Assembly: GCA_009746045.1 (NCBI GenBank)
Contig: RPFO01000115.1
Span: 1,535,234-1,599,233, forward strand
Direction: 5' to 3'
DNA length: 64,000 bases
DNA from: Mesostigma viride
Taxonomy: Eukaryota; Streptophyta; Mesostigmatophyceae; Mesostigmatales; Mesostigmataceae
Positions 1 to 64,000 of this stretch are shown here, in pieces (within the stretch, counting starts at the first letter, position 1; each line of letters begins with the position of its first letter). Made by a program: the position numbers and the translations under genes. The notes under the pieces are model-generated. The model was given only the letters and a program-made list of their open reading frames with translations, made no database searches and was not told where the DNA came from.

Positions 1-313
1 TGTCTATTGCACCCAAGGTGCGAATTTGGTCATTAGTAGGGTGCACATGTCTGCACACCCACCATGGCTGTTGCCCTGCAGTTTTTGCAGGGTGCTGCTG
101 GTGCACACGCTAGCTGTACTTGAACCCTGATGCGTCGGCGGATGATGCGCGTGTCAGCCCCCTGTCGGGCATTGCTTGATGGCTGCCACGGCTTTCTTTT
201 CAACCACTCTGTTGTCCCCCAGCTCCGTCGCACCGTGTGGTAAGCCTGATGCCTTGCACCTCGTGCCGGTCACCCTTGTGTGTGTGGCCGGGTCTCCTGC
301 GCGCATGTGCCAG

Positions 314-2013
314 CACGACATCTCCCCCCAGTACAACTTGGGTGGCTTTGTGGAGAAGCTGAACAACGTCCGGGTGGACGCGGTCGTGTGGCGGGTGCCA
401 GCAAGCCCCGCGTGTGACACCAGCATGCCCGGCGCGTGTGACAGCCACCAGTACGTACTACGTGCATCTGCTCACGTTGCCCACACCGCACACATGCCCG
501 GTGGGTGGGGTGGCCTACCCGCAAGGGTTCAGGCATGCTTGCCCATCATAAGCACTTTGGCTGCTGCCTGTCAGATGAAGAACATTAATCGAGCAACATG
601 GCTAAGGCAGGATCTGGGCTATCGTGACCTCGGCATGCCTTAAGTTAGCATGTTCAGTTGTTGGTAGCAAACGAAAGGAACGGCGGTACAGCCGGCACTC
701 GTGCTGTTCGGTTCCATTCGGTTTTTGGTTTCTAAATATGGCGTGCCTAAACAGTTCAGGGCACTGTGCAACCATGGACCATGTACGTCCGCATTTAAGG
801 CCGTCATTCAGCACCGCGACGCTTCTTATGCCGCTACAACGGGCTTTACAGGCAAACACATGAGATATTTATCAGTGAGCTGGTAATGCGGCGTTGTCAC
901 ATGAGGCATCACCCCCACGATCCCCACGACTCGGCACCAGTTCGCTTTTGCTTCTGCTTGCATTTTTTTCTATGACCTCAGAGAAATGTGCCTCCTTTGC
1001 TCATTGATGCAAGTTATGGTTGGTTGTCCCGCTCGGTCACCTCACCATGGGATGTATGTTTGGCTGGCCAAAGTGCCGTTGCTGCCTCAGCGTCTCCTCA
1101 CCCGCACCCCCCCAACCCTGCATGCTGGATGGACCGACGTTGGACCGACGTTGCCTCTGGCACCTGGGCAGGTTGTTCCACTGGTTGCAGGCGGCAGAAA
1201 TCAAGGGGCTCGCCGTCTACCTCACCAGGTGTGTGCGCCATGACCAGCATAAGGTTCACCCACGGCAAGGCTCTGCCCGTGTGTGCCATATCGCGGGTCA
1301 GCTGATTGCTGCTGCCGTCGGTACCTTAATGTGTGCCCGGATGCCTGCAAGGGGTGGCTACTGATGTTGCCTGATGTTGCCGACTGATCATGGCTCATCT
1401 CATGGTGTAGTCCCTATTCTACACTCATCTGCGAAGGCTTGGGGCTCGTAGTCGTGTCCACCCCAAGGGGGTACCATATCTTGTATTCATACTAATATCT
1501 TGTCCACCCACAGACGGTTTGACATGGCCTAGGTGTCCTTGCTTTCATGTGGAATATGCGGCGACAGGCCAGCCCAATGCCTTCCCTCTCTTTCAGCGTG
1601 CACATTGCCTTTTCTGTGTATCATTTTCATGATCCAACCGCTGTGCAGGCTGCCTTGCAAAGCCGTCGTCCCGAGGCCCGCTCCCGAGCCAAAGACATCT
1701 CTCGGCACTAGCACTTGTTGCACGTGTCCTGCTCCATCCAATCCATTGCAACCTGCGTTGCCCCCTCTGCTCATGTTTGGCTCGTCAGTGCCCTCTACAG
1801 GGACGTGCATCTTTTGATGTGGTATCATGGCCTCTTGCTTTCCTGCTTTGCTGGTGATTGCGCATGTGGTCCCTCTTCTGCTGCCACATGCCAGCTCAAC
1901 GCTGGGCTTGATGGGCGGCAACCTGCTCCCAGCGATTGAAGAGGGGCCACTTCTACGAGTTGATGGTGAGAGGGGGGGGGGGGGGGGGGGGGGGGGAGGG
2001 GGGGAGGGGGGGG

Positions 2014-2053
<40 letters not shown>

Positions 2054-3535
2054 GGGGGGGGGGGGGGGGGGGGGGGGAGGGGGGAACGGGGGGGAGGGAA
2101 AAGGGGGGGGGGGGGAGAAGGGGGGCAGGGAAGGGGAGGGGAGGGAAGGGGGAGGGGGGGGGGGGATGGCGAGGGGGGGGAAGGAGAAGGGGGGAAGGCG
2201 AGGGGGGAAGGGGAGGGGGGGGAAAGGGGGGGGGGGAAGGGGGAGGGGAGGAAAAATGAAGGGGGCGGAAAGGGGAGGGGGGAAAGGGGAGGGGGAAAAG
2301 GGGCAAGGGGGGGATAAGCGGAGGGGAGGGAAAAGGGGGGGGAAGCGGGGACAGGAGGAGAAGAGAGGCGTTATGTTCTCATGTGAATGCAGCCTGCCAG
2401 ACCACAGGGATCTCAGTACCATCGTTTGATCGTTTGTGGGGAAGGGTGGGGGGGGCCTGCGTGGTGTTGCTTCAAACGTGGTGTGGCTCACTCTGCATTT
2501 GTGCCATCTTCTATGTAAATCATTGCTATAAGACTGACCTCGGGAACAAGAGTTGATTTCCCTGCACCCAAGCTGGACGGTTTCGGCGCTGCTTCCGAGG
2601 GCATAACGCCCTCTGAGTTGAAAGTATCTAACAAGCGTTTGCATGCTTTAGGTGCTGTGCGCATATGACTTGGTGCTGGAAAGTTGTGCGGCTACCCCTG
2701 AAAGGTGCCTTTGCTGCCACCACGGGTCATTTTGTTGACGCACACTCTGGTCCGCTCTGCCCCCCTGTACCCTCGGCACACCAGGGCAATACTTCTCCGA
2801 TGCCTGGGGCGCCCCTGGGACAGAAGGGTTTGTCACCTTCTTTGCAGGTACAGTCATTCACCATTAAGTTGAGAGGTTTTTTTTGTAAGACGCGTGTGCT
2901 TGAGGGCGTGGGTGGAGACCCAGTTCATGCATCTCCTGTGTCTTTATGCAACTGTTTGGTCCTGTATCTTGTCGCACTCGTCCTGCCCTCTGTCATGGGA
3001 CAGTAGTCATGTTCTGCGCCGTGTGGAATGCATCTTACCTTAAAGGATGCGCTCGCTGCTGCCCGTGCCGCATACCATGCCACGAGGACACATGCGCCGT
3101 GCCCCGTGTCCTCTCGCCATGCTGCACATGCCGGTCACAGCTTGATCCGGTTGCAACTTGCAACCAAGCGTCCTCCCCTTTCATGAACCCAGCAACAGCC
3201 ACTCGTTGGTACATACCTTTCTGCTGGCATCTGGACATGTCCTGCCGCGTTCCCTGGCATGACATGGCGTAACAACGGCATGCCATGCCCCCTCTTTGAG
3301 TTGTTGGCCGTTTGGCTCCGCATCCAGGCCCTGTTGTCTGGGCTGCTGTGAGGGGGGTAGGAGGAGAAGGGACCATCAAGGTTGGGGGGGTGAGGGGCTT
3401 CTTCATTGTCCACTCATGCCTGCATGAATGCCCTGTTTCCTTTGCCCCTGCACCCCCGCGCCCCCAGTGCGCGCGCCCAGCCTGCTGCATGAGCTCATCG
3501 TGGCCGACCGCACGCTCTGCAAGGTCTCCGAGGAA
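314..3535 (+). CDS. Candidate exons of an unrecognised spliced gene
   Basis: Four short islands look like exons bounded by AG and GT. 314-394 starts after ccag, is 27 codons in phase 0 and reads HDISPQYNLGGFVEKLNN..., ending before gtgcca. 1172-1228 reads LFHWLQAAEIKGLAVYLT and ends before gtgtgtg. 1933-1965 reads RLKRGHFYELM and ends before gtgaga. About 3481-3535 reads LLHELIVADRTLCKVSEE and ends before gtacgg. These have ordinary soluble-protein composition, unlike the surrounding T/G-rich intron-like DNA, which is why I separate them. Phases do not all join directly, so exons are missing from this list. I do not recognise the protein. The gene may extend beyond the left edge. It could also be two genes. 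Confidence 0.3.
1970..2347 (+). repeat. G-rich simple-sequence tract
   Basis: About 375 bases almost free of pyrimidines on the plus strand, starting as near-pure G and decaying into GGGGA/GGGAA mixtures. It begins just after an exon-like segment whose donor would be at 1966, so it probably lies in an intron. Long open frames on both strands here (Gly-rich or Pro-rich) are composition artefacts. G-quadruplex formation is expected. Confidence 0.9.
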
Positions 3536-4335
3536 GTACGGCCCATGCCCATGTGAGCGTTGCGTATTGCCACACTGGTTTGTGGTGCGCTGGCGAGGCA
3601 ACCGGCAGGAACGTACAGTCTGCATTTTCCGCACCTGTTTCCATGACGATGAACTTGAGAGCCACTTTGGTTGGCTGGTATGTTGTTTTATGGTCCCTTG
3701 CACGGGTGGCGGGGCGGCGATCGTCCATCGATGAGCCCTCTGTGTGTGGTCGTGCATGCCAACTCTCACCATGCTCTGTGTTGTCACACACACAAACTCG
3801 CCGCGGCTTGTCTGTAGAATTTTTTGTATGCCCCTGCCGCATGTTACCTTTCCCGATTCGTGTTCAACCGCGTCCTCCCTAGGCGCTGCATATTTCAACA
3901 ACGATTTGGCTATGGCTTACTTCGTTCGTTTCAAATTCGCACCAAGCTCTAGATGATCCATGCCTCGCAACTCACCCCTCAAATAGCCGCTTTTGGTGGC
4001 ATTGCGTTGCTCTAGTCATGATGGCACAGCCCCCCCTCCGCCTGATCGCATCCGTTCTGACTTCCCTTGAGTAGCCAACCAACTCATCCCCTGGCCCCTG
4101 TTCCTCCTTCCCTATTCCAGCCTCAACCGCCCCCCTGCCCTCGCTTCAGTACCCCTTCTCCCTTCTTCTTGACCGGGACTAGACTGCAACCCACCTTTGG
4201 CCCCCACCATTGCCCACTCGATATGCCTCCCCTGCAATTGTCCCTTTCTGCACTTGCTCACGCACCCCCATGCCCATTCCATGTCTGGCTCTGGGCCATG
4301 GTCTCATCGGCTCGCCTCCTGGCCCTACACGTCAG

Positions 4336-4445
4336 GCGGGACACCGGGCAACGGCGGCTGCTGGCCTCACCTGGGATGGATCACGCGCGCGTGGGCCACC
4401 ACCGGGCGCCCAACGCGACGTTTATCTCCCTTGTGAAGAACGACG
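4336..4445 (+). CDS. Exon-like segment, possible glycosyltransferase fragment
   Basis: An open segment after cgtcag and before gtgggtg, ending in the reading APNATFISLVKND. The pattern N-A-T-F-x-S-L-V-x-N is the start of the catalytic domain in KRE2/MNT1-type (GT15) mannosyltransferases. I could not find the next expected block (the FN...W.FLND region) downstream to about 6 kb. The call rests on one motif and should be treated as a lead only. Confidence 0.18.
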
Positions 4446-6098
4446 GTGGGTGCCCATGCGGTAGACGAATAGTGCTGGTGGTACCCATAAGGTGGACAAC
4501 TGCCTGCCGGCACGTGGAGTGTTTTATTCCTATCTGGGTTTGGCGAAAATTTTCTGCACCCACCCATGCAGTGACCCGCAGTTGCATGCCTATGCGTGCT
4601 CCCCCAACACCCCCTTTCAACATCCACCCTCAGTCCCTCATGTATACCTGTGCGCACACTCACATACCAATAAGCCCCCAAAGCCTGGTTGGCAAGTTGG
4701 GACATGGGGCACCTGTGTTGGGCCTCAAAATAAGAGTATTTACGTCCGGCCTCCAAAATACATCACCTCCAAAATGCGTTAGGTGTGTACATCCAGAGAG
4801 AAGTCGACGACGAGGCCGCCGTCTCCGCCGCTGCCCTCTGAGTATCTTGCTTCTGCTACTTCTCCACGGTGGGGTCGCCATTTTCAGTTACTGTCCAATC
4901 ATAACTTGCCCTCAGGGTGCACAGCCGTATCCACGCATACTAGTCATCTATACAACATGGTCTACTCTCTCTTAAACCCTGTCAACCCCCCCCCCCCCCC
5001 CCCCCCCCCCCCTTCTTACACCATGTAGATCAGTATAAAGAATTCCAGAGCCTTTCAAGGGATTTAAAGCAAGCCCAAAACGGGTCAATTATGGCAAGTA
5101 ACGTGGTGTCGCAGTTCCAGTGCGGTCAGAACGTTCTAGATCCGAAGGTATATTTTTTACAAACGACGCATATGGCACGGCGGCGCTAAAAATAAGCGTA
5201 CTGGCATACTTTTGCGCCTCGGTATGGCGTACTTGGCTATTTGCCGACCCGGCCCAAGAGTCATCTGGTCGGTAGTCCCTGGTTCCTGTCACACATGCAT
5301 CCATGTGCTCGCAAATATTCTCACGGGCCACTGTCCTCCTTCCTGGCACAGTTATACAACGCACTACATGTGCATCCAGAATATGCCTTCCTTGCAGACA
5401 TTCCCGGCATATATGCTTGATTGCTAGAGTTCATCCCCCCCTTCAGTTCTTCTGCTTTCTGTAGTTGGTTACTACTGTGGAAGTGCGCAAAGGCTTGTTT
5501 ATGCTTACGCGTGTGCACTGATTGCCTGGCTCATGGCCCAGGTGCACTTTATTTTGCACTAAATGTTTGTCTTTTTTCCAAGTTCTGTGGGGCCTGTCTA
5601 ACAATTATGTGGCAAATATCATGTGTCGTTTCCTGCAGATACTCTGTGCGACTGCAACCACGCTCTTCTCAGCAAGCGGGTGGTATGCCCACCTTCGGCA
5701 TGACATGGCCCTGTGGGTCCCTACATGCCATGTGTAAGCTGCCTTGTTGTGAGCAGTGGTGCATTGTACACCTGATAAACCGTCTTTTCTTCTGAACAAT
5801 TCCAGGCAGGGGTGCATGGGATGCGTGCCTTTGTCGCGAGGACAAGATGCATGCAGCTTTCTTCCTCATGAAGTGCGCATTTGCCGCATGGCCTGTTGAA
5901 AAGGCACCTGCTGTAACGTGCCACAGGGAAGCAGCAACACCAGCATTTCAAGGGATACCGTACAGAGTTTCGGCGGGGCTGCTAGTGCAGGTCAATTTCG
6001 ATTCACTAGATCTCAGTCAAAGGTTGGAGGCTTTATTCTACCCGCACTAGCTCAGAATGTGGACAGGCCTGGGCATTGATCCAGAAGTAGTACGCGTA
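4446..6098. other. No secure gene; contains poly-C run
   Basis: Nothing here can be assigned confidently. A run of about 27 C lies at 4986-5012. Open frames at 5421-5795 and 5847-6050 on the plus strand have no recognisable domain. The second ends shortly before the first retroelement and could hold a terminal exon of an unnamed gene. Confidence 0.5.
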
Positions 6099-6500
6099 TA
6101 AAATTAAATTTAATTAAATTATAACATGACTCCGAACGTTGGGAGATCATGTAGCGCGTATTCCATCGGTGGGTGGGGGTGAGCGGAGCCGCGAAAACGA
6201 GTGTAGCTAATTAATTAATTAATTAATTAAAATCATAGCTCCGTTGGGAGCATATGTAACACATAGCCCTGAGAAAGGGGCATCTATGGGTTTGTAATAC
6301 AATCAGGGCTACAACCTGCAGGTGGAGGATGTACAACTGTCACCTGCTCTGGGTGCACAAGGTGCACATGCACCGCCATGATGGTTCATGCCTCCTTAAC
6401 AAGCACAGGCACCCAGGGGGGGCTTGAGGAGAGGGCCTAGAAGGCCTGCATGACATGAGTGTAGCTAACTCTAATCTAGTCGGGGTAGAACTGGCTCTTT
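6099..6500 (-). mobile_element. 3' end of a family-Y-like LINE, split by a later insertion
   Basis: Reading minus, the 3' UTR ends in a GCGCTACATG box, a CTCC/GGAG hairpin (6130-6145), ATGTTA and an AATTT-type tail. The unit resembles the two better family-Y 3' ends at 46.62 and 63.06 kb, including the GCCGCG and CTAACTCTA(A/T)TCTAG segments. It is interrupted at 6211-6456 by another element. The 5' limit near 6500 is approximate and no coding sequence survives. Confidence 0.6.
6211..6456 (-). mobile_element. 5'-truncated family-X-type retroposon (246 bp)
   Basis: Flanked by a perfect 12-bp target duplication GAGTGTAGCTAA at 6199-6210 and 6457-6468. On the minus strand it ends with TGTGTTACAT, the hairpin GCTCC-CAAC-GGAGC (6238-6251), ATGATT and a (TTAA)n tail. 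It has no coding capacity. It sits inside the older family-Y-like 3' end. Confidence 0.85.
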
Positions 6501-6648
6501 TTGTCAAATTGTCAAATTGTCGCAGGCCGGGGGCCGAGATTAATTAATGTACTGATTGTCTCGAGTCCAATTTCAGGTTTCAAATTTCAAAGGTCGCGCA
6601 ACTCAAACAGGGGGGCCCGAGATTAAGAGGATCAAATATATACGGCCC

Positions 6649-7987
6649 CGACCTCCCGCCACATGCTATTCGCATTGCCTCCCTGCCTGCACGGATGGGT
6701 GGCTGCGGTCTGACTCGTGCCGCCCGGCTGGCCCCAGCAGCCTTTTTGGGCTCCGTCGCTCAGTCGTGGGCGGAAAGCTGCCGGCTCCTGCCCCTTTTGG
6801 CAACGGCAGCGCCTGACCTCCTGGACCCCAGCAGCCCTTTGCCCTTCGTCACCGCCATCCAGGAGGCCTATGCTGAGATCCAGCAGGCCTGTTCTCCCGT
6901 CCGTGCCGCTCAGGCGGTACAGCGCCACCTCCCTCGCGGCACTCCCTCGGTCGCCTCCGTTCAATCTCCCGCCGCATTCCCTGCTCGCGTCATCGATAAA
7001 CACCAGAAAACCTACGCGGGTATTCTGCACACGGCTGATTGGATTGCTCTTTTCGCGGACCTCAACGCCCAGGGACGTGCGTGGCTGTTCTCGCTTTCCT
7101 TGCGGAGTGTGGGCTCGGCGTACCTTCGTGCTCTTCCCATGGCCCCCCCATTCGCCTTGGCTCCCAGCCACTACTCGGTGGCGCTCCGGCACCAGCTATT
7201 TGCCCCGCAGCCTCTTGTTCCGGCCGGGCGGCCTTGTGGTAGCTGTGGGCAGCCGCTGGATCCCACGGGGACTCACTACCTTGCCTGCATGGGGGGCCAA
7301 CAGAATCAGAATTGGTATTTGTATTTGCACACTGTCCTCCTGACGGTGGTGCTCGCCATGATTCGGTCGGTTTTCCCCCACGCGAACATCCGGTCCGAGG
7401 ATGCGGATGGCGCTGCCTTCTATTCCCCCAACCACCGGCCTGACATCGTGGTGCTGGACTTTGAGGGGGTGGCCGGCATCTGCTTATTGACGTTTCGGTG
7501 GCGCGGCCCTTGGCTCTTAGCCACGTGGCTGGGGCCTCCCTCACGGCAGGTTACACGGCGGACCGGGCGGAGCGGGCCAAGCTCCTGGCCTACGGCGACG
7601 TCGGGCACCATCGTGTGGTGCCCTTTGTCCTGGAGGAGTTTGGGGCCATGGGGCCCCTGACCTCCGCCTTCTTCAAGGAGTGTTGCCGGCTCCGGGAGGA
7701 CCGGCTGGACCTGGAGGGCCAGCGGGCCCCATGGTCGGCGCGGAACTGGACGTCATATTGGCGTCAGCGCTTGTCGGTGGCGCTGACTCGGGCCATGGCG
7801 GACATCATGCTCCGCCGTACGCGGGCTGATTTTGCGGTGCAGCAGGGCTATTAGGTTCCTCCCGTTAGGCGTTTCCATTGGTCTTATCGTAGTATAGAGC
7901 TTTGACATGGCTCTGTATATAGGTTTATAGCTGGGCGTTTGCTTTGGTTTGAGTGATTTCACTCTGCTGTAAGTAATTATATTTTTA
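6649..7987 (+). mobile_element. 5'-truncated LINE (family T)
   Basis: A 1.34-kb insertion flanked by a perfect 15-bp direct repeat AAATATATACGGCCC at 6634-6648 and 7988-8002, read as a target-site duplication. It contains only the C-terminal part of a LINE polyprotein and a 130-bp 3' UTR. It lacks the hairpin-plus-tail end of the neighbouring families and ends in ATATTTTTA, so it belongs to a different lineage. Confidence 0.8.
6695..7854 (+). pseudogene. LINE ORF2 C-terminal region (zinc knuckle and nuclease-like domain), frameshifted
   Basis: The reading starts with the post-RT block GGCGL...AARLAPAAFLGS, typical of LINE-like polyproteins of protists and fungi. It continues to a C-x2-C...H-x4-C knuckle (CGSCGQ...THYLAC) and the RPDIVVLDF block of the PD-(D/E)xK restriction-like endonuclease type. 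The frame then breaks near 7470-7485; the downstream part resumes in another frame as DVSVARPLALS...GYTADRAERAKLLAYGD and ends at a TAG at 7852-7854. No reverse transcriptase fingers or palm are present. It is a dead 5'-truncated copy. Confidence 0.75.
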
Positions 7988-8002
7988 AAATATATACGGC
8001 CC

Positions 8003-8017
8003 GACTTCTCCATTCTC
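8003..8017. other. Short spacer between two retroelements
   Basis: About 15 bases between the right target duplication of the family-T insertion and the conserved 5' end of family-X copy A. Confidence 0.5.
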
Positions 8018-8286
8018 CCACGAGCCACGAGGTAGCCATGGCTGTCGGAGCTCATAACTTTCACGTTTGAGCACCGATCAGGCAGCAACCATATCAAAGA
8101 CAAATCAGCCCCCTTCCATGTATAGCTCAGCCTGCTTCAACATATCTGAATGTAACAAGGGCAATGAATCCTGGGTTTCCCAAGGCAGCAACAGCATCTG
8201 CGCACTTCACATACCTGGGCTCCCCCCTGGTTTCTTCGTGCCTCCCAGCCCCAGATCAGAACACGCCGCCCATCATTGATAAACAT

Positions 8287-9662
8287 GGTGCATTATAATC
8301 TGGCCAAGGAAAGAGCGGCTGCGCTCGGCACTGAAAATACGTCTGCAGCTCCGGCTGCAGCTTCGCCCACCGGCCCAGAAGGCAGCGGCGCCACTAGCCA
8401 AGCTCTAGTGGTCGCCCAGCCCCCTCTCGGGCTCGCCTCGCCAGCAGCGTCGCCTGAACCCAAGCCGCAGTCGCCCTGCCGAGCCGATTTTTGACAAATT
8501 TGACGCCAGCCAACCCGGCTTTTTCGACAAGCTCACTGAAGACCGCATCCTGAGCTACGTGTTCTGGGGATCCACCGCCTCGCTTATTGAACTGTGCAAG
8601 CAGCTCTTCCATCAGGGTCGTCTCGTCAATGCTCAGCAGCAGCGTCCCCCATACGAGTACATCTTCACCGCCCCCCGCCCCCGGCTGCAGATATACGCCC
8701 TCTTCTCCTAGCTCCTTGGACGCTCCATTGGGGAGCTCTGGCCCCCCAAGCCCATCACCACCACCTTGACCGAATCCTCCATCCGTGCCCTCCTTAAGGA
8801 AGCTTTCGAGCAGCACGTGACCCCCCTTGCCACAGATGTGGCGGCAATGCATGGGCGGCACGCTGGCTGCTGATCGCTCCCCACCATCTCGATCCACCGC
8901 CACCTCCACCCTCCTCGCCTCCTCCACCGCCACCACCCCCTCCTCCGACGCCATCACCGCCCAGCTCCGCGACATTGACCAGCGTCTTAAGGACAATGCC
9001 ATCGCTATCGAGGTCTTGCAGAACACCGCAGGCCTCACCGCCCAGGTGGTGAAGGACATTGCCGCCAAGCCAGCCCCTGCTGGCCTGGCCGGCGATGCTC
9101 CTCCCATCACGACCTGGGCGGACATGCTGAAGCAGCACACCACCTCCACCACCTCCGCTGTCACAGCCCAGCTCCAACGGCAGACGCTTGACCTCCGCGA
9201 AGTGGCCGAGCTCGCCAACCGCAGCCTCAACGTCATTGTCAAGAACTTCGACATGGAGGAAGGTGAGAATTCCGAGAAACTTACGCGTGCGTTTGAGAGA
9301 GAAATCCTTGGTCGCATGGGCCTTAATGGTGAGATCGAGCTGGTCGCCCACCGCCTTCCCCGCGCGCGGGGTAAGGCAGGGGCGCCCCCGCTCCTTCTCA
9401 CCTTTCAGACCCCGGCGGACAAGATTTCTTTTCTCAGACGCCGCAAGCGGCTCGAGAAGACTCTCTTCACCCTTCACGACGACTTGACCCTGGCGCAGCA
9501 GCAACGGCGACGGGAGCTATGGCCGACCTACCTCCAGCTCCGGCAGACCAAGGCGGGCCAGCTGGACCACCGGTGTACTGGAAGGGGGCGGCCATCTACG
9601 TCGGCCACAAGCCCTGGCAGGCGACCCCCGCCACCCCAGCGACTCCAGACGCCCCAGCTTAG
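8287..9662 (+). pseudogene. Family-X ORF1-like nucleic-acid-binding protein, copy A
   Basis: An N-terminal low-complexity Ala/Ser/Pro segment (ENTSAAPAAAS) is followed by a helical region (DIDQRLKDNAIAIEVLQNT). Next comes a C-terminal domain with the pattern of L1/Tx1 ORF1 proteins: RSLNVIVKNFDMEEGEN, then AHRLPRARGK, PADKISFLRRRKRL, DLTLAQQQRRRELWPTYLQL. Frameshifts occur near 8490 and again near 9560, where copies B and D read PVYWKGAAIYVGHKP. The ancestral stop is the TAG at 9660-9662. The protein would have coated element RNA and chaperoned reverse transcription. This copy cannot encode it. Confidence 0.7.
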
Positions 9663-9718
9663 GGGAATACAGCAGTAGTACTTAGTGTAGAATAGAAAGA
9701 CCGCGTGGCCATGTACAT

Positions 9719-11676
9719 TAATTAATTAATTAATTATCAACATCACTCCGTTGGGAGTAGATGTAGCACATAGCCCTGAGAAGGGGCATATGGCTTTTAA
9801 TACATTCTAGGCTACTTCATGCAAGGGTGGGAATGTAAGCTACCCCTGCTCTAGGTGCACCAAGGCACCTGCACCCTCATGATGTATCGCGCTATGCCCA
9901 GTTAAGGGGGAGCGTGGCATGTGGGGGAAGATCATCGTGGCTATACAGGAGCTATGGCATGGCTTCTCAGCAGAGAGTGACTCCCTGCATGGGCACAACA
10001 TTACTAAATAAGGCTAGGCATCGTCTGGAGTGTGGCTCATCATAGGCACACATGTACATGACTAAAAAGGCTAGACCTCAGCTGGTATAGTGCCTGTAGT
10101 AGGCGGGCATGTACAAGGCCACTGTCTAACTATTCTACACTACTGCTGTATTCCCCTAGGCTGGGGCTGGAGTTGCTGGGGCCGCGGTGGTCGAGGGGGT
10201 CGCTTGCCAGGGCTTGTGGCCGACGTAGATGGCCGCCCCCTTCCAGTACACCGGCTGGCCCGCCTTGGTCTGCCGGAGCTGGGTGTAGGTCGGCCATAGC
10301 TCCCGTCGCCGTTGTTGCTGTGCCAGGGTCAAGTCGTCGTCCACGGTGAAGGGAGTATTCGCGAGCCGCTTGCGGCGTCTGAGAAACGAAATCTTGTCCG
10401 CTGGGCTATCAAAGATGAGAAGAAGCGGAGGCGCCCCTGCCTTACCCCGCGCGCGGGGGAGGCGGTGGGCGGTCAGCTTGATCTCACCAAGAAGGCCCAT
10501 GCGTGCAAGGATTTTGCTCTCAAACGCACGTGCAAGCTTCTCGGAATTCTCACCTTCTTCCATGTCCAAGTTCTTGAGTATGGCGTTGAGGCTGCGCTTG
10601 TCGAGCTCGGCCTCCTCGCGGAGGTCAAGCGTCTGCCGCTGGAGCTGGGCTGCGACGGCGGAGGTGGTGGAGGTGGTATGTTGCTTAAGCATGTCCGCCC
10701 AGGTCGTGATGGGAGGAGCATCGCCGGCCAGGCCCGCCGGGGCTGGCTTGGCGGCAATGTCCTTCACTGCCTGGGCGGTGAGGCCTGCTGTGTTCTGCAA
10801 GACCTCGATAGCGATTGCATTATCCTTGAGGCGCTGGTCGATGTCACGGAGCTGGGCGGTGATGGAGTCGGTGGAGGGGGAGGGGTGGAGGCGAGGAGGG
10901 TGGCGGTGGCGGTGGGGATGGTGGGAAGCTCAGCAGCCAGCGTGCCGCCAATTGCCGCCACACCTGCTGCAAGAGGGGTCACGTGCTGCTCGAAAGCTTC
11001 CTTGAGGAGGGTGCGGATGGTGGCTTCGGTGGGGAAGGTGGGGGGGGCGGTGGGGAAGCCCAGATCTCGGATTCGGAGCGTCCAACAAGGGAGCAGAGGG
11101 CGAAGCGTTGAAGCCTGGGGCGAGGCATGCGGTGAATGATTGGGAGAGCCTCGGCGGGGTCGACAAGCTTGCCGTCACCAGGCCAGCGGCCACGGTTGTG
11201 GGACGTGAGGTACACGCACAGGGCTAGAAGCGAGGCGTGATTGCCGTAATACAAGTCTTCCATGAACCAACCGGGGCTGCGCTGCCAGAAGCCGGGGCTG
11301 TTGACGTCAAAGGAGCGCTCTTCCCAGGGCGGCTCAGCAGAGCGACTGCGCTTAGGTTCAGGCGATGCTGATGGCGAGGCGAGCCCGGAAGGCTGGGCGA
11401 GCACCAGTGCACTACTAGTGTCACCGTTGCCATCTGGGCCGGTTGGCGAAGCTGCAGCCGAGGCTGCAGACGTATTTTCATTGCTAAGCGCAGCCGCCAG
11501 GCTGCGTTGCGTCGAGAGGCGTTTGCTCATCGTATATTGCGTAATAGCGTCGGAAAATTATATCAGCATGTGCGTCTTAGAAAGACGAAGCGATTGTGAT
11601 ATTCACAGCTGAATTCGGCGCTCAAACGTGAAAGTTATGAGCTCCGACAGCCATGGCTACCTCGTGGCTCGTGGCT
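9719..11676 (-). mobile_element. Family-X retroelement copy B, complete, nested in copy A
   Basis: Flanked by a perfect 15-bp target duplication CGTGGCCATGTACAT at 9704-9718 and 11677-11691. On the minus strand it runs from the shared 5' block (CACGAGCCACGAGGTAGCC), through a leader with the perfect hairpin CGTCTT-TCT-AAGACG (11573-11587), one ORF1-like region and a 3' UTR of about 430 bp. It ends in hairpin ACTCC-CAAC-GGAGT (9745-9758), then a (TTAA)n tail. At 1,958 bp with both ends intact it has no room for a reverse transcriptase, so family X is a non-autonomous ORF1-only element. Confidence 0.85.
10156..11530 (-). pseudogene. Family-X ORF1-like protein, copy B
   Basis: The N-terminal half (from MSKRLSTQRS at 11530) includes a segment rich in aromatic residues (FDVNSPGFWQRSPGWFMEDL) and reads on to about 10979. 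The C-terminal half (10800-10156) lies in another frame and carries the ORF1-type domain: RSLNAILKNLDMEEGEN, AHRLPRARGK, LTLAQQQRRRELWPTY, PVYWKGAAIYVGHKP, stop. At least one frameshift in the Pro/Ser linker separates the halves. Comparison with copies A and C suggests an ancestral protein of about 430-460 residues with a central coiled coil. Confidence 0.7.
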
Positions 11677-12096
11677 CGTGGCCATGTACATGTACGCCTC
11701 CTAGAGGCACTATCCCAGCTAAGCCACGCGCTTTATTTAATCATGTACATGTGTGCCTATGATGAGCCACACTCCAGATGCCTGCCTAGCTTTATTTAGT
11801 TATGCTGTGCCCATGCAGAGAGTTGCTCTCTGCTGAGATGCCACGCTCTAGGTTTGTATAGCCATGATGATCTTCCCCCTCACAGGCATGCTCCCCCCCT
11901 TACCCGGGCATAGCGTGATAGACCATGAGGGTGCAGGTGCCCTGGTGAGCAGACACTAGAGCAGGGGTCCTTTACATCCCCACCCTTGCAGGAAGTAGCT
12001 TAGGATGTATGATAGGCCATATGCCCCCTCTCAAGGGCTATGTGCTACATATACTCCCAACGGAGTTATGTTACAATTCAATTCAATTCAATTCAA

Positions 12097-12574
12097 GGAA
12101 AGAGGTTGAAATACTTACCAACAGTCCGCTAAATTAAAGTGGAGCCCCAGCAGCGTGTTCAATGTATGGCCTAGCTGTTAAAGCTGGATAAGCTCCAGGG
12201 TTGCAAATCAACACTGTCACCTATATGTGCTGAGTGTTGAATACAGGACATGTACCTTCTGTTTGTTGCCTTCAGGCTCAGCTTCCTACGCCATGAATTA
12301 CACGTGGAAGAATGAACAGGCGCACATCACGCTGCCGGTTTGGGGAGGCTGGCCATGGCTTACGTCTCCCTCTCGAGCAGCGATGCTTGACGAGGCGTCC
12401 GGCGTAACATGAACGAGGCGCTTTCACGAGCCTAGTCGGGGAAAGAGATCGACAGGCAGAAAATCTGGAAGGGGAACGGGGCTGGCTTCACCCTACCTTG
12501 GATCCGGATGCCGAAAAAGCAGGTTCCACTGTACAGCGTCGACTCAACCAGCGCGATGCATATTCATGCTTCAT
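12097..12574. other. Unassigned sequence between retroelement copies
   Basis: Roughly 480 bases between the tail of copy A and the target duplication of copy C. No gene, domain or repeat recognised. One 61-codon plus-strand frame has no visible domain. Confidence 0.5.
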
Positions 12575-12585
12575 TTCGCAACGAT

Positions 12586-14599
12586 TAATTAATTAATTAA
12601 TTATCAACATCACTCCGTTGGGAGTCAATGTATAGCACATATCCCTGAGAAGGGGCATATGGCTTTTAATACATCCTAGTCTACTTCATGCCAGGGCATG
12701 GGAATGTAAGCTACCCGTGCTCTAGGTGCACCAGGGCACCCGCACCACCATGCTGTCTCAGGTTCAACCCGCCTAAGGGGGGGATCCTGGCACGGGGGAG
12801 GAAGATATGCATCGTGGCTATACAAGAGCTAGGACATGGCTTCTCGACAGAGAGCATCTCCGCTCCGTCTGCATGGCATAGCATGGCTAAATTCTTAATG
12901 CAACATCCATGGGGGTCCCATTATAGGCATGGCGTGGCTAAATTCTGAAGGCAACATCCATGGGGGCCATTATGGGCGCACATGCGCGTGGGCCACATAC
13001 TAGGCTAAGCCTTACTAATTAATCTACACTACTGGTATATATATTCCTAGTCTGAGGTGGCAGGATGAGGGGGCTGCCAGGGCTTGTGGTCAACGTGGAT
13101 GACCGCCCCCCTCCAGTATACCGTCTTCCCCCTTGCGCTCTGCCGGAGCTGGAGGTAGGTCGGCCATAGCTCGCGTCGCCGCTGTTGCTGGGCCAGGGTC
13201 AAGTCGTCGTCCAGCGTGAAGCGAGTCTCCGAGAGCTTCTTGCGGCATTAAGGAACGCCAGCTTGTCCGCCATGTACTTAAAGGTGAGGAGCACGGGTGC
13301 CGGGCCAGCCTTCCCCCGCGCGCGGGGGACGGAGGCGGACAGCCGACATGTCCAGCTCACCAGTGAGTAACATGGGGGCAAGAATGGCGCGCTTAAATGC
13401 CTCAAGAAGGCTCGTGGAGGTCTCACCTGCCAGCTAGTCGAAGTGCTTGACGATGACATTGTGGCTGCGCCGGGCGATGTCGGCTTCCTCGCGAAGGTCG
13501 AGGGCTTGTTGCTTGAGTTGTGCCGAGATGGTGGAGGTGGTACGTGGAGGTGGTGTGCTGCTTAAGCAAGTCCGCCCAGGTACGTGGAGGGATCGAGCAT
13601 CGCCAGCCGGGCCAGCAGGCGCCGGCTGGGCGGCGATGTCCAATTCACCGCCTGGGCGGTGCCGGAGGCCGGCGGTGTCATGCAAGCTCTCAAGGGCGTT
13701 GGCGGTGGCTTGAAGGCGTTGGTCGAGGTCGAGGAGCTGGGCTTTGATGTCGGCAGTGGAGGCGGAAATGGCAGTGGAGGTGGAGGCGGCGGCGGTGGAA
13801 ATGTGAGGAAGTTCAGCAGTCAGCGTGCCACCGATTGCTGCTATGTCGGCAGCAAGGGGGGTCACGTGCTGCTGAAAGGCTTCCGTGAGGATGGAGCGGA
13901 GGGTGGGGGCGGAGATGGATGGAGCCCAGATCTCGCCGTCAGAGCGCTGGAGAAGGGCGTTGAGGATGGTGTGTTGGAGGTGGGCGCGGTTGCACCCGTC
14001 CAGCACGCTGATGTTATGCCACCAGCTGCCGTCGGCGCAGATGAGGCGATTGATGTCGATCGTAGAAATGGAGGCACAGGTCATAAAGCGAGGCGTAGTC
14101 CCCGTAGAAGAGGCAACGCAGGGCAGTTGCCGGGGACATGTTGGTCCAGTCGTGATCATCGACCTTGAAAGGTTCAGGCCGAAAGCGCGGTTCTTTGGGG
14201 CGTGAAAACCCTCCTGTGTTGTCGGCTGGGCGGCTAAAAAGGGTCAGGCGATGCCGATGGCGAGGCATTGAGCCCGGGAGGGTGCTGGGCGACCACCAGT
14301 GCACGACTAGTGTCACCGCTGCCTGCCGAACCTGATGGCGAAGCTGCAGCCGGGGCTGCAGACGTATTTTCATTGCCGAGCGCAGCCGCCAGGCTGCGTT
14401 GCGTCAAGGGGCGTTTGCTCGCCATATATTGCGTAATAGCGTCGGAAAATTATATCAGCATGTGCGTCTTAGAAAGACGAAGCGATAGTGATATTCACGA
14501 CTAATTTCGGTGCTCAAACGTGAAAGTAATGAGCTCCGACAGCCATGGCTACCTCGTGGCCGGGATTTGACTTTGAAAAGCTTCGACCGCGGGCAAAGC
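12586..14599 (-). mobile_element. Family-X retroelement copy C, complete
   Basis: Flanked by an 11-bp target duplication TTCGCAACGAT at 12575-12585 and 14600-14610. It has the same organisation as copy B: shared 5' block, leader hairpin CGTCTT-TCT-AAGACG, ORF1-like region, 3' UTR, hairpin ACTCC-CAAC-GGAGT (12612-12625) and (TTAA)n tail. About 40 extra bases precede the shared 5' block, so 5' ends differ between insertions. It is more diverged than B in the coding region. Confidence 0.85.
13040..14425 (-). pseudogene. Family-X ORF1-like protein, copy C
   Basis: The N-terminus MASKRPLTQRSLAAALGNEN matches copy B. The middle (to 13434) preserves the best view of the linker and helical region (LQHTILNALLQRSDGEIW, DIKAQLLDLDQRLQATANALESL) and the start of the C-terminal domain (DLREEADIARRSHNVIVKHFD). 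The remainder is shifted and partly deleted. Several frameshifts make it non-coding. Confidence 0.65.
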
Positions 14600-14610
14600 T
14601 TCGCAACGAT

Positions 14611-16351
14611 CGCAGACGATATTCAGTGATGAGCGCAGGTCTACACTACAGAGCCAGCAAAAAATCAGGCTGGGCTTCGCTCTAGAAGTTGTTGAAGCGC
14701 CCTGCGCAAATGGGATGACAAAAATGAAAGAAACGAGGGAGTGACATATTTTTACGTGCGTTGCCATGATCAGCCCCGCACGCACCCTCCTGGCAGTTCC
14801 AACTGCTGCGGCAACGAGGCATTTACAATGGCAGTCGTTTTAACAAAAAGTTTTTTTCGGTCAAAAATTTTTGAATTAGTCATAGAATCGTGCTATAGTC
14901 AGCAAAATTGGTGCGAGAGGTCCCCAGTTCGATTCCGGTCGGATTCATTTACAGATAGCGTTTTTCCGCGTTTTCCGCGGCCCGGCACTGAACGCAAATG
15001 GTTTTCACCTTTGCGGAATGCCTGATCAGAATAGAATCGTGCGAGCGGCTTACCTCGAACTACACTGTCGCCGTTTTCGATAAGTTTCCGGTGTGACTTT
15101 TTGGGGGTCCATTGCAAAATGCAGCGGACCTGACCCGACCTCACGAAAATGCCCGCCCTTTTTCTGTTTTCCTGAAAAAATGGGCCGATTTCTTTAGGAT
15201 AAAAAAATATCTACGTGAAGTAGATGAGTTATGAAGGCTCAAAATGAATTCGATGTCCGTAATGTGTTCTCAGGACGGTCGCTAGGATTTTCACGGCCGC
15301 CATGGGTGCTGCGTGACTTTTTGCCTCGTCGTCACCTTCCCGCCCACCAGATTTTCGGGATCTCGCGCCAATTTGGTGACGGAGTAAGATGGTCGTTAAT
15401 TTTTGGCGGGGCTCGGACCGTTGTGGATGGGGGCCGCAATCGATGATGGGATAGCTTAGGCATTACAGCACTTGAATCGATATTAGCGCACAGCGTTATA
15501 GTACCTTCAATTAGCTCTGGCACCTTGTGGCCATCAGCTTGCGCCTTAATTAGCCGACGTCTTGAGCCCACCTCACATTTGTAGCATAAGCTATGCGTCA
15601 GCCTACCTACATGGTATTGCACTGGTTGTACTGCACCCACAGTGTTGCGCTCCGGCACAATGCCGTGGAGAGAGCGCTCTGTGGCCTGCCCACCTGCGGC
15701 AGTGAGAGAAGCTAGGGCGCCTTCCCTCCTTCTCGCTGTGTATATAGGGTTGAAGGTTCCTTTACTCTGTATTGGCACCCACGTGACGCAGTCGCGTGCT
15801 TATTAATTAATTAATGAAGTAATCGATGTGCAGAAGGTTCTCATTGATGCAGGGATGCGGTTGATAAATAGTCCCATAATTGGTTACAAAAATTAATCGC
15901 AGCAAAATTTAACCCGTGAAATCCATCCATCTTGGTGGACTACAGTCAGATCTCACAAGCACTTCTCAGGCATGTTTATATACAGTGTGCTTGTGGCTTC
16001 CTCTGCTCTATGGTGGCCCACCATGGCTCCACATTCCAGGTCCTGTATGCAGGTTGCAAATGGCCTGCACAATGTGGAGTTTGACAGTGGCACCTTCAAC
16101 AAAGAAAGGAAACTAGGTTAATGATCTGCCATAATGGCATATATATGCACTGTACAGGTAGGCAAGTTGACCCTGATGCGGCGGCAGGTTGCTGGCTGTC
16201 GGCCAGAAGCTAATTACATACACAATGATCCCAGCCAGATAGGGGGCAGGGCATCATTTAATCAACAGGCAGGCAGCCGTGCACAACAACGCCCCCGCAA
16301 TGCGCAAAGTTATATACAAACAGGGCTCATCCAGACAGGGGTCATTGCCAT
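14611..16351. other. Unassigned intergenic region
   Basis: No gene is supported. A minus-strand frame of 148 codons (15332-15778) has no recognisable domain. A T-arm-like stretch (ttcgattcc near 14930) looks like a degraded tRNA-derived relic. A short TTAA run near 15802-15815 may be the tail of a decayed retroposon. The last 200 bases would include the 3' UTR of the minus-strand RRM gene. Confidence 0.5.
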
Positions 16352-17203
16352 CTAGAATGTTTTCAGAGGCACTGTCCTCACAATGCCCTTCCAGCGTGTG
16401 CCGTCAGGCCCTCTAGGCTGTCGTACAGGGACGTAGACAGACGGGCTGGTGCCAGAGGATTGGTAGCCGGAAGATAGTGACGATGACGAGGAGCTTCGGC
16501 TCGAGGCATCAATAGGCCTTGGAGTAGGCGTGGCGATAGCGCCACTGCTCTTCATGGATGCCAGGACCGACTCGGCAATTCTGAGAGCGTCCGCTAGGAG
16601 CGCAGGTGCCGGCTGACCTCGACCGACGTGATTGGCTTTGCCATCAGGGAGAACCGGCGCTGGAGATGACTGGATTGTACTGGACGTGACATGGTCTTTG
16701 TCGTATCGCTGGGCCTCCCACCGCCTGCCACGCGCGCACACGCCTTTCGCAGCGACCACGGCGCGCTCGGCGAGGGTTACTGAAGGATACTGTACAAATG
16801 CAGTCCCCCGGAAGCAGCCGGCTGTGTTGTAAGCGTACTCAATGGAGATAGGCGGTGCACCCACGGCTGCAAGTTCCTCTTTCATATCTGCCTCGGTTGT
16901 ATCGTAATGCACGTTTTTAATAACAATTGTTTTTTCGTCATGCACAGGTTTCCGCGGCGTGTCGAGAGGCCGCCTGGACCGTGGAACCTTGGCGAGGTCC
17001 TGCTGCTGCGGCAAAGCAGTCGCGCATGAATGCGCACGAACTGTACTCGCGACCTCCACGGAGGCACGGGGAAGGCCAAGTTTGGCACCTGGGACGCCAT
17101 GCCGGGGCGCATTTCCTGTGCCTGCCCGACGGTGAACGAAGTTGCTTTCCTGAGCATTGCCGGAGGCGGGGTTAAATTGTAGTAGGTTAACGGAGGGAGG
17201 CAT
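16352..17203 (-). CDS. RRM-domain protein, PIN4/Mdt1-like
   Basis: Single-exon reading frame of 283 residues if it starts at the ATG at 17203 (MPPSVNLLQFNP). The frame stays open 42 codons further upstream to 17329, but that part looks like 5' UTR. One RNA-recognition motif spans residues 91-170: RNP2-like IVIKNV and RNP1-like FRGTAFVQY, with the spacing and the IEYAYNTAGCFRG segment typical of the fungal PIN4/Cip2 group. Residues 1-90 and the Ser-rich C-terminus (SSRSSSSSSLSSG near residue 245) look disordered. Expected role: cytoplasmic mRNA binding. The RRM assignment is solid; the subfamily is inferred from two motifs. Its neighbours give no functional hint. Confidence 0.7.
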   Translation of the reverse strand: MPPSVNLLQFNPASGNAQESNFVHRRAGTGNAPRHGVPGAKLGLPRASVEVASTVRAHSCATALPQQQDLAKVPRSRRPLDTPRKPVHDEKTIVIKNVHYDTTEADMKEELAAVGAPPISIEYAYNTAGCFRGTAFVQYPSVTLAERAVVAAKGVCARGRRWEAQRYDKDHVTSSTIQSSPAPVLPDGKANHVGRGQPAPALLADALRIAESVLASMKSSGAIATPTPRPIDASSRSSSSSSLSSGYQSSGTSPSVYVPVRQPRGPDGTRWKGIVRTVPLKTF

Positions 17204-18336
17204 TTTGGAATGTGACCTTATACAAGAACGCCTTCCTCGGGCAAATGTGTGTTCAAACCCGGAACTCCAGGTGTGATTTCGGGTTCTTATGCCTATTTTC
17301 ACAACCGTTGTCTGTAAGGGCGTTGCCAAATGCCAACTGGGCGCACTGACGTTGCGGTTTGACTGCCGAAACGCCGGGTTCAGCGCGCATCTAATGAAGT
17401 TCTTTCCCGCCTCTGTGCAACGTGTTCAAGGGAGCCGGTGGCTAATCACATCGTCACAGCAGCACATCTGTCACAGCTCCCAAGAAAATCTGCAAACGGC
17501 AAAAGATCAAGGCCGAGTTGTTTATCGGTGATTCGGTGGTACTCTGGGAAATCGCCAATCAGCATGTTCGTGGACTCATTCTTCAGTGCCGCGTGTTTTT
17601 GCAACCAATGCTCCACGAAGGAGTTTCCCTGCAAAGCAAGGAGCCAATTAGCGTTTAGTGTTGGTGGAAGCGGTCGAAAAGTGGCGTGGGCGGCTGGGCG
17701 CACCAAAGATCCCACCTATCGTGTCTCTCTTCGCCTCGGAAAGCCCGGGAAAAGGTATTCCCGCCCTTTCTGTGTCTGAACTCATTACCGATTCGGTTCG
17801 AAGTCCTCGTGTTTGCCTTATCAATGCCCACGTCCCTTTCATTGGGAGCCAATCAGCGCGTAGATTTGGGGATGCTCATCGATACCTCATCGAAATCCCC
17901 TTCGGAAAAGGCAGGCCAGTATCCTCGCGAATCCGGGTACATCCTTCGGTGGCTTATCGACGACTCTCACCCATGTTCTGGTGGCTAGCTACTTGGGAAA
18001 AATCCCATAAGGTTGGTCCAGACAGTAAAAAATCTGACACATCTCTGCTGCCCATACTGTTGTTGTTGTTGTTGCCCACGCCGCACATAATAACCCAGTC
18101 GGACCACCGGCGCGGGAATAAACTCAGGCTCAACTCAACGCCGCACAACCGTTGGATCCACTAATTAAAATAACCCATAGTACCCTAGACACGGGCGCTC
18201 GCCACTGAACCCGCCACGCGTGGCCGTGGCGAAACCAATCTTACTGGTCAAAACGCCACACAAGTGGCCGAGCGACACCACTACACTAAGTTCAGAACGC
18301 CACACTTGGCGACCTGCAAAAACCTTACCTGCTCGA
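17204..18336. other. Intergenic region upstream of the RRM gene
   Basis: Probably holds the promoter of the minus-strand RRM gene. No core element is recognisable. Plus-strand open frames of up to 168 codons (17658-18164) have no visible domain. Confidence 0.4.
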
Positions 18337-18349
18337 AACGATGGCCGCA

Positions 18350-18766
18350 TGGACGGCATCGCCACCCACTCTCCCAATCAGCGTGCGTACCATCATTTTC
18401 GGTATTGCTGGCACACCAGGGTCCGAGCTTTCAGTTTCCCAAGCAGAATGGATATGGCTACGCACTACTATGCTATACGCGATCTGGACCATACGCAACG
18501 AGACAGTCTTTAAGGTCCGCGAGGAGTATACCCGCGGCGGCGTAGTCCGGCGCTTTATATACCTATGGAATGCGGCTATGCGCCGCTACTGGCTGTTAGC
18601 TCAGGAACAACACAGGGTGTGGGACCCAGGGCCCAATAACGACAAGCCCAGCCCGCTCCAGCTTTTTCATGATCTACTGGGCCGTAATCAGGTATTCACC
18701 AGTATGCCTCATGGCGACATCACTCAGGTCCAATGGCTTCCCTGGTCTAATAACGCGCCCTATTAG
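18350..18766 (+). pseudogene. C-terminal remnant of a LINE polyprotein
   Basis: The reading includes WLRTTMLYAIWTIRNETVF and GGVVRRFIYLWNAAMRRYW, a Trp/Arg-rich helical block like the extreme C-terminus (after the zf-RVT zinc knuckle) of LINE ORF2 proteins, then a stop at 18764-18766. The remainder of the protein is missing through 5' truncation. Family assignment rests on this block plus the TSD and poly(A) structure. Confidence 0.5.
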
Positions 18767-18896
18767 CCTTTCACCTGTCACCGCCACACGTGTGTGTGCC
18801 CACCTTCATTAGGATTCGCTGATACTCATTTCCCCTCTCACCTCTTTGGTCCATAATTGGCTAATAAAATATACCCATTTCCCCGAAAAAAAAAAA
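18350..18896 (+). mobile_element. 5'-truncated poly(A) LINE (family P)
   Basis: Flanked by the 13-bp duplication AACGATGGCCGCA at 18337-18349 and 18897-18909. It contains the C-terminal codons of a LINE-type ORF, a short 3' UTR with AATAAA-like AATAAAATATA (18863-18873), and a run of A just before the right duplication. Unlike families X, Y and Z it has a plain poly(A) tail, so at least two priming classes of LINE have been active here. Confidence 0.75.
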
Positions 18897-18909
18897 AACG
18901 ATGGCCGCA

Positions 18910-19896
18910 GGTGTGTGCCCACCTTTAATTGCCCCGAAAACGATGGCCGCAGGGCGTGGCACCCCCCCTCCCCACGTTTAAGATTGGGAGATTGGAAAGA
19001 TTGGGATCCGACCAATCCAGGGCTCAAGATCTTAAAGAATTAAAATACTGTGATTCGTTTCTACTCAATTTAAATATATCCAAATAATATTATACTACTA
19101 GTAGACTATTAGGGGTCCAGTATCTCAACGCTCTCACCTTGTCGGCCCTCGGGCCATGCGGCCCTCGTGACTACAAGTCGGCCCTCGTGACCACTAATAG
19201 CGCTGGTCCCACTCGGGTCCAGTGACACAAGCTACACATGTCCCCGCTGAGTATCCTTGTATGTATGTTTGTGTCTTGTGATGGCACGCTGTTCAGTGTC
19301 CTGGCCCTCGGCCGTTTCCAAATGCTGACACTACCTATGGGGGTCAGTATAGCCTAACCAGCCTGTATGTAGGCAGTAGGCACGCAACCACTCCTGTTAC
19401 CTGTTTGATATACGATAGGTAAAGAAACGTCGGATCTTACTGCACTTACCTGCACATAGTAATCCGATCAAATCCCATCTGCCGCGTTGCCGACAAATTG
19501 CCTGCGGGTACCATGATACATCCTCGCCAGGTTTCGCAAGCAGGCGAGCACGCTGTACTGTACACGCAGTACACATCATGTCCCTCAAAAACACTCTTGG
19601 AGGAATGGACATAATTATGCAAAGTAATATGTTGACTCGCGCTGCCCTCGTTAAGCGCGCTAATCCATGGCATTAATTGCAGCTGCAGACGCGTTACCTG
19701 TTAGGTAAATTTGTCTGGAAAGGCTGAGTGCAAATCGGACATCATGTGGGGATAGGATCCCACTATATGCGTAACTTGCGATGACGGGTATCTAGGTACT
19801 TGGAGGAGGTTTAGTTTGGAGGTTTGAATTGGAGGTTTAGTTTGGAGGTGGCCACTCTGTCGGGGTTGCTTACGCGCAGATGCTCTGCTGGTAAAC
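18910..19896. other. Upstream region of the CHD-FYR gene
   Basis: Contains a third copy of the AACGATGGCCGCA target (18939-18951) and short direct repeats (cggccctcgtga near 19160-19190; ggaggtttagtttgga near 19803-19850). The 5' UTR and promoter of the large gene should lie here. No canonical TATA or initiator can be singled out. Confidence 0.5.
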
Positions 19897-21937
19897 ATGA
19901 ATCCTCAAGAAATGCAGCCGCTAGGGCGGCTGAAAGAACGCGAAGGCTCGCAAGAGAGAAACTTCTCTCAGTATCCACCCCCGCACGTAGTGCCGCGCCA
20001 TGTGGGGCCTCAAGGCCATTATCGAGGCAACCCGGTGGAGGATTTTCAAGTTGGAGAGCCCGGGCGGCGCGCCGAAGGATGGTCAGAAGTACAAGGTTTG
20101 CTGGCTGCGGCGGCCTCCATGCAATACCCGCAAGGGTACCGGCAGCAGCACGTGGGCATGGGGGTGGTCAACGTGCCGCAGCACATGCCGTATGACGTGA
20201 ACATGCATGGGCAGGTGCCGCACCACTACCAGCCACAACAGGGCCATCTGCAGCAGCCGCTGCATGCGTCCCGTGGGCTGGATCAGGGCCAGGAGCGGCC
20301 AGATATGCTCCAGGGTGGCCGGCCGCTCCTGCGAGACCCCCGGCCAGAGCGCAGCCACGAGGAGATGGACATGGGCGGCTACTCCCGCTCACCGTCACCG
20401 TCCCCCCGCAGCCAAGCACACCACGCGCCGGGCATGCCCTACGCGGCGCCCAACGCGCCCTACCCCCCCGGCATGCCACCTGGCGCGCGCGCACACGAGC
20501 CCATGGAGCCAAGGAAAGGTCGCGCTGGCGCCGAGGAGGGCATGATGATGGGCATCCCGCAAGGGGGAAGGAAGAGCAGCAGCGGTGGCGGCATGGGCGA
20601 GGGGGGTCCAAAGTTGGTGGGGGGCATGCCACCTATGGCGGGTGATGAGGACAGGGACATCAAGATGGTCCCTGGCATGCCCACCGCGCGCACCGCAGGG
20701 TACCGCGGCATGGCCCCCGGGCTTTCCGGCCAGGAGTTGGCGCCATACCCTGGGCAGTACATTGGGGGGGGTGGCAGGGGGCCTGGGTCCATGCCCCCCT
20801 CCCCGACCGTCTCAGGGGGGGATCGCCTGGGCGCCTCCCACCCTGTCAGCCCCCTGGTCGGCCAGGGTGATGTCAGCATGGGCGTGGGCCGGTCGCCTTA
20901 CCTGCACTCGTCAGGTCATGGCGTGCCGATGCCAGGGTCCCTGGGGCACCGTGGCGGTCCTCCGCTGTCAGATGCCGAGTATGGCATGGCCCGCGGTGCC
21001 GCCCCCATGCCCCTGCCATCTGGTCTGTCGCCTCAACAGGCACCGCCGCAGCAGGGGGCGGGGCTCTACCCGCTGCAGGGTACGCGCGGTATGTCGGCGC
21101 AGGCACAGCCCTACTACCAGTCACCGCAACCAGCGCTGGCCTCGCAACCCCTTGTGGGCCAAGGTCAGCCCCGCCTCTCACGCAACAGCCGGCCGTCCCC
21201 GCAGGTGAACGAAGGGGGGGCGATCCAGCCCTCACGCGGCGGCAGGCGGCCAGCGCCCGATGAGCGTGCGCGCAGGCAGGAGGAGTATGCCGATGGGGAG
21301 GATAGTGACAGCGGGTGGTCTGGGGACCAAGGGGGACCAATCGGGGGGGGTGCGGGTGGGCAGGCCCCACCCGGCGCCCTGGCAAGCGTATCACCAGCGG
21401 CATCCATGCCGAGGGCCAAGGAGTGGCAAGCAGGTGGGGGGGGCAGCCCTGGGTTGCCACACCCACTTGGCGACGGTATGGCCCGACCTCTCAGCGCACC
21501 ATCACGGCCCCTGGCAGCGGACATGGATGTGGGCGGACACACAGGTGAATGGGGGGACGCGGGGGCATCCTCCGGCGCTGCCCATGGCAGTGCACCCAGC
21601 CACAGCCCGTCCGGCATGTGCGGAGCTTCCCCATCCCCCTCGCCTCCTTCCTCCCGTACTCCCTCGCCTCCCCCCTCCCCTGCTGCTGGTGAGAGCCCCC
21701 CCCCCGCCCCTCCTCCCGCGTGCACTGACGCAAGGGCTCCGGCCAGCGCAGCTGCGGGTGGCAGTGTCGGAGCGCTGGGGGAGAGAGCTCAGGGTGGAGC
21801 CGGCTCCGTTGCGGGGGATGCCCCCCTGGCGATCCCTGCCAGCAGCTGGTCAGACCCGGCGAGTCTCGCGCAAGAGGACGGGTCGGAGACGGAGTCGGAG
21901 CCCTCCGAATACGACGCAGACGAGGACGAGGGCGAGG
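19897..21937 (+). other. Exon 1 of the CHD-FYR gene: disordered N-terminus
   Basis: 680 residues rich in Pro, Gly, Met, Ser and Gln, from MNPQEMQPLGRL, with many RGG/PGM-like patches and an acidic end (SEYDADEDEGE). No folded domain is seen. The donor is taken at 21938 (gtgggtg), phase 1, because this joins in frame to a 24-base microexon at 22746-22769 (YEYLHNK) and then to 23532. That exon carries a basic helical segment (RVMALRRRALRGRVQ). Confidence 0.65.
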
Positions 21938-24900
21938 GTGGGTGCTGGTGCTTTGTGTAGGGTTGGGAAGTGGACGAGGACGAGAGCGACGGTGGGTGCG
22001 GGTGCTTTGTTTGGGGGTGGGAAATGGACGAGGTTGAGGGTGGGTGTTCTGTTCTGTTTGTGGTGGGAAGGGGTATGAGGGAGGTGGGGAAGGGGGAAGG
22101 GGGAAGGGGGAAGGGGGAAGGGGGAAGGGGGAAGGGGGAAGGGGGAAGGGGGAAGGGGGAAGGGGGAAGGGGGAAGGGGGAAGGGGGAAGGGGGAAGTGG
22201 GAAGGGGAAGGGGGAAGGGGGAAGGGGGAAGGCGGAAGGCGGAAGGCGGAAGGGGAAAGGGGGAGGGAGGGGGAGGGCGAGCGTGTGTGGGAGGGAAGAT
22301 GGGGGGCGGGAGGGCGGTAGAATACTTTGTAAGGTATCGCGTTCCATTTGTGCGTGTGTGCTCGCGGTTGCGCGTGGTCTGGCATTCCTCAGAGGAATCG
22401 GTATTCTTGAAAGTAGAGGTTGGGGTGGGTGGGTGGGTGGGTGGGTGGGTGGGTGGGTGGGTGGGTGGGTGGGTGGGTGGGTGGGTGGGTGGGTGGGTGG
22501 GTGGGTGGGTGGGTGGGTGGGTGGGTGGGTGGGTGGGTGGGTGGGTGGGTGGGTGGGTGGGTGGGTGGGTGGGTGGGTGGGTGGGTGGGTGGGTGGGTGG
22601 GTGGGTGGGTGGGTGGGTGGGTGGGTGGGTGGGTGGGCGAGGGTGGCGGGCTGATGTCGCTCAACTAGCGTGCTCCTGGTGGCATTGCAGTGTAGCTTTG
22701 CCAAGGTTCAGGTACTCTTGGGGCCAGGTGTCCACTTGGGGCCAGTCTATGAGTACCTGCACAACAAGGGTGAGAGCTCCTGTTACGGACATAGGAGCCG
22801 TCACAGCGTGGATACCAGCGCGGGATCTCGCTGTCCCTCCCAGCAGTATCTCACGGGGTTGTGGGGTGAAATCTGTTTTTTTTTTTTTTGTCGCGGTGCA
22901 CAAAGGATGCAGCAGAACATCAGTTGTTTGATCCCCCCCCCCCCCCTATTTTTCTTCTTCCCCACCTTTTATCCTTCCCCTGTCTTTTCTAACATCCTTT
23001 CTAACGTCTTTTCTTCTCCCTCCCCTCCCCTTGTTTCTGTTGTCGTTTTTATGTATTTTTCTTCAAAGAATCTTAGGACTTGTTTCTTCAAAAAATCTTA
23101 GGACATTATTGTGTGATTGCTGTTGTTTCCTCTGCCTTCATTCGGTCAACGCTTTCCGCCTGTTTGATAGTGACAACCAGCCAAGCGCTCTTTTTTCTCT
23201 ATCTTTTCCTCAATCCCCCCCACCCTTCCACCACCACCACCACCACGATCGGGCTATCCTGCACGCCTGAAGGGCATTGTGCGTTGTTCTGCCACCCTGA
23301 TGCGTCGTTGACCTCAGTGGTGCATCCAGCCTGCTTCCCCCCCCCCCCCCCCCCCCCTTCCTCCACCCTTGCCCTTCCATTGCCAGGCGCACCTTTCCCC
23401 CCGTTGATCTCCATTCTCACTTGTTTCAACGCGCGGACGACATGTCATTGTGTGGCTCACGAGTTGACACCTGTTCATGATGCACCACCACGGCATGGCA
23501 CCTGGCCATGATGCACCGCCTGCCCCCCCAGGCGGTGAGCTAGGGGACGTCTCGAAGCGCGTTATGGCGTTGCGACGGCGCGCGTTGCGTGGGCGCGTGC
23601 AGGGGCACTACTTGCGCTGCCACGAGCTATGCCACTCGCTGCTGCTGCGCTGGCGCACGTTGAAGAAGGTGAGGTGGCAGGAAGTAGGGGCACAGAAGCA
23701 TGGCCCGGGAGTAGCGCAAGGAAGCAGGGCAAGGAAGTAGTGCACAGAGTATGGCTGGTAATCGCCCATAGGGTGTATGTTCATTCATGTACGCAACCGC
23801 CGCTGGTCATTCATTCAGTCAAGGTAGGCTGTCACCCAGGCTGTTTTTACGTCCTTTCAGTACTCATCCGCAGCACATCTAATCACTTTCCCCTCTCTTT
23901 TCGTCATCCCCTGTTACTTGCGCCCCTTGCCACACAGGACCCTGTCGTGTATGTCCCCGCCCCGCCCGAGCAGTTGCTGGATGGCCTGCCGCCGGGGGAC
24001 ACCGCGACAGGGCTGCCCCACCCCAAGCAGATGCCCCACTTGCTGCCAGCCCCTGCCCCGCAGCCGCCGATGTTGGATCCTTACGGTTTTGAGGGGGTGC
24101 CGCCCCATGGGCTGGATGGGGGCCGGCCTCTACCTGTGCATGCGCATGGGCGGCCTTACCCCACCGACCCCACGGCCCACGCAGGGTACCCTGCATCCAG
24201 GGGGGGAGGGGCGCCCCACGGGGACGCATACCAGCAGCCATGGATGTACGGCGGCATGCAGCAGGGCATGCAGCCGGACGCGTATGGTGGCCGGTACCCA
24301 CACGCGGGCCGTGCGCCGCCAGGCATGCGGTCTGGGGGAGAGTTTTCAGGGCCGGCACCGCACCACCGCGGGGGGGGGCCGCCTCCGTATGCGGGTGGCG
24401 TGATCCCCGAGAAGCCCCGGGCCGCTGGTGCGTGCTGGCATGTTGAATCATAACAATACCGAAAGAGAGTCGACAAGGATTCAGAGTTTCTTCTGGCTGT
24501 GCCTTGCTTGATGATGGATGGGTGTACAAGGGTACATCCCCCCATGGGGTACATCCCCCCCGGTGGGGATGGCCAGCATCCTCACAGCGTCTCTGCGCAT
24601 GGTGCTTGTGCTCACGGTTAGGCGGTGCGAGGCAAGGTTGCGTGCATAGTGCACATAGTGCACATCGTGAGTCATCCATGCCACCGTGGTGCATGCCCAT
24701 GAACCTGTGTTCGGAGTCTCGCGTCTCCCTTGTTCTGCTCCTTGCTTCATTCCGCGGCTCGTGCACTTGCGATGCTTGCGACAGTGCGCATGCAACTAGG
24801 CTAGGTTGTCGATCTAGACCCTCGGCACGCATCGGTTCCCAGTGGGCCCGGTGTGCGGTCGCTGCTTCTGCACGCGTTGGGCCTGCATCGCTTGTCGTTG

Positions 24901-27900
24901 TGCCCTTTGTGTGTGGTACCTGGTCTAGCTGAACCACGGGGTGACGAAGATTGCCTCCATGTACGGGCCGTCCGACGGACCAGCACCGGTGCTGCTGGGT
25001 GGTGCGAGTGTGGTACTCATGGAGAGAGAGGGCGTCGGGTGGTGGGGTGGGAGGGGTGGGGGGAATGTAAGCATTTGGAATAGGTTTGTTCACGTTCCTG
25101 CGGCGAGCTTGCGTCCATGTGCGCGTGCATGCGTCCCTCAGCCCGGATGACCCGCGTCATGTGGCGCCCGAGCGAGAGGGAGGCGTTGCGACGTTCACTG
25201 CTCCTCTTCGGCCTCTACCAGTGGGAGAAGGTGAGCGAACGCGGGACCCATCCTTGTTGGCCCTTGTGCCTTCCTTCCTCCCTTTCGTATCGTCTCCTGT
25301 GGGGGTATGGTGTCACAATGTCCCCAGGCAGCCGCCTCTGCCACATGTCTGCCTACACCGCATGTCTGCCTACACAGCAACACGGTCTATGCCTTGCTGC
25401 CTTTTTCCTCAACTTGGGTGCTCATGCCTTTGGCTTGTCTAGAAGCCGACTGTCGAGTGCAAGGATCGTTCCGTTGAGATGCCAGTGGCTTCCATCCTGT
25501 CCAGTTGGTCCCTGGGGGAGTATCCGCATGCACAGCTGTCATCCCTGGGTTGCCCCCCACGACTGTATTTCTATTTCACCTTCTGCTATTACTGCCCACA
25601 GTGATAAATTAATTCTGCTATTATTTTATTACTGCCCACGTCGCCCAGCTATTCTTGGCTTCATGCCCGGCCCGGTCATGTATCCGTAGCTCGTGTCTCA
25701 TACATCCTCCCTTGGATGCACCATGCTCGAGGCCATGTCATCGCCTGTGCTGGACTGTAGCCTGCTTATTTACCTCAACGGCATTCCGTCAACTATTCGC
25801 CCCCACCTGCGTTTCCGGGGCCACGTCTCCCATATACCCCACTCCCCCCACTCCACCCCCACTCTGCCCACTCCACCCCCACTCCCCCCTCTCTCGCTCC
25901 AGGTGCGCCAAGGTATGATCAACCACCCGGCGAGCGTGCGCGGCCCCCGCCACTCGGTCGAGGACGTGGAGGCCTGCTGTTGGCAGTTTGTGCGCCGGTG
26001 CCGTGACCACGTGGACCCCCAGCTGGCGTCCTTCCTCGACAAGCACCTGGCGGCCGCCCCCCCGCCCCTCACCCTGGACCAGGCGGTCAGCGCGGCGGAC
26101 GCGGACGCCATCCGCAGCGTGGTCTCGGTGGAGGCGTGGGACAAAGTGGACTTGTTCGCGCAGGGATGGGTTCGGCGCCTGCGGCTCATGGAGAAGTGAG
26201 CCTGGGGGGAGGGAACGGGGGGGGGGGGGGGGGGGGATGGTAACAACTTGTTGTAACCACAGGTTGTTGTGACATGTTGAGGGACGGGGTGGGCCTGCGG
26301 TTGAGGGATGGGTTGGCGGACAGACCTCAAATGGGTGGCCCTGGATATTCCCTGGAAGCCAGGGGGGGGGGTTGTGCCTGACTGTTTCTTGATTGTTTCC
26401 CAGGATCTGCTGTTTGTGATGTGGAGTAGTCGGGGGCCAGGTATTTCTGAGCCGTGGACATGTTTGTGGGTGAAACCAGCAAATGCCTATATCCCATTTT
26501 CGCTAGTGAGGAACTAACCTTACGGGGCGCGATTGGCATGCACAGCATCCTGCTGTATTCACTAGGCGCTAGCTGTCCTAGCAGTTTCCTCTCCCAGCTG
26601 TGATCAATAGGAAAGCACTGCTGCGCCGCAGATGCAGGTTTAGGCAATTCCCTTGCTGCCAAGCTCTGGGTGCGACGCTACTGGTCGGGCATGATCCTTC
26701 GCATTGCATCTGCGCACATGGATGGGCGAGCAGATGTCTACAGCATCCCGTGCATGACGGACTGCCTGCTGCCACGACTGTCTGTTTGTGCCGCCGGCTT
26801 CCAGTACTCACCCTGGTCGCCGTTACTGCCTCCAGTGGCCACTGTTTGTTCTCCTGCCCCATTTGCGGTACCCTGGTGGTGCCTGTGGCCGGTCCCCTCT
26901 AGTTGCCTGCGCGTTCCCACACTTGTTTTTGTTGCCTGCGCGCGCCCACAATTGTTTTTGTTGCCTGCGCGTGCCCACACTTGTTTTTGTTGCCTGCGCG
27001 CGCCCACAATTGTTTTTGTTGCCTGCGCGCGCCCACAATTGTTTTTGTTGCCTGCGCGCGCCCACAATTGTTTTTGTTGCCTGCGCGTGCCCACACTTGT
27101 TTTTGTTGCCTGCGCGTGCCCACACTTGTTTTTGTTGCATGTGCGTTCCCACACTTGTTTTTGTTGCCTGCGCGCGCCCACAATTGTTTTTGTTGCCTGC
27201 GCGTGCCCACACTTGTTTTTGTTGCCTGCGCGTTCCCACACTTGTTTTTGTTGCCTGCGCGCGCCCACAATTGTTTTTGTTGCCTGCGCGTGCCCACACT
27301 TGTTTTTGTTGCCTGCGCGCGCCCACAATTGTTTTTGTTGCATGTGCGTTCCCACACTTGTTTTTGTTGCCTGCGCGCGCCCACAATTGTTTTTGTCGCC
27401 TGTGCGTGCCCACACTTGTTTTTGTTGCCTGCGCGTGCCCACACTTGTTTTTGTTGCCTGCGCGTGCCCAGCCTGTCGGAGGTGGTCAACTTTGTGCGGT
27501 ACCCAACCGCGCGCGAGAAAGTGCTGCAGTACATCTCGCTGGCCACCGAGAGCGGCAAGACCATGCTCGCTGACTGGTGGACGCCGCAGGTGGGGGACGG
27601 GGGCGTGTGGTACCGATGCCCTGTTGATGTGCACAGGAGGCTGTGTTCGTGTCCGTAACTGGTTTGTGGGGTGGCGACCGGGATGCGCGCAGGAGGCTCG
27701 TTTGTGCTCTGAATGTGTGATAGCGAGGTTGACATGCGCAGGAACTTGTCTGTGCTGTCATGGCGCAACCGTTGTCTCTTTGTGGGCAGGAGACTTTCTT
27801 GGTCCTCACCTTGCAGGCATCCCCGCATGAGCAGCCGCCCGTGCGTGGCGGCTCGGCCCCATGCATCCACCCCACGCATTGCCTTGGCCGCATGCTCTCT

Positions 27901-30900
27901 TTGGCTGCTTCTGTGTGGTGCGGAGAGGGGCCAGGGTATGCAGCAGCCTTCCCCTGTTTTGAAAATGCTACCAAAGAGAAGACTCGCTATCAACGAGACG
28001 ACCAGCGCTGTCTCTAAAGGGCCTGCAATCTTGCCAAACCTTGGTGTTTGTCAGCTGAGCCGCCTCGCGCTCTCCTGTCGATTTCGTCTCATAAAGATAA
28101 GGATGCCCGTGCCCATGCATCCATCGCACATGTTTTTGTGGGTGGTCCGAAACATAGCACTTTGAATGTTGCTGGTGCCTTCCTGCGCTGCTCTGCATGA
28201 TCGTCACACTTTAAGTGAGGGTGTAACTGGAAGCAATGACCTTGACGGTTGGAAGCTTATGTTGGGATGCTGGCACGGCATTTCGCCACGCAGCGCGTCT
28301 GCGGCCAGCCCCCAAACGTAGTGTTTTGTCCCTTGGTACATAATCGTCTGCGTGGCATGGTTCTTGTGCTTGTGTGCGTGACGTTACTCGTGTGAATGTG
28401 CTCATGTGCGTGACGTTGCTCGTGTGAATGTGCTTGTGTGCGTGACGTTGCTCGTGTGAATGTGCTTATGTGTGCGACTTTGCTCGTGTGAATGGGTTCA
28501 TCTGTGTGTGATGTTACTCCTGTGAATGTGCTTGTGTGCGCGATGTTGCTCGTGTGAATGTGCTCGTTTATCCGTATGTATGTCCTCGCGTCCCTGCCAG
28601 GTGGACGTCGCACTGCTAGAGGGCGTCCACAAGCACGGGTACGGCAGCTACGAGCCGATCCGAACCGACCCCGAGTTTGCGCCCGTGTTCGCAGCCACCG
28701 TCCGCAAGCACGGCAGCGGCACGCCCATGGATGGGGTGAGTCCTTGAGGCTGGTGGGCCGATTTTCGCCCACGAACATTGTCCTGGTTGAACAAGCGGCA
28801 TGAATGTCTTTAATTCTAGTGCGGCTCTGTTCACAGGGATCGTCTTTGTGCAGAGAGCATGCCCATGTACGTGGAGAATGGCTGTGATGCACGTACAAGT
28901 GCAGTTCACTCACGCAGTGGTCATTCTCCAACAAGGTTGGCATCCACACTGCGTGTGTCTCTGTTTGTGCACGTGCCCGTGTTGATGGGACCGCCATCGC
29001 CTCTGTTGTGCGGGCATCATGCTGATACATGGGTGTGTTTGGTAGCGTCGAACCTGCAGTGCTCGGCTGGGAGTCATCTGCCGCGAGTGTGCCTCCACCA
29101 TATAAGAGGGAATGGGGTGGGAGCGCTGTTGTGGGCCAGCCGTGCGGTGGCGTACGTGCTCGTGGCTGAATTACGGAAGTGTTATGGCAGAGTGACAAGG
29201 CAGGGTTGGCGGTGCGGTGGCTGCGCAGTACAGGAGGCGGATTGCCATGGTGGTAATAAGGGGACAGCGATCCTCTGGTAAAGACTTATACAGATGGGTG
29301 GCGAGCCGCCTTGCCATCTTCTCTGCTATTTGCGGCTCTAGTAACAGGCCCAGGGTCAAAGGCCCAGGGTGCGTAGGAGGCATCTGCCTCAGACCATGGT
29401 AGGGCGTCGCGGAACCTCGCCTCTGGCATGCCTCGTGACCTGCGGCTACACCAGTGAAGTGTTTGGGTATTGCCGTGGCTGACCATGTTTGGGTATTGCC
29501 GTGGCTGACCATGTGGTGAGTTCCATCATTCGCGCGGTGAACGTTCCTAAACAGAAAGAGCGGCATAGAACCCGCGATTGTTGTCATCAACGGTGCCAAC
29601 AGCTTCAACATATCTGTCTTGCCCACCCCACGCCCATCTTTTTGTCCGCCCCACGCCTATGGTCCCCCCCCCTCCGCACGCCGGCGGACACCAGCGCCGT
29701 AAGGGGAACCGCGCGAGTGACAAGCGGCAGAGCGAGGCGTCGGGCATGCGCGCGGATGAGGGGGAGGGAAGCCAGGGACATGGCCAGGGGTCCGAGGGCC
29801 ACCCCCATCCAGGCACTCCGGAGGTGAGGGGGGCGTGGCGCCGGAGGGCTATAGTATACTGCCATCTGCGTTGTGTGCTCTGCATGCGCGTGGCTTTTGT
29901 CAGCGGTGGTAGTGTGTGCTGGTGCTGCTCGACCGTGGTTGGGCACACGTGTGTTGTCTTGAGTGCAGTGTTTGTGATGTGCCGTTGCGCCTATGCCTGC
30001 CAGAGTGTTGCTGGCCTCGTCTTCTGTCGACCCTGCCGGTAGCGTAAAGCTGGCTACCGTCTTTTGACATTTTTAGAACGAACTAGCTTCTTGTGGCACT
30101 ACAGTACTAAACCCCACAACCAGTTTGTGTTCATTATTAACCTAGCTGCTTTCTTCTAAACGAAGAGCATGGGGGAGCTTTGGGGCCTATAAGGGCCTCC
30201 CCAGGCTCCATGGGCTCTTGTCTCCCAACGGCGGCCCAGGCCATTGTCGCTTGTATTGGTGGTCTTGAATGGGTGTTGTTCTTGGTCCAAGGTTCAAGGG
30301 ACCAAGAAGTTAATTGTCCCTATGAATGGCCCTCGGTGGTGGTGTCGGTTGGCTACCCAAGCAGGTGTCTGCACTCTCCTGCGCTTGCGTCATGCGTCCA
30401 CACTTAACCCAGTGTTGCGGCGAGGGCGGTGTTTTTGGCTGCAAGGCCAGGTTGATTGGTATCTCTTTGCATGCATGACCATGATGTCATGCTGGTGTTC
30501 ATCCGACCGGACATGCCCTCGTCTGCGGTGTGCACCCTGCAGGTGAAAGACGAGTTCCTCAGCTCCGGCGGTGGCGGCAGCAGCATCGCCGGCGAGTCGG
30601 TGTGGCCTAAGGCGGACGAGTTGACTCGTCGCGTCAAGTGGCTGGTGGATCATCTCATCCGCCTCGTGCAGCAGGTGCGGAGGTGGTGGATCAGACATTC
30701 TCGTGCAGCAGGTGCGGGGTGGTGGATCAGACATTCTCGTGCAGCAGGTGCGGAGGACCTGATGCTGGCCGCGCAAGAATGACTGATTGATGCTAGCTAC
30801 GCAGGTATGGCTGCTGGCTAGCCGCGCAGGTATGTGCGATGCAGGTACACAGCGCTGGCATTACGTCACGACTCATGCGCATGGCAGCACTCACTCATGC

Positions 30901-33900
30901 ATCTTCCTCTCCCCCCCTTCAACCTCTTTGTCCCTCTTCTCCCCCCTCCTATGCTCTTCCCCCACCTCCTATGCTCTTCCACACCCTCCTATGCTCTTCG
31001 CCCCCCCCCTCCTAGGCTCTCCCCCCCCTCCCATGCTCGTCTTCCCCAGCTCTGCCCGTTCCAGCTCTTTACCTGGATGGTTCCCATGCCCTGACCAAAC
31101 TAATGCGATGACCACCAACCTAATGCAAGAACCGACAAGGCATACGCCTTGCATCACGGTCCACAATGGCTGGCTGGAGGGGCCCCTTTCGGTTTCGCCA
31201 CGGTGGGCTCCAGTGCTGGTGGGGTTACGGACTGGTTTTTGCGAGCCACCCAGGGATGCTGACCAGGGGATGGCCACAGAACAGCTTTGACGACACCAGG
31301 GAGCCTCCAAGCGCCACTTTGCTCCCGTGTGTGGGTGCCCAAGTGCAGATGTCACTTGTCGCCTGACCCCTGCCTGTGTGCATGCGTGCATATCTGCGTG
31401 CCTGCGCATGTTTGGCTGCATATGCCGGTGTGCACGCATGCCTGTGTGTGTGCCATGTGCCAGGAGCAAGAGTTGGCGCGGCGCGAGGCGCGCAAGCGGC
31501 AGGAGGGCGCCAAGCAGGCGGCGCAGTTGCAAGTACGTTGTGGGTGGCGCGCAGTTGCAAGTAAAATGATGGGGACATCATGTCGGCACAGTTGCAGGGG
31601 ATTCGAGGGAGTGGGGAGGGCATTACAAAAGGTCCGTATTTGTATTGCCCAGCAGCTGCACATGCGCGTAGCGCTGCACGTACTGGATGTTGTAATCACT
31701 TGAGGAGTGAGGGCCTTGGGAAGTCACCTGCCCCTCGTGCGCCACCTGATGCATCCCTGGGTGGCCACACGGGTGCCCCACGTCAAGACCGTGGTGGGTA
31801 GAAAGCAGTGGCGGTGTGGGATGGTGGGACAGAGTGGCCTTTCTGGCAGCGAAAGGCTGAGTGCTCTCTCCTGGCCAATGCGCCTTAATTGGTGTCCTTT
31901 GATAGGCCGACGGCATGGAGGCGCAGGGTAAGCAGTGCCATTTACAGGCAGCTTGTGGCCAGCCGATGAGCCACTACATCCGTCACGGTGTTGGCGGTCA
32001 GGGAGTGGGCGGCGCAGTAGTTGAGGGTATCCTTGGCGTAGTTTTGAGGGTGGAAGGCTGCCCTACTTCCCCTGTGTTGGCTGACATGCAGATATGCACA
32101 TTCTTTCTAACTGTTTTCTAAACTAATTTTGCTCTCTCTCCTTCTGTCTACGCAGTAAGGTTAGGATGTTGTAGCCTCAAGCCCGTTCTGTTCTTTCACC
32201 TACTTCATTGATTCGACTCATGCTGGATAGGACTCCTGTCTGCTCTCCTGTCCCTGCACATGCTCGTGTGGGGATGCCCCTCATCCCTGCTTATTCTTGC
32301 GGCGGTGCATGCCGCATGTTTGTGGTGTGTGGGATGCCCAACGTGGATGATGATGCACTTCGTTTGGATAATGATGACGCGCCGCAGCCGTGGACGCAGC
32401 GAGAGCGGCTAGAGCTGCTGCGCGGCCTCACCAGCATGGGCCTGCCCAAGCACCCGAACGGCAGCATAAACTGGAAGCCTCTCAAGGACGCGTGAGTGGG
32501 CCAGCATGGTGTCGCATGCTGGCGCACCTACATGGGGGTGCCCACCACGTCCATGATGTGCCAAGTCCCATTGTGTTTGTGGCTGCAGGTGTGTGTCAGA
32601 GATGATGTGCGTGTGGTGTCAGACATGATTTTTTGTCCGGCTCGTTTTACTGGGGGTGTCATGCATGCAGCTGGCATGACCAGGCATGGGGATGATTGCC
32701 CTGCGGGGCGATAGCCGTGCGTCGGTGGTGCCTGTCAATTGCCCATGGGCCATCCTAATGTACGGCTGCTAGTATACGTACGTACGTATGCGACGTTGGT
32801 GCCCTGGGTATCTGGGGGGTCCCTGGGATGTCAGCATCTTGGATGTGTTGCCGTCCTAGGTGCCATGTCTGCAGGAACCCCACGTCGCAGCACACGTGGG
32901 CACATGGCTCTGTGGCCCGCTGGTGGTCCTCGCTTTGCTGGACGCCCGTGTCTGAGCACACCCCATGTGCATGTGCATGGTGTTACTCCCGATGTATCCG
33001 ATAAATTATTCGCTCTTATGCTCACCGCGCGCACATGCCCCCACGGCCCTTATGCTCACATCGCGCACATGCCCCAACGGCCCTTATGCTCACATCGCGC
33101 ACATGCCCCCACGGCCCTTATGCTCACACACTATTGTGCGCACATGCCCCCACGGCCCTTATGCTCACACACTATTGTGCGCACATGCCCCCACGGCCCT
33201 TATGCTCACACACTATTGTGCGCACATGCCCCCACGGCCGCCCTTGTCATCGCCTGGCCCCCTCGTGTCACCAGCTGTGGGCTGCAGAAGCGTTCAGACG
33301 CCAGCATGGAGGCCTGCTTCCAAGCGCTGCAGGCTGAGGTGAGAGGCGGTGATGGCAGGTCTTTGGCCATACCAGGTCGTCAAGGCAAACCGAGGGGAGG
33401 GGAGGATTGCTCGCAGCCAACAAATGTGAGGGTATCAGGAAGCATGGCAAGCGATTGCGGGGACCCGACATCACCAATTACCCTTGTGCTTTAGTGCGGC
33501 CCCCTTCTAGTAAATCCAAATCTGGCGGTCCATGCGCCCACGTCAGCGCATGATATGTGTGTGCGTGGAAGAATGCCAAGGGAAGGCTTTCTGCCAGCTG
33601 TGCTTGTTGGCCCCATCTTTGGACCGGGATGCCATGGGACGTTGGGTCTGCGTTGCGATTCTATGTCGCTTAGAACATTCGATTAGAATTTCGATGTCAC
33701 TCTTCTATGCCATCCTGCGCCACACGGCATGTCGTATAATCCTTGCACCCCCCTGTATTGCTGCGATGCGTGGCCAGGCTAACTCTGTCATCCGCGACAC
33801 AAGCACCAGCACGGGCGTGCGCCGCTCCACCCACGCCGCCTCCTGCCAGTGCATCATCTGCAAGCAGCGCCGGCGCAAGGCGGCTGCTGGAGAGGGCGAG

Positions 33901-36900
33901 GACGGCGGCAAGGGCGTTCTGTCGCCGGTCACCGCAGAGGCCGCGGTCGAGGAGCCCGTGGTGGTGGTCAAGCGGCAGCCGCTGCCCCCAGGACGCAAGA
34001 AGAAACTTGCACCGGGCGAAGAGGCGGCGTCGGCGGCAGCCGCCACGCCCCACTTGACGTACGCGACGGCGCTCAAGCTGAACGAGCGGCTGGAGATGAT
34101 GGACATCCTGCGGCGGGCGGTGCGCATGTTCAAGGACGACTGGATGAACCGGGTGAGTTGGGTGCGGGGGTGGGGAGGGGGGAGGGGGCAAGCACCCGCG
34201 GGTTGGTGTGTGTGGGGGGGGGGTAGAAAATGGGGAGAGGGAGTACGGGAATATGGGAGAAAAGGGGTGGGTAAACAGAGGGGCGAGCGGTGGGAGTGAA
34301 GTGTGGATGAACGAGAATGAGTTGAGCACTGCCACTCTGGCATCTTTCAGGGGCCAGTCACCTACAGTGGCCCTGTGCAGCAGCATGCAGCTGCTTTGTT
34401 CGAGTCTGAGCGACCGCCTTGGATGATGGAGACTGGATGGTGCACCACCCCACCAGCAAGCGGATCAACCCACACGCCTAGACCGCAAACCCTAAGCCAA
34501 CAGAGTCAACCCAAAATCCGAAAGGCTGCTCCTCAAATGTATACAGCTCCTGTGGCCTTGCAACTTGCCCCCCGTGTGGTGCTTCCATCTGGACCCTGCC
34601 CATGCTCCCATCACACCGCGCCCCCCCTCTTGCCTGTTGTGCCCCTCCTCTTGCCTTGTTGTGCCCCTCCTCTTGCCTTGCCATGCCCCTCCCTCCCCCT
34701 CGCCTCGCCTTGCCTCATGCCCCCTCGGCCTTGCCTCGTGCCCCCCTTGGTTTGCCTTATGCCTGCTTGTCTTGTGTCGTGCCCCCCTTGCCTGGCGTCG
34801 TCATCCGCCACTCGTCACACCGCGTCCCCAGCCCCTGATCCTGCCCAAGGGCCACGAGCTGCCCTCCTGGTGGCGCATCGGCCTGCACGACAAAGGGCTA
34901 GTGAAAGGCACGCTCAAGCTCGGGGTCAAGGGCTGGGAAGCGCTCGAGATCGACCCGAGCCTGCCCTTCCAGGCCACGCTGCTGGAGCTCAGGGAGCAGT
35001 GGCGCGCGGGGGCAGGGGGCAGCAGCCAGCAGGCCAACGCGAACCGAGCGGCGGCCCCACTGGACGTGGACGGCCGGTTTTGCGACGCGGACAGTGACCC
35101 TGGCGGTGCCGGCAGCAAGCAAGGCACTGGAATGCCTTCGGGCGAAGCAGGGGGGGAGCCGGGTGGCCTGCATGCCGGCGAGTCTCCGCAGCCACCCGCG
35201 AGAGGCATGAGCCTGCCACCTGCCTCGATCACGCCATTGACGTCACCCACCCCCCCGGTGGCCCCGACAGGGCGTGGCCGTGGCCGTGCGAGGGCCATCG
35301 TGCAGCCGACAGGCCCCCCCGGCGCGCCCGAGTACCCGTGCATGCCCACCTCCAAGACGCTCCTCAAGCGGCTCAAGTACCTGACGTCCTTCTTCAAACG
35401 CCAGCTGGCGCGCATGAAGGTGGGCAAAGGGGGGATGTGTGGAGAGACGAGGCTACCCGAGGACACGGCTGCTGCCTTGGATCCCACGCAGAAGGTTACG
35501 ACTCCACTCGTGCGTGTGCCTCTGTGTTCTGTCCTCAGATGGTATATGCCTCCCGGCCAGGCGTCACCCGGCTCAAACCGGCTCAGCGCTGGGCTGGCAA
35601 CGCAAATGGCCATGCATAGGTCGGGGAGTCATGGCCACTTCGCCTTCATGGTGGGGTGGTCGTGGTTTATGTGGCGTGTAGAAGCCAAAGTGTCTGGGAT
35701 ACCGCTTTGTCATGCCAGCTGTCCGCAATGACTGTTTGGGGAAATAAATGTCTTGCCCCACAGAGCCACCCGCCCACTCAGCATGTGCTCAGGTCAGGGG
35801 ATTAATACTTAGGTCCTCCCAGGTGGCCTGCAGGCTGCCGGCCCCTCTCCCCCTACGTTTGCCCGGCTGAACAAATGCTGTCGATCTACGTGGCCCTGCT
35901 CCTGCCTTTGCTGTCCCGTCGCCATTTTTTGTGGCCGCTGCCTCCGCTCTGCAAGGCAAACTGGCTTGCCCGTTATTTGGCAAGGCCGCTAGGCCTATGC
36001 TACTCGCTAGTCTGTACCTTTGCAAGGCAACCACACTTGCCTGTAGTGCACCAAGGTCCCAGCGTAGCCAACGCCCATGAACTCACGTGCACATGGGCCG
36101 CCCCACATTGGCTGCGCAACGCTGCATGCCCCCCTGCCTGCATTCTCGACAGAACAAGCGCCGCAGGAAGGAGGCAGCTTTCTCGGACGGTGAAGGGGAG
36201 GGCGAGTTCATGTTTGCACCTGTCATCGGACGCGGGCGTGGGCGTGGGCGCGGGCGTGGGCGCGGGAGGGGCCGTGGGCGTGGGCGCGCCAGCAAGCGCG
36301 CGCGTCTGGGCCGGCTCTCGTTCGGTGTCCCTGTGGACGAGTTTGGGGAAGGGGACGCGGCCATGGCGGGGGGGGAGGAGTACGCGCCTCCCACCGCGCG
36401 GGTGGGGAGAGGCGGGAAGGTGATCATGGCGCGTGGGGGCGGCGCAGGCCGTCCTGGCGGGGCATCGATGGGTCCCAGGAGCCACGGCATTGTCCAGGCA
36501 GGTCTTTTCGTGGCCTGTTGGTGGTTGCGTGGCCTCCTGTTTTGTGAGTTTGTTGCCTGCTGATGTGTGCGGGTGTTCCAGAATCAGCCTACCCTAGTGA
36601 CTTGCGTGCAGGTTTTCAGAAGTGGCCTAGCGATTTGTGTGCAGGAGGTGATGTGCGGCGTGGGGCTGATGGCCCGCCCTGCATCGTGCGCCATGGTCGT
36701 TGTGGTGCAAAGCACCAGGGTGGTTGGCTGGGGGTGGAAGGGGAGACAGCGGGGGGGTGCATGATCGGTTGGGGAAGGTGGGACCCGGGGACGGCTAGGC
36801 TGCAATGGCTGACAAGCCGCAAAATCCAGTAGCCTTTTTGCATCCCTTTGAAAAACAGCAAATTTACTGCCACGTCTGGCACCCGCGATACTGCCTCATC

Positions 36901-39900
36901 ATGAGTTAGATAGCATAGTCAAATTGCCCCAGGTCAAGGGATGCCATTGGCATGCGTTTTCCCATCACTATGTATTGGCAGAATAAACAATACCAGGCGG
37001 ACAGACAGCCTGAACACCCAGAGCAGGCTTGTAGTATTCGCTTGCGATTGTTTTGCGCGGGGCTACTCAATTGAGACACATTTGTTGGCCTGCATGTCTC
37101 ATGTTCGAAATGCAGCTGCCATTTTTCTACCACCCAACTGATTGCCAGGTTAGCACTTGACGTTGCTTGTCATGAATTGTACCATCATGACTAACTACCC
37201 CAGGGTCATCCTCACCATAAAAGACAAGGACAAAGCGCTTGCTGGCTGCAGGGGCTCAACTTACCGAAAGAGTTGAATGCTAGCCAAATCCACGACCTAG
37301 AATAGGGTCGTCTATATTTATTCACCTCCGCGATGGTACGCAGACAGCATAGCCAGGCAAGCAGATGAAGGCATAGATGAAGGTATAGACACCAGATAAC
37401 AGAGCCGCAAAAACGCTCATTAGCACAGGGACATGGAGCTAAGGAAACGAACACCGCGGATACAAGTTGGGTTCGCACATTCGGTATCCCCTTCCCATAG
37501 GTAGCGGCGAGGTTGATAAAATGCAACAGCGGGCCGATGTCCACGGGGCACACATCAATACGTCAACACCCTGCACAAGAAAATTTTGATCTTCCAACAG
37601 TTGGATTGACGCCGACTAGACGTACCCAAGCTCAGCATCCACGTCAGCGATAGCCGTCCCTAACGTCCCCGCTCTATGCCCAGGTGAAGAGATGGACTCC
37701 CCAACAGTTTACGTGTCCGACTGGACAATTACCGCGGGATTTAAGGAGGGGAAAAACTTGATCCATGGTCTCCTAACGCCACCACTCGTGTATGCGTCCG
37801 CAGCTGCCAAGCCCAGAGCAAAAGTGGCGCCAACAGCTGCTGCTCCGACAAGGAATTGGCGTTTCGTTCTCCGCGACATCCCTACCATAATGCGCAATCA
37901 ATTAGTGAGCATTTCCTTCCCAACTTAAAACAAATTAGCCTCCATAGGCTGACCCGAACACCGTCGATCAAACTTCGGATAAAGTGATTTGAAGGATGCC
38001 GAGAATTCCGGACTTGCGATGGCGTAGAATTTCATTTCCTTCCAACCGTCTCGGCGTTCCATAGCCTGCGATTGGTCAAAACTGACTGTGACGCATGGCG
38101 GATCCCGTTGCTCTCGTGACGCATGGCGTACGGCACGAATACGGCTGTATCTGCCTGCTGAAATGGCAGCATAAAATGCGCAAGTCCTGAACTCGTACCG
38201 TACTTACGCACTGCCCTTTAATTTTCCCGCGTGTCGCTCACCAGACGCCGCGCCCTTGGCTGGCGCCTCGTGCTTCCCGCCTCCCGGGCTTTCGTGCCAC
38301 CAAATTTGCCTGCCAAGCCCTGTGGCGGCAATTTTTTCGTGAAATGGAGCTTGTGCAGTCCCGCAGTTGGTCATACACTAATGGTGTACCGGTAATGCTT
38401 TTGGAATTAGTAACTACACGGTGAAGGCTTCATCTTAGTCCGTGTTGCTAGCGTTTTACGTTTTCTGTATCTTGGTAGGGGCGGGATGCCCTGCTCCTCG
38501 TCGCCGATGATGCCCCATCTCCTGCTCCTCGTTGCCGAGGATGCCCCATGACGCATGGCTGGATGGCATTTGCCGTGGTACCCTTGCCAGCGTTGGGATG
38601 CGTTCGTGGCCACGGGCGCGATGTTTGGATGCAGGGCCCAGAGCATGGAGTTCATGTGTAAGGGGGGGCAGCCTCGGGTGACTGTGTATGCGCTTGTGTG
38701 TGCTTGTGTGTGTGCACTGGCATCCTCGCACGCTTGGAAGCCGTCGCATGTGTTGCACTCAGGTGTGCGCTAGGTGGGTACCCCCTAAGTGCTTGCACTG
38801 ATCCCGGGCTCTTTCCTTGTGCCATCGTGGCATGGAGCGCGCCTCCCTCTGCCGCCATCCCGTGTCATGACGCCGCACATTTCGGGCGCCGGCACGCTTA
38901 CCTCTGCCATTCCATGTGTGCATCACTTCGCCCCTATCTGAAAATTTTGCTGTTTGTTCAAAATCCGTGCGCTACACGGTGCCAGGTTGTCGTGCGGCGC
39001 GGCGCGGACGGGGGCGTCTCGCTACCGCTGCACGTCACCGACGGTCTCTTCCTCGAGCGGCTGGGCACCGTGGATAGTGACCGCCCGGCGTTCCATAGTG
39101 ACCGGCACATCTTCCCTGTCGGGTTCCTCTCGCGCTGCGAGTACGACAGCGTGCTGCCTTCCGGCACGCGCTGCTGGTACCTGAACGAGATCGTGGACCG
39201 GCCAGGTGGCATTGCGCCGGTGTTCCGAGTCACCCCTCTGGATGCCCCCGACATCACGGTGAGCCCCTCCCTCCCATACCCACCCACGGTGCCGTCGTCT
39301 AGAAACAGGGATAGGCCAGCCCACGGCTCCAGCCATCAAATTCCCGCCCTGCCTGGTCCCAGCCGTTATGAGGTGCTGCACAGAGTGTCCACCCCTGTTC
39401 AGTCCCACTCTGCCTGGTTTCAGCTCGTCTCAACCCCCCCACCTGGTTTCGCCCGTTGAAGACGGACCCACTGCCGTATCGCCCGGCTTTCTCTTCTCTG
39501 CCACGAGCCCTGCCGTACCGCCCGGCTTTCTCTTCTCTTCCATGAGCCCTGCCGTACCGCCCGGCTTTCTCTACTCTTCCATGAGCCCTGCCGTATCGCC
39601 TGGCTTTCTCTTCTCTTCCATGAGCCCTGCCGTACCGCCCGGCTTTCTCTTCTCTTCCATGAGCCCTGCCGTACCGCCCGGCTTTCTCTTCTCTTCCATG
39701 AGCCCTGCGGTACCGCCCGGCTTTCTCTTCTCTTCCATGAGCCCTGCCGTACCGCCCGGCTTTCTCTTCTCTTCCATGAGCCCTGCCGTACCGCCCGGCT
39801 TTCTCTTCTCTTCCATGAGCCCTGCCGTACCGCCCGGCTTTCTCTTCTCTTCCATGAGCCCTGCCGTACCGCCCGGCTTTCTCTTCTCTTCCATGAGCCC

Positions 39901-42900
39901 TGCCGTACCGCCCGGCTTTCTCTTCTCTTCCATGAGCCCTGCCGTACCGCCCGGCTTTCTCTTCTCTTCCATGAGCCCTGCCGTACCGCCCGGCTTTCTC
40001 TTCTCTTCCATGAGCCCTGCCGTACCGCCCGGCTTTCTCTTCTCTTCCATGAGCCCTGCCGTACCGCCCGGCTTTCTCTTCTCTTCCATGAGCCCTGCCG
40101 TACCGCCCGGCTTTCTCTTCTCTTCCATGAGCCCTGCCGTACCGCCCGGCTTTCTCTTCTCTTCCATGAGCCCTGCCGTATCGCCCGGCTTTCTCTTCTC
40201 TTCCATGAGCCCTGCCGTACCGCCCGGCTTTCTCTTCTCTTCCATGAGCCCTGCCGTACCGCCCGGCTTTCTCTTCTCTTCCATGAGCCCTGCCGTACCG
40301 CCCGGCTTTCTCTTCTCTTCCATGAGCCCTGCCCAGTCGTCTTCTGTCCGGCTGGCTCGCTTGACGAGGACAACCGCCACCATGGGACACTCGCTGTGTG
40401 GCAGGGAGTCAGTTCCCTTCCCTCACGTTGCCCCCTTCCCCTGCGTGCCGCCATGGCTTCGGGCTCTGGCCAAGGCACCGGCCTCCCCATTACTCCCATC
40501 TGCCCGGCTGACTCCGCCTCCCCCACCTTCCCTCTCCGCGCCGCTTTCGCAGAACATGGCTGACTGGATGCACGTTTCCCTCTGTCGACGCCCGTGTCAT
40601 GTGTGTGTTCGCGCACGCACGCGTGAATGTCCTACCCTGGACATGCTTTGCGTCCTCCCCTCTACGCGTGCCTGCGCGCGGGTGTGTGGTTGCTACGTGC
40701 CACTTGGTGCCGTCTGCAGGTGGAGCACTCCACGCCACATGGCGCCTGGGCCGAGGTGCAGCGGCAGGTCAAGCGCACACAAGGCCTGGACACAGGGGAG
40801 GTATGGGCACGCACCCTGTGGCTCCCTCCCCCCTTGCTGCAAGGGCCATGGGCAAGTGGCGCCCGTGGGGCACATGCCCCCTCGGCTCTTTGTCGCATGT
40901 TGCAGTGCGCCCAGGTGCCTTCCGGTTGATGTCGTCCACCGCGGCATCCCGTGTCCATGCCTCCTGAAAAACTTGCGAATATCGAAGCACTAAATTTGTT
41001 TCCATGGATGGTAAAATTGATGTGTGTGTCTGCATGTGGACTTGTCGTCAAGCCTTTCTGTCTTTACGTCCTTGTCTCTACGTCCGGTCATGGACACTTG
41101 TTGGCCCTCATCGGTGGCGGCACAAATGCGAGTGTCGGCTTGCTGTCCTGGGACCCACTCCCGCCTGCTGGGTATCATGGCTACTAGTTGTGTTCCCTAT
41201 TTTTTATCTGCCAGGTTGAGAGGGGGGCGCGCTCCTTGCGTGTGCCGAGAATGGCAGGATGGCAGCGAATGTGGGAAGGGGAGTAGGAAGTCAAGTCATA
41301 GAACATGTTGCCTTGTTTCATGGTGTACAGACCATCTACCGGAGCATCTGATGGTTATGTTGATGAGGGGTGGGAAACCAGAGTTGGCAAACATGACCCG
41401 TGTGCAGGTTGGTAAAGGCGGTGTGTCTGTTTCCCACTATTTCAGCGGCTGCACTATCTACCATGTTTGTGTTTGTGTGTCTGGGGTGGGGGTGGGGTGG
41501 GCAAGGGGAGAGATGTGCAAGTTGCCCAGAATACTGTAGGGGAAGAGGACTGCAGTAGGGCATCTAGACCAGGACCCTATTCGACAATCCGCCCATTCAT
41601 GCGGTGTTGTTTGGCTGCCAGCATTTTGCTCACGCGTCATGGAACGTCGGCGCCCATTTCTGGTCTGTCCCTATGGTGTCTGACTGTTGGATTCTGCCTG
41701 TTGGTTTGTCTCGGGGCCTTATCCCGTGGCGATGGGGATTACTGCTGCCGCACGCCACCAGGTGGACGTGGACGGCATGCACATGTTTGGCCTCTCGCAC
41801 CCGCTGGTCTCCAAGCTCATCGAGGTATTACCTCGTGGGGAAGGGGCAGCTGTGTGCGGTTGGGTGTTTGCCTGGCCATCTAACGCACATCACTGTGCTT
41901 ATGGCCTCACAACTAGACGCCCGGTCTGCAAACTTCCTGCCTCGAACCAAGACGCAGCGCAGCCCTGTCATGGCATGCACACGACACGGTTGGCTGTGCA
42001 CGCATAGGACCAGTGGTTGCGTGGTTGCGGTTCATGCACACGGCCATATGGCAGAGGGCTCCGCATGCGCCCCGCGCTCGGATGCCCCTTTGTTCCCAAT
42101 CGTTGCACGGTTGGCGCTGTTGGGTAGCGATGCGGCAGGATATTCATGGGGGGAGTGGATGGCGTTGACCACTCCCCCCCCCACATCGCAGGCAGCTGGT
42201 AGCAGGTAGCATCCGTCTGTTTACTCCGTTGCAAATGGCCAAACTTTCCTGATGTTGTCACACACTGTGCTGGGTCTGAAACTGGCCGCGTGAGCACGCA
42301 TCGACGTGCCTCCCCCCTACAGCACGCTGCCCACTGCATGCGGTCCCGCATGCTGCATGGCACCCATGCTTGCCTCCCCCCTGTCTGTCCCTCACATCCT
42401 GATCCCAATGGAGCACAGCTGACGACCTCTTGCATGTTTTGCAGCAGATTGCCAGGGACTACGCGGTCCAGCTGGCCAGCCATATCGATAGGAACTTGAA
42501 ACAACCATGCTGCTCCGATGTGCTTTTCGGCCCCGCTGGTCGGATAGTCAATGATGTGCGTGCTCCTTGCCCTCTCCTTACGCATGTGGACCGGATGTCA
42601 TCTGTCTGTGGACCGCGCCTGCGTCCCCCTTCGCGTGAGCAGAGCCTGCCTGGCGTGGAGCAACTGAGCGCATACCGACCTGAGCTCTCCTTCTCGCGGT
42701 GGGTAGTGGCAGGGTTAGGAGGATGGGTTAGAAGAAGGATAGGACGGTGGGTGGTAGCGAGGATAGGAAATGGGTAAACAAAGTTTGGTAGGGCAGGTTA
42801 ATTGATGGATGGAAGGTGAGCGGTGGCAAGGATAGGAGGGCAGGTCAAGACAAGGATAGAAGTGCCCTTTGATAATACGAGTGGCTGGCTGGACAGGCAT

Positions 42901-44996
42901 GTAGATTCCAAAGAAGCACACATGGGCAGGGAAAATGGAAAATGGCTGTGTGGGCAGGCCGCCCCTCAATCGGGTGCCCTATGGTATCATAACCCCATCA
43001 TTAGGGATGTCTCTAATAACGGTGTTTCTAGAGCTCTCTTTCTTTCCACCGGCAACATTGCGGTAGCTTGTATGGCTGCGTGCCCGTAAGGACTATTAAC
43101 CACGAGAGGCAGTGGCAACCAGGCACTCAACGATGCGATGCATGGCTCGAACATGTATCGGCGATCTGCTGATGGTTGCCGGTACTTGTAACCATACTAT
43201 GCAGTAGATAAATATGAGCATGTCACAGATTAATATGAGCAGGACAAAATTGGTATCTGTGGGTCTTGATTATGGGGTTTTCGTGCTGGCCCATGTGTCC
43301 CTTCTTTGTCACAACTCATGGACCACCATCCCCTGTGTTCATCATCCATGTCTCTCTTCTTTGCACTCTCCGCGTGCCATGGGGTCACCACCATCGTCCT
43401 TCTCGCCGCAGGTTCTGCACGCGCATGACCCCCACACGGACGGAGGACGGGGAGGACGTTGTGGTGGCTGACGTGCAGCTGCCAGGTGGCGCCGGTCAGG
43501 ACTGGGAGGCGGACCCCCTGGATGGCACCGCAGGCAGGCTCCCTGGGGGTGACCGCGGCCAAGCCACGGAGGACGAGGACGAGGACGGGATGGCTGCGGG
43601 TAAGGAGACCAAGGGGCACAGGATGGACGCGGCCGGTGGCCAGGCCAAGCCCCGCGGTGGCACGAAGTCTCCCGGCAAGAACCAGGAGGGTGCGGGTGGC
43701 AGCCGTAAAGGCCAGGACACTGGCAGTGGCAAGGACAAAGAGGCCCTGGGTAGGTCCCAAGAGCGCGAGTCGGAGGAGGAAGGGGAGGAGCCGACCGAAG
43801 AAGAGGAAGCAGAGGAGGAGGACGAGGACGAGGACGAGGACGAGGAGGAGGAAGGCCTTCGGGCGCCGCGCCGAGGTACCCGTGGGGAGGGTCAGGGCGG
43901 GCGGGCTGCATTTGAAGAGGAGTCAGAGACTGAGTCCAAGGCAGCTGACGAAGAGATGGAGGACGAGGGGGATGAAGGCAGGGAGGGCGAGGACGAGCAA
44001 GGGGCTGGCGACGAGGACGACGAGGAAGAGGAAGAGGACGAGGACGAGGACGAGGATGAGGGCAAGCATGAGGATGCTCCAGAGACTGAGGAGATGGAGG
44101 AAGAGGAGGAGGAGGGGCACGAGCCGGGGGTCAGCGAGGAGGGGGAGAGTGGCGATGATGCGGGCACTGCCGCTGAAGAGGAGGATTACGAGGAGGAAGA
44201 CGAGGAGGAGCCTGTGTCTTCGCAGGATAAGCCAGTGGAGGTAGATTCTGCGGAGCCAAGCGATGGTGATGCGGACCGAGAGTTGGACTATCAAGAGGAG
44301 GAGGAGGACGAGGAGGAGGAAGAGGAGGCAAGTCACCGTGGTGATGGCAGCTCTCATTCCGACCTTGGGCTGCGCAGCGGGGGTGAGGGGTATGAGTCAG
44401 GGTCCGGTGCTGAGGAGGCAGGACGAGGCCCGGCAGGTGGTCGCTACGAGTACGCGTCCGGTGCCGAAGGTGAGGGCGACGACAGCGAGTTTGAAGGGGA
44501 TGCGCGCCGGCGTGGCCGGTACGACCCCAGCGAGGCGAGCGAGTACGGCCGTGCACAGGGGGATGGCTACGGCTCGAGCGATGCGGAGCATGCGACCGAG
44601 GAGGGAGCCACGGAGGAAGGGGAGGAGGAAGAGGCGTTTGAGGAGGACGACTACGACGAGGAGGGTGGCAAGGCGAGCCACGGGGATGAGATGGAGGAGG
44701 GCGAGGAGGGTGAGGGGCGATATGAGGAGGAGGAGGAGGATCGGACAGGCGAGGATGAGGAAGAGGGCGAGGAAGCAGAAGGCGACGAGGATAACGATGA
44801 GGATGACGGTGGGGACTATGAATATGACCAGGGTGCATCGCGGAGGGGAGGCGGCAGCACAGAAGATGTGGAGGAGGAAGGCGAGGACCAGGACGAGGAA
44901 GGGGAGGAATACGATGAGGGGGACGAAGGCGAGGAGGGGGAGGAGGGTGACCACATGGAGGAGTCTGCAGAGGAAGACGAGGAGGACGATGAATGA
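19897..44996 (+). CDS. Large chromatin protein: CHD6-9-type post-ATPase region fused to FYRN-FYRC
   Basis: Plus-strand gene of about 22 exons and 2,420 residues. Junctions I place in phase: 19897-21937, 22746-22769, 23532-23668, 23938-24427, 25142-25230, 25903-26195, 27472-27589, 28601-28735, 29695-29823, 30543-30674, 31464-31532, (31906-31927?), about 32388-32491, 33275-33338, 33778-34152, 34832-35419, 36153 to about 36500, 38986-39258, 40720-40800, 41762-41824, 42445-42555(?), 43412-44996. Order of parts: Pro/Gly/Met-rich disordered N-terminus; CHD-type SANT-SLIDE region; WPKADEL helix; WTQRERLELL SANT-like block; CxCxxC motif; second WW...HDK block; RG repeats; FYRN; FYRC; acidic tail. It likely acts in the nucleus on nucleosomal DNA or histones. 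No ATPase or chromodomain is seen. The start codon is inferred. Unresolved boundaries: the exons near 31.9-32.4 kb, the 3' end of the exon near 36.5 kb, and the junction before 43412. Confidence 0.75.
22083..22260 (+). repeat. (GGGGGAA)n tract
   Basis: About 25 copies of a seven-base unit, degrading at the right end to GGCGGAA. Lies in intron 1 of the CHD-FYR gene. Confidence 0.9.
22421..22636 (+). repeat. (GGGT)54 array
   Basis: A pure tetranucleotide array of about 216 bases on the coding strand of intron 1. It is an uninterrupted G-quadruplex-forming sequence in transcript sense. Confidence 0.95.
23938..24427 (+). other. Exon 4 of the CHD-FYR gene
   Basis: Starts at GAC after cacacag and reads DPVVYVPAPPEQLLDG, then Pro/Gly/Tyr/His/Met-rich sequence to EKPRAA. 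The donor at 24428 (gtgcgtg) leaves phase 1, which joins in frame to 25142 (A-RMTRVMWRPSE). Confidence 0.7.
26196..27471 (+). other. Intron 6 filled by a 29-bp minisatellite
   Basis: A 1,276-base GT-AG intron. The direct join 26195 to 27472 restores AAC and keeps the frame, so open frames through the repeat are not coding. Confidence 0.75.
26903..27471 (+). repeat. 29-bp minisatellite, about 19 copies
   Basis: The unit reads ttgcctgcgcgcgcccacaa then ttgtttttg, with alternating variants (gcgcgcccacaa, gcgtgcccacac, gcgttcccacac). The last, partial unit supplies the splice acceptor of the next exon. Open in several frames on both strands (CFCCLRVPT; NKNKCGHAQ), which is an artefact of the repeat. 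Confidence 0.9.
28376..28575 (+). repeat. Imperfect about 30-bp tandem repeats in intron 7
   Basis: Six or seven diverged copies of a unit like gtgtgcgtgacgttgctcgt followed by gtgaatgtgct, just upstream of exon 8. Confidence 0.75.
29695..31532 (+). other. Exons 9-11 of the CHD-FYR gene: linker and helices
   Basis: 29695-29823 is a charged linker (RRKGNRASDKRQSEAS). 30543-30674 reads ESVWPKADELTRRVKWLVDH, matching the W-P-x-x-x-x-L-x-x-R-x-x-x-L pattern of CHD6-9 after the first SANT-SLIDE region. 31464-31532 reads EQELARREARKRQEGAKQAA, a charged helix like the one preceding the next block in CHD6-9. All are in phase 0. Confidence 0.65.
30661..30760 (+). repeat. Tandem triplication of a splice donor
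   Basis: The segment cgtgcagcaggtgcgg is repeated at 36-37 base spacing, so potential donors lie at 30675, 30712 and 30748. Only 30675 keeps the frame to 31464. Confidence 0.75.
31906..33338 (+). other. SANT-like block (exons about 12-14)
   Basis: The exon ending at 32491 reads PWTQRERLELLRGLTSMG...NGSINWKPLKDA, equivalent to the W-N-R-R-E-x-x-x-F block of CHD6-9 with its later W and basic helix. 33275-33338 continues CGLQKRSDASMEACFQALQA, equivalent to the L-x-K-K-x-D-E-S-L-E block. The donor at 32492 (phase 2) and acceptor at 33274 restore GCC. The 5' limit of the first exon (32388 or earlier; the acidic DDDALRLDNDD reading upstream may be included) and a 22-base exon at 31906 are uncertain. 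Confidence 0.6.
33015..33245 (+). repeat. Minisatellite (28-41 bp units) in an intron
   Basis: Six copies of a unit containing cacatgcccccacggccctt and atgctcaca, the later ones extended by cactattgtgcg. Lies in the intron before the exon at 33275. Confidence 0.85.
33778..35419 (+). other. Cys motif and second CHD-type WW block (exons 15-16)
   Basis: 33778-34152 carries a Cys-rich mini-motif HAASCQCIICKQRRRK, which resembles the H-x-x-x-C-x-C-x-x-C motif of plant VAL/HSI2 proteins, and ends with ALKLNERLEMMDILRRAVRM. 34832-35419 reads HELPSWWRIGLHDKGLVKGT followed by LKLGVKGWEALEIDPSLPF. This is the counterpart of the second L-P-x-W-W...H-D-x-x-L-L-x-G-x-x-x-x-G...D-P-x-L-x-F block of CHD6-9. 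The rest is a low-complexity linker with a basic end (LLKRLKYLTSFFKRQLARMK). Confidence 0.7.
36153..36501 (+). other. Exon 17 of the CHD-FYR gene: RG-repeat segment
   Basis: Begins NKRRRKEAAF after gacag. It contains a run of alternating Arg-Gly (about 11 RG pairs), encoded by a GGGCGT/GGGCGC repeat, then Gly-rich sequence. The RG run could bind nucleic acid like an extended AT-hook/RGG region. The 3' boundary is unresolved: a GT donor at 36502 leaves phase 1, while a GC donor at 36498 would leave the phase 0 needed for the FYRN exon. Confidence 0.5.
36502..38985 (+). other. Long intron or missing-exon stretch before FYRN
   Basis: About 2.5 kb, the longest stretch of the gene without a confident exon. 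A segment near 36645-36719 has an acceptor and a donor and reads GDVRRGADGPP in one frame, echoing VVVRRGADGG at the start of the FYRN exon. It does not join in phase to it. Confidence 0.45.
38986..39258 (+). other. FYRN domain exon
   Basis: 91 codons, phase 0 at both ends, after gccag and before gtgagcc. Key segments: HVTDGLFLERLGTVDSDRPA, FHSDRHIFPVGFLSRCEYDS, TRCWYLNEIVDRPGGIAPVF and RVTPLDAPDIT. The L-G-x-V/I...D-R-x-x-F-H...I-F-P-V-G-F-x-S and C-x-Y-x-x-E-I patterns define FYRN. In MLL/trithorax, TBRG1 and plant ATX proteins FYRN pairs with FYRC into one fold. Confidence 0.9.
39475..40332 (+). repeat. 39-bp minisatellite, about 22 copies
   Basis: The unit contains cccggctttctcttctcttc and catgagccctgccgtac, nearly homogeneous, in the intron between the FYRN and FYRC exons. 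Because 39 is divisible by three it stays open in four frames (for example GFLFSSMSPAVPP on plus, EEKRKPGGTAGLM on minus). None is supported as coding. Confidence 0.95.
40720..41824 (+). other. FYRC domain, two exons
   Basis: 40720-40800 reads VEHSTPHGAWAEVQRQVK to GE. 41762-41824 reads VDVDGMHMFGLSHPLVSKLI-E. Both are phase 0 with consensus splice sites. The S-P-x-x-A-W-x-x-V and G-x-x-M-F-G-L-x-x-P-x-V-x-x-L-I-E patterns are diagnostic of FYRC. The domain directly follows FYRN, as in trithorax-type proteins, so the two would form one module. Confidence 0.85.
42445..42555 (+). other. Probable exon after FYRC
   Basis: Starts after ttgcag in phase 0 and reads QIARDYAVQLASHIDRNLKQ, with a possible donor at 42556. 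This donor leaves phase 0, while the final exon at 43412 needs phase 2, so either the boundary or an extra exon is missing. Confidence 0.4.
43412..44996 (+). other. Terminal exon of the CHD-FYR gene: acidic tail
   Basis: 528 codons plus stop, after gccgcag. It opens FCTRMTPTRTEDGEDVVVAD, passes through a mixed basic/Gly stretch, then becomes dominated by Glu, Asp and Gly with occasional Arg/Tyr, ending EESAEEDEEDDE and TGA. Such tails bind histones or basic proteins in chromatin factors such as nucleolin. Purine-rich GAG/GAC codons create shadow frames of Arg/Thr and of Pro/Leu on the opposite strand. Confidence 0.7.
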
Positions 44997-45302
44997 GCGA
45001 TTGACTGTGGCCTCTTTGAACGTCCTGCTTTGTGAAATCTGGGTGGCGTATTGTGCACATGCGCAGTGCACCTGTGAGTGTATCAAAACGTGTGCAGATG
45101 GGTGGTAGGAAATGCGGGCAGATACTCTGCATCTGCCACACAGCAGTTGCGGAAGTCTTGCCATCGGCTCTGCGCTCCTGATCAGCGTGCCCGAGCAATG
45201 TGTGTGGCCTTCAGTAAGTACTTGTGTGTCATGCGCATGGGCACACCACGGAGTGCTATGCTGATCTCATTCGAAAATAATTACACGAAAGTTACAAATG
45301 TC
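44997..45302. other. 3' flank of the CHD-FYR gene
   Basis: No additional gene seen. The 3' UTR presumably ends here. No AATAAA is recognisable. Confidence 0.4.
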
Positions 45303-45313
45303 GTCTGCATCAT

Positions 45314-45430
45314 TAATTAATTAATTAATTAATTATCAACATCACTCCGTTGGGAGTCAATGTGGCACATATCCCTGAGAAGGGGCATGTGGCTTTTAAT
45401 GCATCCTAGGCTACTTCATGCAAGGGTGGG
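45314..45430 (-). mobile_element. 117-bp 5'-truncated family-X retroposon (copy F)
   Basis: Perfect 11-bp target duplication GTCTGCATCAT at 45303-45313 and 45431-45441. On the minus strand only the last part of the 3' UTR remains, then hairpin ACTCC-CAAC-GGAGT (45344-45357) and (TTAA)n tail. Confidence 0.85.
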
Positions 45431-45467
45431 GTCTGCATCATGCCCCAACCATATATAGTCACCAGCC

Positions 45468-45880
45468 CAGCCTGGCCGGCACCTCCTGACGTGGGCTGGG
45501 CCCAGTGATGTTAGACGCCGCAAGGCCCGCACCTTCAAAGAACAGCTAGTAGAGGACATGGGGGGCCTAGGCCTCTCCGTGATTTGGAAGCAGATGATGG
45601 ACAAGGCCAAGTGGGCCCAGTTCATAGAGGACAACGAGCCCCCCCCAGTGGGGAAGCGCCCGCGTGTGCAATCCCGCGGGAGGCACGCCAGATAGCTCCC
45701 CCAAGGGCAGCGTGCGGCTGCCTAGATAGATGTTGTAGTTAGAATGCTGTTAGATAGATGTAGCATGTAGCCAATGTAGATAGATTAGACCGGTAGGAAT
45801 GTTGGCACCCATCCATCCATCCAGCGGGGTTAATGCTCCGTGACTCCCCAACGGGAGCACGAGTCTAATTAATTAATTAA
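45468..45880 (+). mobile_element. 5'-truncated LINE 3' end (family Z)
   Basis: The open end reads LTWAGPSDVRRRKARTFKEQ and then LVEDMGGLGLSVIWKQM to a TAG at 45693-45695, parallel to the family-Y C-terminus (LTWPGPADIPKRVGKP...). A 3' UTR of about 150 bases follows, then hairpin CTCCC-CAAC-GGGAG (45844-45857) and a (TTAA)n tail. Family Z is a distinct LINE with the same terminal architecture as X and Y. No target duplication was found. Confidence 0.65.
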
Positions 45881-46331
45881 TTAATATAGTCACTAGAGGG
45901 GGATGTAATTAATCCTCGATCGATCGTGTGGCCTTGGAGCCTAGTCGATAGTCCCGTATAAATGTCTGGAAGTAGATTGCTTTGTGCCATGCAGTCTTTG
46001 CCTTACTTCCTGCCCAGAAACTGGATTGATGGAAGTTTCCTTGTTGAAACAGTGATAAACGTTCTAGCTAATATCCATGTAGCAGCATAAGTGGGTGCAG
46101 GAATGATGTGGGGCGGATATGACGACCTGACAGTTGTGGGCAGTGTTTCACGTGAGCAATTATATCATCTTGGGCACCCAGAAACGAAAACCAAATCTCG
46201 ATAGTTATGCATGACGGCACTGCATGAATTTAGTCGCGCGACGTTATTTGCATTTACAATAGCACGGCAGCTCAACATGACTAGTTCGCAGATCACCTGC
46301 GCGCGGAGTAAATAAATAAAGTAAGTAATTG
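45881..46331. other. Unassigned spacer between LINE copies
   Basis: Four hundred and fifty bases with no recognised gene or repeat apart from the edge of the family-Z tail. Confidence 0.4.
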
Positions 46332-46620
46332 CTTAGTAATTGAATTGAATTGAATTGAATTGTAACATAACTCCGTTGGGAGTATATGTAGCACATAGCC
46401 CTTGAGAGGGGGCATATGGCCTATCATACATCCTAAGCTACTTCCTGCAAGGGCGGGGATGTAAAGGACCCTTGCTCTAGGTGCACCAGGGCACTTGCAT
46501 CCCCATGATCTTCAAGCTATGCCCAGCGAAGGGGGAGCCTGTCATGGGGGGGAATTAGATCAGCATAGCTATACAAAGAAGCTAGGGCATGGCGTCTCAG
46601 CAGAGAGTTACTCCCTGCAT

Positions 46621-47603
46621 TAAAAAAAATTAAATTAAATTATAACATGCCTCCGTGGGGAGGTCATGTAGCACATATTTCATGATGGATGGGGTGGAGG
46701 AAGCCGCGTGATCGAACTATCCTAACTCTATCTAGAAAATCCTAACGACACTACTCATCAAAAACGCCTCCTCCGCTTGGGGGGAGGTGGCTTAATTGCC
46801 CACAGGGTCGGGCGTGTGCGCCTTGACAATCTTCTTCCACCGCGTCTTGTCCTGCATGGCAGTCCAAAGACGGGAGAGAGAGTGGATGCGGTGCTCAAAC
46901 TGGGCGGGGACCACTAGGTCGTCCAGCAACATCTGAACGTAGTTGGTGACAGGTTTCCCTACCCTTTTGGGAATGTCCGCGGGGCCAGGCCAGGTCAGAA
47001 TGTGCCGCCCTGGCTGTCCAAGCCGCTGGGGGCCGGCCAGACCAAGGGTGGTGTCGACCTGGCTGGTGCGGGCAAGGTGTCCTACAAATGCTATCCTACG
47101 CTGCCGAATCTCGTCCGAAACACGAGGCATGCCATGATACAAAGACTCTGATGACGGACGCTCGGAAAAACCTACGTTAAGGACCTGCCGGAGCATCCTG
47201 TAAACTGTGCCGTCGAGCCGAGCTGCCAGTTTGGGTGGGAGGGTCCACGCCTCGGCGCCATACGTGAGCACCGTGAGGACGAGGACCTTGAAGAGCATGC
47301 GCTTGCGGTGCCCGTCCAGGCCCTTCGAGCGCCAGTAAGGTGTGAGCGAACGGAGCTTGGCCCAGGCAAGGCCGATGCGGGTGTCCACATCGTCGGCGGT
47401 GTCAGGAAGCCAGCTCCCCAACAGCTTGAAGCGGTCGCGGAACGGGACCTCCGTCCCGTCGAGCAGGCGCGGCAGCGGTGGTTTACTGGATGCCCCTATC
47501 ACCATCGCCTCAGTTTTGACACTAATCTCCAGCCCCACCGCCCGCGCCTCCAGGCCCAGGCAGTCCAGCCAGGTCTGAATGTGCTCGGGGCTCTCGATGA
47601 GGG
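46621..47603 (-). mobile_element. 5'-truncated family-Y LINE, nested in copy E
   Basis: Perfect 11-bp target duplication ACTCCCTGCAT at 46610-46620 and 47604-47614. On the minus strand it contains the ORF2 C-terminus, then a 3' UTR of about 130 bases with TGTGCTACATGA, hairpin CCTCC-CCAC-GGAGG (46650-46663), ATGTTA and an AAATT-type tail. Confidence 0.9.
46792..47603 (-). pseudogene. LINE ORF2 C-terminal half (RT thumb and downstream)
   Basis: An uninterrupted frame of about 270 codons from the 5' truncation point to a stop at 46792. It begins at the end of the RT palm (HIQTWLDCLGLEARAVGLEI, KTEAMVIG), then YLGS-like KLLGSWLPDTADDVDTRIG, LTVLTYGAEAWTLPPKLAARL, RMLRQVLNVGF and RRIAFVGHLAR, all typical of LINE-type thumb regions. 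The final residues (VGN stop) differ from the second copy (VGKPPPPKRRRRFDE) through an indel near 46795. The RT active site is lost. Confidence 0.85.
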
Positions 47604-47827
47604 ACTCCCTGCATGGGCACAACATAATTAAATAAAGCTAGGTATCATCTGGAGGGTGGCTCATCATAGGCACACATGTGTACAAGACTAGAAAAGGCTA
47701 GGCTCAGCTGGGATAGTGCCTGTAGTAGGCGGGCATGCCGTACAAGGCCACTGTCTATCTATTACACTACTGCTGCTGTATTCCCCTAGGCTGGGGCTGC
47801 CGGAGTCGCTGGGGCCACTTAGTAATT

Positions 47828-48572
47828 AGTAAGTAGGGCTTAGTAATGGGGCTTAGTAATTAGTAAGTAATTACTTACTTACCTATTAATTAGTTCAAGG
47901 GAAGCAGGTTGTTTCTTTCGCCTAGCCGGCCACCCACCCATGCGCACCCTGGCAAAAAGGGGGTTAGAGCATTGGCACAGCTGCTGTGGGCTGGCGCCCT
48001 GCAAGATCACAGTACGCGTGCTCACCCTAGCATGCATACAGATGGCCGTGTTAAGCCGTCTGGTCTAGACAAGTCTGTGTTATTCCACCGTATAGAGCTA
48101 GCACTGACGTATTGTAATAAATTTGATGTTTTGTGGTGATGCATGCAAATCAAAACATGCAAGGCCAGAAATTAATGGATGTACGCAGCCTACGTGATAA
48201 TTGATTAGTTATCATGACATGGCTAGACATAGTTGTTTTATGTACAGCATGCATCAAGAAGACAACCAGCGCACCGATCTTCTATAACGTTGTTCTCTAC
48301 CTTGTTTGCATGCTGCATGCAGCTAAGTGACGCATGCTTCCTGGCTGTGTTACGCTTGCCTTCGTTAGCAGCCATGGGCCCATCGCTTGCATGCAGCTAT
48401 TATTCAGGCTGTTCTTAGAATGCTTATGTACGTGATGTTTTACAGCTCACACGCACCCTATGTAAATGCATTGTACAATGTCTAGCATGTTTGACAGTGC
48501 TCTTTAACAACTTCATCTGGTAATTGCTATCCTGCTTTAATTACCATAACGTGGTGTCCTCTCGATCCTTGC
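47828..48572. other. Unassigned sequence with TAGTAATTAGTAAG repeats at its left edge
   Basis: Short repeats of agtaattagtaagta between 47820 and 47890, then unique AT-richer sequence without a recognisable gene. Confidence 0.5.
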
Positions 48573-48736
48573 TTGGTGGTGACACAAGTACTACATACTT
48601 ATCAGCAAGTGGACCAACTGTAAATGTGTGCTTCATGTACTCTCAACGGAGTTATGTTCCTAATTAATTAATTGGTGGTGACACAAGTACTACATACTTA
48701 TCAGCAAGTGGACCAACTGTAAATGTGTGCTTCATG
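48573..48736. repeat. Perfect 65-bp direct duplication around a 34-bp retroposon tip
   Basis: 48573-48637 and 48672-48736 are identical over 65 bases (start ttggtggtgacacaagtact, end gtgtgcttcatg). Between them lie 34 bases (48638-48671) that match only the 3' end of the family-X module: hairpin ACTCT-CAAC-GGAGT (48639-48652), ATGTT and a TAATTAATTAA tail. Confidence 0.95.
48638..48671 (+). mobile_element. Minimal retroposon insertion (34 bp)
   Basis: The inserted segment consists of the terminal hairpin (with one imperfect stem pair), ATGTT and the short-repeat tail. It is the smallest copy in the window and, given its perfect flanks, among the youngest. Confidence 0.8.
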
Positions 48737-49173
48737 ATGGTTCCCCGTACGCTGGGGACATGCGGATCACGTCAGATCCCTCGGTGCTTGTGACACTCTG
48801 AGGGGAGAAGTATGTACACCGCCATTCATGAGTAGTATCTCACTCAGACAACCGACAGGGAATCAGGGATATGCCTATTAGAGTGTTTTTATTGTTCTAC
48901 AATTTCCATGGCTGACCCTCCTTTACAGGGCTGCCACGAATCCCTATTCCGAAAAAGAATTGCTGTCATAGTATTACAGGCAGACCACAACGCACCAGCA
49001 TGCTGTGACAGCACCCCAGACCAGGCTTGGCTTCATTCATTCATTAATAACACATGTGTGGCCTCAGCGGCATCTGCCAACAACAGTCCTGATGGCATCG
49101 TGCCCAGAGGAACCTGGTCACCCCCAGCTCCGGCATCTCCGAAGGGAGGGATGACTGGCGGGATGGCCTGGTT
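48737..49173. other. 3' flank of the minus-strand helical-protein gene
   Basis: Would include the 3' UTR of the gene ending at 49174. No other gene recognised. Confidence 0.4.
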
Positions 49174-52100
49174 TTATTCCAGCAGCTTCTGCGCGCGCGC
49201 CTGCTCCACTCGCTCAAACCTCTCCTGGGCCTCGTTGAGGCCCTCCTCGTGCAGCTCCGCCATCTGCTCCGGCGACAAGAGCATGCGGATGCGCGGCCGT
49301 AGCGGCGCCAGCGGCAGCACCGGGTTGAGCATGCTGCGCTCGCCCTCGCCCCCATGCCCGCCCCCATGCCCTCCCCCTTGCCCGCTGGTCACCCAGGTGG
49401 AGGCGCTGACCATGGACAGCCGAGCGGCGTAGAGAGCCATCTGCTTGGCGTGCGTATCACGATCCGCGATCAGCTTGCGGAACTGTACGCGCCAGATCTC
49501 TTTGATCTTCTTCACCTTGATGTCGAGGGGGACCGTCTTGACCTTGCGCGCGCGGTGGGATGTTCCGCCCGCGCGCGGCACGTACGGCCGCCGCTTGTCG
49601 ATGGGCGCGGTCTGGTTGCTGCGCACAAAGCGGACGGTCGGCGCGTGGGGGCGCGGGCTGGCTTTTTCCTTGGCCAGCTTGGAGTTGAGCACCTGCACAC
49701 ATACCGTGATCGGGGGTGGGGCAACAGGTACGCATGGGCCCCAGCCATGCCCGAGCGTGGGAGGCAGAGGTACGGGCGGCAGACTTAATCAAAAGCACGT
49801 GACTGTGGGCGGCACATGCGACGGAGACGCTAACAAGGACGCAGATGGGTGATCCAAGCATGATGTCACAAGAGCCATGATGTCACGCAAGGCAGGGGCA
49901 CTGCGGGAGAAGAGTATGCGATGCAAGGAGGCGCAGGCGGGCCGCAGGCGCAGGTAGCTAGGCAGGACATAGGCGCCATTGGGAGAGACAAGTGGCGAAA
50001 ATGGGCCCATGGGCGATTAGGGCCCCGCATGACAGACGCCCCCTGCTCCAATCGCGCCCCCTACCTGCCCCACCGTGAGCGCCGTCGCCTCTTCTTCGTC
50101 CGGCTCGAAACTGACCCCTTTCCCGGCAGTTTGTGCGCCCCCCTTTCCCCCCTGTGCCTCCACACCGGAGACCTCCCGGTTGCTGTCTTGCCGGGTCGGG
50201 CGCACGCCCGCAATCGCCAGCTGTACGAGCCGCGCCTTATGCCGCAAGACGCGGATGATGGCCTCGGCGTGCTCCGACCGGCGGTGGGGCGCGAGTGCGG
50301 GGGGGGGCGCGGGCAGCGTGCTCGCCTGCGCCATCGCCGCCTCCTTCATGCGCGCATCCTCAAACGCCTCCCACTGCATCAGCAGCAGCAGCCGCTGCGC
50401 TTGCCAGCAGATGACGGTGGAGCGCCACCAGACCTGAGGGAGGGCGCGCGGGAGGGAGGGAGGGAGGGAGGGAGGGAGGGAGGGAGGGAGGGAGGGAGGG
50501 AGGGAGGGAGGGAGGGAGGGAGGGAGGAGGGAGGGAGGGAGGGAGGGAGGGAGGGAGGGAGGAGGGAGGGAGGGAGGGAGGGAGGGAGGGAGGGAGGGAG
50601 GGAGGGAGGGAGGGAGGGAGGGAGGGAGGAGAGGGAGGGAGGGAGGGAGGAGGGAGGGAGGGAGAGGAGGGAGGGAGGGAGGAGGGAGGGAGGGAGGGAG
50701 GAGGGAGGAGGGAGGGAGGGAGGAGGGAGGGAGGGAGGGAGGGAGGAGGGAGGGAGGAGGGAGGGAGGGAGGAGGGAGGGAGGGAGGGAGGGAGGGAGGG
50801 AGGAGGGAGGGAGGGAGGGAGGGAGGGAGGGAGGGAGGGAGGGAGGGAGGGAGGGAGGGAGGGAGGGAGGGAGGGAGGGAGGGAGGGAGGGAGGGAGGGA
50901 GGGGGAGGGAGGGAGGGAGGGAGGGAGGGAGGGAGGGAGGGAGGGAGGGAGGGAGGGAGGGAGGGAGGGAGGGAGGAGGGAGGGAGGGAGGAGGGAGGGA
51001 GGGAGGGAGGGAGGGAGGGAGGGAGGGAGGAGGGAGGGAGGGAGGGAGGGAGGGAGGGAGGGAGGGAGGGAGGGAGGGAGGGAGGGAGGGAGGGAGGGAG
51101 GGAGGGAGGGAGGGAGGGAGGGAGGGAGGGAGGGAGGGAGGGAGGGAGGGAGGGAGGGAGGGAGGGAGGGAGGGAGGGAGGGAGGGAGGGAGGGAGGGAG
51201 GGAGGGAGGGAGGGAGGGAGGGAAGTGCCATGTGACAACAGTAACATCACAAGGCATTAGTAGGGCCTTATAAGGGATGGGCATCACTGAGGGCGCACAG
51301 GCGTGGACATTAGGATTGGGGAGCAGGGGATGTCCGATTACCAACTTGAACCGACAGCCACGGAGACCAACCTCAGCCACGGGGGCACATACCTTACAGG
51401 GACTAGCCCGGACCGCCATGCAGGCCACGAGAAGGGACAAGGCAGGCGATTGGGTAGTAAAACACCATCATACAAACAACACTCGAGTAGATAGAGTCAC
51501 TAGGGACAGGGCACCGCATCCCCTGGCAGCACGTGCACGTCACAGCGTGCGGCTCCTGGAGACACGTCAAGACCCCCCCGTGCGCGACACAGCGCGCAAA
51601 AACAAGGAAAAAACATTAAAGTTTTTGGTACCACATGGAATTCAAATACAGGAGCCCTTTAGCACGATTTCGCGTGTGGCTATACTCCCCAACACGGTGC
51701 GTGGATGCTCAAGAAGGCCCAGGGCATGAACGGATATGCCACAGCCGGTGGCCGCCACACGTTGCCCCACCCCTGCGCGCCCAGGGACGTTGTGCCATTC
51801 AACCCATGCCTCCTGTCGATGGTGTCGTTCCCCTGTGACGCCATCCTGCAGGCAACTCCGCCGTGCCTACCCTAGGACGCCACGTAGAAGCCCCTACCTG
51901 CTCATGCCTCCCTACACCGGCACCTTCCCGGCCTGCGCCTCTATCTTCAGCACCCGCACCTGTATCCGCATCACCTTCCCCTTGAACTCCCGCAGCAGCC
52001 GCGAGAACTTGGAGGACATGCCAATGTGCTGCAGGAAGTCGAGCAGCAGCGCCGCGTGCCGCGCGCGCACCGCGTCCCGTGCCTTGTTCATCCACCGCAA

Positions 52101-54933
52101 GAGGGCCACGTTCACCCAGGTGACCCCCTTGATGTTCTTGGAGATGGCCGCGCGCCGCTTGATGAGCATGCGGTAGTAGAAGTCCTTGATGATCGTCGCG
52201 GATGTGTGCCACCCCGCGCGCACACGGCGCGTGATGCGGTCGGCGAGCACCGTGCGCCCCAGGTGGCGCAACGTCATGCCAAGGTGGACCACCACGAGTG
52301 CCAGCCGCTGCTGCGTGGCCAGCTCAGCGCGGCTCTCTTCCTTAAGCGCTTGCAGCGCCTTGTCCTCATACCGGTGGATGCGGCTGAGGGCGGACCGGCG
52401 CTTGGCCTGATGAGGTCCACGGTGATGATGATGCACCCACCCACCCACCCACAGCCGTAGGGCAGCGGTGATGCACACACGGCCGTGTGACGAAGGGGGG
52501 GGAGGAGGACGGGAACATAAACGCGGGCAGTGCAGGGGAGGAGCCCATGTCGAAAGGCATTCAAAGGGTTTGTGCGCATGACGCGGGGCCGTGCAAGGGT
52601 TGAAGCATAACAACCGGAAGGGGCGTGGAGGGACGGCATTCGTCACCACCGTACACGTGTGGACGGGCTGCGAGGCGCGAAGAGCATCCACGCGGGGCAC
52701 ACGGAACGCTCCAAACAAGGCCACGGAGCTACTATAGTGTAGGATCTTACCTATAGCCAACATGATATAACACCGTTGTGCACGGAGACGAAATACGGAG
52801 CCACGCAAGGGATGGGATAGTATTTTATGCCACTGTAAGGAAGAAGTCTAAGGAAGACGTGCCAAGTCCGGTGGGGGGGACTGCAGACTGCACAGGGACA
52901 AGCAGGCATGGTGGGAACACAACCTACGAAGAGCCACACGGCTACTTTCCATCAGAAAACATCTGCAGAGGCCACCGCACGCATGGCGATCCTCATCATC
53001 AACCATGAGATGGGGGAGTTTATCATCATCATCAACCATGCCACGGCCACCCCCATTGGCAAGAGTGACGCTAGCCCCCCCTAGCCCCACCTGCAGGAAT
53101 ACAACTAATGATAAGGCTATCAGCGCACACCGAAGACCGTACTATCACCCCCGTCCCACTCCTGTTTTACTCCCGCACAAACTACACTGCTGTCATCCCC
53201 CATCCCTCATAGCTGCAGGATCCCACCCGAGGATCGCCTTTTCCTCCCCTCCACGGTACCAGCAGGTTCTCGTCCAGTGACCATGCTATCGGCCCCCACC
53301 ACGTCAACCCACCTGCAGGTACTCGCCCAACGCTAGTGCTATTGCCCGCCCGCACTTCCCTCCCCATACACACACAAGCACCTGCAGGTAATTGTCCAAC
53401 ACTAGTGCAGTCAGCCCCCACCCCCCCCACATCCCCACACACCTGCAAGCACAGACGCAGCCATCACCATCCACGCACCCCCCCCCACACACACACCTGC
53501 AGGTGCTCGTCCAGCAGCATCTGGTGCATGTCCCGAACGTCCGCGCGGTGCCGCCGCCGCTGCTCCCTCCGTACTTCCAGCAACGGGACCGCGCCCTTGT
53601 GGTGCCAATGCACCCCCCGCCGCCGCGCCACATCGGCCCACCGCTGCGTGCGCGCCAACACGTCGTCATCCGACGTGGCCTGAGCGTCTCCCTCGTCCTC
53701 ATCATCGCCGCTTCCTGCGTCCGGCACGGGGGTCATCGCGGGCCGGCTGGGACGTGACAGGGTCCGGGTCTCTGCACCCGCCGCCATGCTGGGCACCGCG
53801 CCGCTGTCCGGGTCCTGTCGTAGCACGTGTGCGCGAGCCGTCTGTGCGCGCTGACTGCAACCGGATGCACCGCTCTCCTCATCAATATCGATGGTCCAAG
53901 GGGAGCCCCCACTGCCCCCCCCGTCCGCTGCCACGCGGGGCCGCACGCGCGCACCCCTGGGTGTGCGCTCCGTCCGGCTGCCATCCGCATGAAGGGAGGA
54001 TGGCACGTGCGGCGCGCCCGGTGGCGGCGGCTGCGGTGCCGCGTGTGGTAGAGCTAGGGACAGCGCGGGCCCTCTCCCTCGCGCCACCACGCGCGCGGAC
54101 ACCTCCTCCAGCTGGTGCGGTGTGAGCAGCTCGAGCGCGTGCGCGTTCTCTTCCACAAAGTCGTGGCTGTGGCGTCGCCGCTCCTGCGTCTGGTCGCGCC
54201 GCGTTGCCGCCACCGACTTGTGCAGCTGCTCCAGCAGAAGCGGGTCGGAGCGCAGCAGCTGCAGCTTCTCTTCCACGCGCATCTCCGCCATGAGCGTGCG
54301 CGCGGGACGGGAACGGTTGCTGCCGGCCACAATGCGCCGCGACTTGGCCACTTCCTTGGGCTTGGCGGGGCGAGTGGAGGGAGGGGAGAGCGTGGGCGCC
54401 GTGCGGGCGCTAGCAGAGGCGTTGCCACGTGCTAGGGTCCCCTCGATCTCAGACAGGAGCTGCTCCAGGGCCTTGGTCTCGGAACGGCTCTTGTCGGAGA
54501 CGGACTCTCGGAAGGCGGAGGGAGCGGTGCTGGCTCGTTTCGTCGGCGGCGGCTCCATGGCCGCCAGCAGGTACTCGGCTCGCTTGTTGGCCTGGACGGT
54601 CAGGTCGCTGAGCCGGGCGGTGATCTGGCTGGCGTCGCGGCAGTCGAGGGTGTCGGCCGTCCTGTTGGATGAGATGATGGTTTGCCTCAGCGAGGCCAGG
54701 CCTTCGTTGCGGGGACCGGTTCCCAAGGCGGACATGCACAAGGGAGGAATGACGGGCAGCTTGGGAGGGGCGGCCGCGGGCTTGCCCTCGGGGGGTGGAA
54801 GCGCTCCTGCCGCTCCATGCATGGAAAGGCTATGGAAAGCGGCTTTGCCCTTTCGGGCATTGGTCGCCATTCGTCCGTATTCAACTAAACGCTCAACGAG
54901 AACTGGGGCGGGCAATTGAAATTTGCCATGCAA
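49174..54933 (-). CDS. Uncharacterised 935-residue basic helical protein (possible axonemal or IQ-like)
   Basis: Four exons on the minus strand, all joining in phase 0 at GT-AG sites: 54933-53497, 52406-51924, 50433-50065, 49692-49174 (479+161+123+172 residues). Residues 1-479 are low-complexity Ala/Pro/Ser/Arg with helical islands ([37 protein letters not shown]) and an acidic patch. Residues 480-760 are basic helices rich in Arg, Leu and Trp ([60 protein letters not shown]). The IQ-like [11 protein letters not shown] and the spacing of aromatic and basic residues recall calmodulin-binding ciliary proteins. This is resemblance only, since I recognise no named domain. The C-terminal exon has [20 protein letters not shown], likely coiled coil. 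Gene structure is well supported; function is not. Confidence 0.75.
50455..51222 (+). repeat. (GGGA)n tract with GGA interruptions
   Basis: Over 760 bases of near-pure tetranucleotide repeat in intron 2 of the minus-strand helical-protein gene; the transcript carries (UCCC)n. It ends 21 bases from the acceptor side of the exon at 50433. Frames of Pro-Pro-Ser-Leu or Gly-Gly-Arg-Glu across it are artefacts. Confidence 0.95.
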
Positions 54934-55580
54934 TCGATTCTCGCGTCGCGGCTAGAGCTTCCGTCCGTGAACAGACTGCCACTTTTCATCGAGAACCCCA
55001 ACTGTTCTGGATCATCCTGGCAAGTTCAAGCATGTGAAAAATTCCAAAAAAATTTGAAAAATACATTCCCCTGATGGGAAATACCACGACTTTCCGTGGC
55101 AAGGTCTTTCTTATCCCACAGAACTGGATATATTGAAAGAAAATTTGCTCGACGACGGCTGCGTATCCACTGAATTACGCAACTACAGCTTACAGGGCAC
55201 GATTAGAGCATGTTTCTTCAGCACTTTTCTCCGGGGAAAAGCTGCCAGATAATAATTAATGGAAGCCACACCTTGTACGTTCTTATTAGGGTCATACGAA
55301 TTTATTATTACTCGGCCTGCACCCTAAATTGAGCATTCCATCGTGTAATAAAGCTGATGAATCCCTCGGATCAATGCTGGCGCAGGCCGCTAGCCAGTTG
55401 CTCAATTTGCGTTACTTGCTTAGAGTTCAATTTTCTTTCACCAGCCGTCCTACGGCTTTCTCAAAATAGTGCTTCTTCCCCACAGACGCGATGTGAAGGG
55501 GAGGGACGTCCCCCGTATGCGCGAATGATTCGCCGTATCCGGAAGACCGGAAGCTGTAAGAAAGAAAATCCGTATAGACA
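54934..55580. other. Intergenic: promoter side of the minus-strand gene
   Basis: No gene recognised. The 3' end (55567-55580, aatccgtatagaca) is an inverted copy of the adjoining Harbinger TIR tip, probably the end of a second related element whose other end I could not find. Confidence 0.4.
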
Positions 55581-57289
55581 TGTGGCCCGGTCTATACGGA
55601 TTTTAAGTTAAAACCGAACCGGTCATTTTTAGCTGAAAATTGGGTCCGGAGGTAAAAATTTCAGTCTATACGAAACTAAACTGTCTGGACCGCAAGTAGA
55701 GTGGTTCCCGCCAAGTCGATGACGTGGCGCCAGCTCCGTGCCCGGGCAATCAGGCAATTACAGGCAATTGAACCCAAAACACTGACGGCGGGGAAGGGGA
55801 AGATGACCCGCGGTCGCCAGCCATGGCGGACAATGCCGAAGGAGATGGACCATTTCTGCCACCCGAAGCGCGAAATCATTGCGTGCCATGCGGAGTCGCC
55901 CATGGGAAAACGCCGAAGTGGACGATGAGAGAAAAAGCGCGTTTCGGGCATGTCCTCATTGACGAAAGCATCCGAGCAGCGTATTTTAAAGGATATATAT
56001 CGGTTTCTTTTTACTTTTTATGATGATTTGTAGTCGTAAACTTGCAAGGGTGGCCAGAAATCGCCGAATCTAGCGACCATGCTGCACAACTTTGGTGTGC
56101 CGCAATGCGCCATTTTGCGGCCACCGCCTGGGCTAAGGTAATGCCAGCCATGCCAGGTAAAGCTGAGTTATCGTTTCCTTGTCGACGTAAGACGTTTATG
56201 TATACGTTCTAGCTTGTGTAGCACATTCTTTTTGCATTATTCATGTTCTTTCTTGACCATGGCCTGGCCCCTTCCTAAAACACCATTCTTAGATGCCTCC
56301 CTCAGTCAGTTGACCTGCCATAGTGTGATGGTGATAAGTTTTAGAGGCTGTATGGGTTTGAATACCTCCATATATGTTTGTTATACATTTCCCACACACA
56401 TATTGCATGAGTGTGAGGCAGTTGGCTGGTCTCTGTGGCATCATCAAGCATGTAACCGGTGAGTAGAAGCTTCCCATTGTCAGTGAGCATGTGCCACCAG
56501 GTGTGCTGGCCATCACCTGGCAAGCTATAGCAGCTTAGGCCTAGTTAATCCTTGCTAGGGCAAGCTGAAATAGGCTTCACATCACTAGTTTGTTGGTGGC
56601 TGCCTCCTAGAATGCATGCCTTGCGTAGGGTGTCCGTACCACGTTACCTACGTGCATGGACAAGGTGGCACCTGCACATAGGTGCCATGTAAGGGCAGTG
56701 TGATGATGCAGTTATGTTTCCCCATCATTGTGGAAGGGAAATGTATTGTATGGCATGGTTGGTGGCCTTATTAGTAGGTAGTATGCCAAGCCCTACCCCC
56801 TTGGTTGCTTTTTACCAACGGTACCCCTACGGGCTGTACTGGGTGTACGTAGCTGCTGGTATACCCAACCAAGTGATGACCCCAATGGCTCAAACTGCTC
56901 AGCAACTAATTGTTTATCATCCCTGAAGTGGTAAGTGCCTAGCTCTTAGAACATGATTCAAAATACACATTCTACCAAAACTGAAAACGCGCGTCTTGAC
57001 CGCCCTGACTTTGACGGTAGTTATACATGGCCTACTCTGAATATATGTAAGGTTGTGATGTATCAACCCGAAGAGCAACTCATGCACATGCTTGGCCCCC
57101 AAGGACAGCCATTGGATATGGGTAGGTTGGATGGCGTCTGGTTTTCAAAGTTGTGAAGTTACAACCGATGCATCGGCAGTATTTCTGCCCATTTAGGGGT
57201 TAAGTTTGACAACTGTGATGACTACCATTGCACATGCATCCTTTTTGACATTACAATAGCGGGATTAGGCAACATTCTCATCCTCACCG

Positions 57290-58033
57290 CTTGCGGGTAA
57301 AAAAAATGGCAACCAAACACCATGCCACACGTGGCACACTCAAGCATACACCAAGGTGGGTAAAAAAAACTGGCAACCAAACACCATGCCACACGTGGCA
57401 CACTCAAGCATACACCAAGGTGGGTAAAAAAAACTGGCAACCAAACACCATGCCACACGTGGCACACTCAAGCATACACCAAGGTGGGTAAAAAAAACTG
57501 GCAACCAAACACCATGCCACACGTGGCACACTCAAGCATTATACACCAAGGTGGGTAAAAAAAACTGGCAACCAAACACCATGCCACACGTGGCACACTC
57601 AAGCATTATACACCAAGGTGGGTAAAAAAAACTGGCAACCAAACACCATGCCACACGTGGCACACTCAAGCATTATACACCAAGGTGGGTAAAAAAAACT
57701 GGCAACCAAACACCATGCCACACGTGGCACACTCAAGCATACACCAAGGTGGGTAAAAGAAACTGGCAACCAAACACCATGCCACACGTGGCACACTCAA
57801 GCATTATACACCAAGGTGGGTAAAAAAAACTGGCAACCAAACACCATGCCACACGTGGCACACTCAAGCATTATACACCAAGGTGGGTAAAAAAACTGGC
57901 AACCAAACACCATGCCACACGTGGCACACTCAAGCATTATACACCAAGGTGGGTAAAAAAAACTGGCAACCAAACACCATGCCACACGTGGCACACTCAA
58001 GCATTATACACCAAGGTGGGTAAAAAAAACTGG
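57290..58033 (+). repeat. 64/67-bp satellite, about 12 copies
   Basis: The unit starts actggcaaccaaacaccatg and contains the inverted repeat GCCAC-AC-GTGGC and ggtgggtaaaaaaa. Period is 64 in the first copies and 67 (extra tat) in most later ones. It abuts the stop of the transposase pseudogene. Confidence 0.95.
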
Positions 58034-58839
58034 CTAGCATGTTGCATGTCGTAGGTCACATGTCAATGCACGGTGAAGGATGCCAAAGCGGTGAATAAGA
58101 ATCCCAAATGCACGCTCTATGACCTGCCTGCACAAAGAGATGTAATAGTTACATGCGTCCTCTTGGACGCTGAGACCCCTTCCTGGGTAGGGAGTCACAA
58201 GCCAAGGCTTGATGATGTATGCCTCATCTGCCACTATGTAGAATCCTTCTGGCAGGCCAACACGTGCCAATTCCGTGTGCAAAGAGCTGACACGAAATGC
58301 GACACTGTCATTGGTACTGCCGCAACATTTGTTGGAGCCATACAGAAAACGACATTTCGAATCGCACACAGCTTGCATGACAAGCGCATAAAACCCCTTA
58401 CGATTCTAGTACTGCCTGGGGTTCGCTACCTCCGACTTGAAGGTTTTTTTTTATCTTGATTGCGATACCATCGAGCGCACCAACACAACCATCAACAACT
58501 CCCCTGGTCGTCTGGTTGAATCGAAACCATCGGCCAAACGCGACAGTTCTCCCGAATCATCCGTGGTTGCGAGTGCGCTTCTCATTAGCAGCTCGCGGCA
58601 AGCCAAACCGACTTACGTAGGGCTTGGAAACGTGCACCACGCCTGGAGAGACCTCTTTATCCTGTACGCCTTCGCATCATCTTCAAATCATGCAAATCAT
58701 TCCAGTCCTCCCTGTCAATCCTGTCCTCGTCGGGCTTGCGCATAAGGTGGTATGACTGGCGAGGCATTATGGCCGCGTGTTTTCGTGCTTTAAATACGCA
58801 ACTGAAATGGTCGGAATTACCAACTGCAATGGCACACAC
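58034..58839 (-). pseudogene. Harbinger transposase (DDE_Tnp_4), inactivated
   Basis: Reading minus: N-terminal MPRQSYHLMRKPDEDRIDRE near 58765, then CVGALDGIAIKIKK (first catalytic Asp), a shift at an A run (about 58446-58454), an in-frame TAG just before NRKGFYALVMQAVCDSKCRF, then GSTNDSVAF, GFYIVADEAYIIKPWLVTPY (second Asp) and CRQVIERAFGILIHRFGIL (catalytic Glu). The DDE residues are all visible. A frameshift and a nonsense codon inactivate it. The active enzyme would cut at the terminal inverted repeats. Confidence 0.85.
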
Positions 58840-59105
58840 AGCTATGGCAACCAGCCTTCACGTCGGTAGCAGCAGCCCGACCACCAGGGTTTTCCCGCCA
58901 ATTATTCCTTTTTAACTTTTAACTCCGAAAAAAAAATAACAGGGGTCCGTGGCCAAGCCCGTCTGGAGTTATTTTTTATCTCCGGTGAGTTAAAACCGCA
59001 AGTTATTTTTCACCGTTGGATGAAAACCGGCCCTCAATCTCACCGTCCATTGTTTCCCGCCACTTTTAACTCCGCGAAGTTAAATCCCGTATAGACCGGG
59101 CCTGT

Positions 59106-59659
59106 ACAGTCAGCTTGTCCAGCCGGCCTATTTCTAACTTCTTCCTTTTATACAGTTCAACTTTTTTTTGGTCTCGCTTACGTCTTTACCCTGGAAGAAA
59201 ATGTACAATATTATTTTGGTATTTGTGGCATACCTTGGTTAACTTAACGGTTATATGGACAACACCCATTTCCCCGGGAAAAAAAATGTACAATCTGGGC
59301 TATGGCCTGGCTATGGCGCCTTTCGTCAGCATCTGGCGGATTCTATAACCAAACACCTGCCACGAGCTCGTCACGATTACCCTCATGTTGGTTGGTTACC
59401 ACAGGCCTTGTTATTAGCCATTACGGTCGCTGCCACACTCGCCTGCTAAAGGCTCTAGTCCCGTCAGAGGTCTTCTACGTAGATGTCTGTTTGCCAGGAT
59501 TATTGAACAGTAGTAGAAGCAGCCCGTAGCAGCTGCGTGGGGATATGGCACTGATGAACGGGGCCAGTGTACGCATTTAATTTTTATTAAAAAAGTAGGT
59601 GCCGGAATCAGCTCTTCTGCCACCTCGTACCGTATTCTGCTCTCTACGTCAGCAAATCC
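59106..59659. other. Promoter side of the DsbA-like gene
   Basis: Between the transposon and the ATG at 59660. No gene recognised. The transposon insertion 560 bases upstream may affect transcription. Confidence 0.4.
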
Positions 59660-60698
59660 ATGCCGCCTGTCGTGGTGGATGTCTACAGCGATTTTGCATG
59701 CCCATGGTAGGCGCACCCATATCCTAGGCTCTGCATATTCCAGATCTGTAGGTCTTAAGTCACCAAGGGCGTGTGCCCTCGAGTCTTGCGGCCCATCGAC
59801 CGTATATATTGCAGTATAGCTACGACTACGCTCGACATTTCGCACACGCAATATTGACCGTGATGATTCTGTCGTTGCATTTTGTTGGTTGGAAATTTGC
59901 CGTGTTGAACTTAGCGGCACGGTTCCCTTATCCTCTTGTCCCTTGGTTGCTCTCCCTCTCCATTTTTCTTCTGGTGCCAACCGTCTATGGGCCCTAGCAT
60001 TGAGTTCTGGAGCATGTAGCCTTTGGGCCCCAAGCTGCATATAGAGTTATAGCGATTCCCTTGCCCTCAGTGAGAGCGTCTGCTATCCCCCACAACAACC
60101 ACCATCACCATGGTCATGGTATCTGCGTGTGTGGCAGTTGGCATGGACCTGGATCCATTCACAAGCATTAATTCATTAATTAAGAAGGACATAACTCCGT
60201 TGGGAGCTCATGTGACACATAGCCCTGAGAGGGGGCATATGGTTTGTAATACATTCTGAGCTACAGGTGGGGGGATGTAAACCGCACAAGCATGACATCA
60301 CCAAAACACACAAACATGGCGTCACCAAAACACAAACGCTTTGATAGGATGCCATGAAGTCACTGGCTGTCGTACTGGTGGCTGACATGAAGGGCTCTCC
60401 TTCGCCAGTCAGATTGACTAGCGTTCTTTAGACGTGTTGTGTGGGGGCGTAGGTGTACCTCTCTAAGGTCGTACTTGGTCCATCCCCCAGATGGCTGCCA
60501 GACGACTGGCTAGGAGCCCCTTGGCCCCTAGGACACTTCCTGCGTATTGTGGTGCCTGTGGTAGTATGCATCATCGCCTTCCCGAGGGTGAATCCTATCC
60601 CCAAGGGGACCGCGTCTCTAATGCAGTAACAAATCAATCCATTGGCTCAATGTAATTTCAAACCTAAGCATTTGCAACCCATCTTGTTTATGCAAGCA

Positions 60699-60730
<32 letters not shown>

Positions 60731-61419
60731 GTGTGTGTGTGCATCACTGTGTGTGTCGACCTGCCATCAACACTAAGAATCATCACTAAGCATGTCCACC
60801 TGTCATCGACTGTGTGTCGGGTACCAGGTGCTACGTTGGGGACGCAGAGCTCAAGCGTGCCCTCACGCAGTTCTCGGGCGCCGCCACCGTGCGATTCCAC
60901 CCCTTCGTCATCGACGCTGCCACCGCCGACCAAGGGGAGGAGTACCTCGCCTACAACCAGCGGCGGTGGGGGGGTGACGGGTGGACCTACTCGCTGCGGG
61001 AGCGGGGGCAGCACGTGGGCTGCCCCTTTGGCACATGGATTACTTGGCCCAACACCTGGCGCGCACACCGGCTCATGGAGTGGTGCGGCGCGCAGCATCC
61101 AGAGAAGCAAGCTGCGCTCAAGGACGCGCTGTTCCGTGCGGTGTACGAGCAGGGGGGCAACATCTCCATGGCGAGCACCCTAGGGGAGATTGCTGCGTCC
61201 CTGGGCATGGACGCGTCCGCGCTCCTGGCGTCCAATCAGGGGATGCAGGAGGCGCAGGCACAGGATGCCCACGCCAAGCGGGTGCTGGGCATCTCAGGTG
61301 TCCCCCATTTTATCATCCATGCGCAGGATGACGCGGCCGGGGGACAGGTTGTCCAATTAGCGGGTGCCGTGTCTGCCAGCAAATTGCTCGCCGCCATGAA
61401 GAAAGTGTGCAAAGGGTAA
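59660..61419 (+). CDS. DsbA-family thioredoxin-fold oxidoreductase (FrnE-like)
   Basis: Two exons, 59660-59706 and 60828-61419, give 212 residues. Exon 1 reads MPPVVVDVYSDFACP and ends with two bases of a Trp codon. Exon 2 supplies the third base and continues CYVGDAELKRALTQF, rebuilding the CPWC active site at residues 14-17. Other marks are the insertion helical domain (RAHRLMEWCGAQHPEKQAAL, FRAVYEQGGNISM), the cis-Pro loop GVPHFII and the final AVSASKLLAAMKKV. The family (DSBA-like, polyketide dithiol-disulfide isomerase or FrnE group) performs thiol-disulfide exchange; substrate unknown. No signal peptide, so cytosolic action is likely unless a longer 5' exon exists. Length is normal for the family (about 210-230). 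Confidence 0.9.
59707..60827 (+). other. Intron of the DsbA-like gene
   Basis: GT at 59707, AG at 60826-60827, 1,121 bases. It contains a family-X retroposon stump (60169-60294) and a TG-rich run near 60701-60741. Confidence 0.85.
60169..60294 (-). mobile_element. 126-bp family-X retroposon stump in an intron
   Basis: Target duplication CACAAGCAT at 60160-60168 and 60295-60303. On the minus strand it holds the 3' UTR end (TGTGTCACATGA), hairpin GCTCC-CAAC-GGAGT with one changed outer pair (60194-60207), ATGTCC and a TTAAT-type tail. Confidence 0.85.
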
Positions 61420-62770
61420 CTGGGGGATGTCAGAAGGCAGCTCTATGTTTTGGTTCAACGGTGTGACCTTATGTGGATATCTTGTTGCGCGTCCCGTGTG
61501 ACATGTGTGGCAGAATTAAGCCTCTTTTTTGAGACTGGTGTGTAACTTTTCTTGGCCCATTGTGGATTGAACGGAGGAATACATCCACACAGCTTGCCAA
61601 CATGCTGGTGGTAAACAGGGCGCATGCTCATTATCAACCACTCAGCTACTGCTACAGTACGATTTCTATGAGATGCGAAATACGCGAGAATGTGCCCCCG
61701 TGAAGTATCGAGCGATACCGAGGAACAAATGGTTGGATGAACAATTGTTGCTTTGTTTTGCCCCATTTGGCGAGCATCGACTGGTGCCTTATCGCTCTTT
61801 ACATAAGTTAACGGCGACCTGACGATGCGTAAACACGATACCGTCATTCACGCCTTTACTGAGTTGGGTCGCATAGGATTTCGCCAGTCTTAGTTCAAAG
61901 TAGTTCGAAAGACTGTGTATTATTATCACAAAGTAGTTGTCTCACTCAACTCGAGTTAATTTAAGTTGTGTGCCGGCCCCCAGTGGCTTGGCTGGCCAAC
62001 CACGGCAGCATTTCTGGCCTGGCCTGGCCCCAAGGACAAGCCCCGCAGGGCTGGTATCTAGACCTGCCATCAACTATACTTTATGTTGGATCGCTGGCCA
62101 TGCGTCCAGGCATAGTTGTCTCACTTCATACAGATCAGGGTTGTGTGTGTGTGTGTGTGTGTGTTAATTGCTTCTTTTTTTTTTCGTTGCAAGGGGTTTC
62201 CATCCCCACCTCATTTTCTTTTAGTTTTTTTACTTTACTTATTCTTCTTTTCATTCTTAGGTATGCCTATTCAACAATTTTTTATTCTCATATGCATGTA
62301 ATAACTTGTTCTTCTTCTCATTTCATATTTTATTACTTTATTCTTTATTTTTCCCCCTTCTTTCTTGCTTTCCTTTTTTTCTCTCCTTTACCACTTCTCT
62401 TTGTGACTTCCTTTCCCTCTTGATTACTCTCACTGTTGTGTTTGTTCATCCTGTCTATTTTTTCACTAGCTGCCTACCCCCTTTTCACCTTACACTTTTT
62501 CATTGGAGTGAGCTGGGCACGAGGCTTTAGACCTTCTTGGATAGGAGACCCCCGGCCGGCCGGCCGCACCATGGGTGCTGAATTAACAACGGCCTCCTGA
62601 TCGACCCATACTCCAACATACCCTGTGCCTCACCATGCATATCGATCCAGCAATGACCTCTTTCTTTATTCCATTTTTGTTCTTGTTACTACTTAGACTC
62701 TGGTTTTGCTAATTATTATCACTCTTTACTTTGTCTTTATTTATTATTGTTGGCATAGCCTTAGCTTGAA
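61420..62770. other. Intergenic region with TG run and pyrimidine-rich stretch
   Basis: A (TG)n run lies near 62141-62164, then some 350 bases of T/C-rich sequence to 62500 with a GGCCGGCC core near 62555-62565. No gene recognised. Confidence 0.5.
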
Positions 62771-62829
62771 TTGAATTGAATTGTAACATCAAAGAGACAT
62801 ACATAAGAGAAACATAACTCCGTTGGGAG
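62768..62829 (-). mobile_element. Extra terminal hairpin-plus-tail unit
   Basis: A second copy of the family-X tip, with tail (AATTG)n at 62767-62782 and hairpin at 62817-62829, directly abuts the tail of copy D. The two units are separated by about 30 bases of unrelated sequence within the first. Confidence 0.65.
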
Positions 62830-63054
62830 AATTGAATTGAATTGAATTGTAACATAACTCCGTTGGGAGTATATGTAGCACATAGCCCTTGAGAGGGGGC
62901 ATATGGCCTATCATACATCCTAAGCTGCTTCCTGCAAGGGTGGGGATGTAAAGGACCCCTGCTCTAGGTGCACCAGGGCACCTGCACCCTCATGGTCTAT
63001 CACGCTATGCCCGGGTAAGGGGGGGAGCATGCCTGTGAGGGGGAAGATCATCAT

Positions 63055-63465
63055 TAAAATTAAAAATTAAATTATAACATGCCTCCGTGGGGAGGTCATG
63101 TAGCACATATTTCATGATGGATGGGGTGGAGGAAGCCGCGTGATCGAACTATCCTAACTCTATCTAGAAAATCCTAACTGCACTACTCATCAAAACGCCT
63201 CCTCCGCTTGGGGGGAGGTGGCTTGCCCACAGGGTCGGGCGTGTGTGCCTTGACAATCTTCTTCCACCGCTCCCTGTCCTGCATGGCAGTCCAAAGACGG
63301 GAGAGAGAGTGGATGCGGTGCTCAAACTGGGCTGGGACCACGAGGTCGTCCAGCAACATCTGAACGTAGTTGGTGACAGGTTTCCCTACCCTTTTGGGGA
63401 TGTCCTTGGGGCCAGGCCAGGTCAGAATGTGCCGCCCTGGCTGTCCAAGCCGCTGGGGACCGGCC
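63055..63465 (-). mobile_element. 411-bp 5'-truncated family-Y LINE, nested in copy D
   Basis: Perfect 11-bp target duplication AAGATCATCAT at 63044-63054 and 63466-63476. It retains the end of ORF2 (GRHILTWPGPKDIPKRVGKP to PPPPKRRRRFDE, stop near 63190), the 3' UTR, hairpin CCTCC-CCAC-GGAGG (63082-63095) and an AATTT-type tail. Confidence 0.9.
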
Positions 63466-63699
63466 AAGATCATCATGGCTATACAAAACTAGAGCGTGGC
63501 ATCTCAGCAGAGAGCAACTCTCTGCATGGGCACAGCATAACTAAATAAAGCTAGGCATCATCTGGAGTGTGGCTCATCATAGGCACACATGTACATGATT
63601 AAGTAAAGCGCGTGGCTTATAGCTGGGATAGTGCCTCTAGGAGGCGTACATGTACATGGCCACGGTCTATCTATTTTACACTACTACTGCTGTATTCCC

Positions 63700-64000
63700 C
63701 TAAGCTGGGGCGTCTGGAGTCGCTGGGGTCGCGGGGGTCGCCTGCCAGGGCTTGTGGCCGACGTAGATGGCCGCCCCCTTCCAGTACACCGGCTGGCCCG
63801 CCTTGGTCTGCCGGAGCTGGAGGTAGGTCGGCCATAGCTCCCGTCGCCGTTGTTGCTGCGCCAGGGTCAAGTCGTCATCAAGGGTGAAGAGAGTCTTCTC
63901 GAGCCGCTTGCGGCGTCTGAGAAAAGAAATCTTGTCCGCTGGGGTCTTAAAGGTGAGAAGGAGCGGGGGCGGCCCTGCCTTACCCCGCGCGCGGGGAAGG
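63700..64000 (-). pseudogene. Family-X ORF1-like protein C-terminus, copy D (partial)
   Basis: Minus-strand reading ADKISFLRRRKRLEKTLFTL, DDLTLAQQQRRRELWPTYLQ, PVYWKGAAIYVGHKPWQATP, then repeats of ATP and a TAG at 63700-63702. No frameshift is seen in the visible 100 codons, so this copy is better preserved than A-C. The N-terminal part lies outside the window. Confidence 0.7.

Follow-up and report, generated by a model that had tools for sequence, protein, structure and literature searches.

Results

A CHD-FYR gene on the plus strand

The window, a 64,000-nucleotide stretch of the Mesostigma viride genome, carries a plus-strand gene whose predicted protein appears to be the DNA-binding half of a CHD7-type chromatin remodeler joined to a FYR module, without a motor. 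In an exon model built from the sequence, 21 exons (22691-44996) run in one frame throughout and are preceded by an N-terminal exon from 19897; these exons are presumably transcribed and spliced as modelled. They are listed here with the evidence for each, P0001 to P0008 being database proteins discussed below.

19897-21937, plus strand: exon 1, Pro/Gly/Ser-rich, low-complexity N-terminal region; open frame 19828-21960, with candidate start and 3′ junction
22691-22769, 23532-23668, 23938-24427, plus strand: exons 2-4, N-terminal region without known domain; phase-coherent, GT-AG, no Pfam match
25142-25230, 25903-26195, plus strand: exons 5-6, SANT-like block WRPSEREALRRSLLLFGLYQWEK and the stretch following it; weak (profile E 0.89, short match to P0002)
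27472-27589, 28601-28735, plus strand: exons 7-8, SLIDE-like first WW block ADWWTPQVDVALLEGVHKHGYGSYEPIRTDPEF; PF23588 E 7.9e-9, CHD1 chains E 0.019, alignment
29695-29823, plus strand: exon 9, low-complexity linker; phase-coherent exon
30543-30674, 31464-31532, 32388-32491, 33275-33338, plus strand: exons 10-13, WP block and HTH_CHD6-9 tri-helical domain; PF23078 E 7.5e-5, under the Pfam cut-off, and alignment with P0001, P0002 and P0005-P0008
33778-34152, plus strand: exon 14, cysteine cluster CQCIICKQRRR plus the helical block preceding the second WW block; exon model, alignment
34832-35419, plus strand: exon 15, the second WW block, LPSWWRIGLHDKGLVKGTLKLGVKGWEALEIDPSLPF, with the MPTSKTLLKRLKYL block; a 37-aa stretch is 51% identical to P0001, profile E 1.2e-5, alignment
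36153-36497, plus strand: exon 16, basic RG-rich linker with GC donor; exon model
38986-39258, plus strand: exon 17, FYRN domain; PF05964 E 4e-14 (spliced), 6.6e-14 (as ORF)
40720-40800, 41762-41824, 42445-42555, plus strand: exons 18-20, FYRC domain; PF05965 E 1.1e-14
42643-42698, plus strand: exon 21, SLPGVEQLSAYRPELSFS; phase-coherent, by eye like LPGSDECERY of P0006, yet not aligned to it in the multiple alignment
43412-44996, plus strand: exon 22, long acidic tail rich in Asp/Glu; stop TGA at 44994-44996, no Pfam match

Three tandem arrays lie in introns of the gene, at 26902-27470 (a 29-bp unit repeated 19.6 times, ending beside the exon 7 acceptor), 39471-40333 (a 39-bp unit, 22.1 times) and 22423-22637 (GGGT, 53.8 times). 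Elsewhere in the window are a DsbA-like thioredoxin domain in a single open frame (60790-61416, plus strand; PF01323 E 1.9e-18), a DDE_Tnp_4 transposase fragment (58037-58405, minus strand; E 2.2e-20) and an RNA recognition motif in another open frame (16355-17425, minus strand; E 3.3e-7).

Between exons 2 and 22, 19 of the 20 introns are GT-AG; the remaining one, from exon 16 to exon 17, is GC-AG and, at 2488 bases, is the longest of the model. Because the splice sites were picked by hand, in frame, from the sequence, phase coherence is supporting evidence only, weaker than an unbiased test. The GC contents of the three codon positions in exons 5-21, 0.70, 0.52 and 0.84, differ from the intron value of 0.57 in the way expected for coding sequence. 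In exon 1 (0.75/0.61/0.72) the coding signal is fainter than in the majority of later exons, and the placement of the putative start ATG at 19897 and of the exon 1-2 junction is uncertain; an acceptor-like site can be seen by eye immediately 5′ of that ATG. Every one of the 21 exons from 22691 to 44996 has an open frame and intact splice dinucleotides, and most have raised third-position GC, which argues against a decaying pseudogene of a lost CHD-FYR remodeler. That reading could draw on the missing motor and on the high divergence from relatives described below, and we consider it very improbable.

Domain content and order

Read in exon order, the predicted protein presents a SANT-like block, a SLIDE-like WW block, a WP block, HTH_CHD6-9, a second WW block, FYRN, FYRC and an acidic tail. 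The motifs quoted in a preliminary description of this DNA all recur on the plus strand in the order given there: FGLYQWEK (exon 5, 25142-25230), ADWW / VDVALLEGVHKHGYGSYEPIRTDPEF (exons 7-8), VWPKADELTRRVK (exon 10), PWTQRERLELL (exon 12), KRSDASMEACF (exon 13) and LPSWWRIGLHDKGLVKG (exon 15), with FYRN, FYRC and the acidic tail at the C-terminus. Profile searches on the spliced protein, which the same description had proposed, returned FYRC (Pfam E 1.1e-14), FYRN (E 4e-14) and HTH_CHD1_Hrp3 (E 7.9e-9, above its cut-off), but HTH_CHD6-9 (E 7.5e-5, 23.0 bits against a cut-off of 27, collinear with P0001 and P0006) and Myb (E 5.7e-4) fell under theirs. Pfam scans of exons 1-22 gave no chromodomain, no SNF2 ATPase or helicase C domain and no BRK match; exon 1 (19897-21957) and the acidic tail had no Pfam match at E <= 1. 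The exon 14 motif CQCIICKQRRR adjoins basic residues and might form a metal site, and no Pfam match falls there.

A profile of ten class III CHDs was run over ORFs from all six frames, in the window and in the preceding 30 kb (E <= 10). Seven of the ten matches listed lie on the plus strand at 25-39 kb, all of them post-ATPase, and in genomic order they follow the profile; three reach significance by themselves (8.3e-9, 1.7e-6, 1.2e-5) and four have E 0.38-3.8, the WP and HTH exons scoring 0.38 and 3.2 only. The three others are out of order: one on the minus strand (E 2, profile 409-442) and two upstream (E 5.7, profile 207-249; E 7.4, profile 2120-2182). In a multiple alignment with class III CHDs the SLIDE-like, WP, HTH and second WW blocks are in register, as is a WPKDK-like block for P0001 and two animal CHDs, and the SANT-like block is out of register. 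The collinear matches, the domain hits and the alignment bear out the class III (CHD6-9-type) post-ATPase architecture assigned earlier.

The protein thus has a SANT-SLIDE-like module, of which the SLIDE-like part is carried by PF23588 and the alignment and the SANT-like part, which is weak, by the profile score (E 0.89) and the short P0002 match. In a single-sequence search the first WW block matched the CHD1 chains 2xb0 and 3ted at E 0.019 only. FYRN and FYRC are adjacent and together match the TBRG1 chain 2wzo (E 1e-15, the best PDB match), a KMT2D chain coming next (E 0.056). The predicted fold of the FYRN exon alone had a mean pLDDT of 37.2 and is left aside.

The CHD-FYR fusion in databases

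A first homology search, which scored the 7967 candidates sharing most words, found two proteins: P0001, a class III CHD without FYR whose label 'Phypoly' we take to mean Physarum, and P0002 from Pyropia vietnamensis. With the post-ATPase part of P0002 as query (7978 candidates scored), nine proteins were found at E <= 0.001, namely five CHD-FYR fusions and four animal CHDs. Since P0003-P0006 were missed by the first search and found by the second, the negatives of the first are weak. The FYR part alone as query gave nothing at E <= 0.001 among 533 candidates.

All five fusions, P0002-P0006, join chromodomains, an SNF2 ATPase, HTH_CHD6-9, FYRN and FYRC; those of the red algal genus Pyropia are P0002 (MMPV_007438) and P0003 (I4F81_012890). 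Domains of P0001 and P0002 were scanned directly, and those of P0003-P0006 and the animal CHDs come from precomputed annotation. BRK is absent from P0002 (scan) and P0003-P0006 (precomputed domains); P0007-P0010 carry PF07533, which we take to be BRK. The FYR region of the window gene is 29-34% identical to those of P0002-P0006, and its divergence from relatives is high.

These proteins correct the earlier statement that no described protein joining the two was known, at least as far as databases go; our literature search, limited to open-licence papers, found no paper on the fusion. The view that class III C-termini are mainly animal was likewise too narrow, as P0001 and the Pyropia proteins have them. 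The CHD-FYR fusion itself is therefore known, with a motor, and because it exists elsewhere in that form, it is the missing motor that sets the window gene apart as unusual.

The same relatives bear on the integrity of the gene model. A CHD post-ATPase gene ending at exon 16 and a separate FYR gene (exons 17-22) might have been joined artificially, and the junction does combine a non-canonical GC donor with the longest intron. Yet it is in frame, P0002 and P0006 share the domain order, and the distance from the second WW block to FYRN is similar (285 aa in the window gene, 261 in P0006, 344 in P0002), so that two adjacent genes are a decidedly unlikely explanation.

Searches for the missing motor

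With the class III CHD profile, neither the window nor the preceding 30 kb gave a convincing ATPase block, and the only match close to where the profile has its chromodomain end was a stray one (E 5.7). Neither stretch contains any N. Class III CHDs compared by tblastn with 50 kb 5′ of the gene and with the window 3′ of it produced only weak matches, the best at E 0.036. In the 440-Mb genome, 64 matches to PF00176 (SNF2) were listed, on 30 contigs, and none of the 64 lies on C1913, the 1.66-Mb contig of the gene. The reported absence of chromodomain and helicase motifs from the window is thus corroborated, and the upstream SNF2 exon that had been named as a refutation was looked for over 30 kb without a convincing match. 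A motor further upstream in the same gene was rejected on this evidence.

An alternative is an ordinary full-length CHD-FYR gene with ATPase exons that escaped detection or that the assembly put in the wrong place. Five of five fusions found do have a motor, and the acceptor-like site just 5′ of the ATG leaves room for an upstream exon. SNF2 matching moreover treats each exon separately, and the matches listed lack some of the ATPase exons that belong to a motor gene on contig C1457 (below). The continuous sequence and the lack of any listed SNF2 match on the contig weigh against this explanation, as do the SNF2 loci of the genome itself. P0006 shares 60.5-70.4% identity with nine class III ATPases over 470-494 aa; the SNF2 loci compared with it, which cover parts of 24 of the 30 contigs with matches, reach at most 49.0% over more than 100 aligned residues, the maximum being CHD1-like C1868, and up to 56.2% in shorter loci, over 32 aa. 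We judge a missed ATPase to be unlikely.

Several loci were considered as the missing motor and rejected on their motifs: C1868 reads CHD1-like by its ILRFGAEELF brace, C1402 and C1107 read CHD3-like by PHD-like stretches and LKWGTDELF, and C1635 reads ISWI-like. For FYRN, the window gene is the only match in the genome among those listed at E <= 0.001. Genome searches for FYRC and HTH_CHD6-9 (PF23078) missed even the intron-split copies of the window and so say nothing on other copies. A genome-wide chromodomain search scored 150 of 1379 candidates, many with identical scores, as would presumably be expected of chromovirus-like elements.

A separate class-III-type motor gene

Contig C1457 carries a divergent class-III-type CHD motor gene, separate from the window gene. 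Two chromodomains and the SNF2 N-lobe lie within one exon and are accompanied by further ATPase exons, a brace INNLLKKGAY (profile E 0.0021), an FW..LP stretch (E 0.016) and a first WW block (profile E 7.3e-6; PF23588 E 0.0082, under the cut-off). Five pieces, of 18-140 aa, align with P0006 at 40-66% identity.

In a tree with five other SNF2 genes of the genome, the C1457 ATPase pieces group with class III CHDs (100/99), on a very long branch (2.84) marked unsure by the tree tool; the CHD-FYR clade coheres at 99/100 without C1457, which falls outside it. The tree gives C1457 no firm place within class III and so neither shows nor excludes a common CHD-FYR ancestor of the two genes. In about 15 kb after the first WW block of C1457 no second WW block or FYR was found, the best profile match being E 0.75, at the WP block. 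The profile should reveal a second WW block or FYRN like those of the window (E 1.2e-5 and 8.3e-9), but an equally diverged HTH could be missed, since that of the window scores only E 3.2. A run of exactly 5000 N lies inside the motor gene (L050, 2060-7059). The idea that C1457 is simply the missing first half was rejected: a first WW block is present in C1457 as well, which makes the two proteins overlap.

Discussion

The reading we favour, with confidence a little above even, is that the window gene is a class III CHD-FYR relative without chromodomain-ATPase, acting as an adaptor whose most economical partner is the C1457 motor. The predicted protein would be related to full-length class III CHD-FYR proteins such as those of Pyropia, with a low-complexity N-terminus replacing the chromodomain-ATPase, and would most likely be non-enzymatic. 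DNA or nucleosomes may be the target of the SANT-SLIDE module, HTH_CHD6-9 and the second WW block, with further contacts to nucleic acids and histones perhaps made by the RG-rich linker and the acidic tail; the FYR module may dock a partner, for which the divergent motor encoded on C1457 would be the most economical candidate. The most economical history would be a CHD-FYR gene that lost its motor, perhaps after duplication, while a diverged class III motor was kept at C1457.

The separate C1457 gene fits, without proving, a division of labour between motor and DNA or partner binding. A split remodeler, as raised in the preliminary description, thus gains circumstantial support, but simple fission fits less well than duplication followed by complementary loss, because C1457 also keeps the first WW block. 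In a more specific and rather doubtful version, an ancestral chromodomain-ATPase-SANT-SLIDE-HTH-FYR gene was duplicated, C1457 lost the C-terminal half and the window gene lost the motor, the two now forming a trans-split, two-subunit enzyme.

The gene might instead encode a motor-independent regulator, a stand-alone DNA or nucleosome reader with no tie to C1457, whose FYR module recruits transcription factors or histone modifiers, or which competes with remodelers for linker DNA. FYR is known in non-remodelers, and the best PDB matches, TBRG1 and then KMT2D, accord with this; the first WW block is found in both the window gene and C1457, so each could engage DNA alone. Against it stand the motor in cis in all five relatives found with this architecture and the one FYRN match among those listed for the genome. 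We hold this alternative to be possible but not probable.

FYR is usually found in histone-methylation proteins. CHD remodelers are known to carry their motor in cis with DNA-binding and targeting domains (PMC13360762). A lineage that had separated the motor from these domains would, through nature's own cut, offer a test of which functions depend on a physical link. The database fusions join FYR to a class III remodeler outside animals, at the place of the animal BRK domains.

In TBRG1/Niam (2wzo) and KMT2/MLL, FYRN and FYRC are adjacent as one module, as in the window gene, and TBRG1 is the closest solved structure by sequence; to our knowledge these and other FYR proteins are without a CHD-type DNA-binding half. 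Niam/TBRG1 is reported to associate with INO80 and B-WICH proteins, but no binding of Myst2 by the FY-containing C-terminal half was seen (PMC5557939), so that FYR docking to remodelers is not demonstrated there.

Animal subfamily III is characterized by chromodomains, SNF2, SANT and BRK (PMC13360762). The class III CHDs (animal CHD6-9 and P0001) have the post-ATPase blocks in the same order as the window gene, including the WPKDK-like MPTSKTLLKRLKYL block and the HDK-type second WW, but also an ATPase and chromodomain, neither of which was found in the window gene, where FYR occupies the C-terminal place that BRK domains have in animal class III members. The Pyropia-type fusions, P0002-P0006, differ in holding chromodomains and SNF2 ATPase, none found in the window gene, in the same polypeptide; they share with it the order SANT, WW, WP, HTH_CHD6-9, second WW, FYRN and FYRC, and P0002 and P0006 have a linker to FYRN of similar length.
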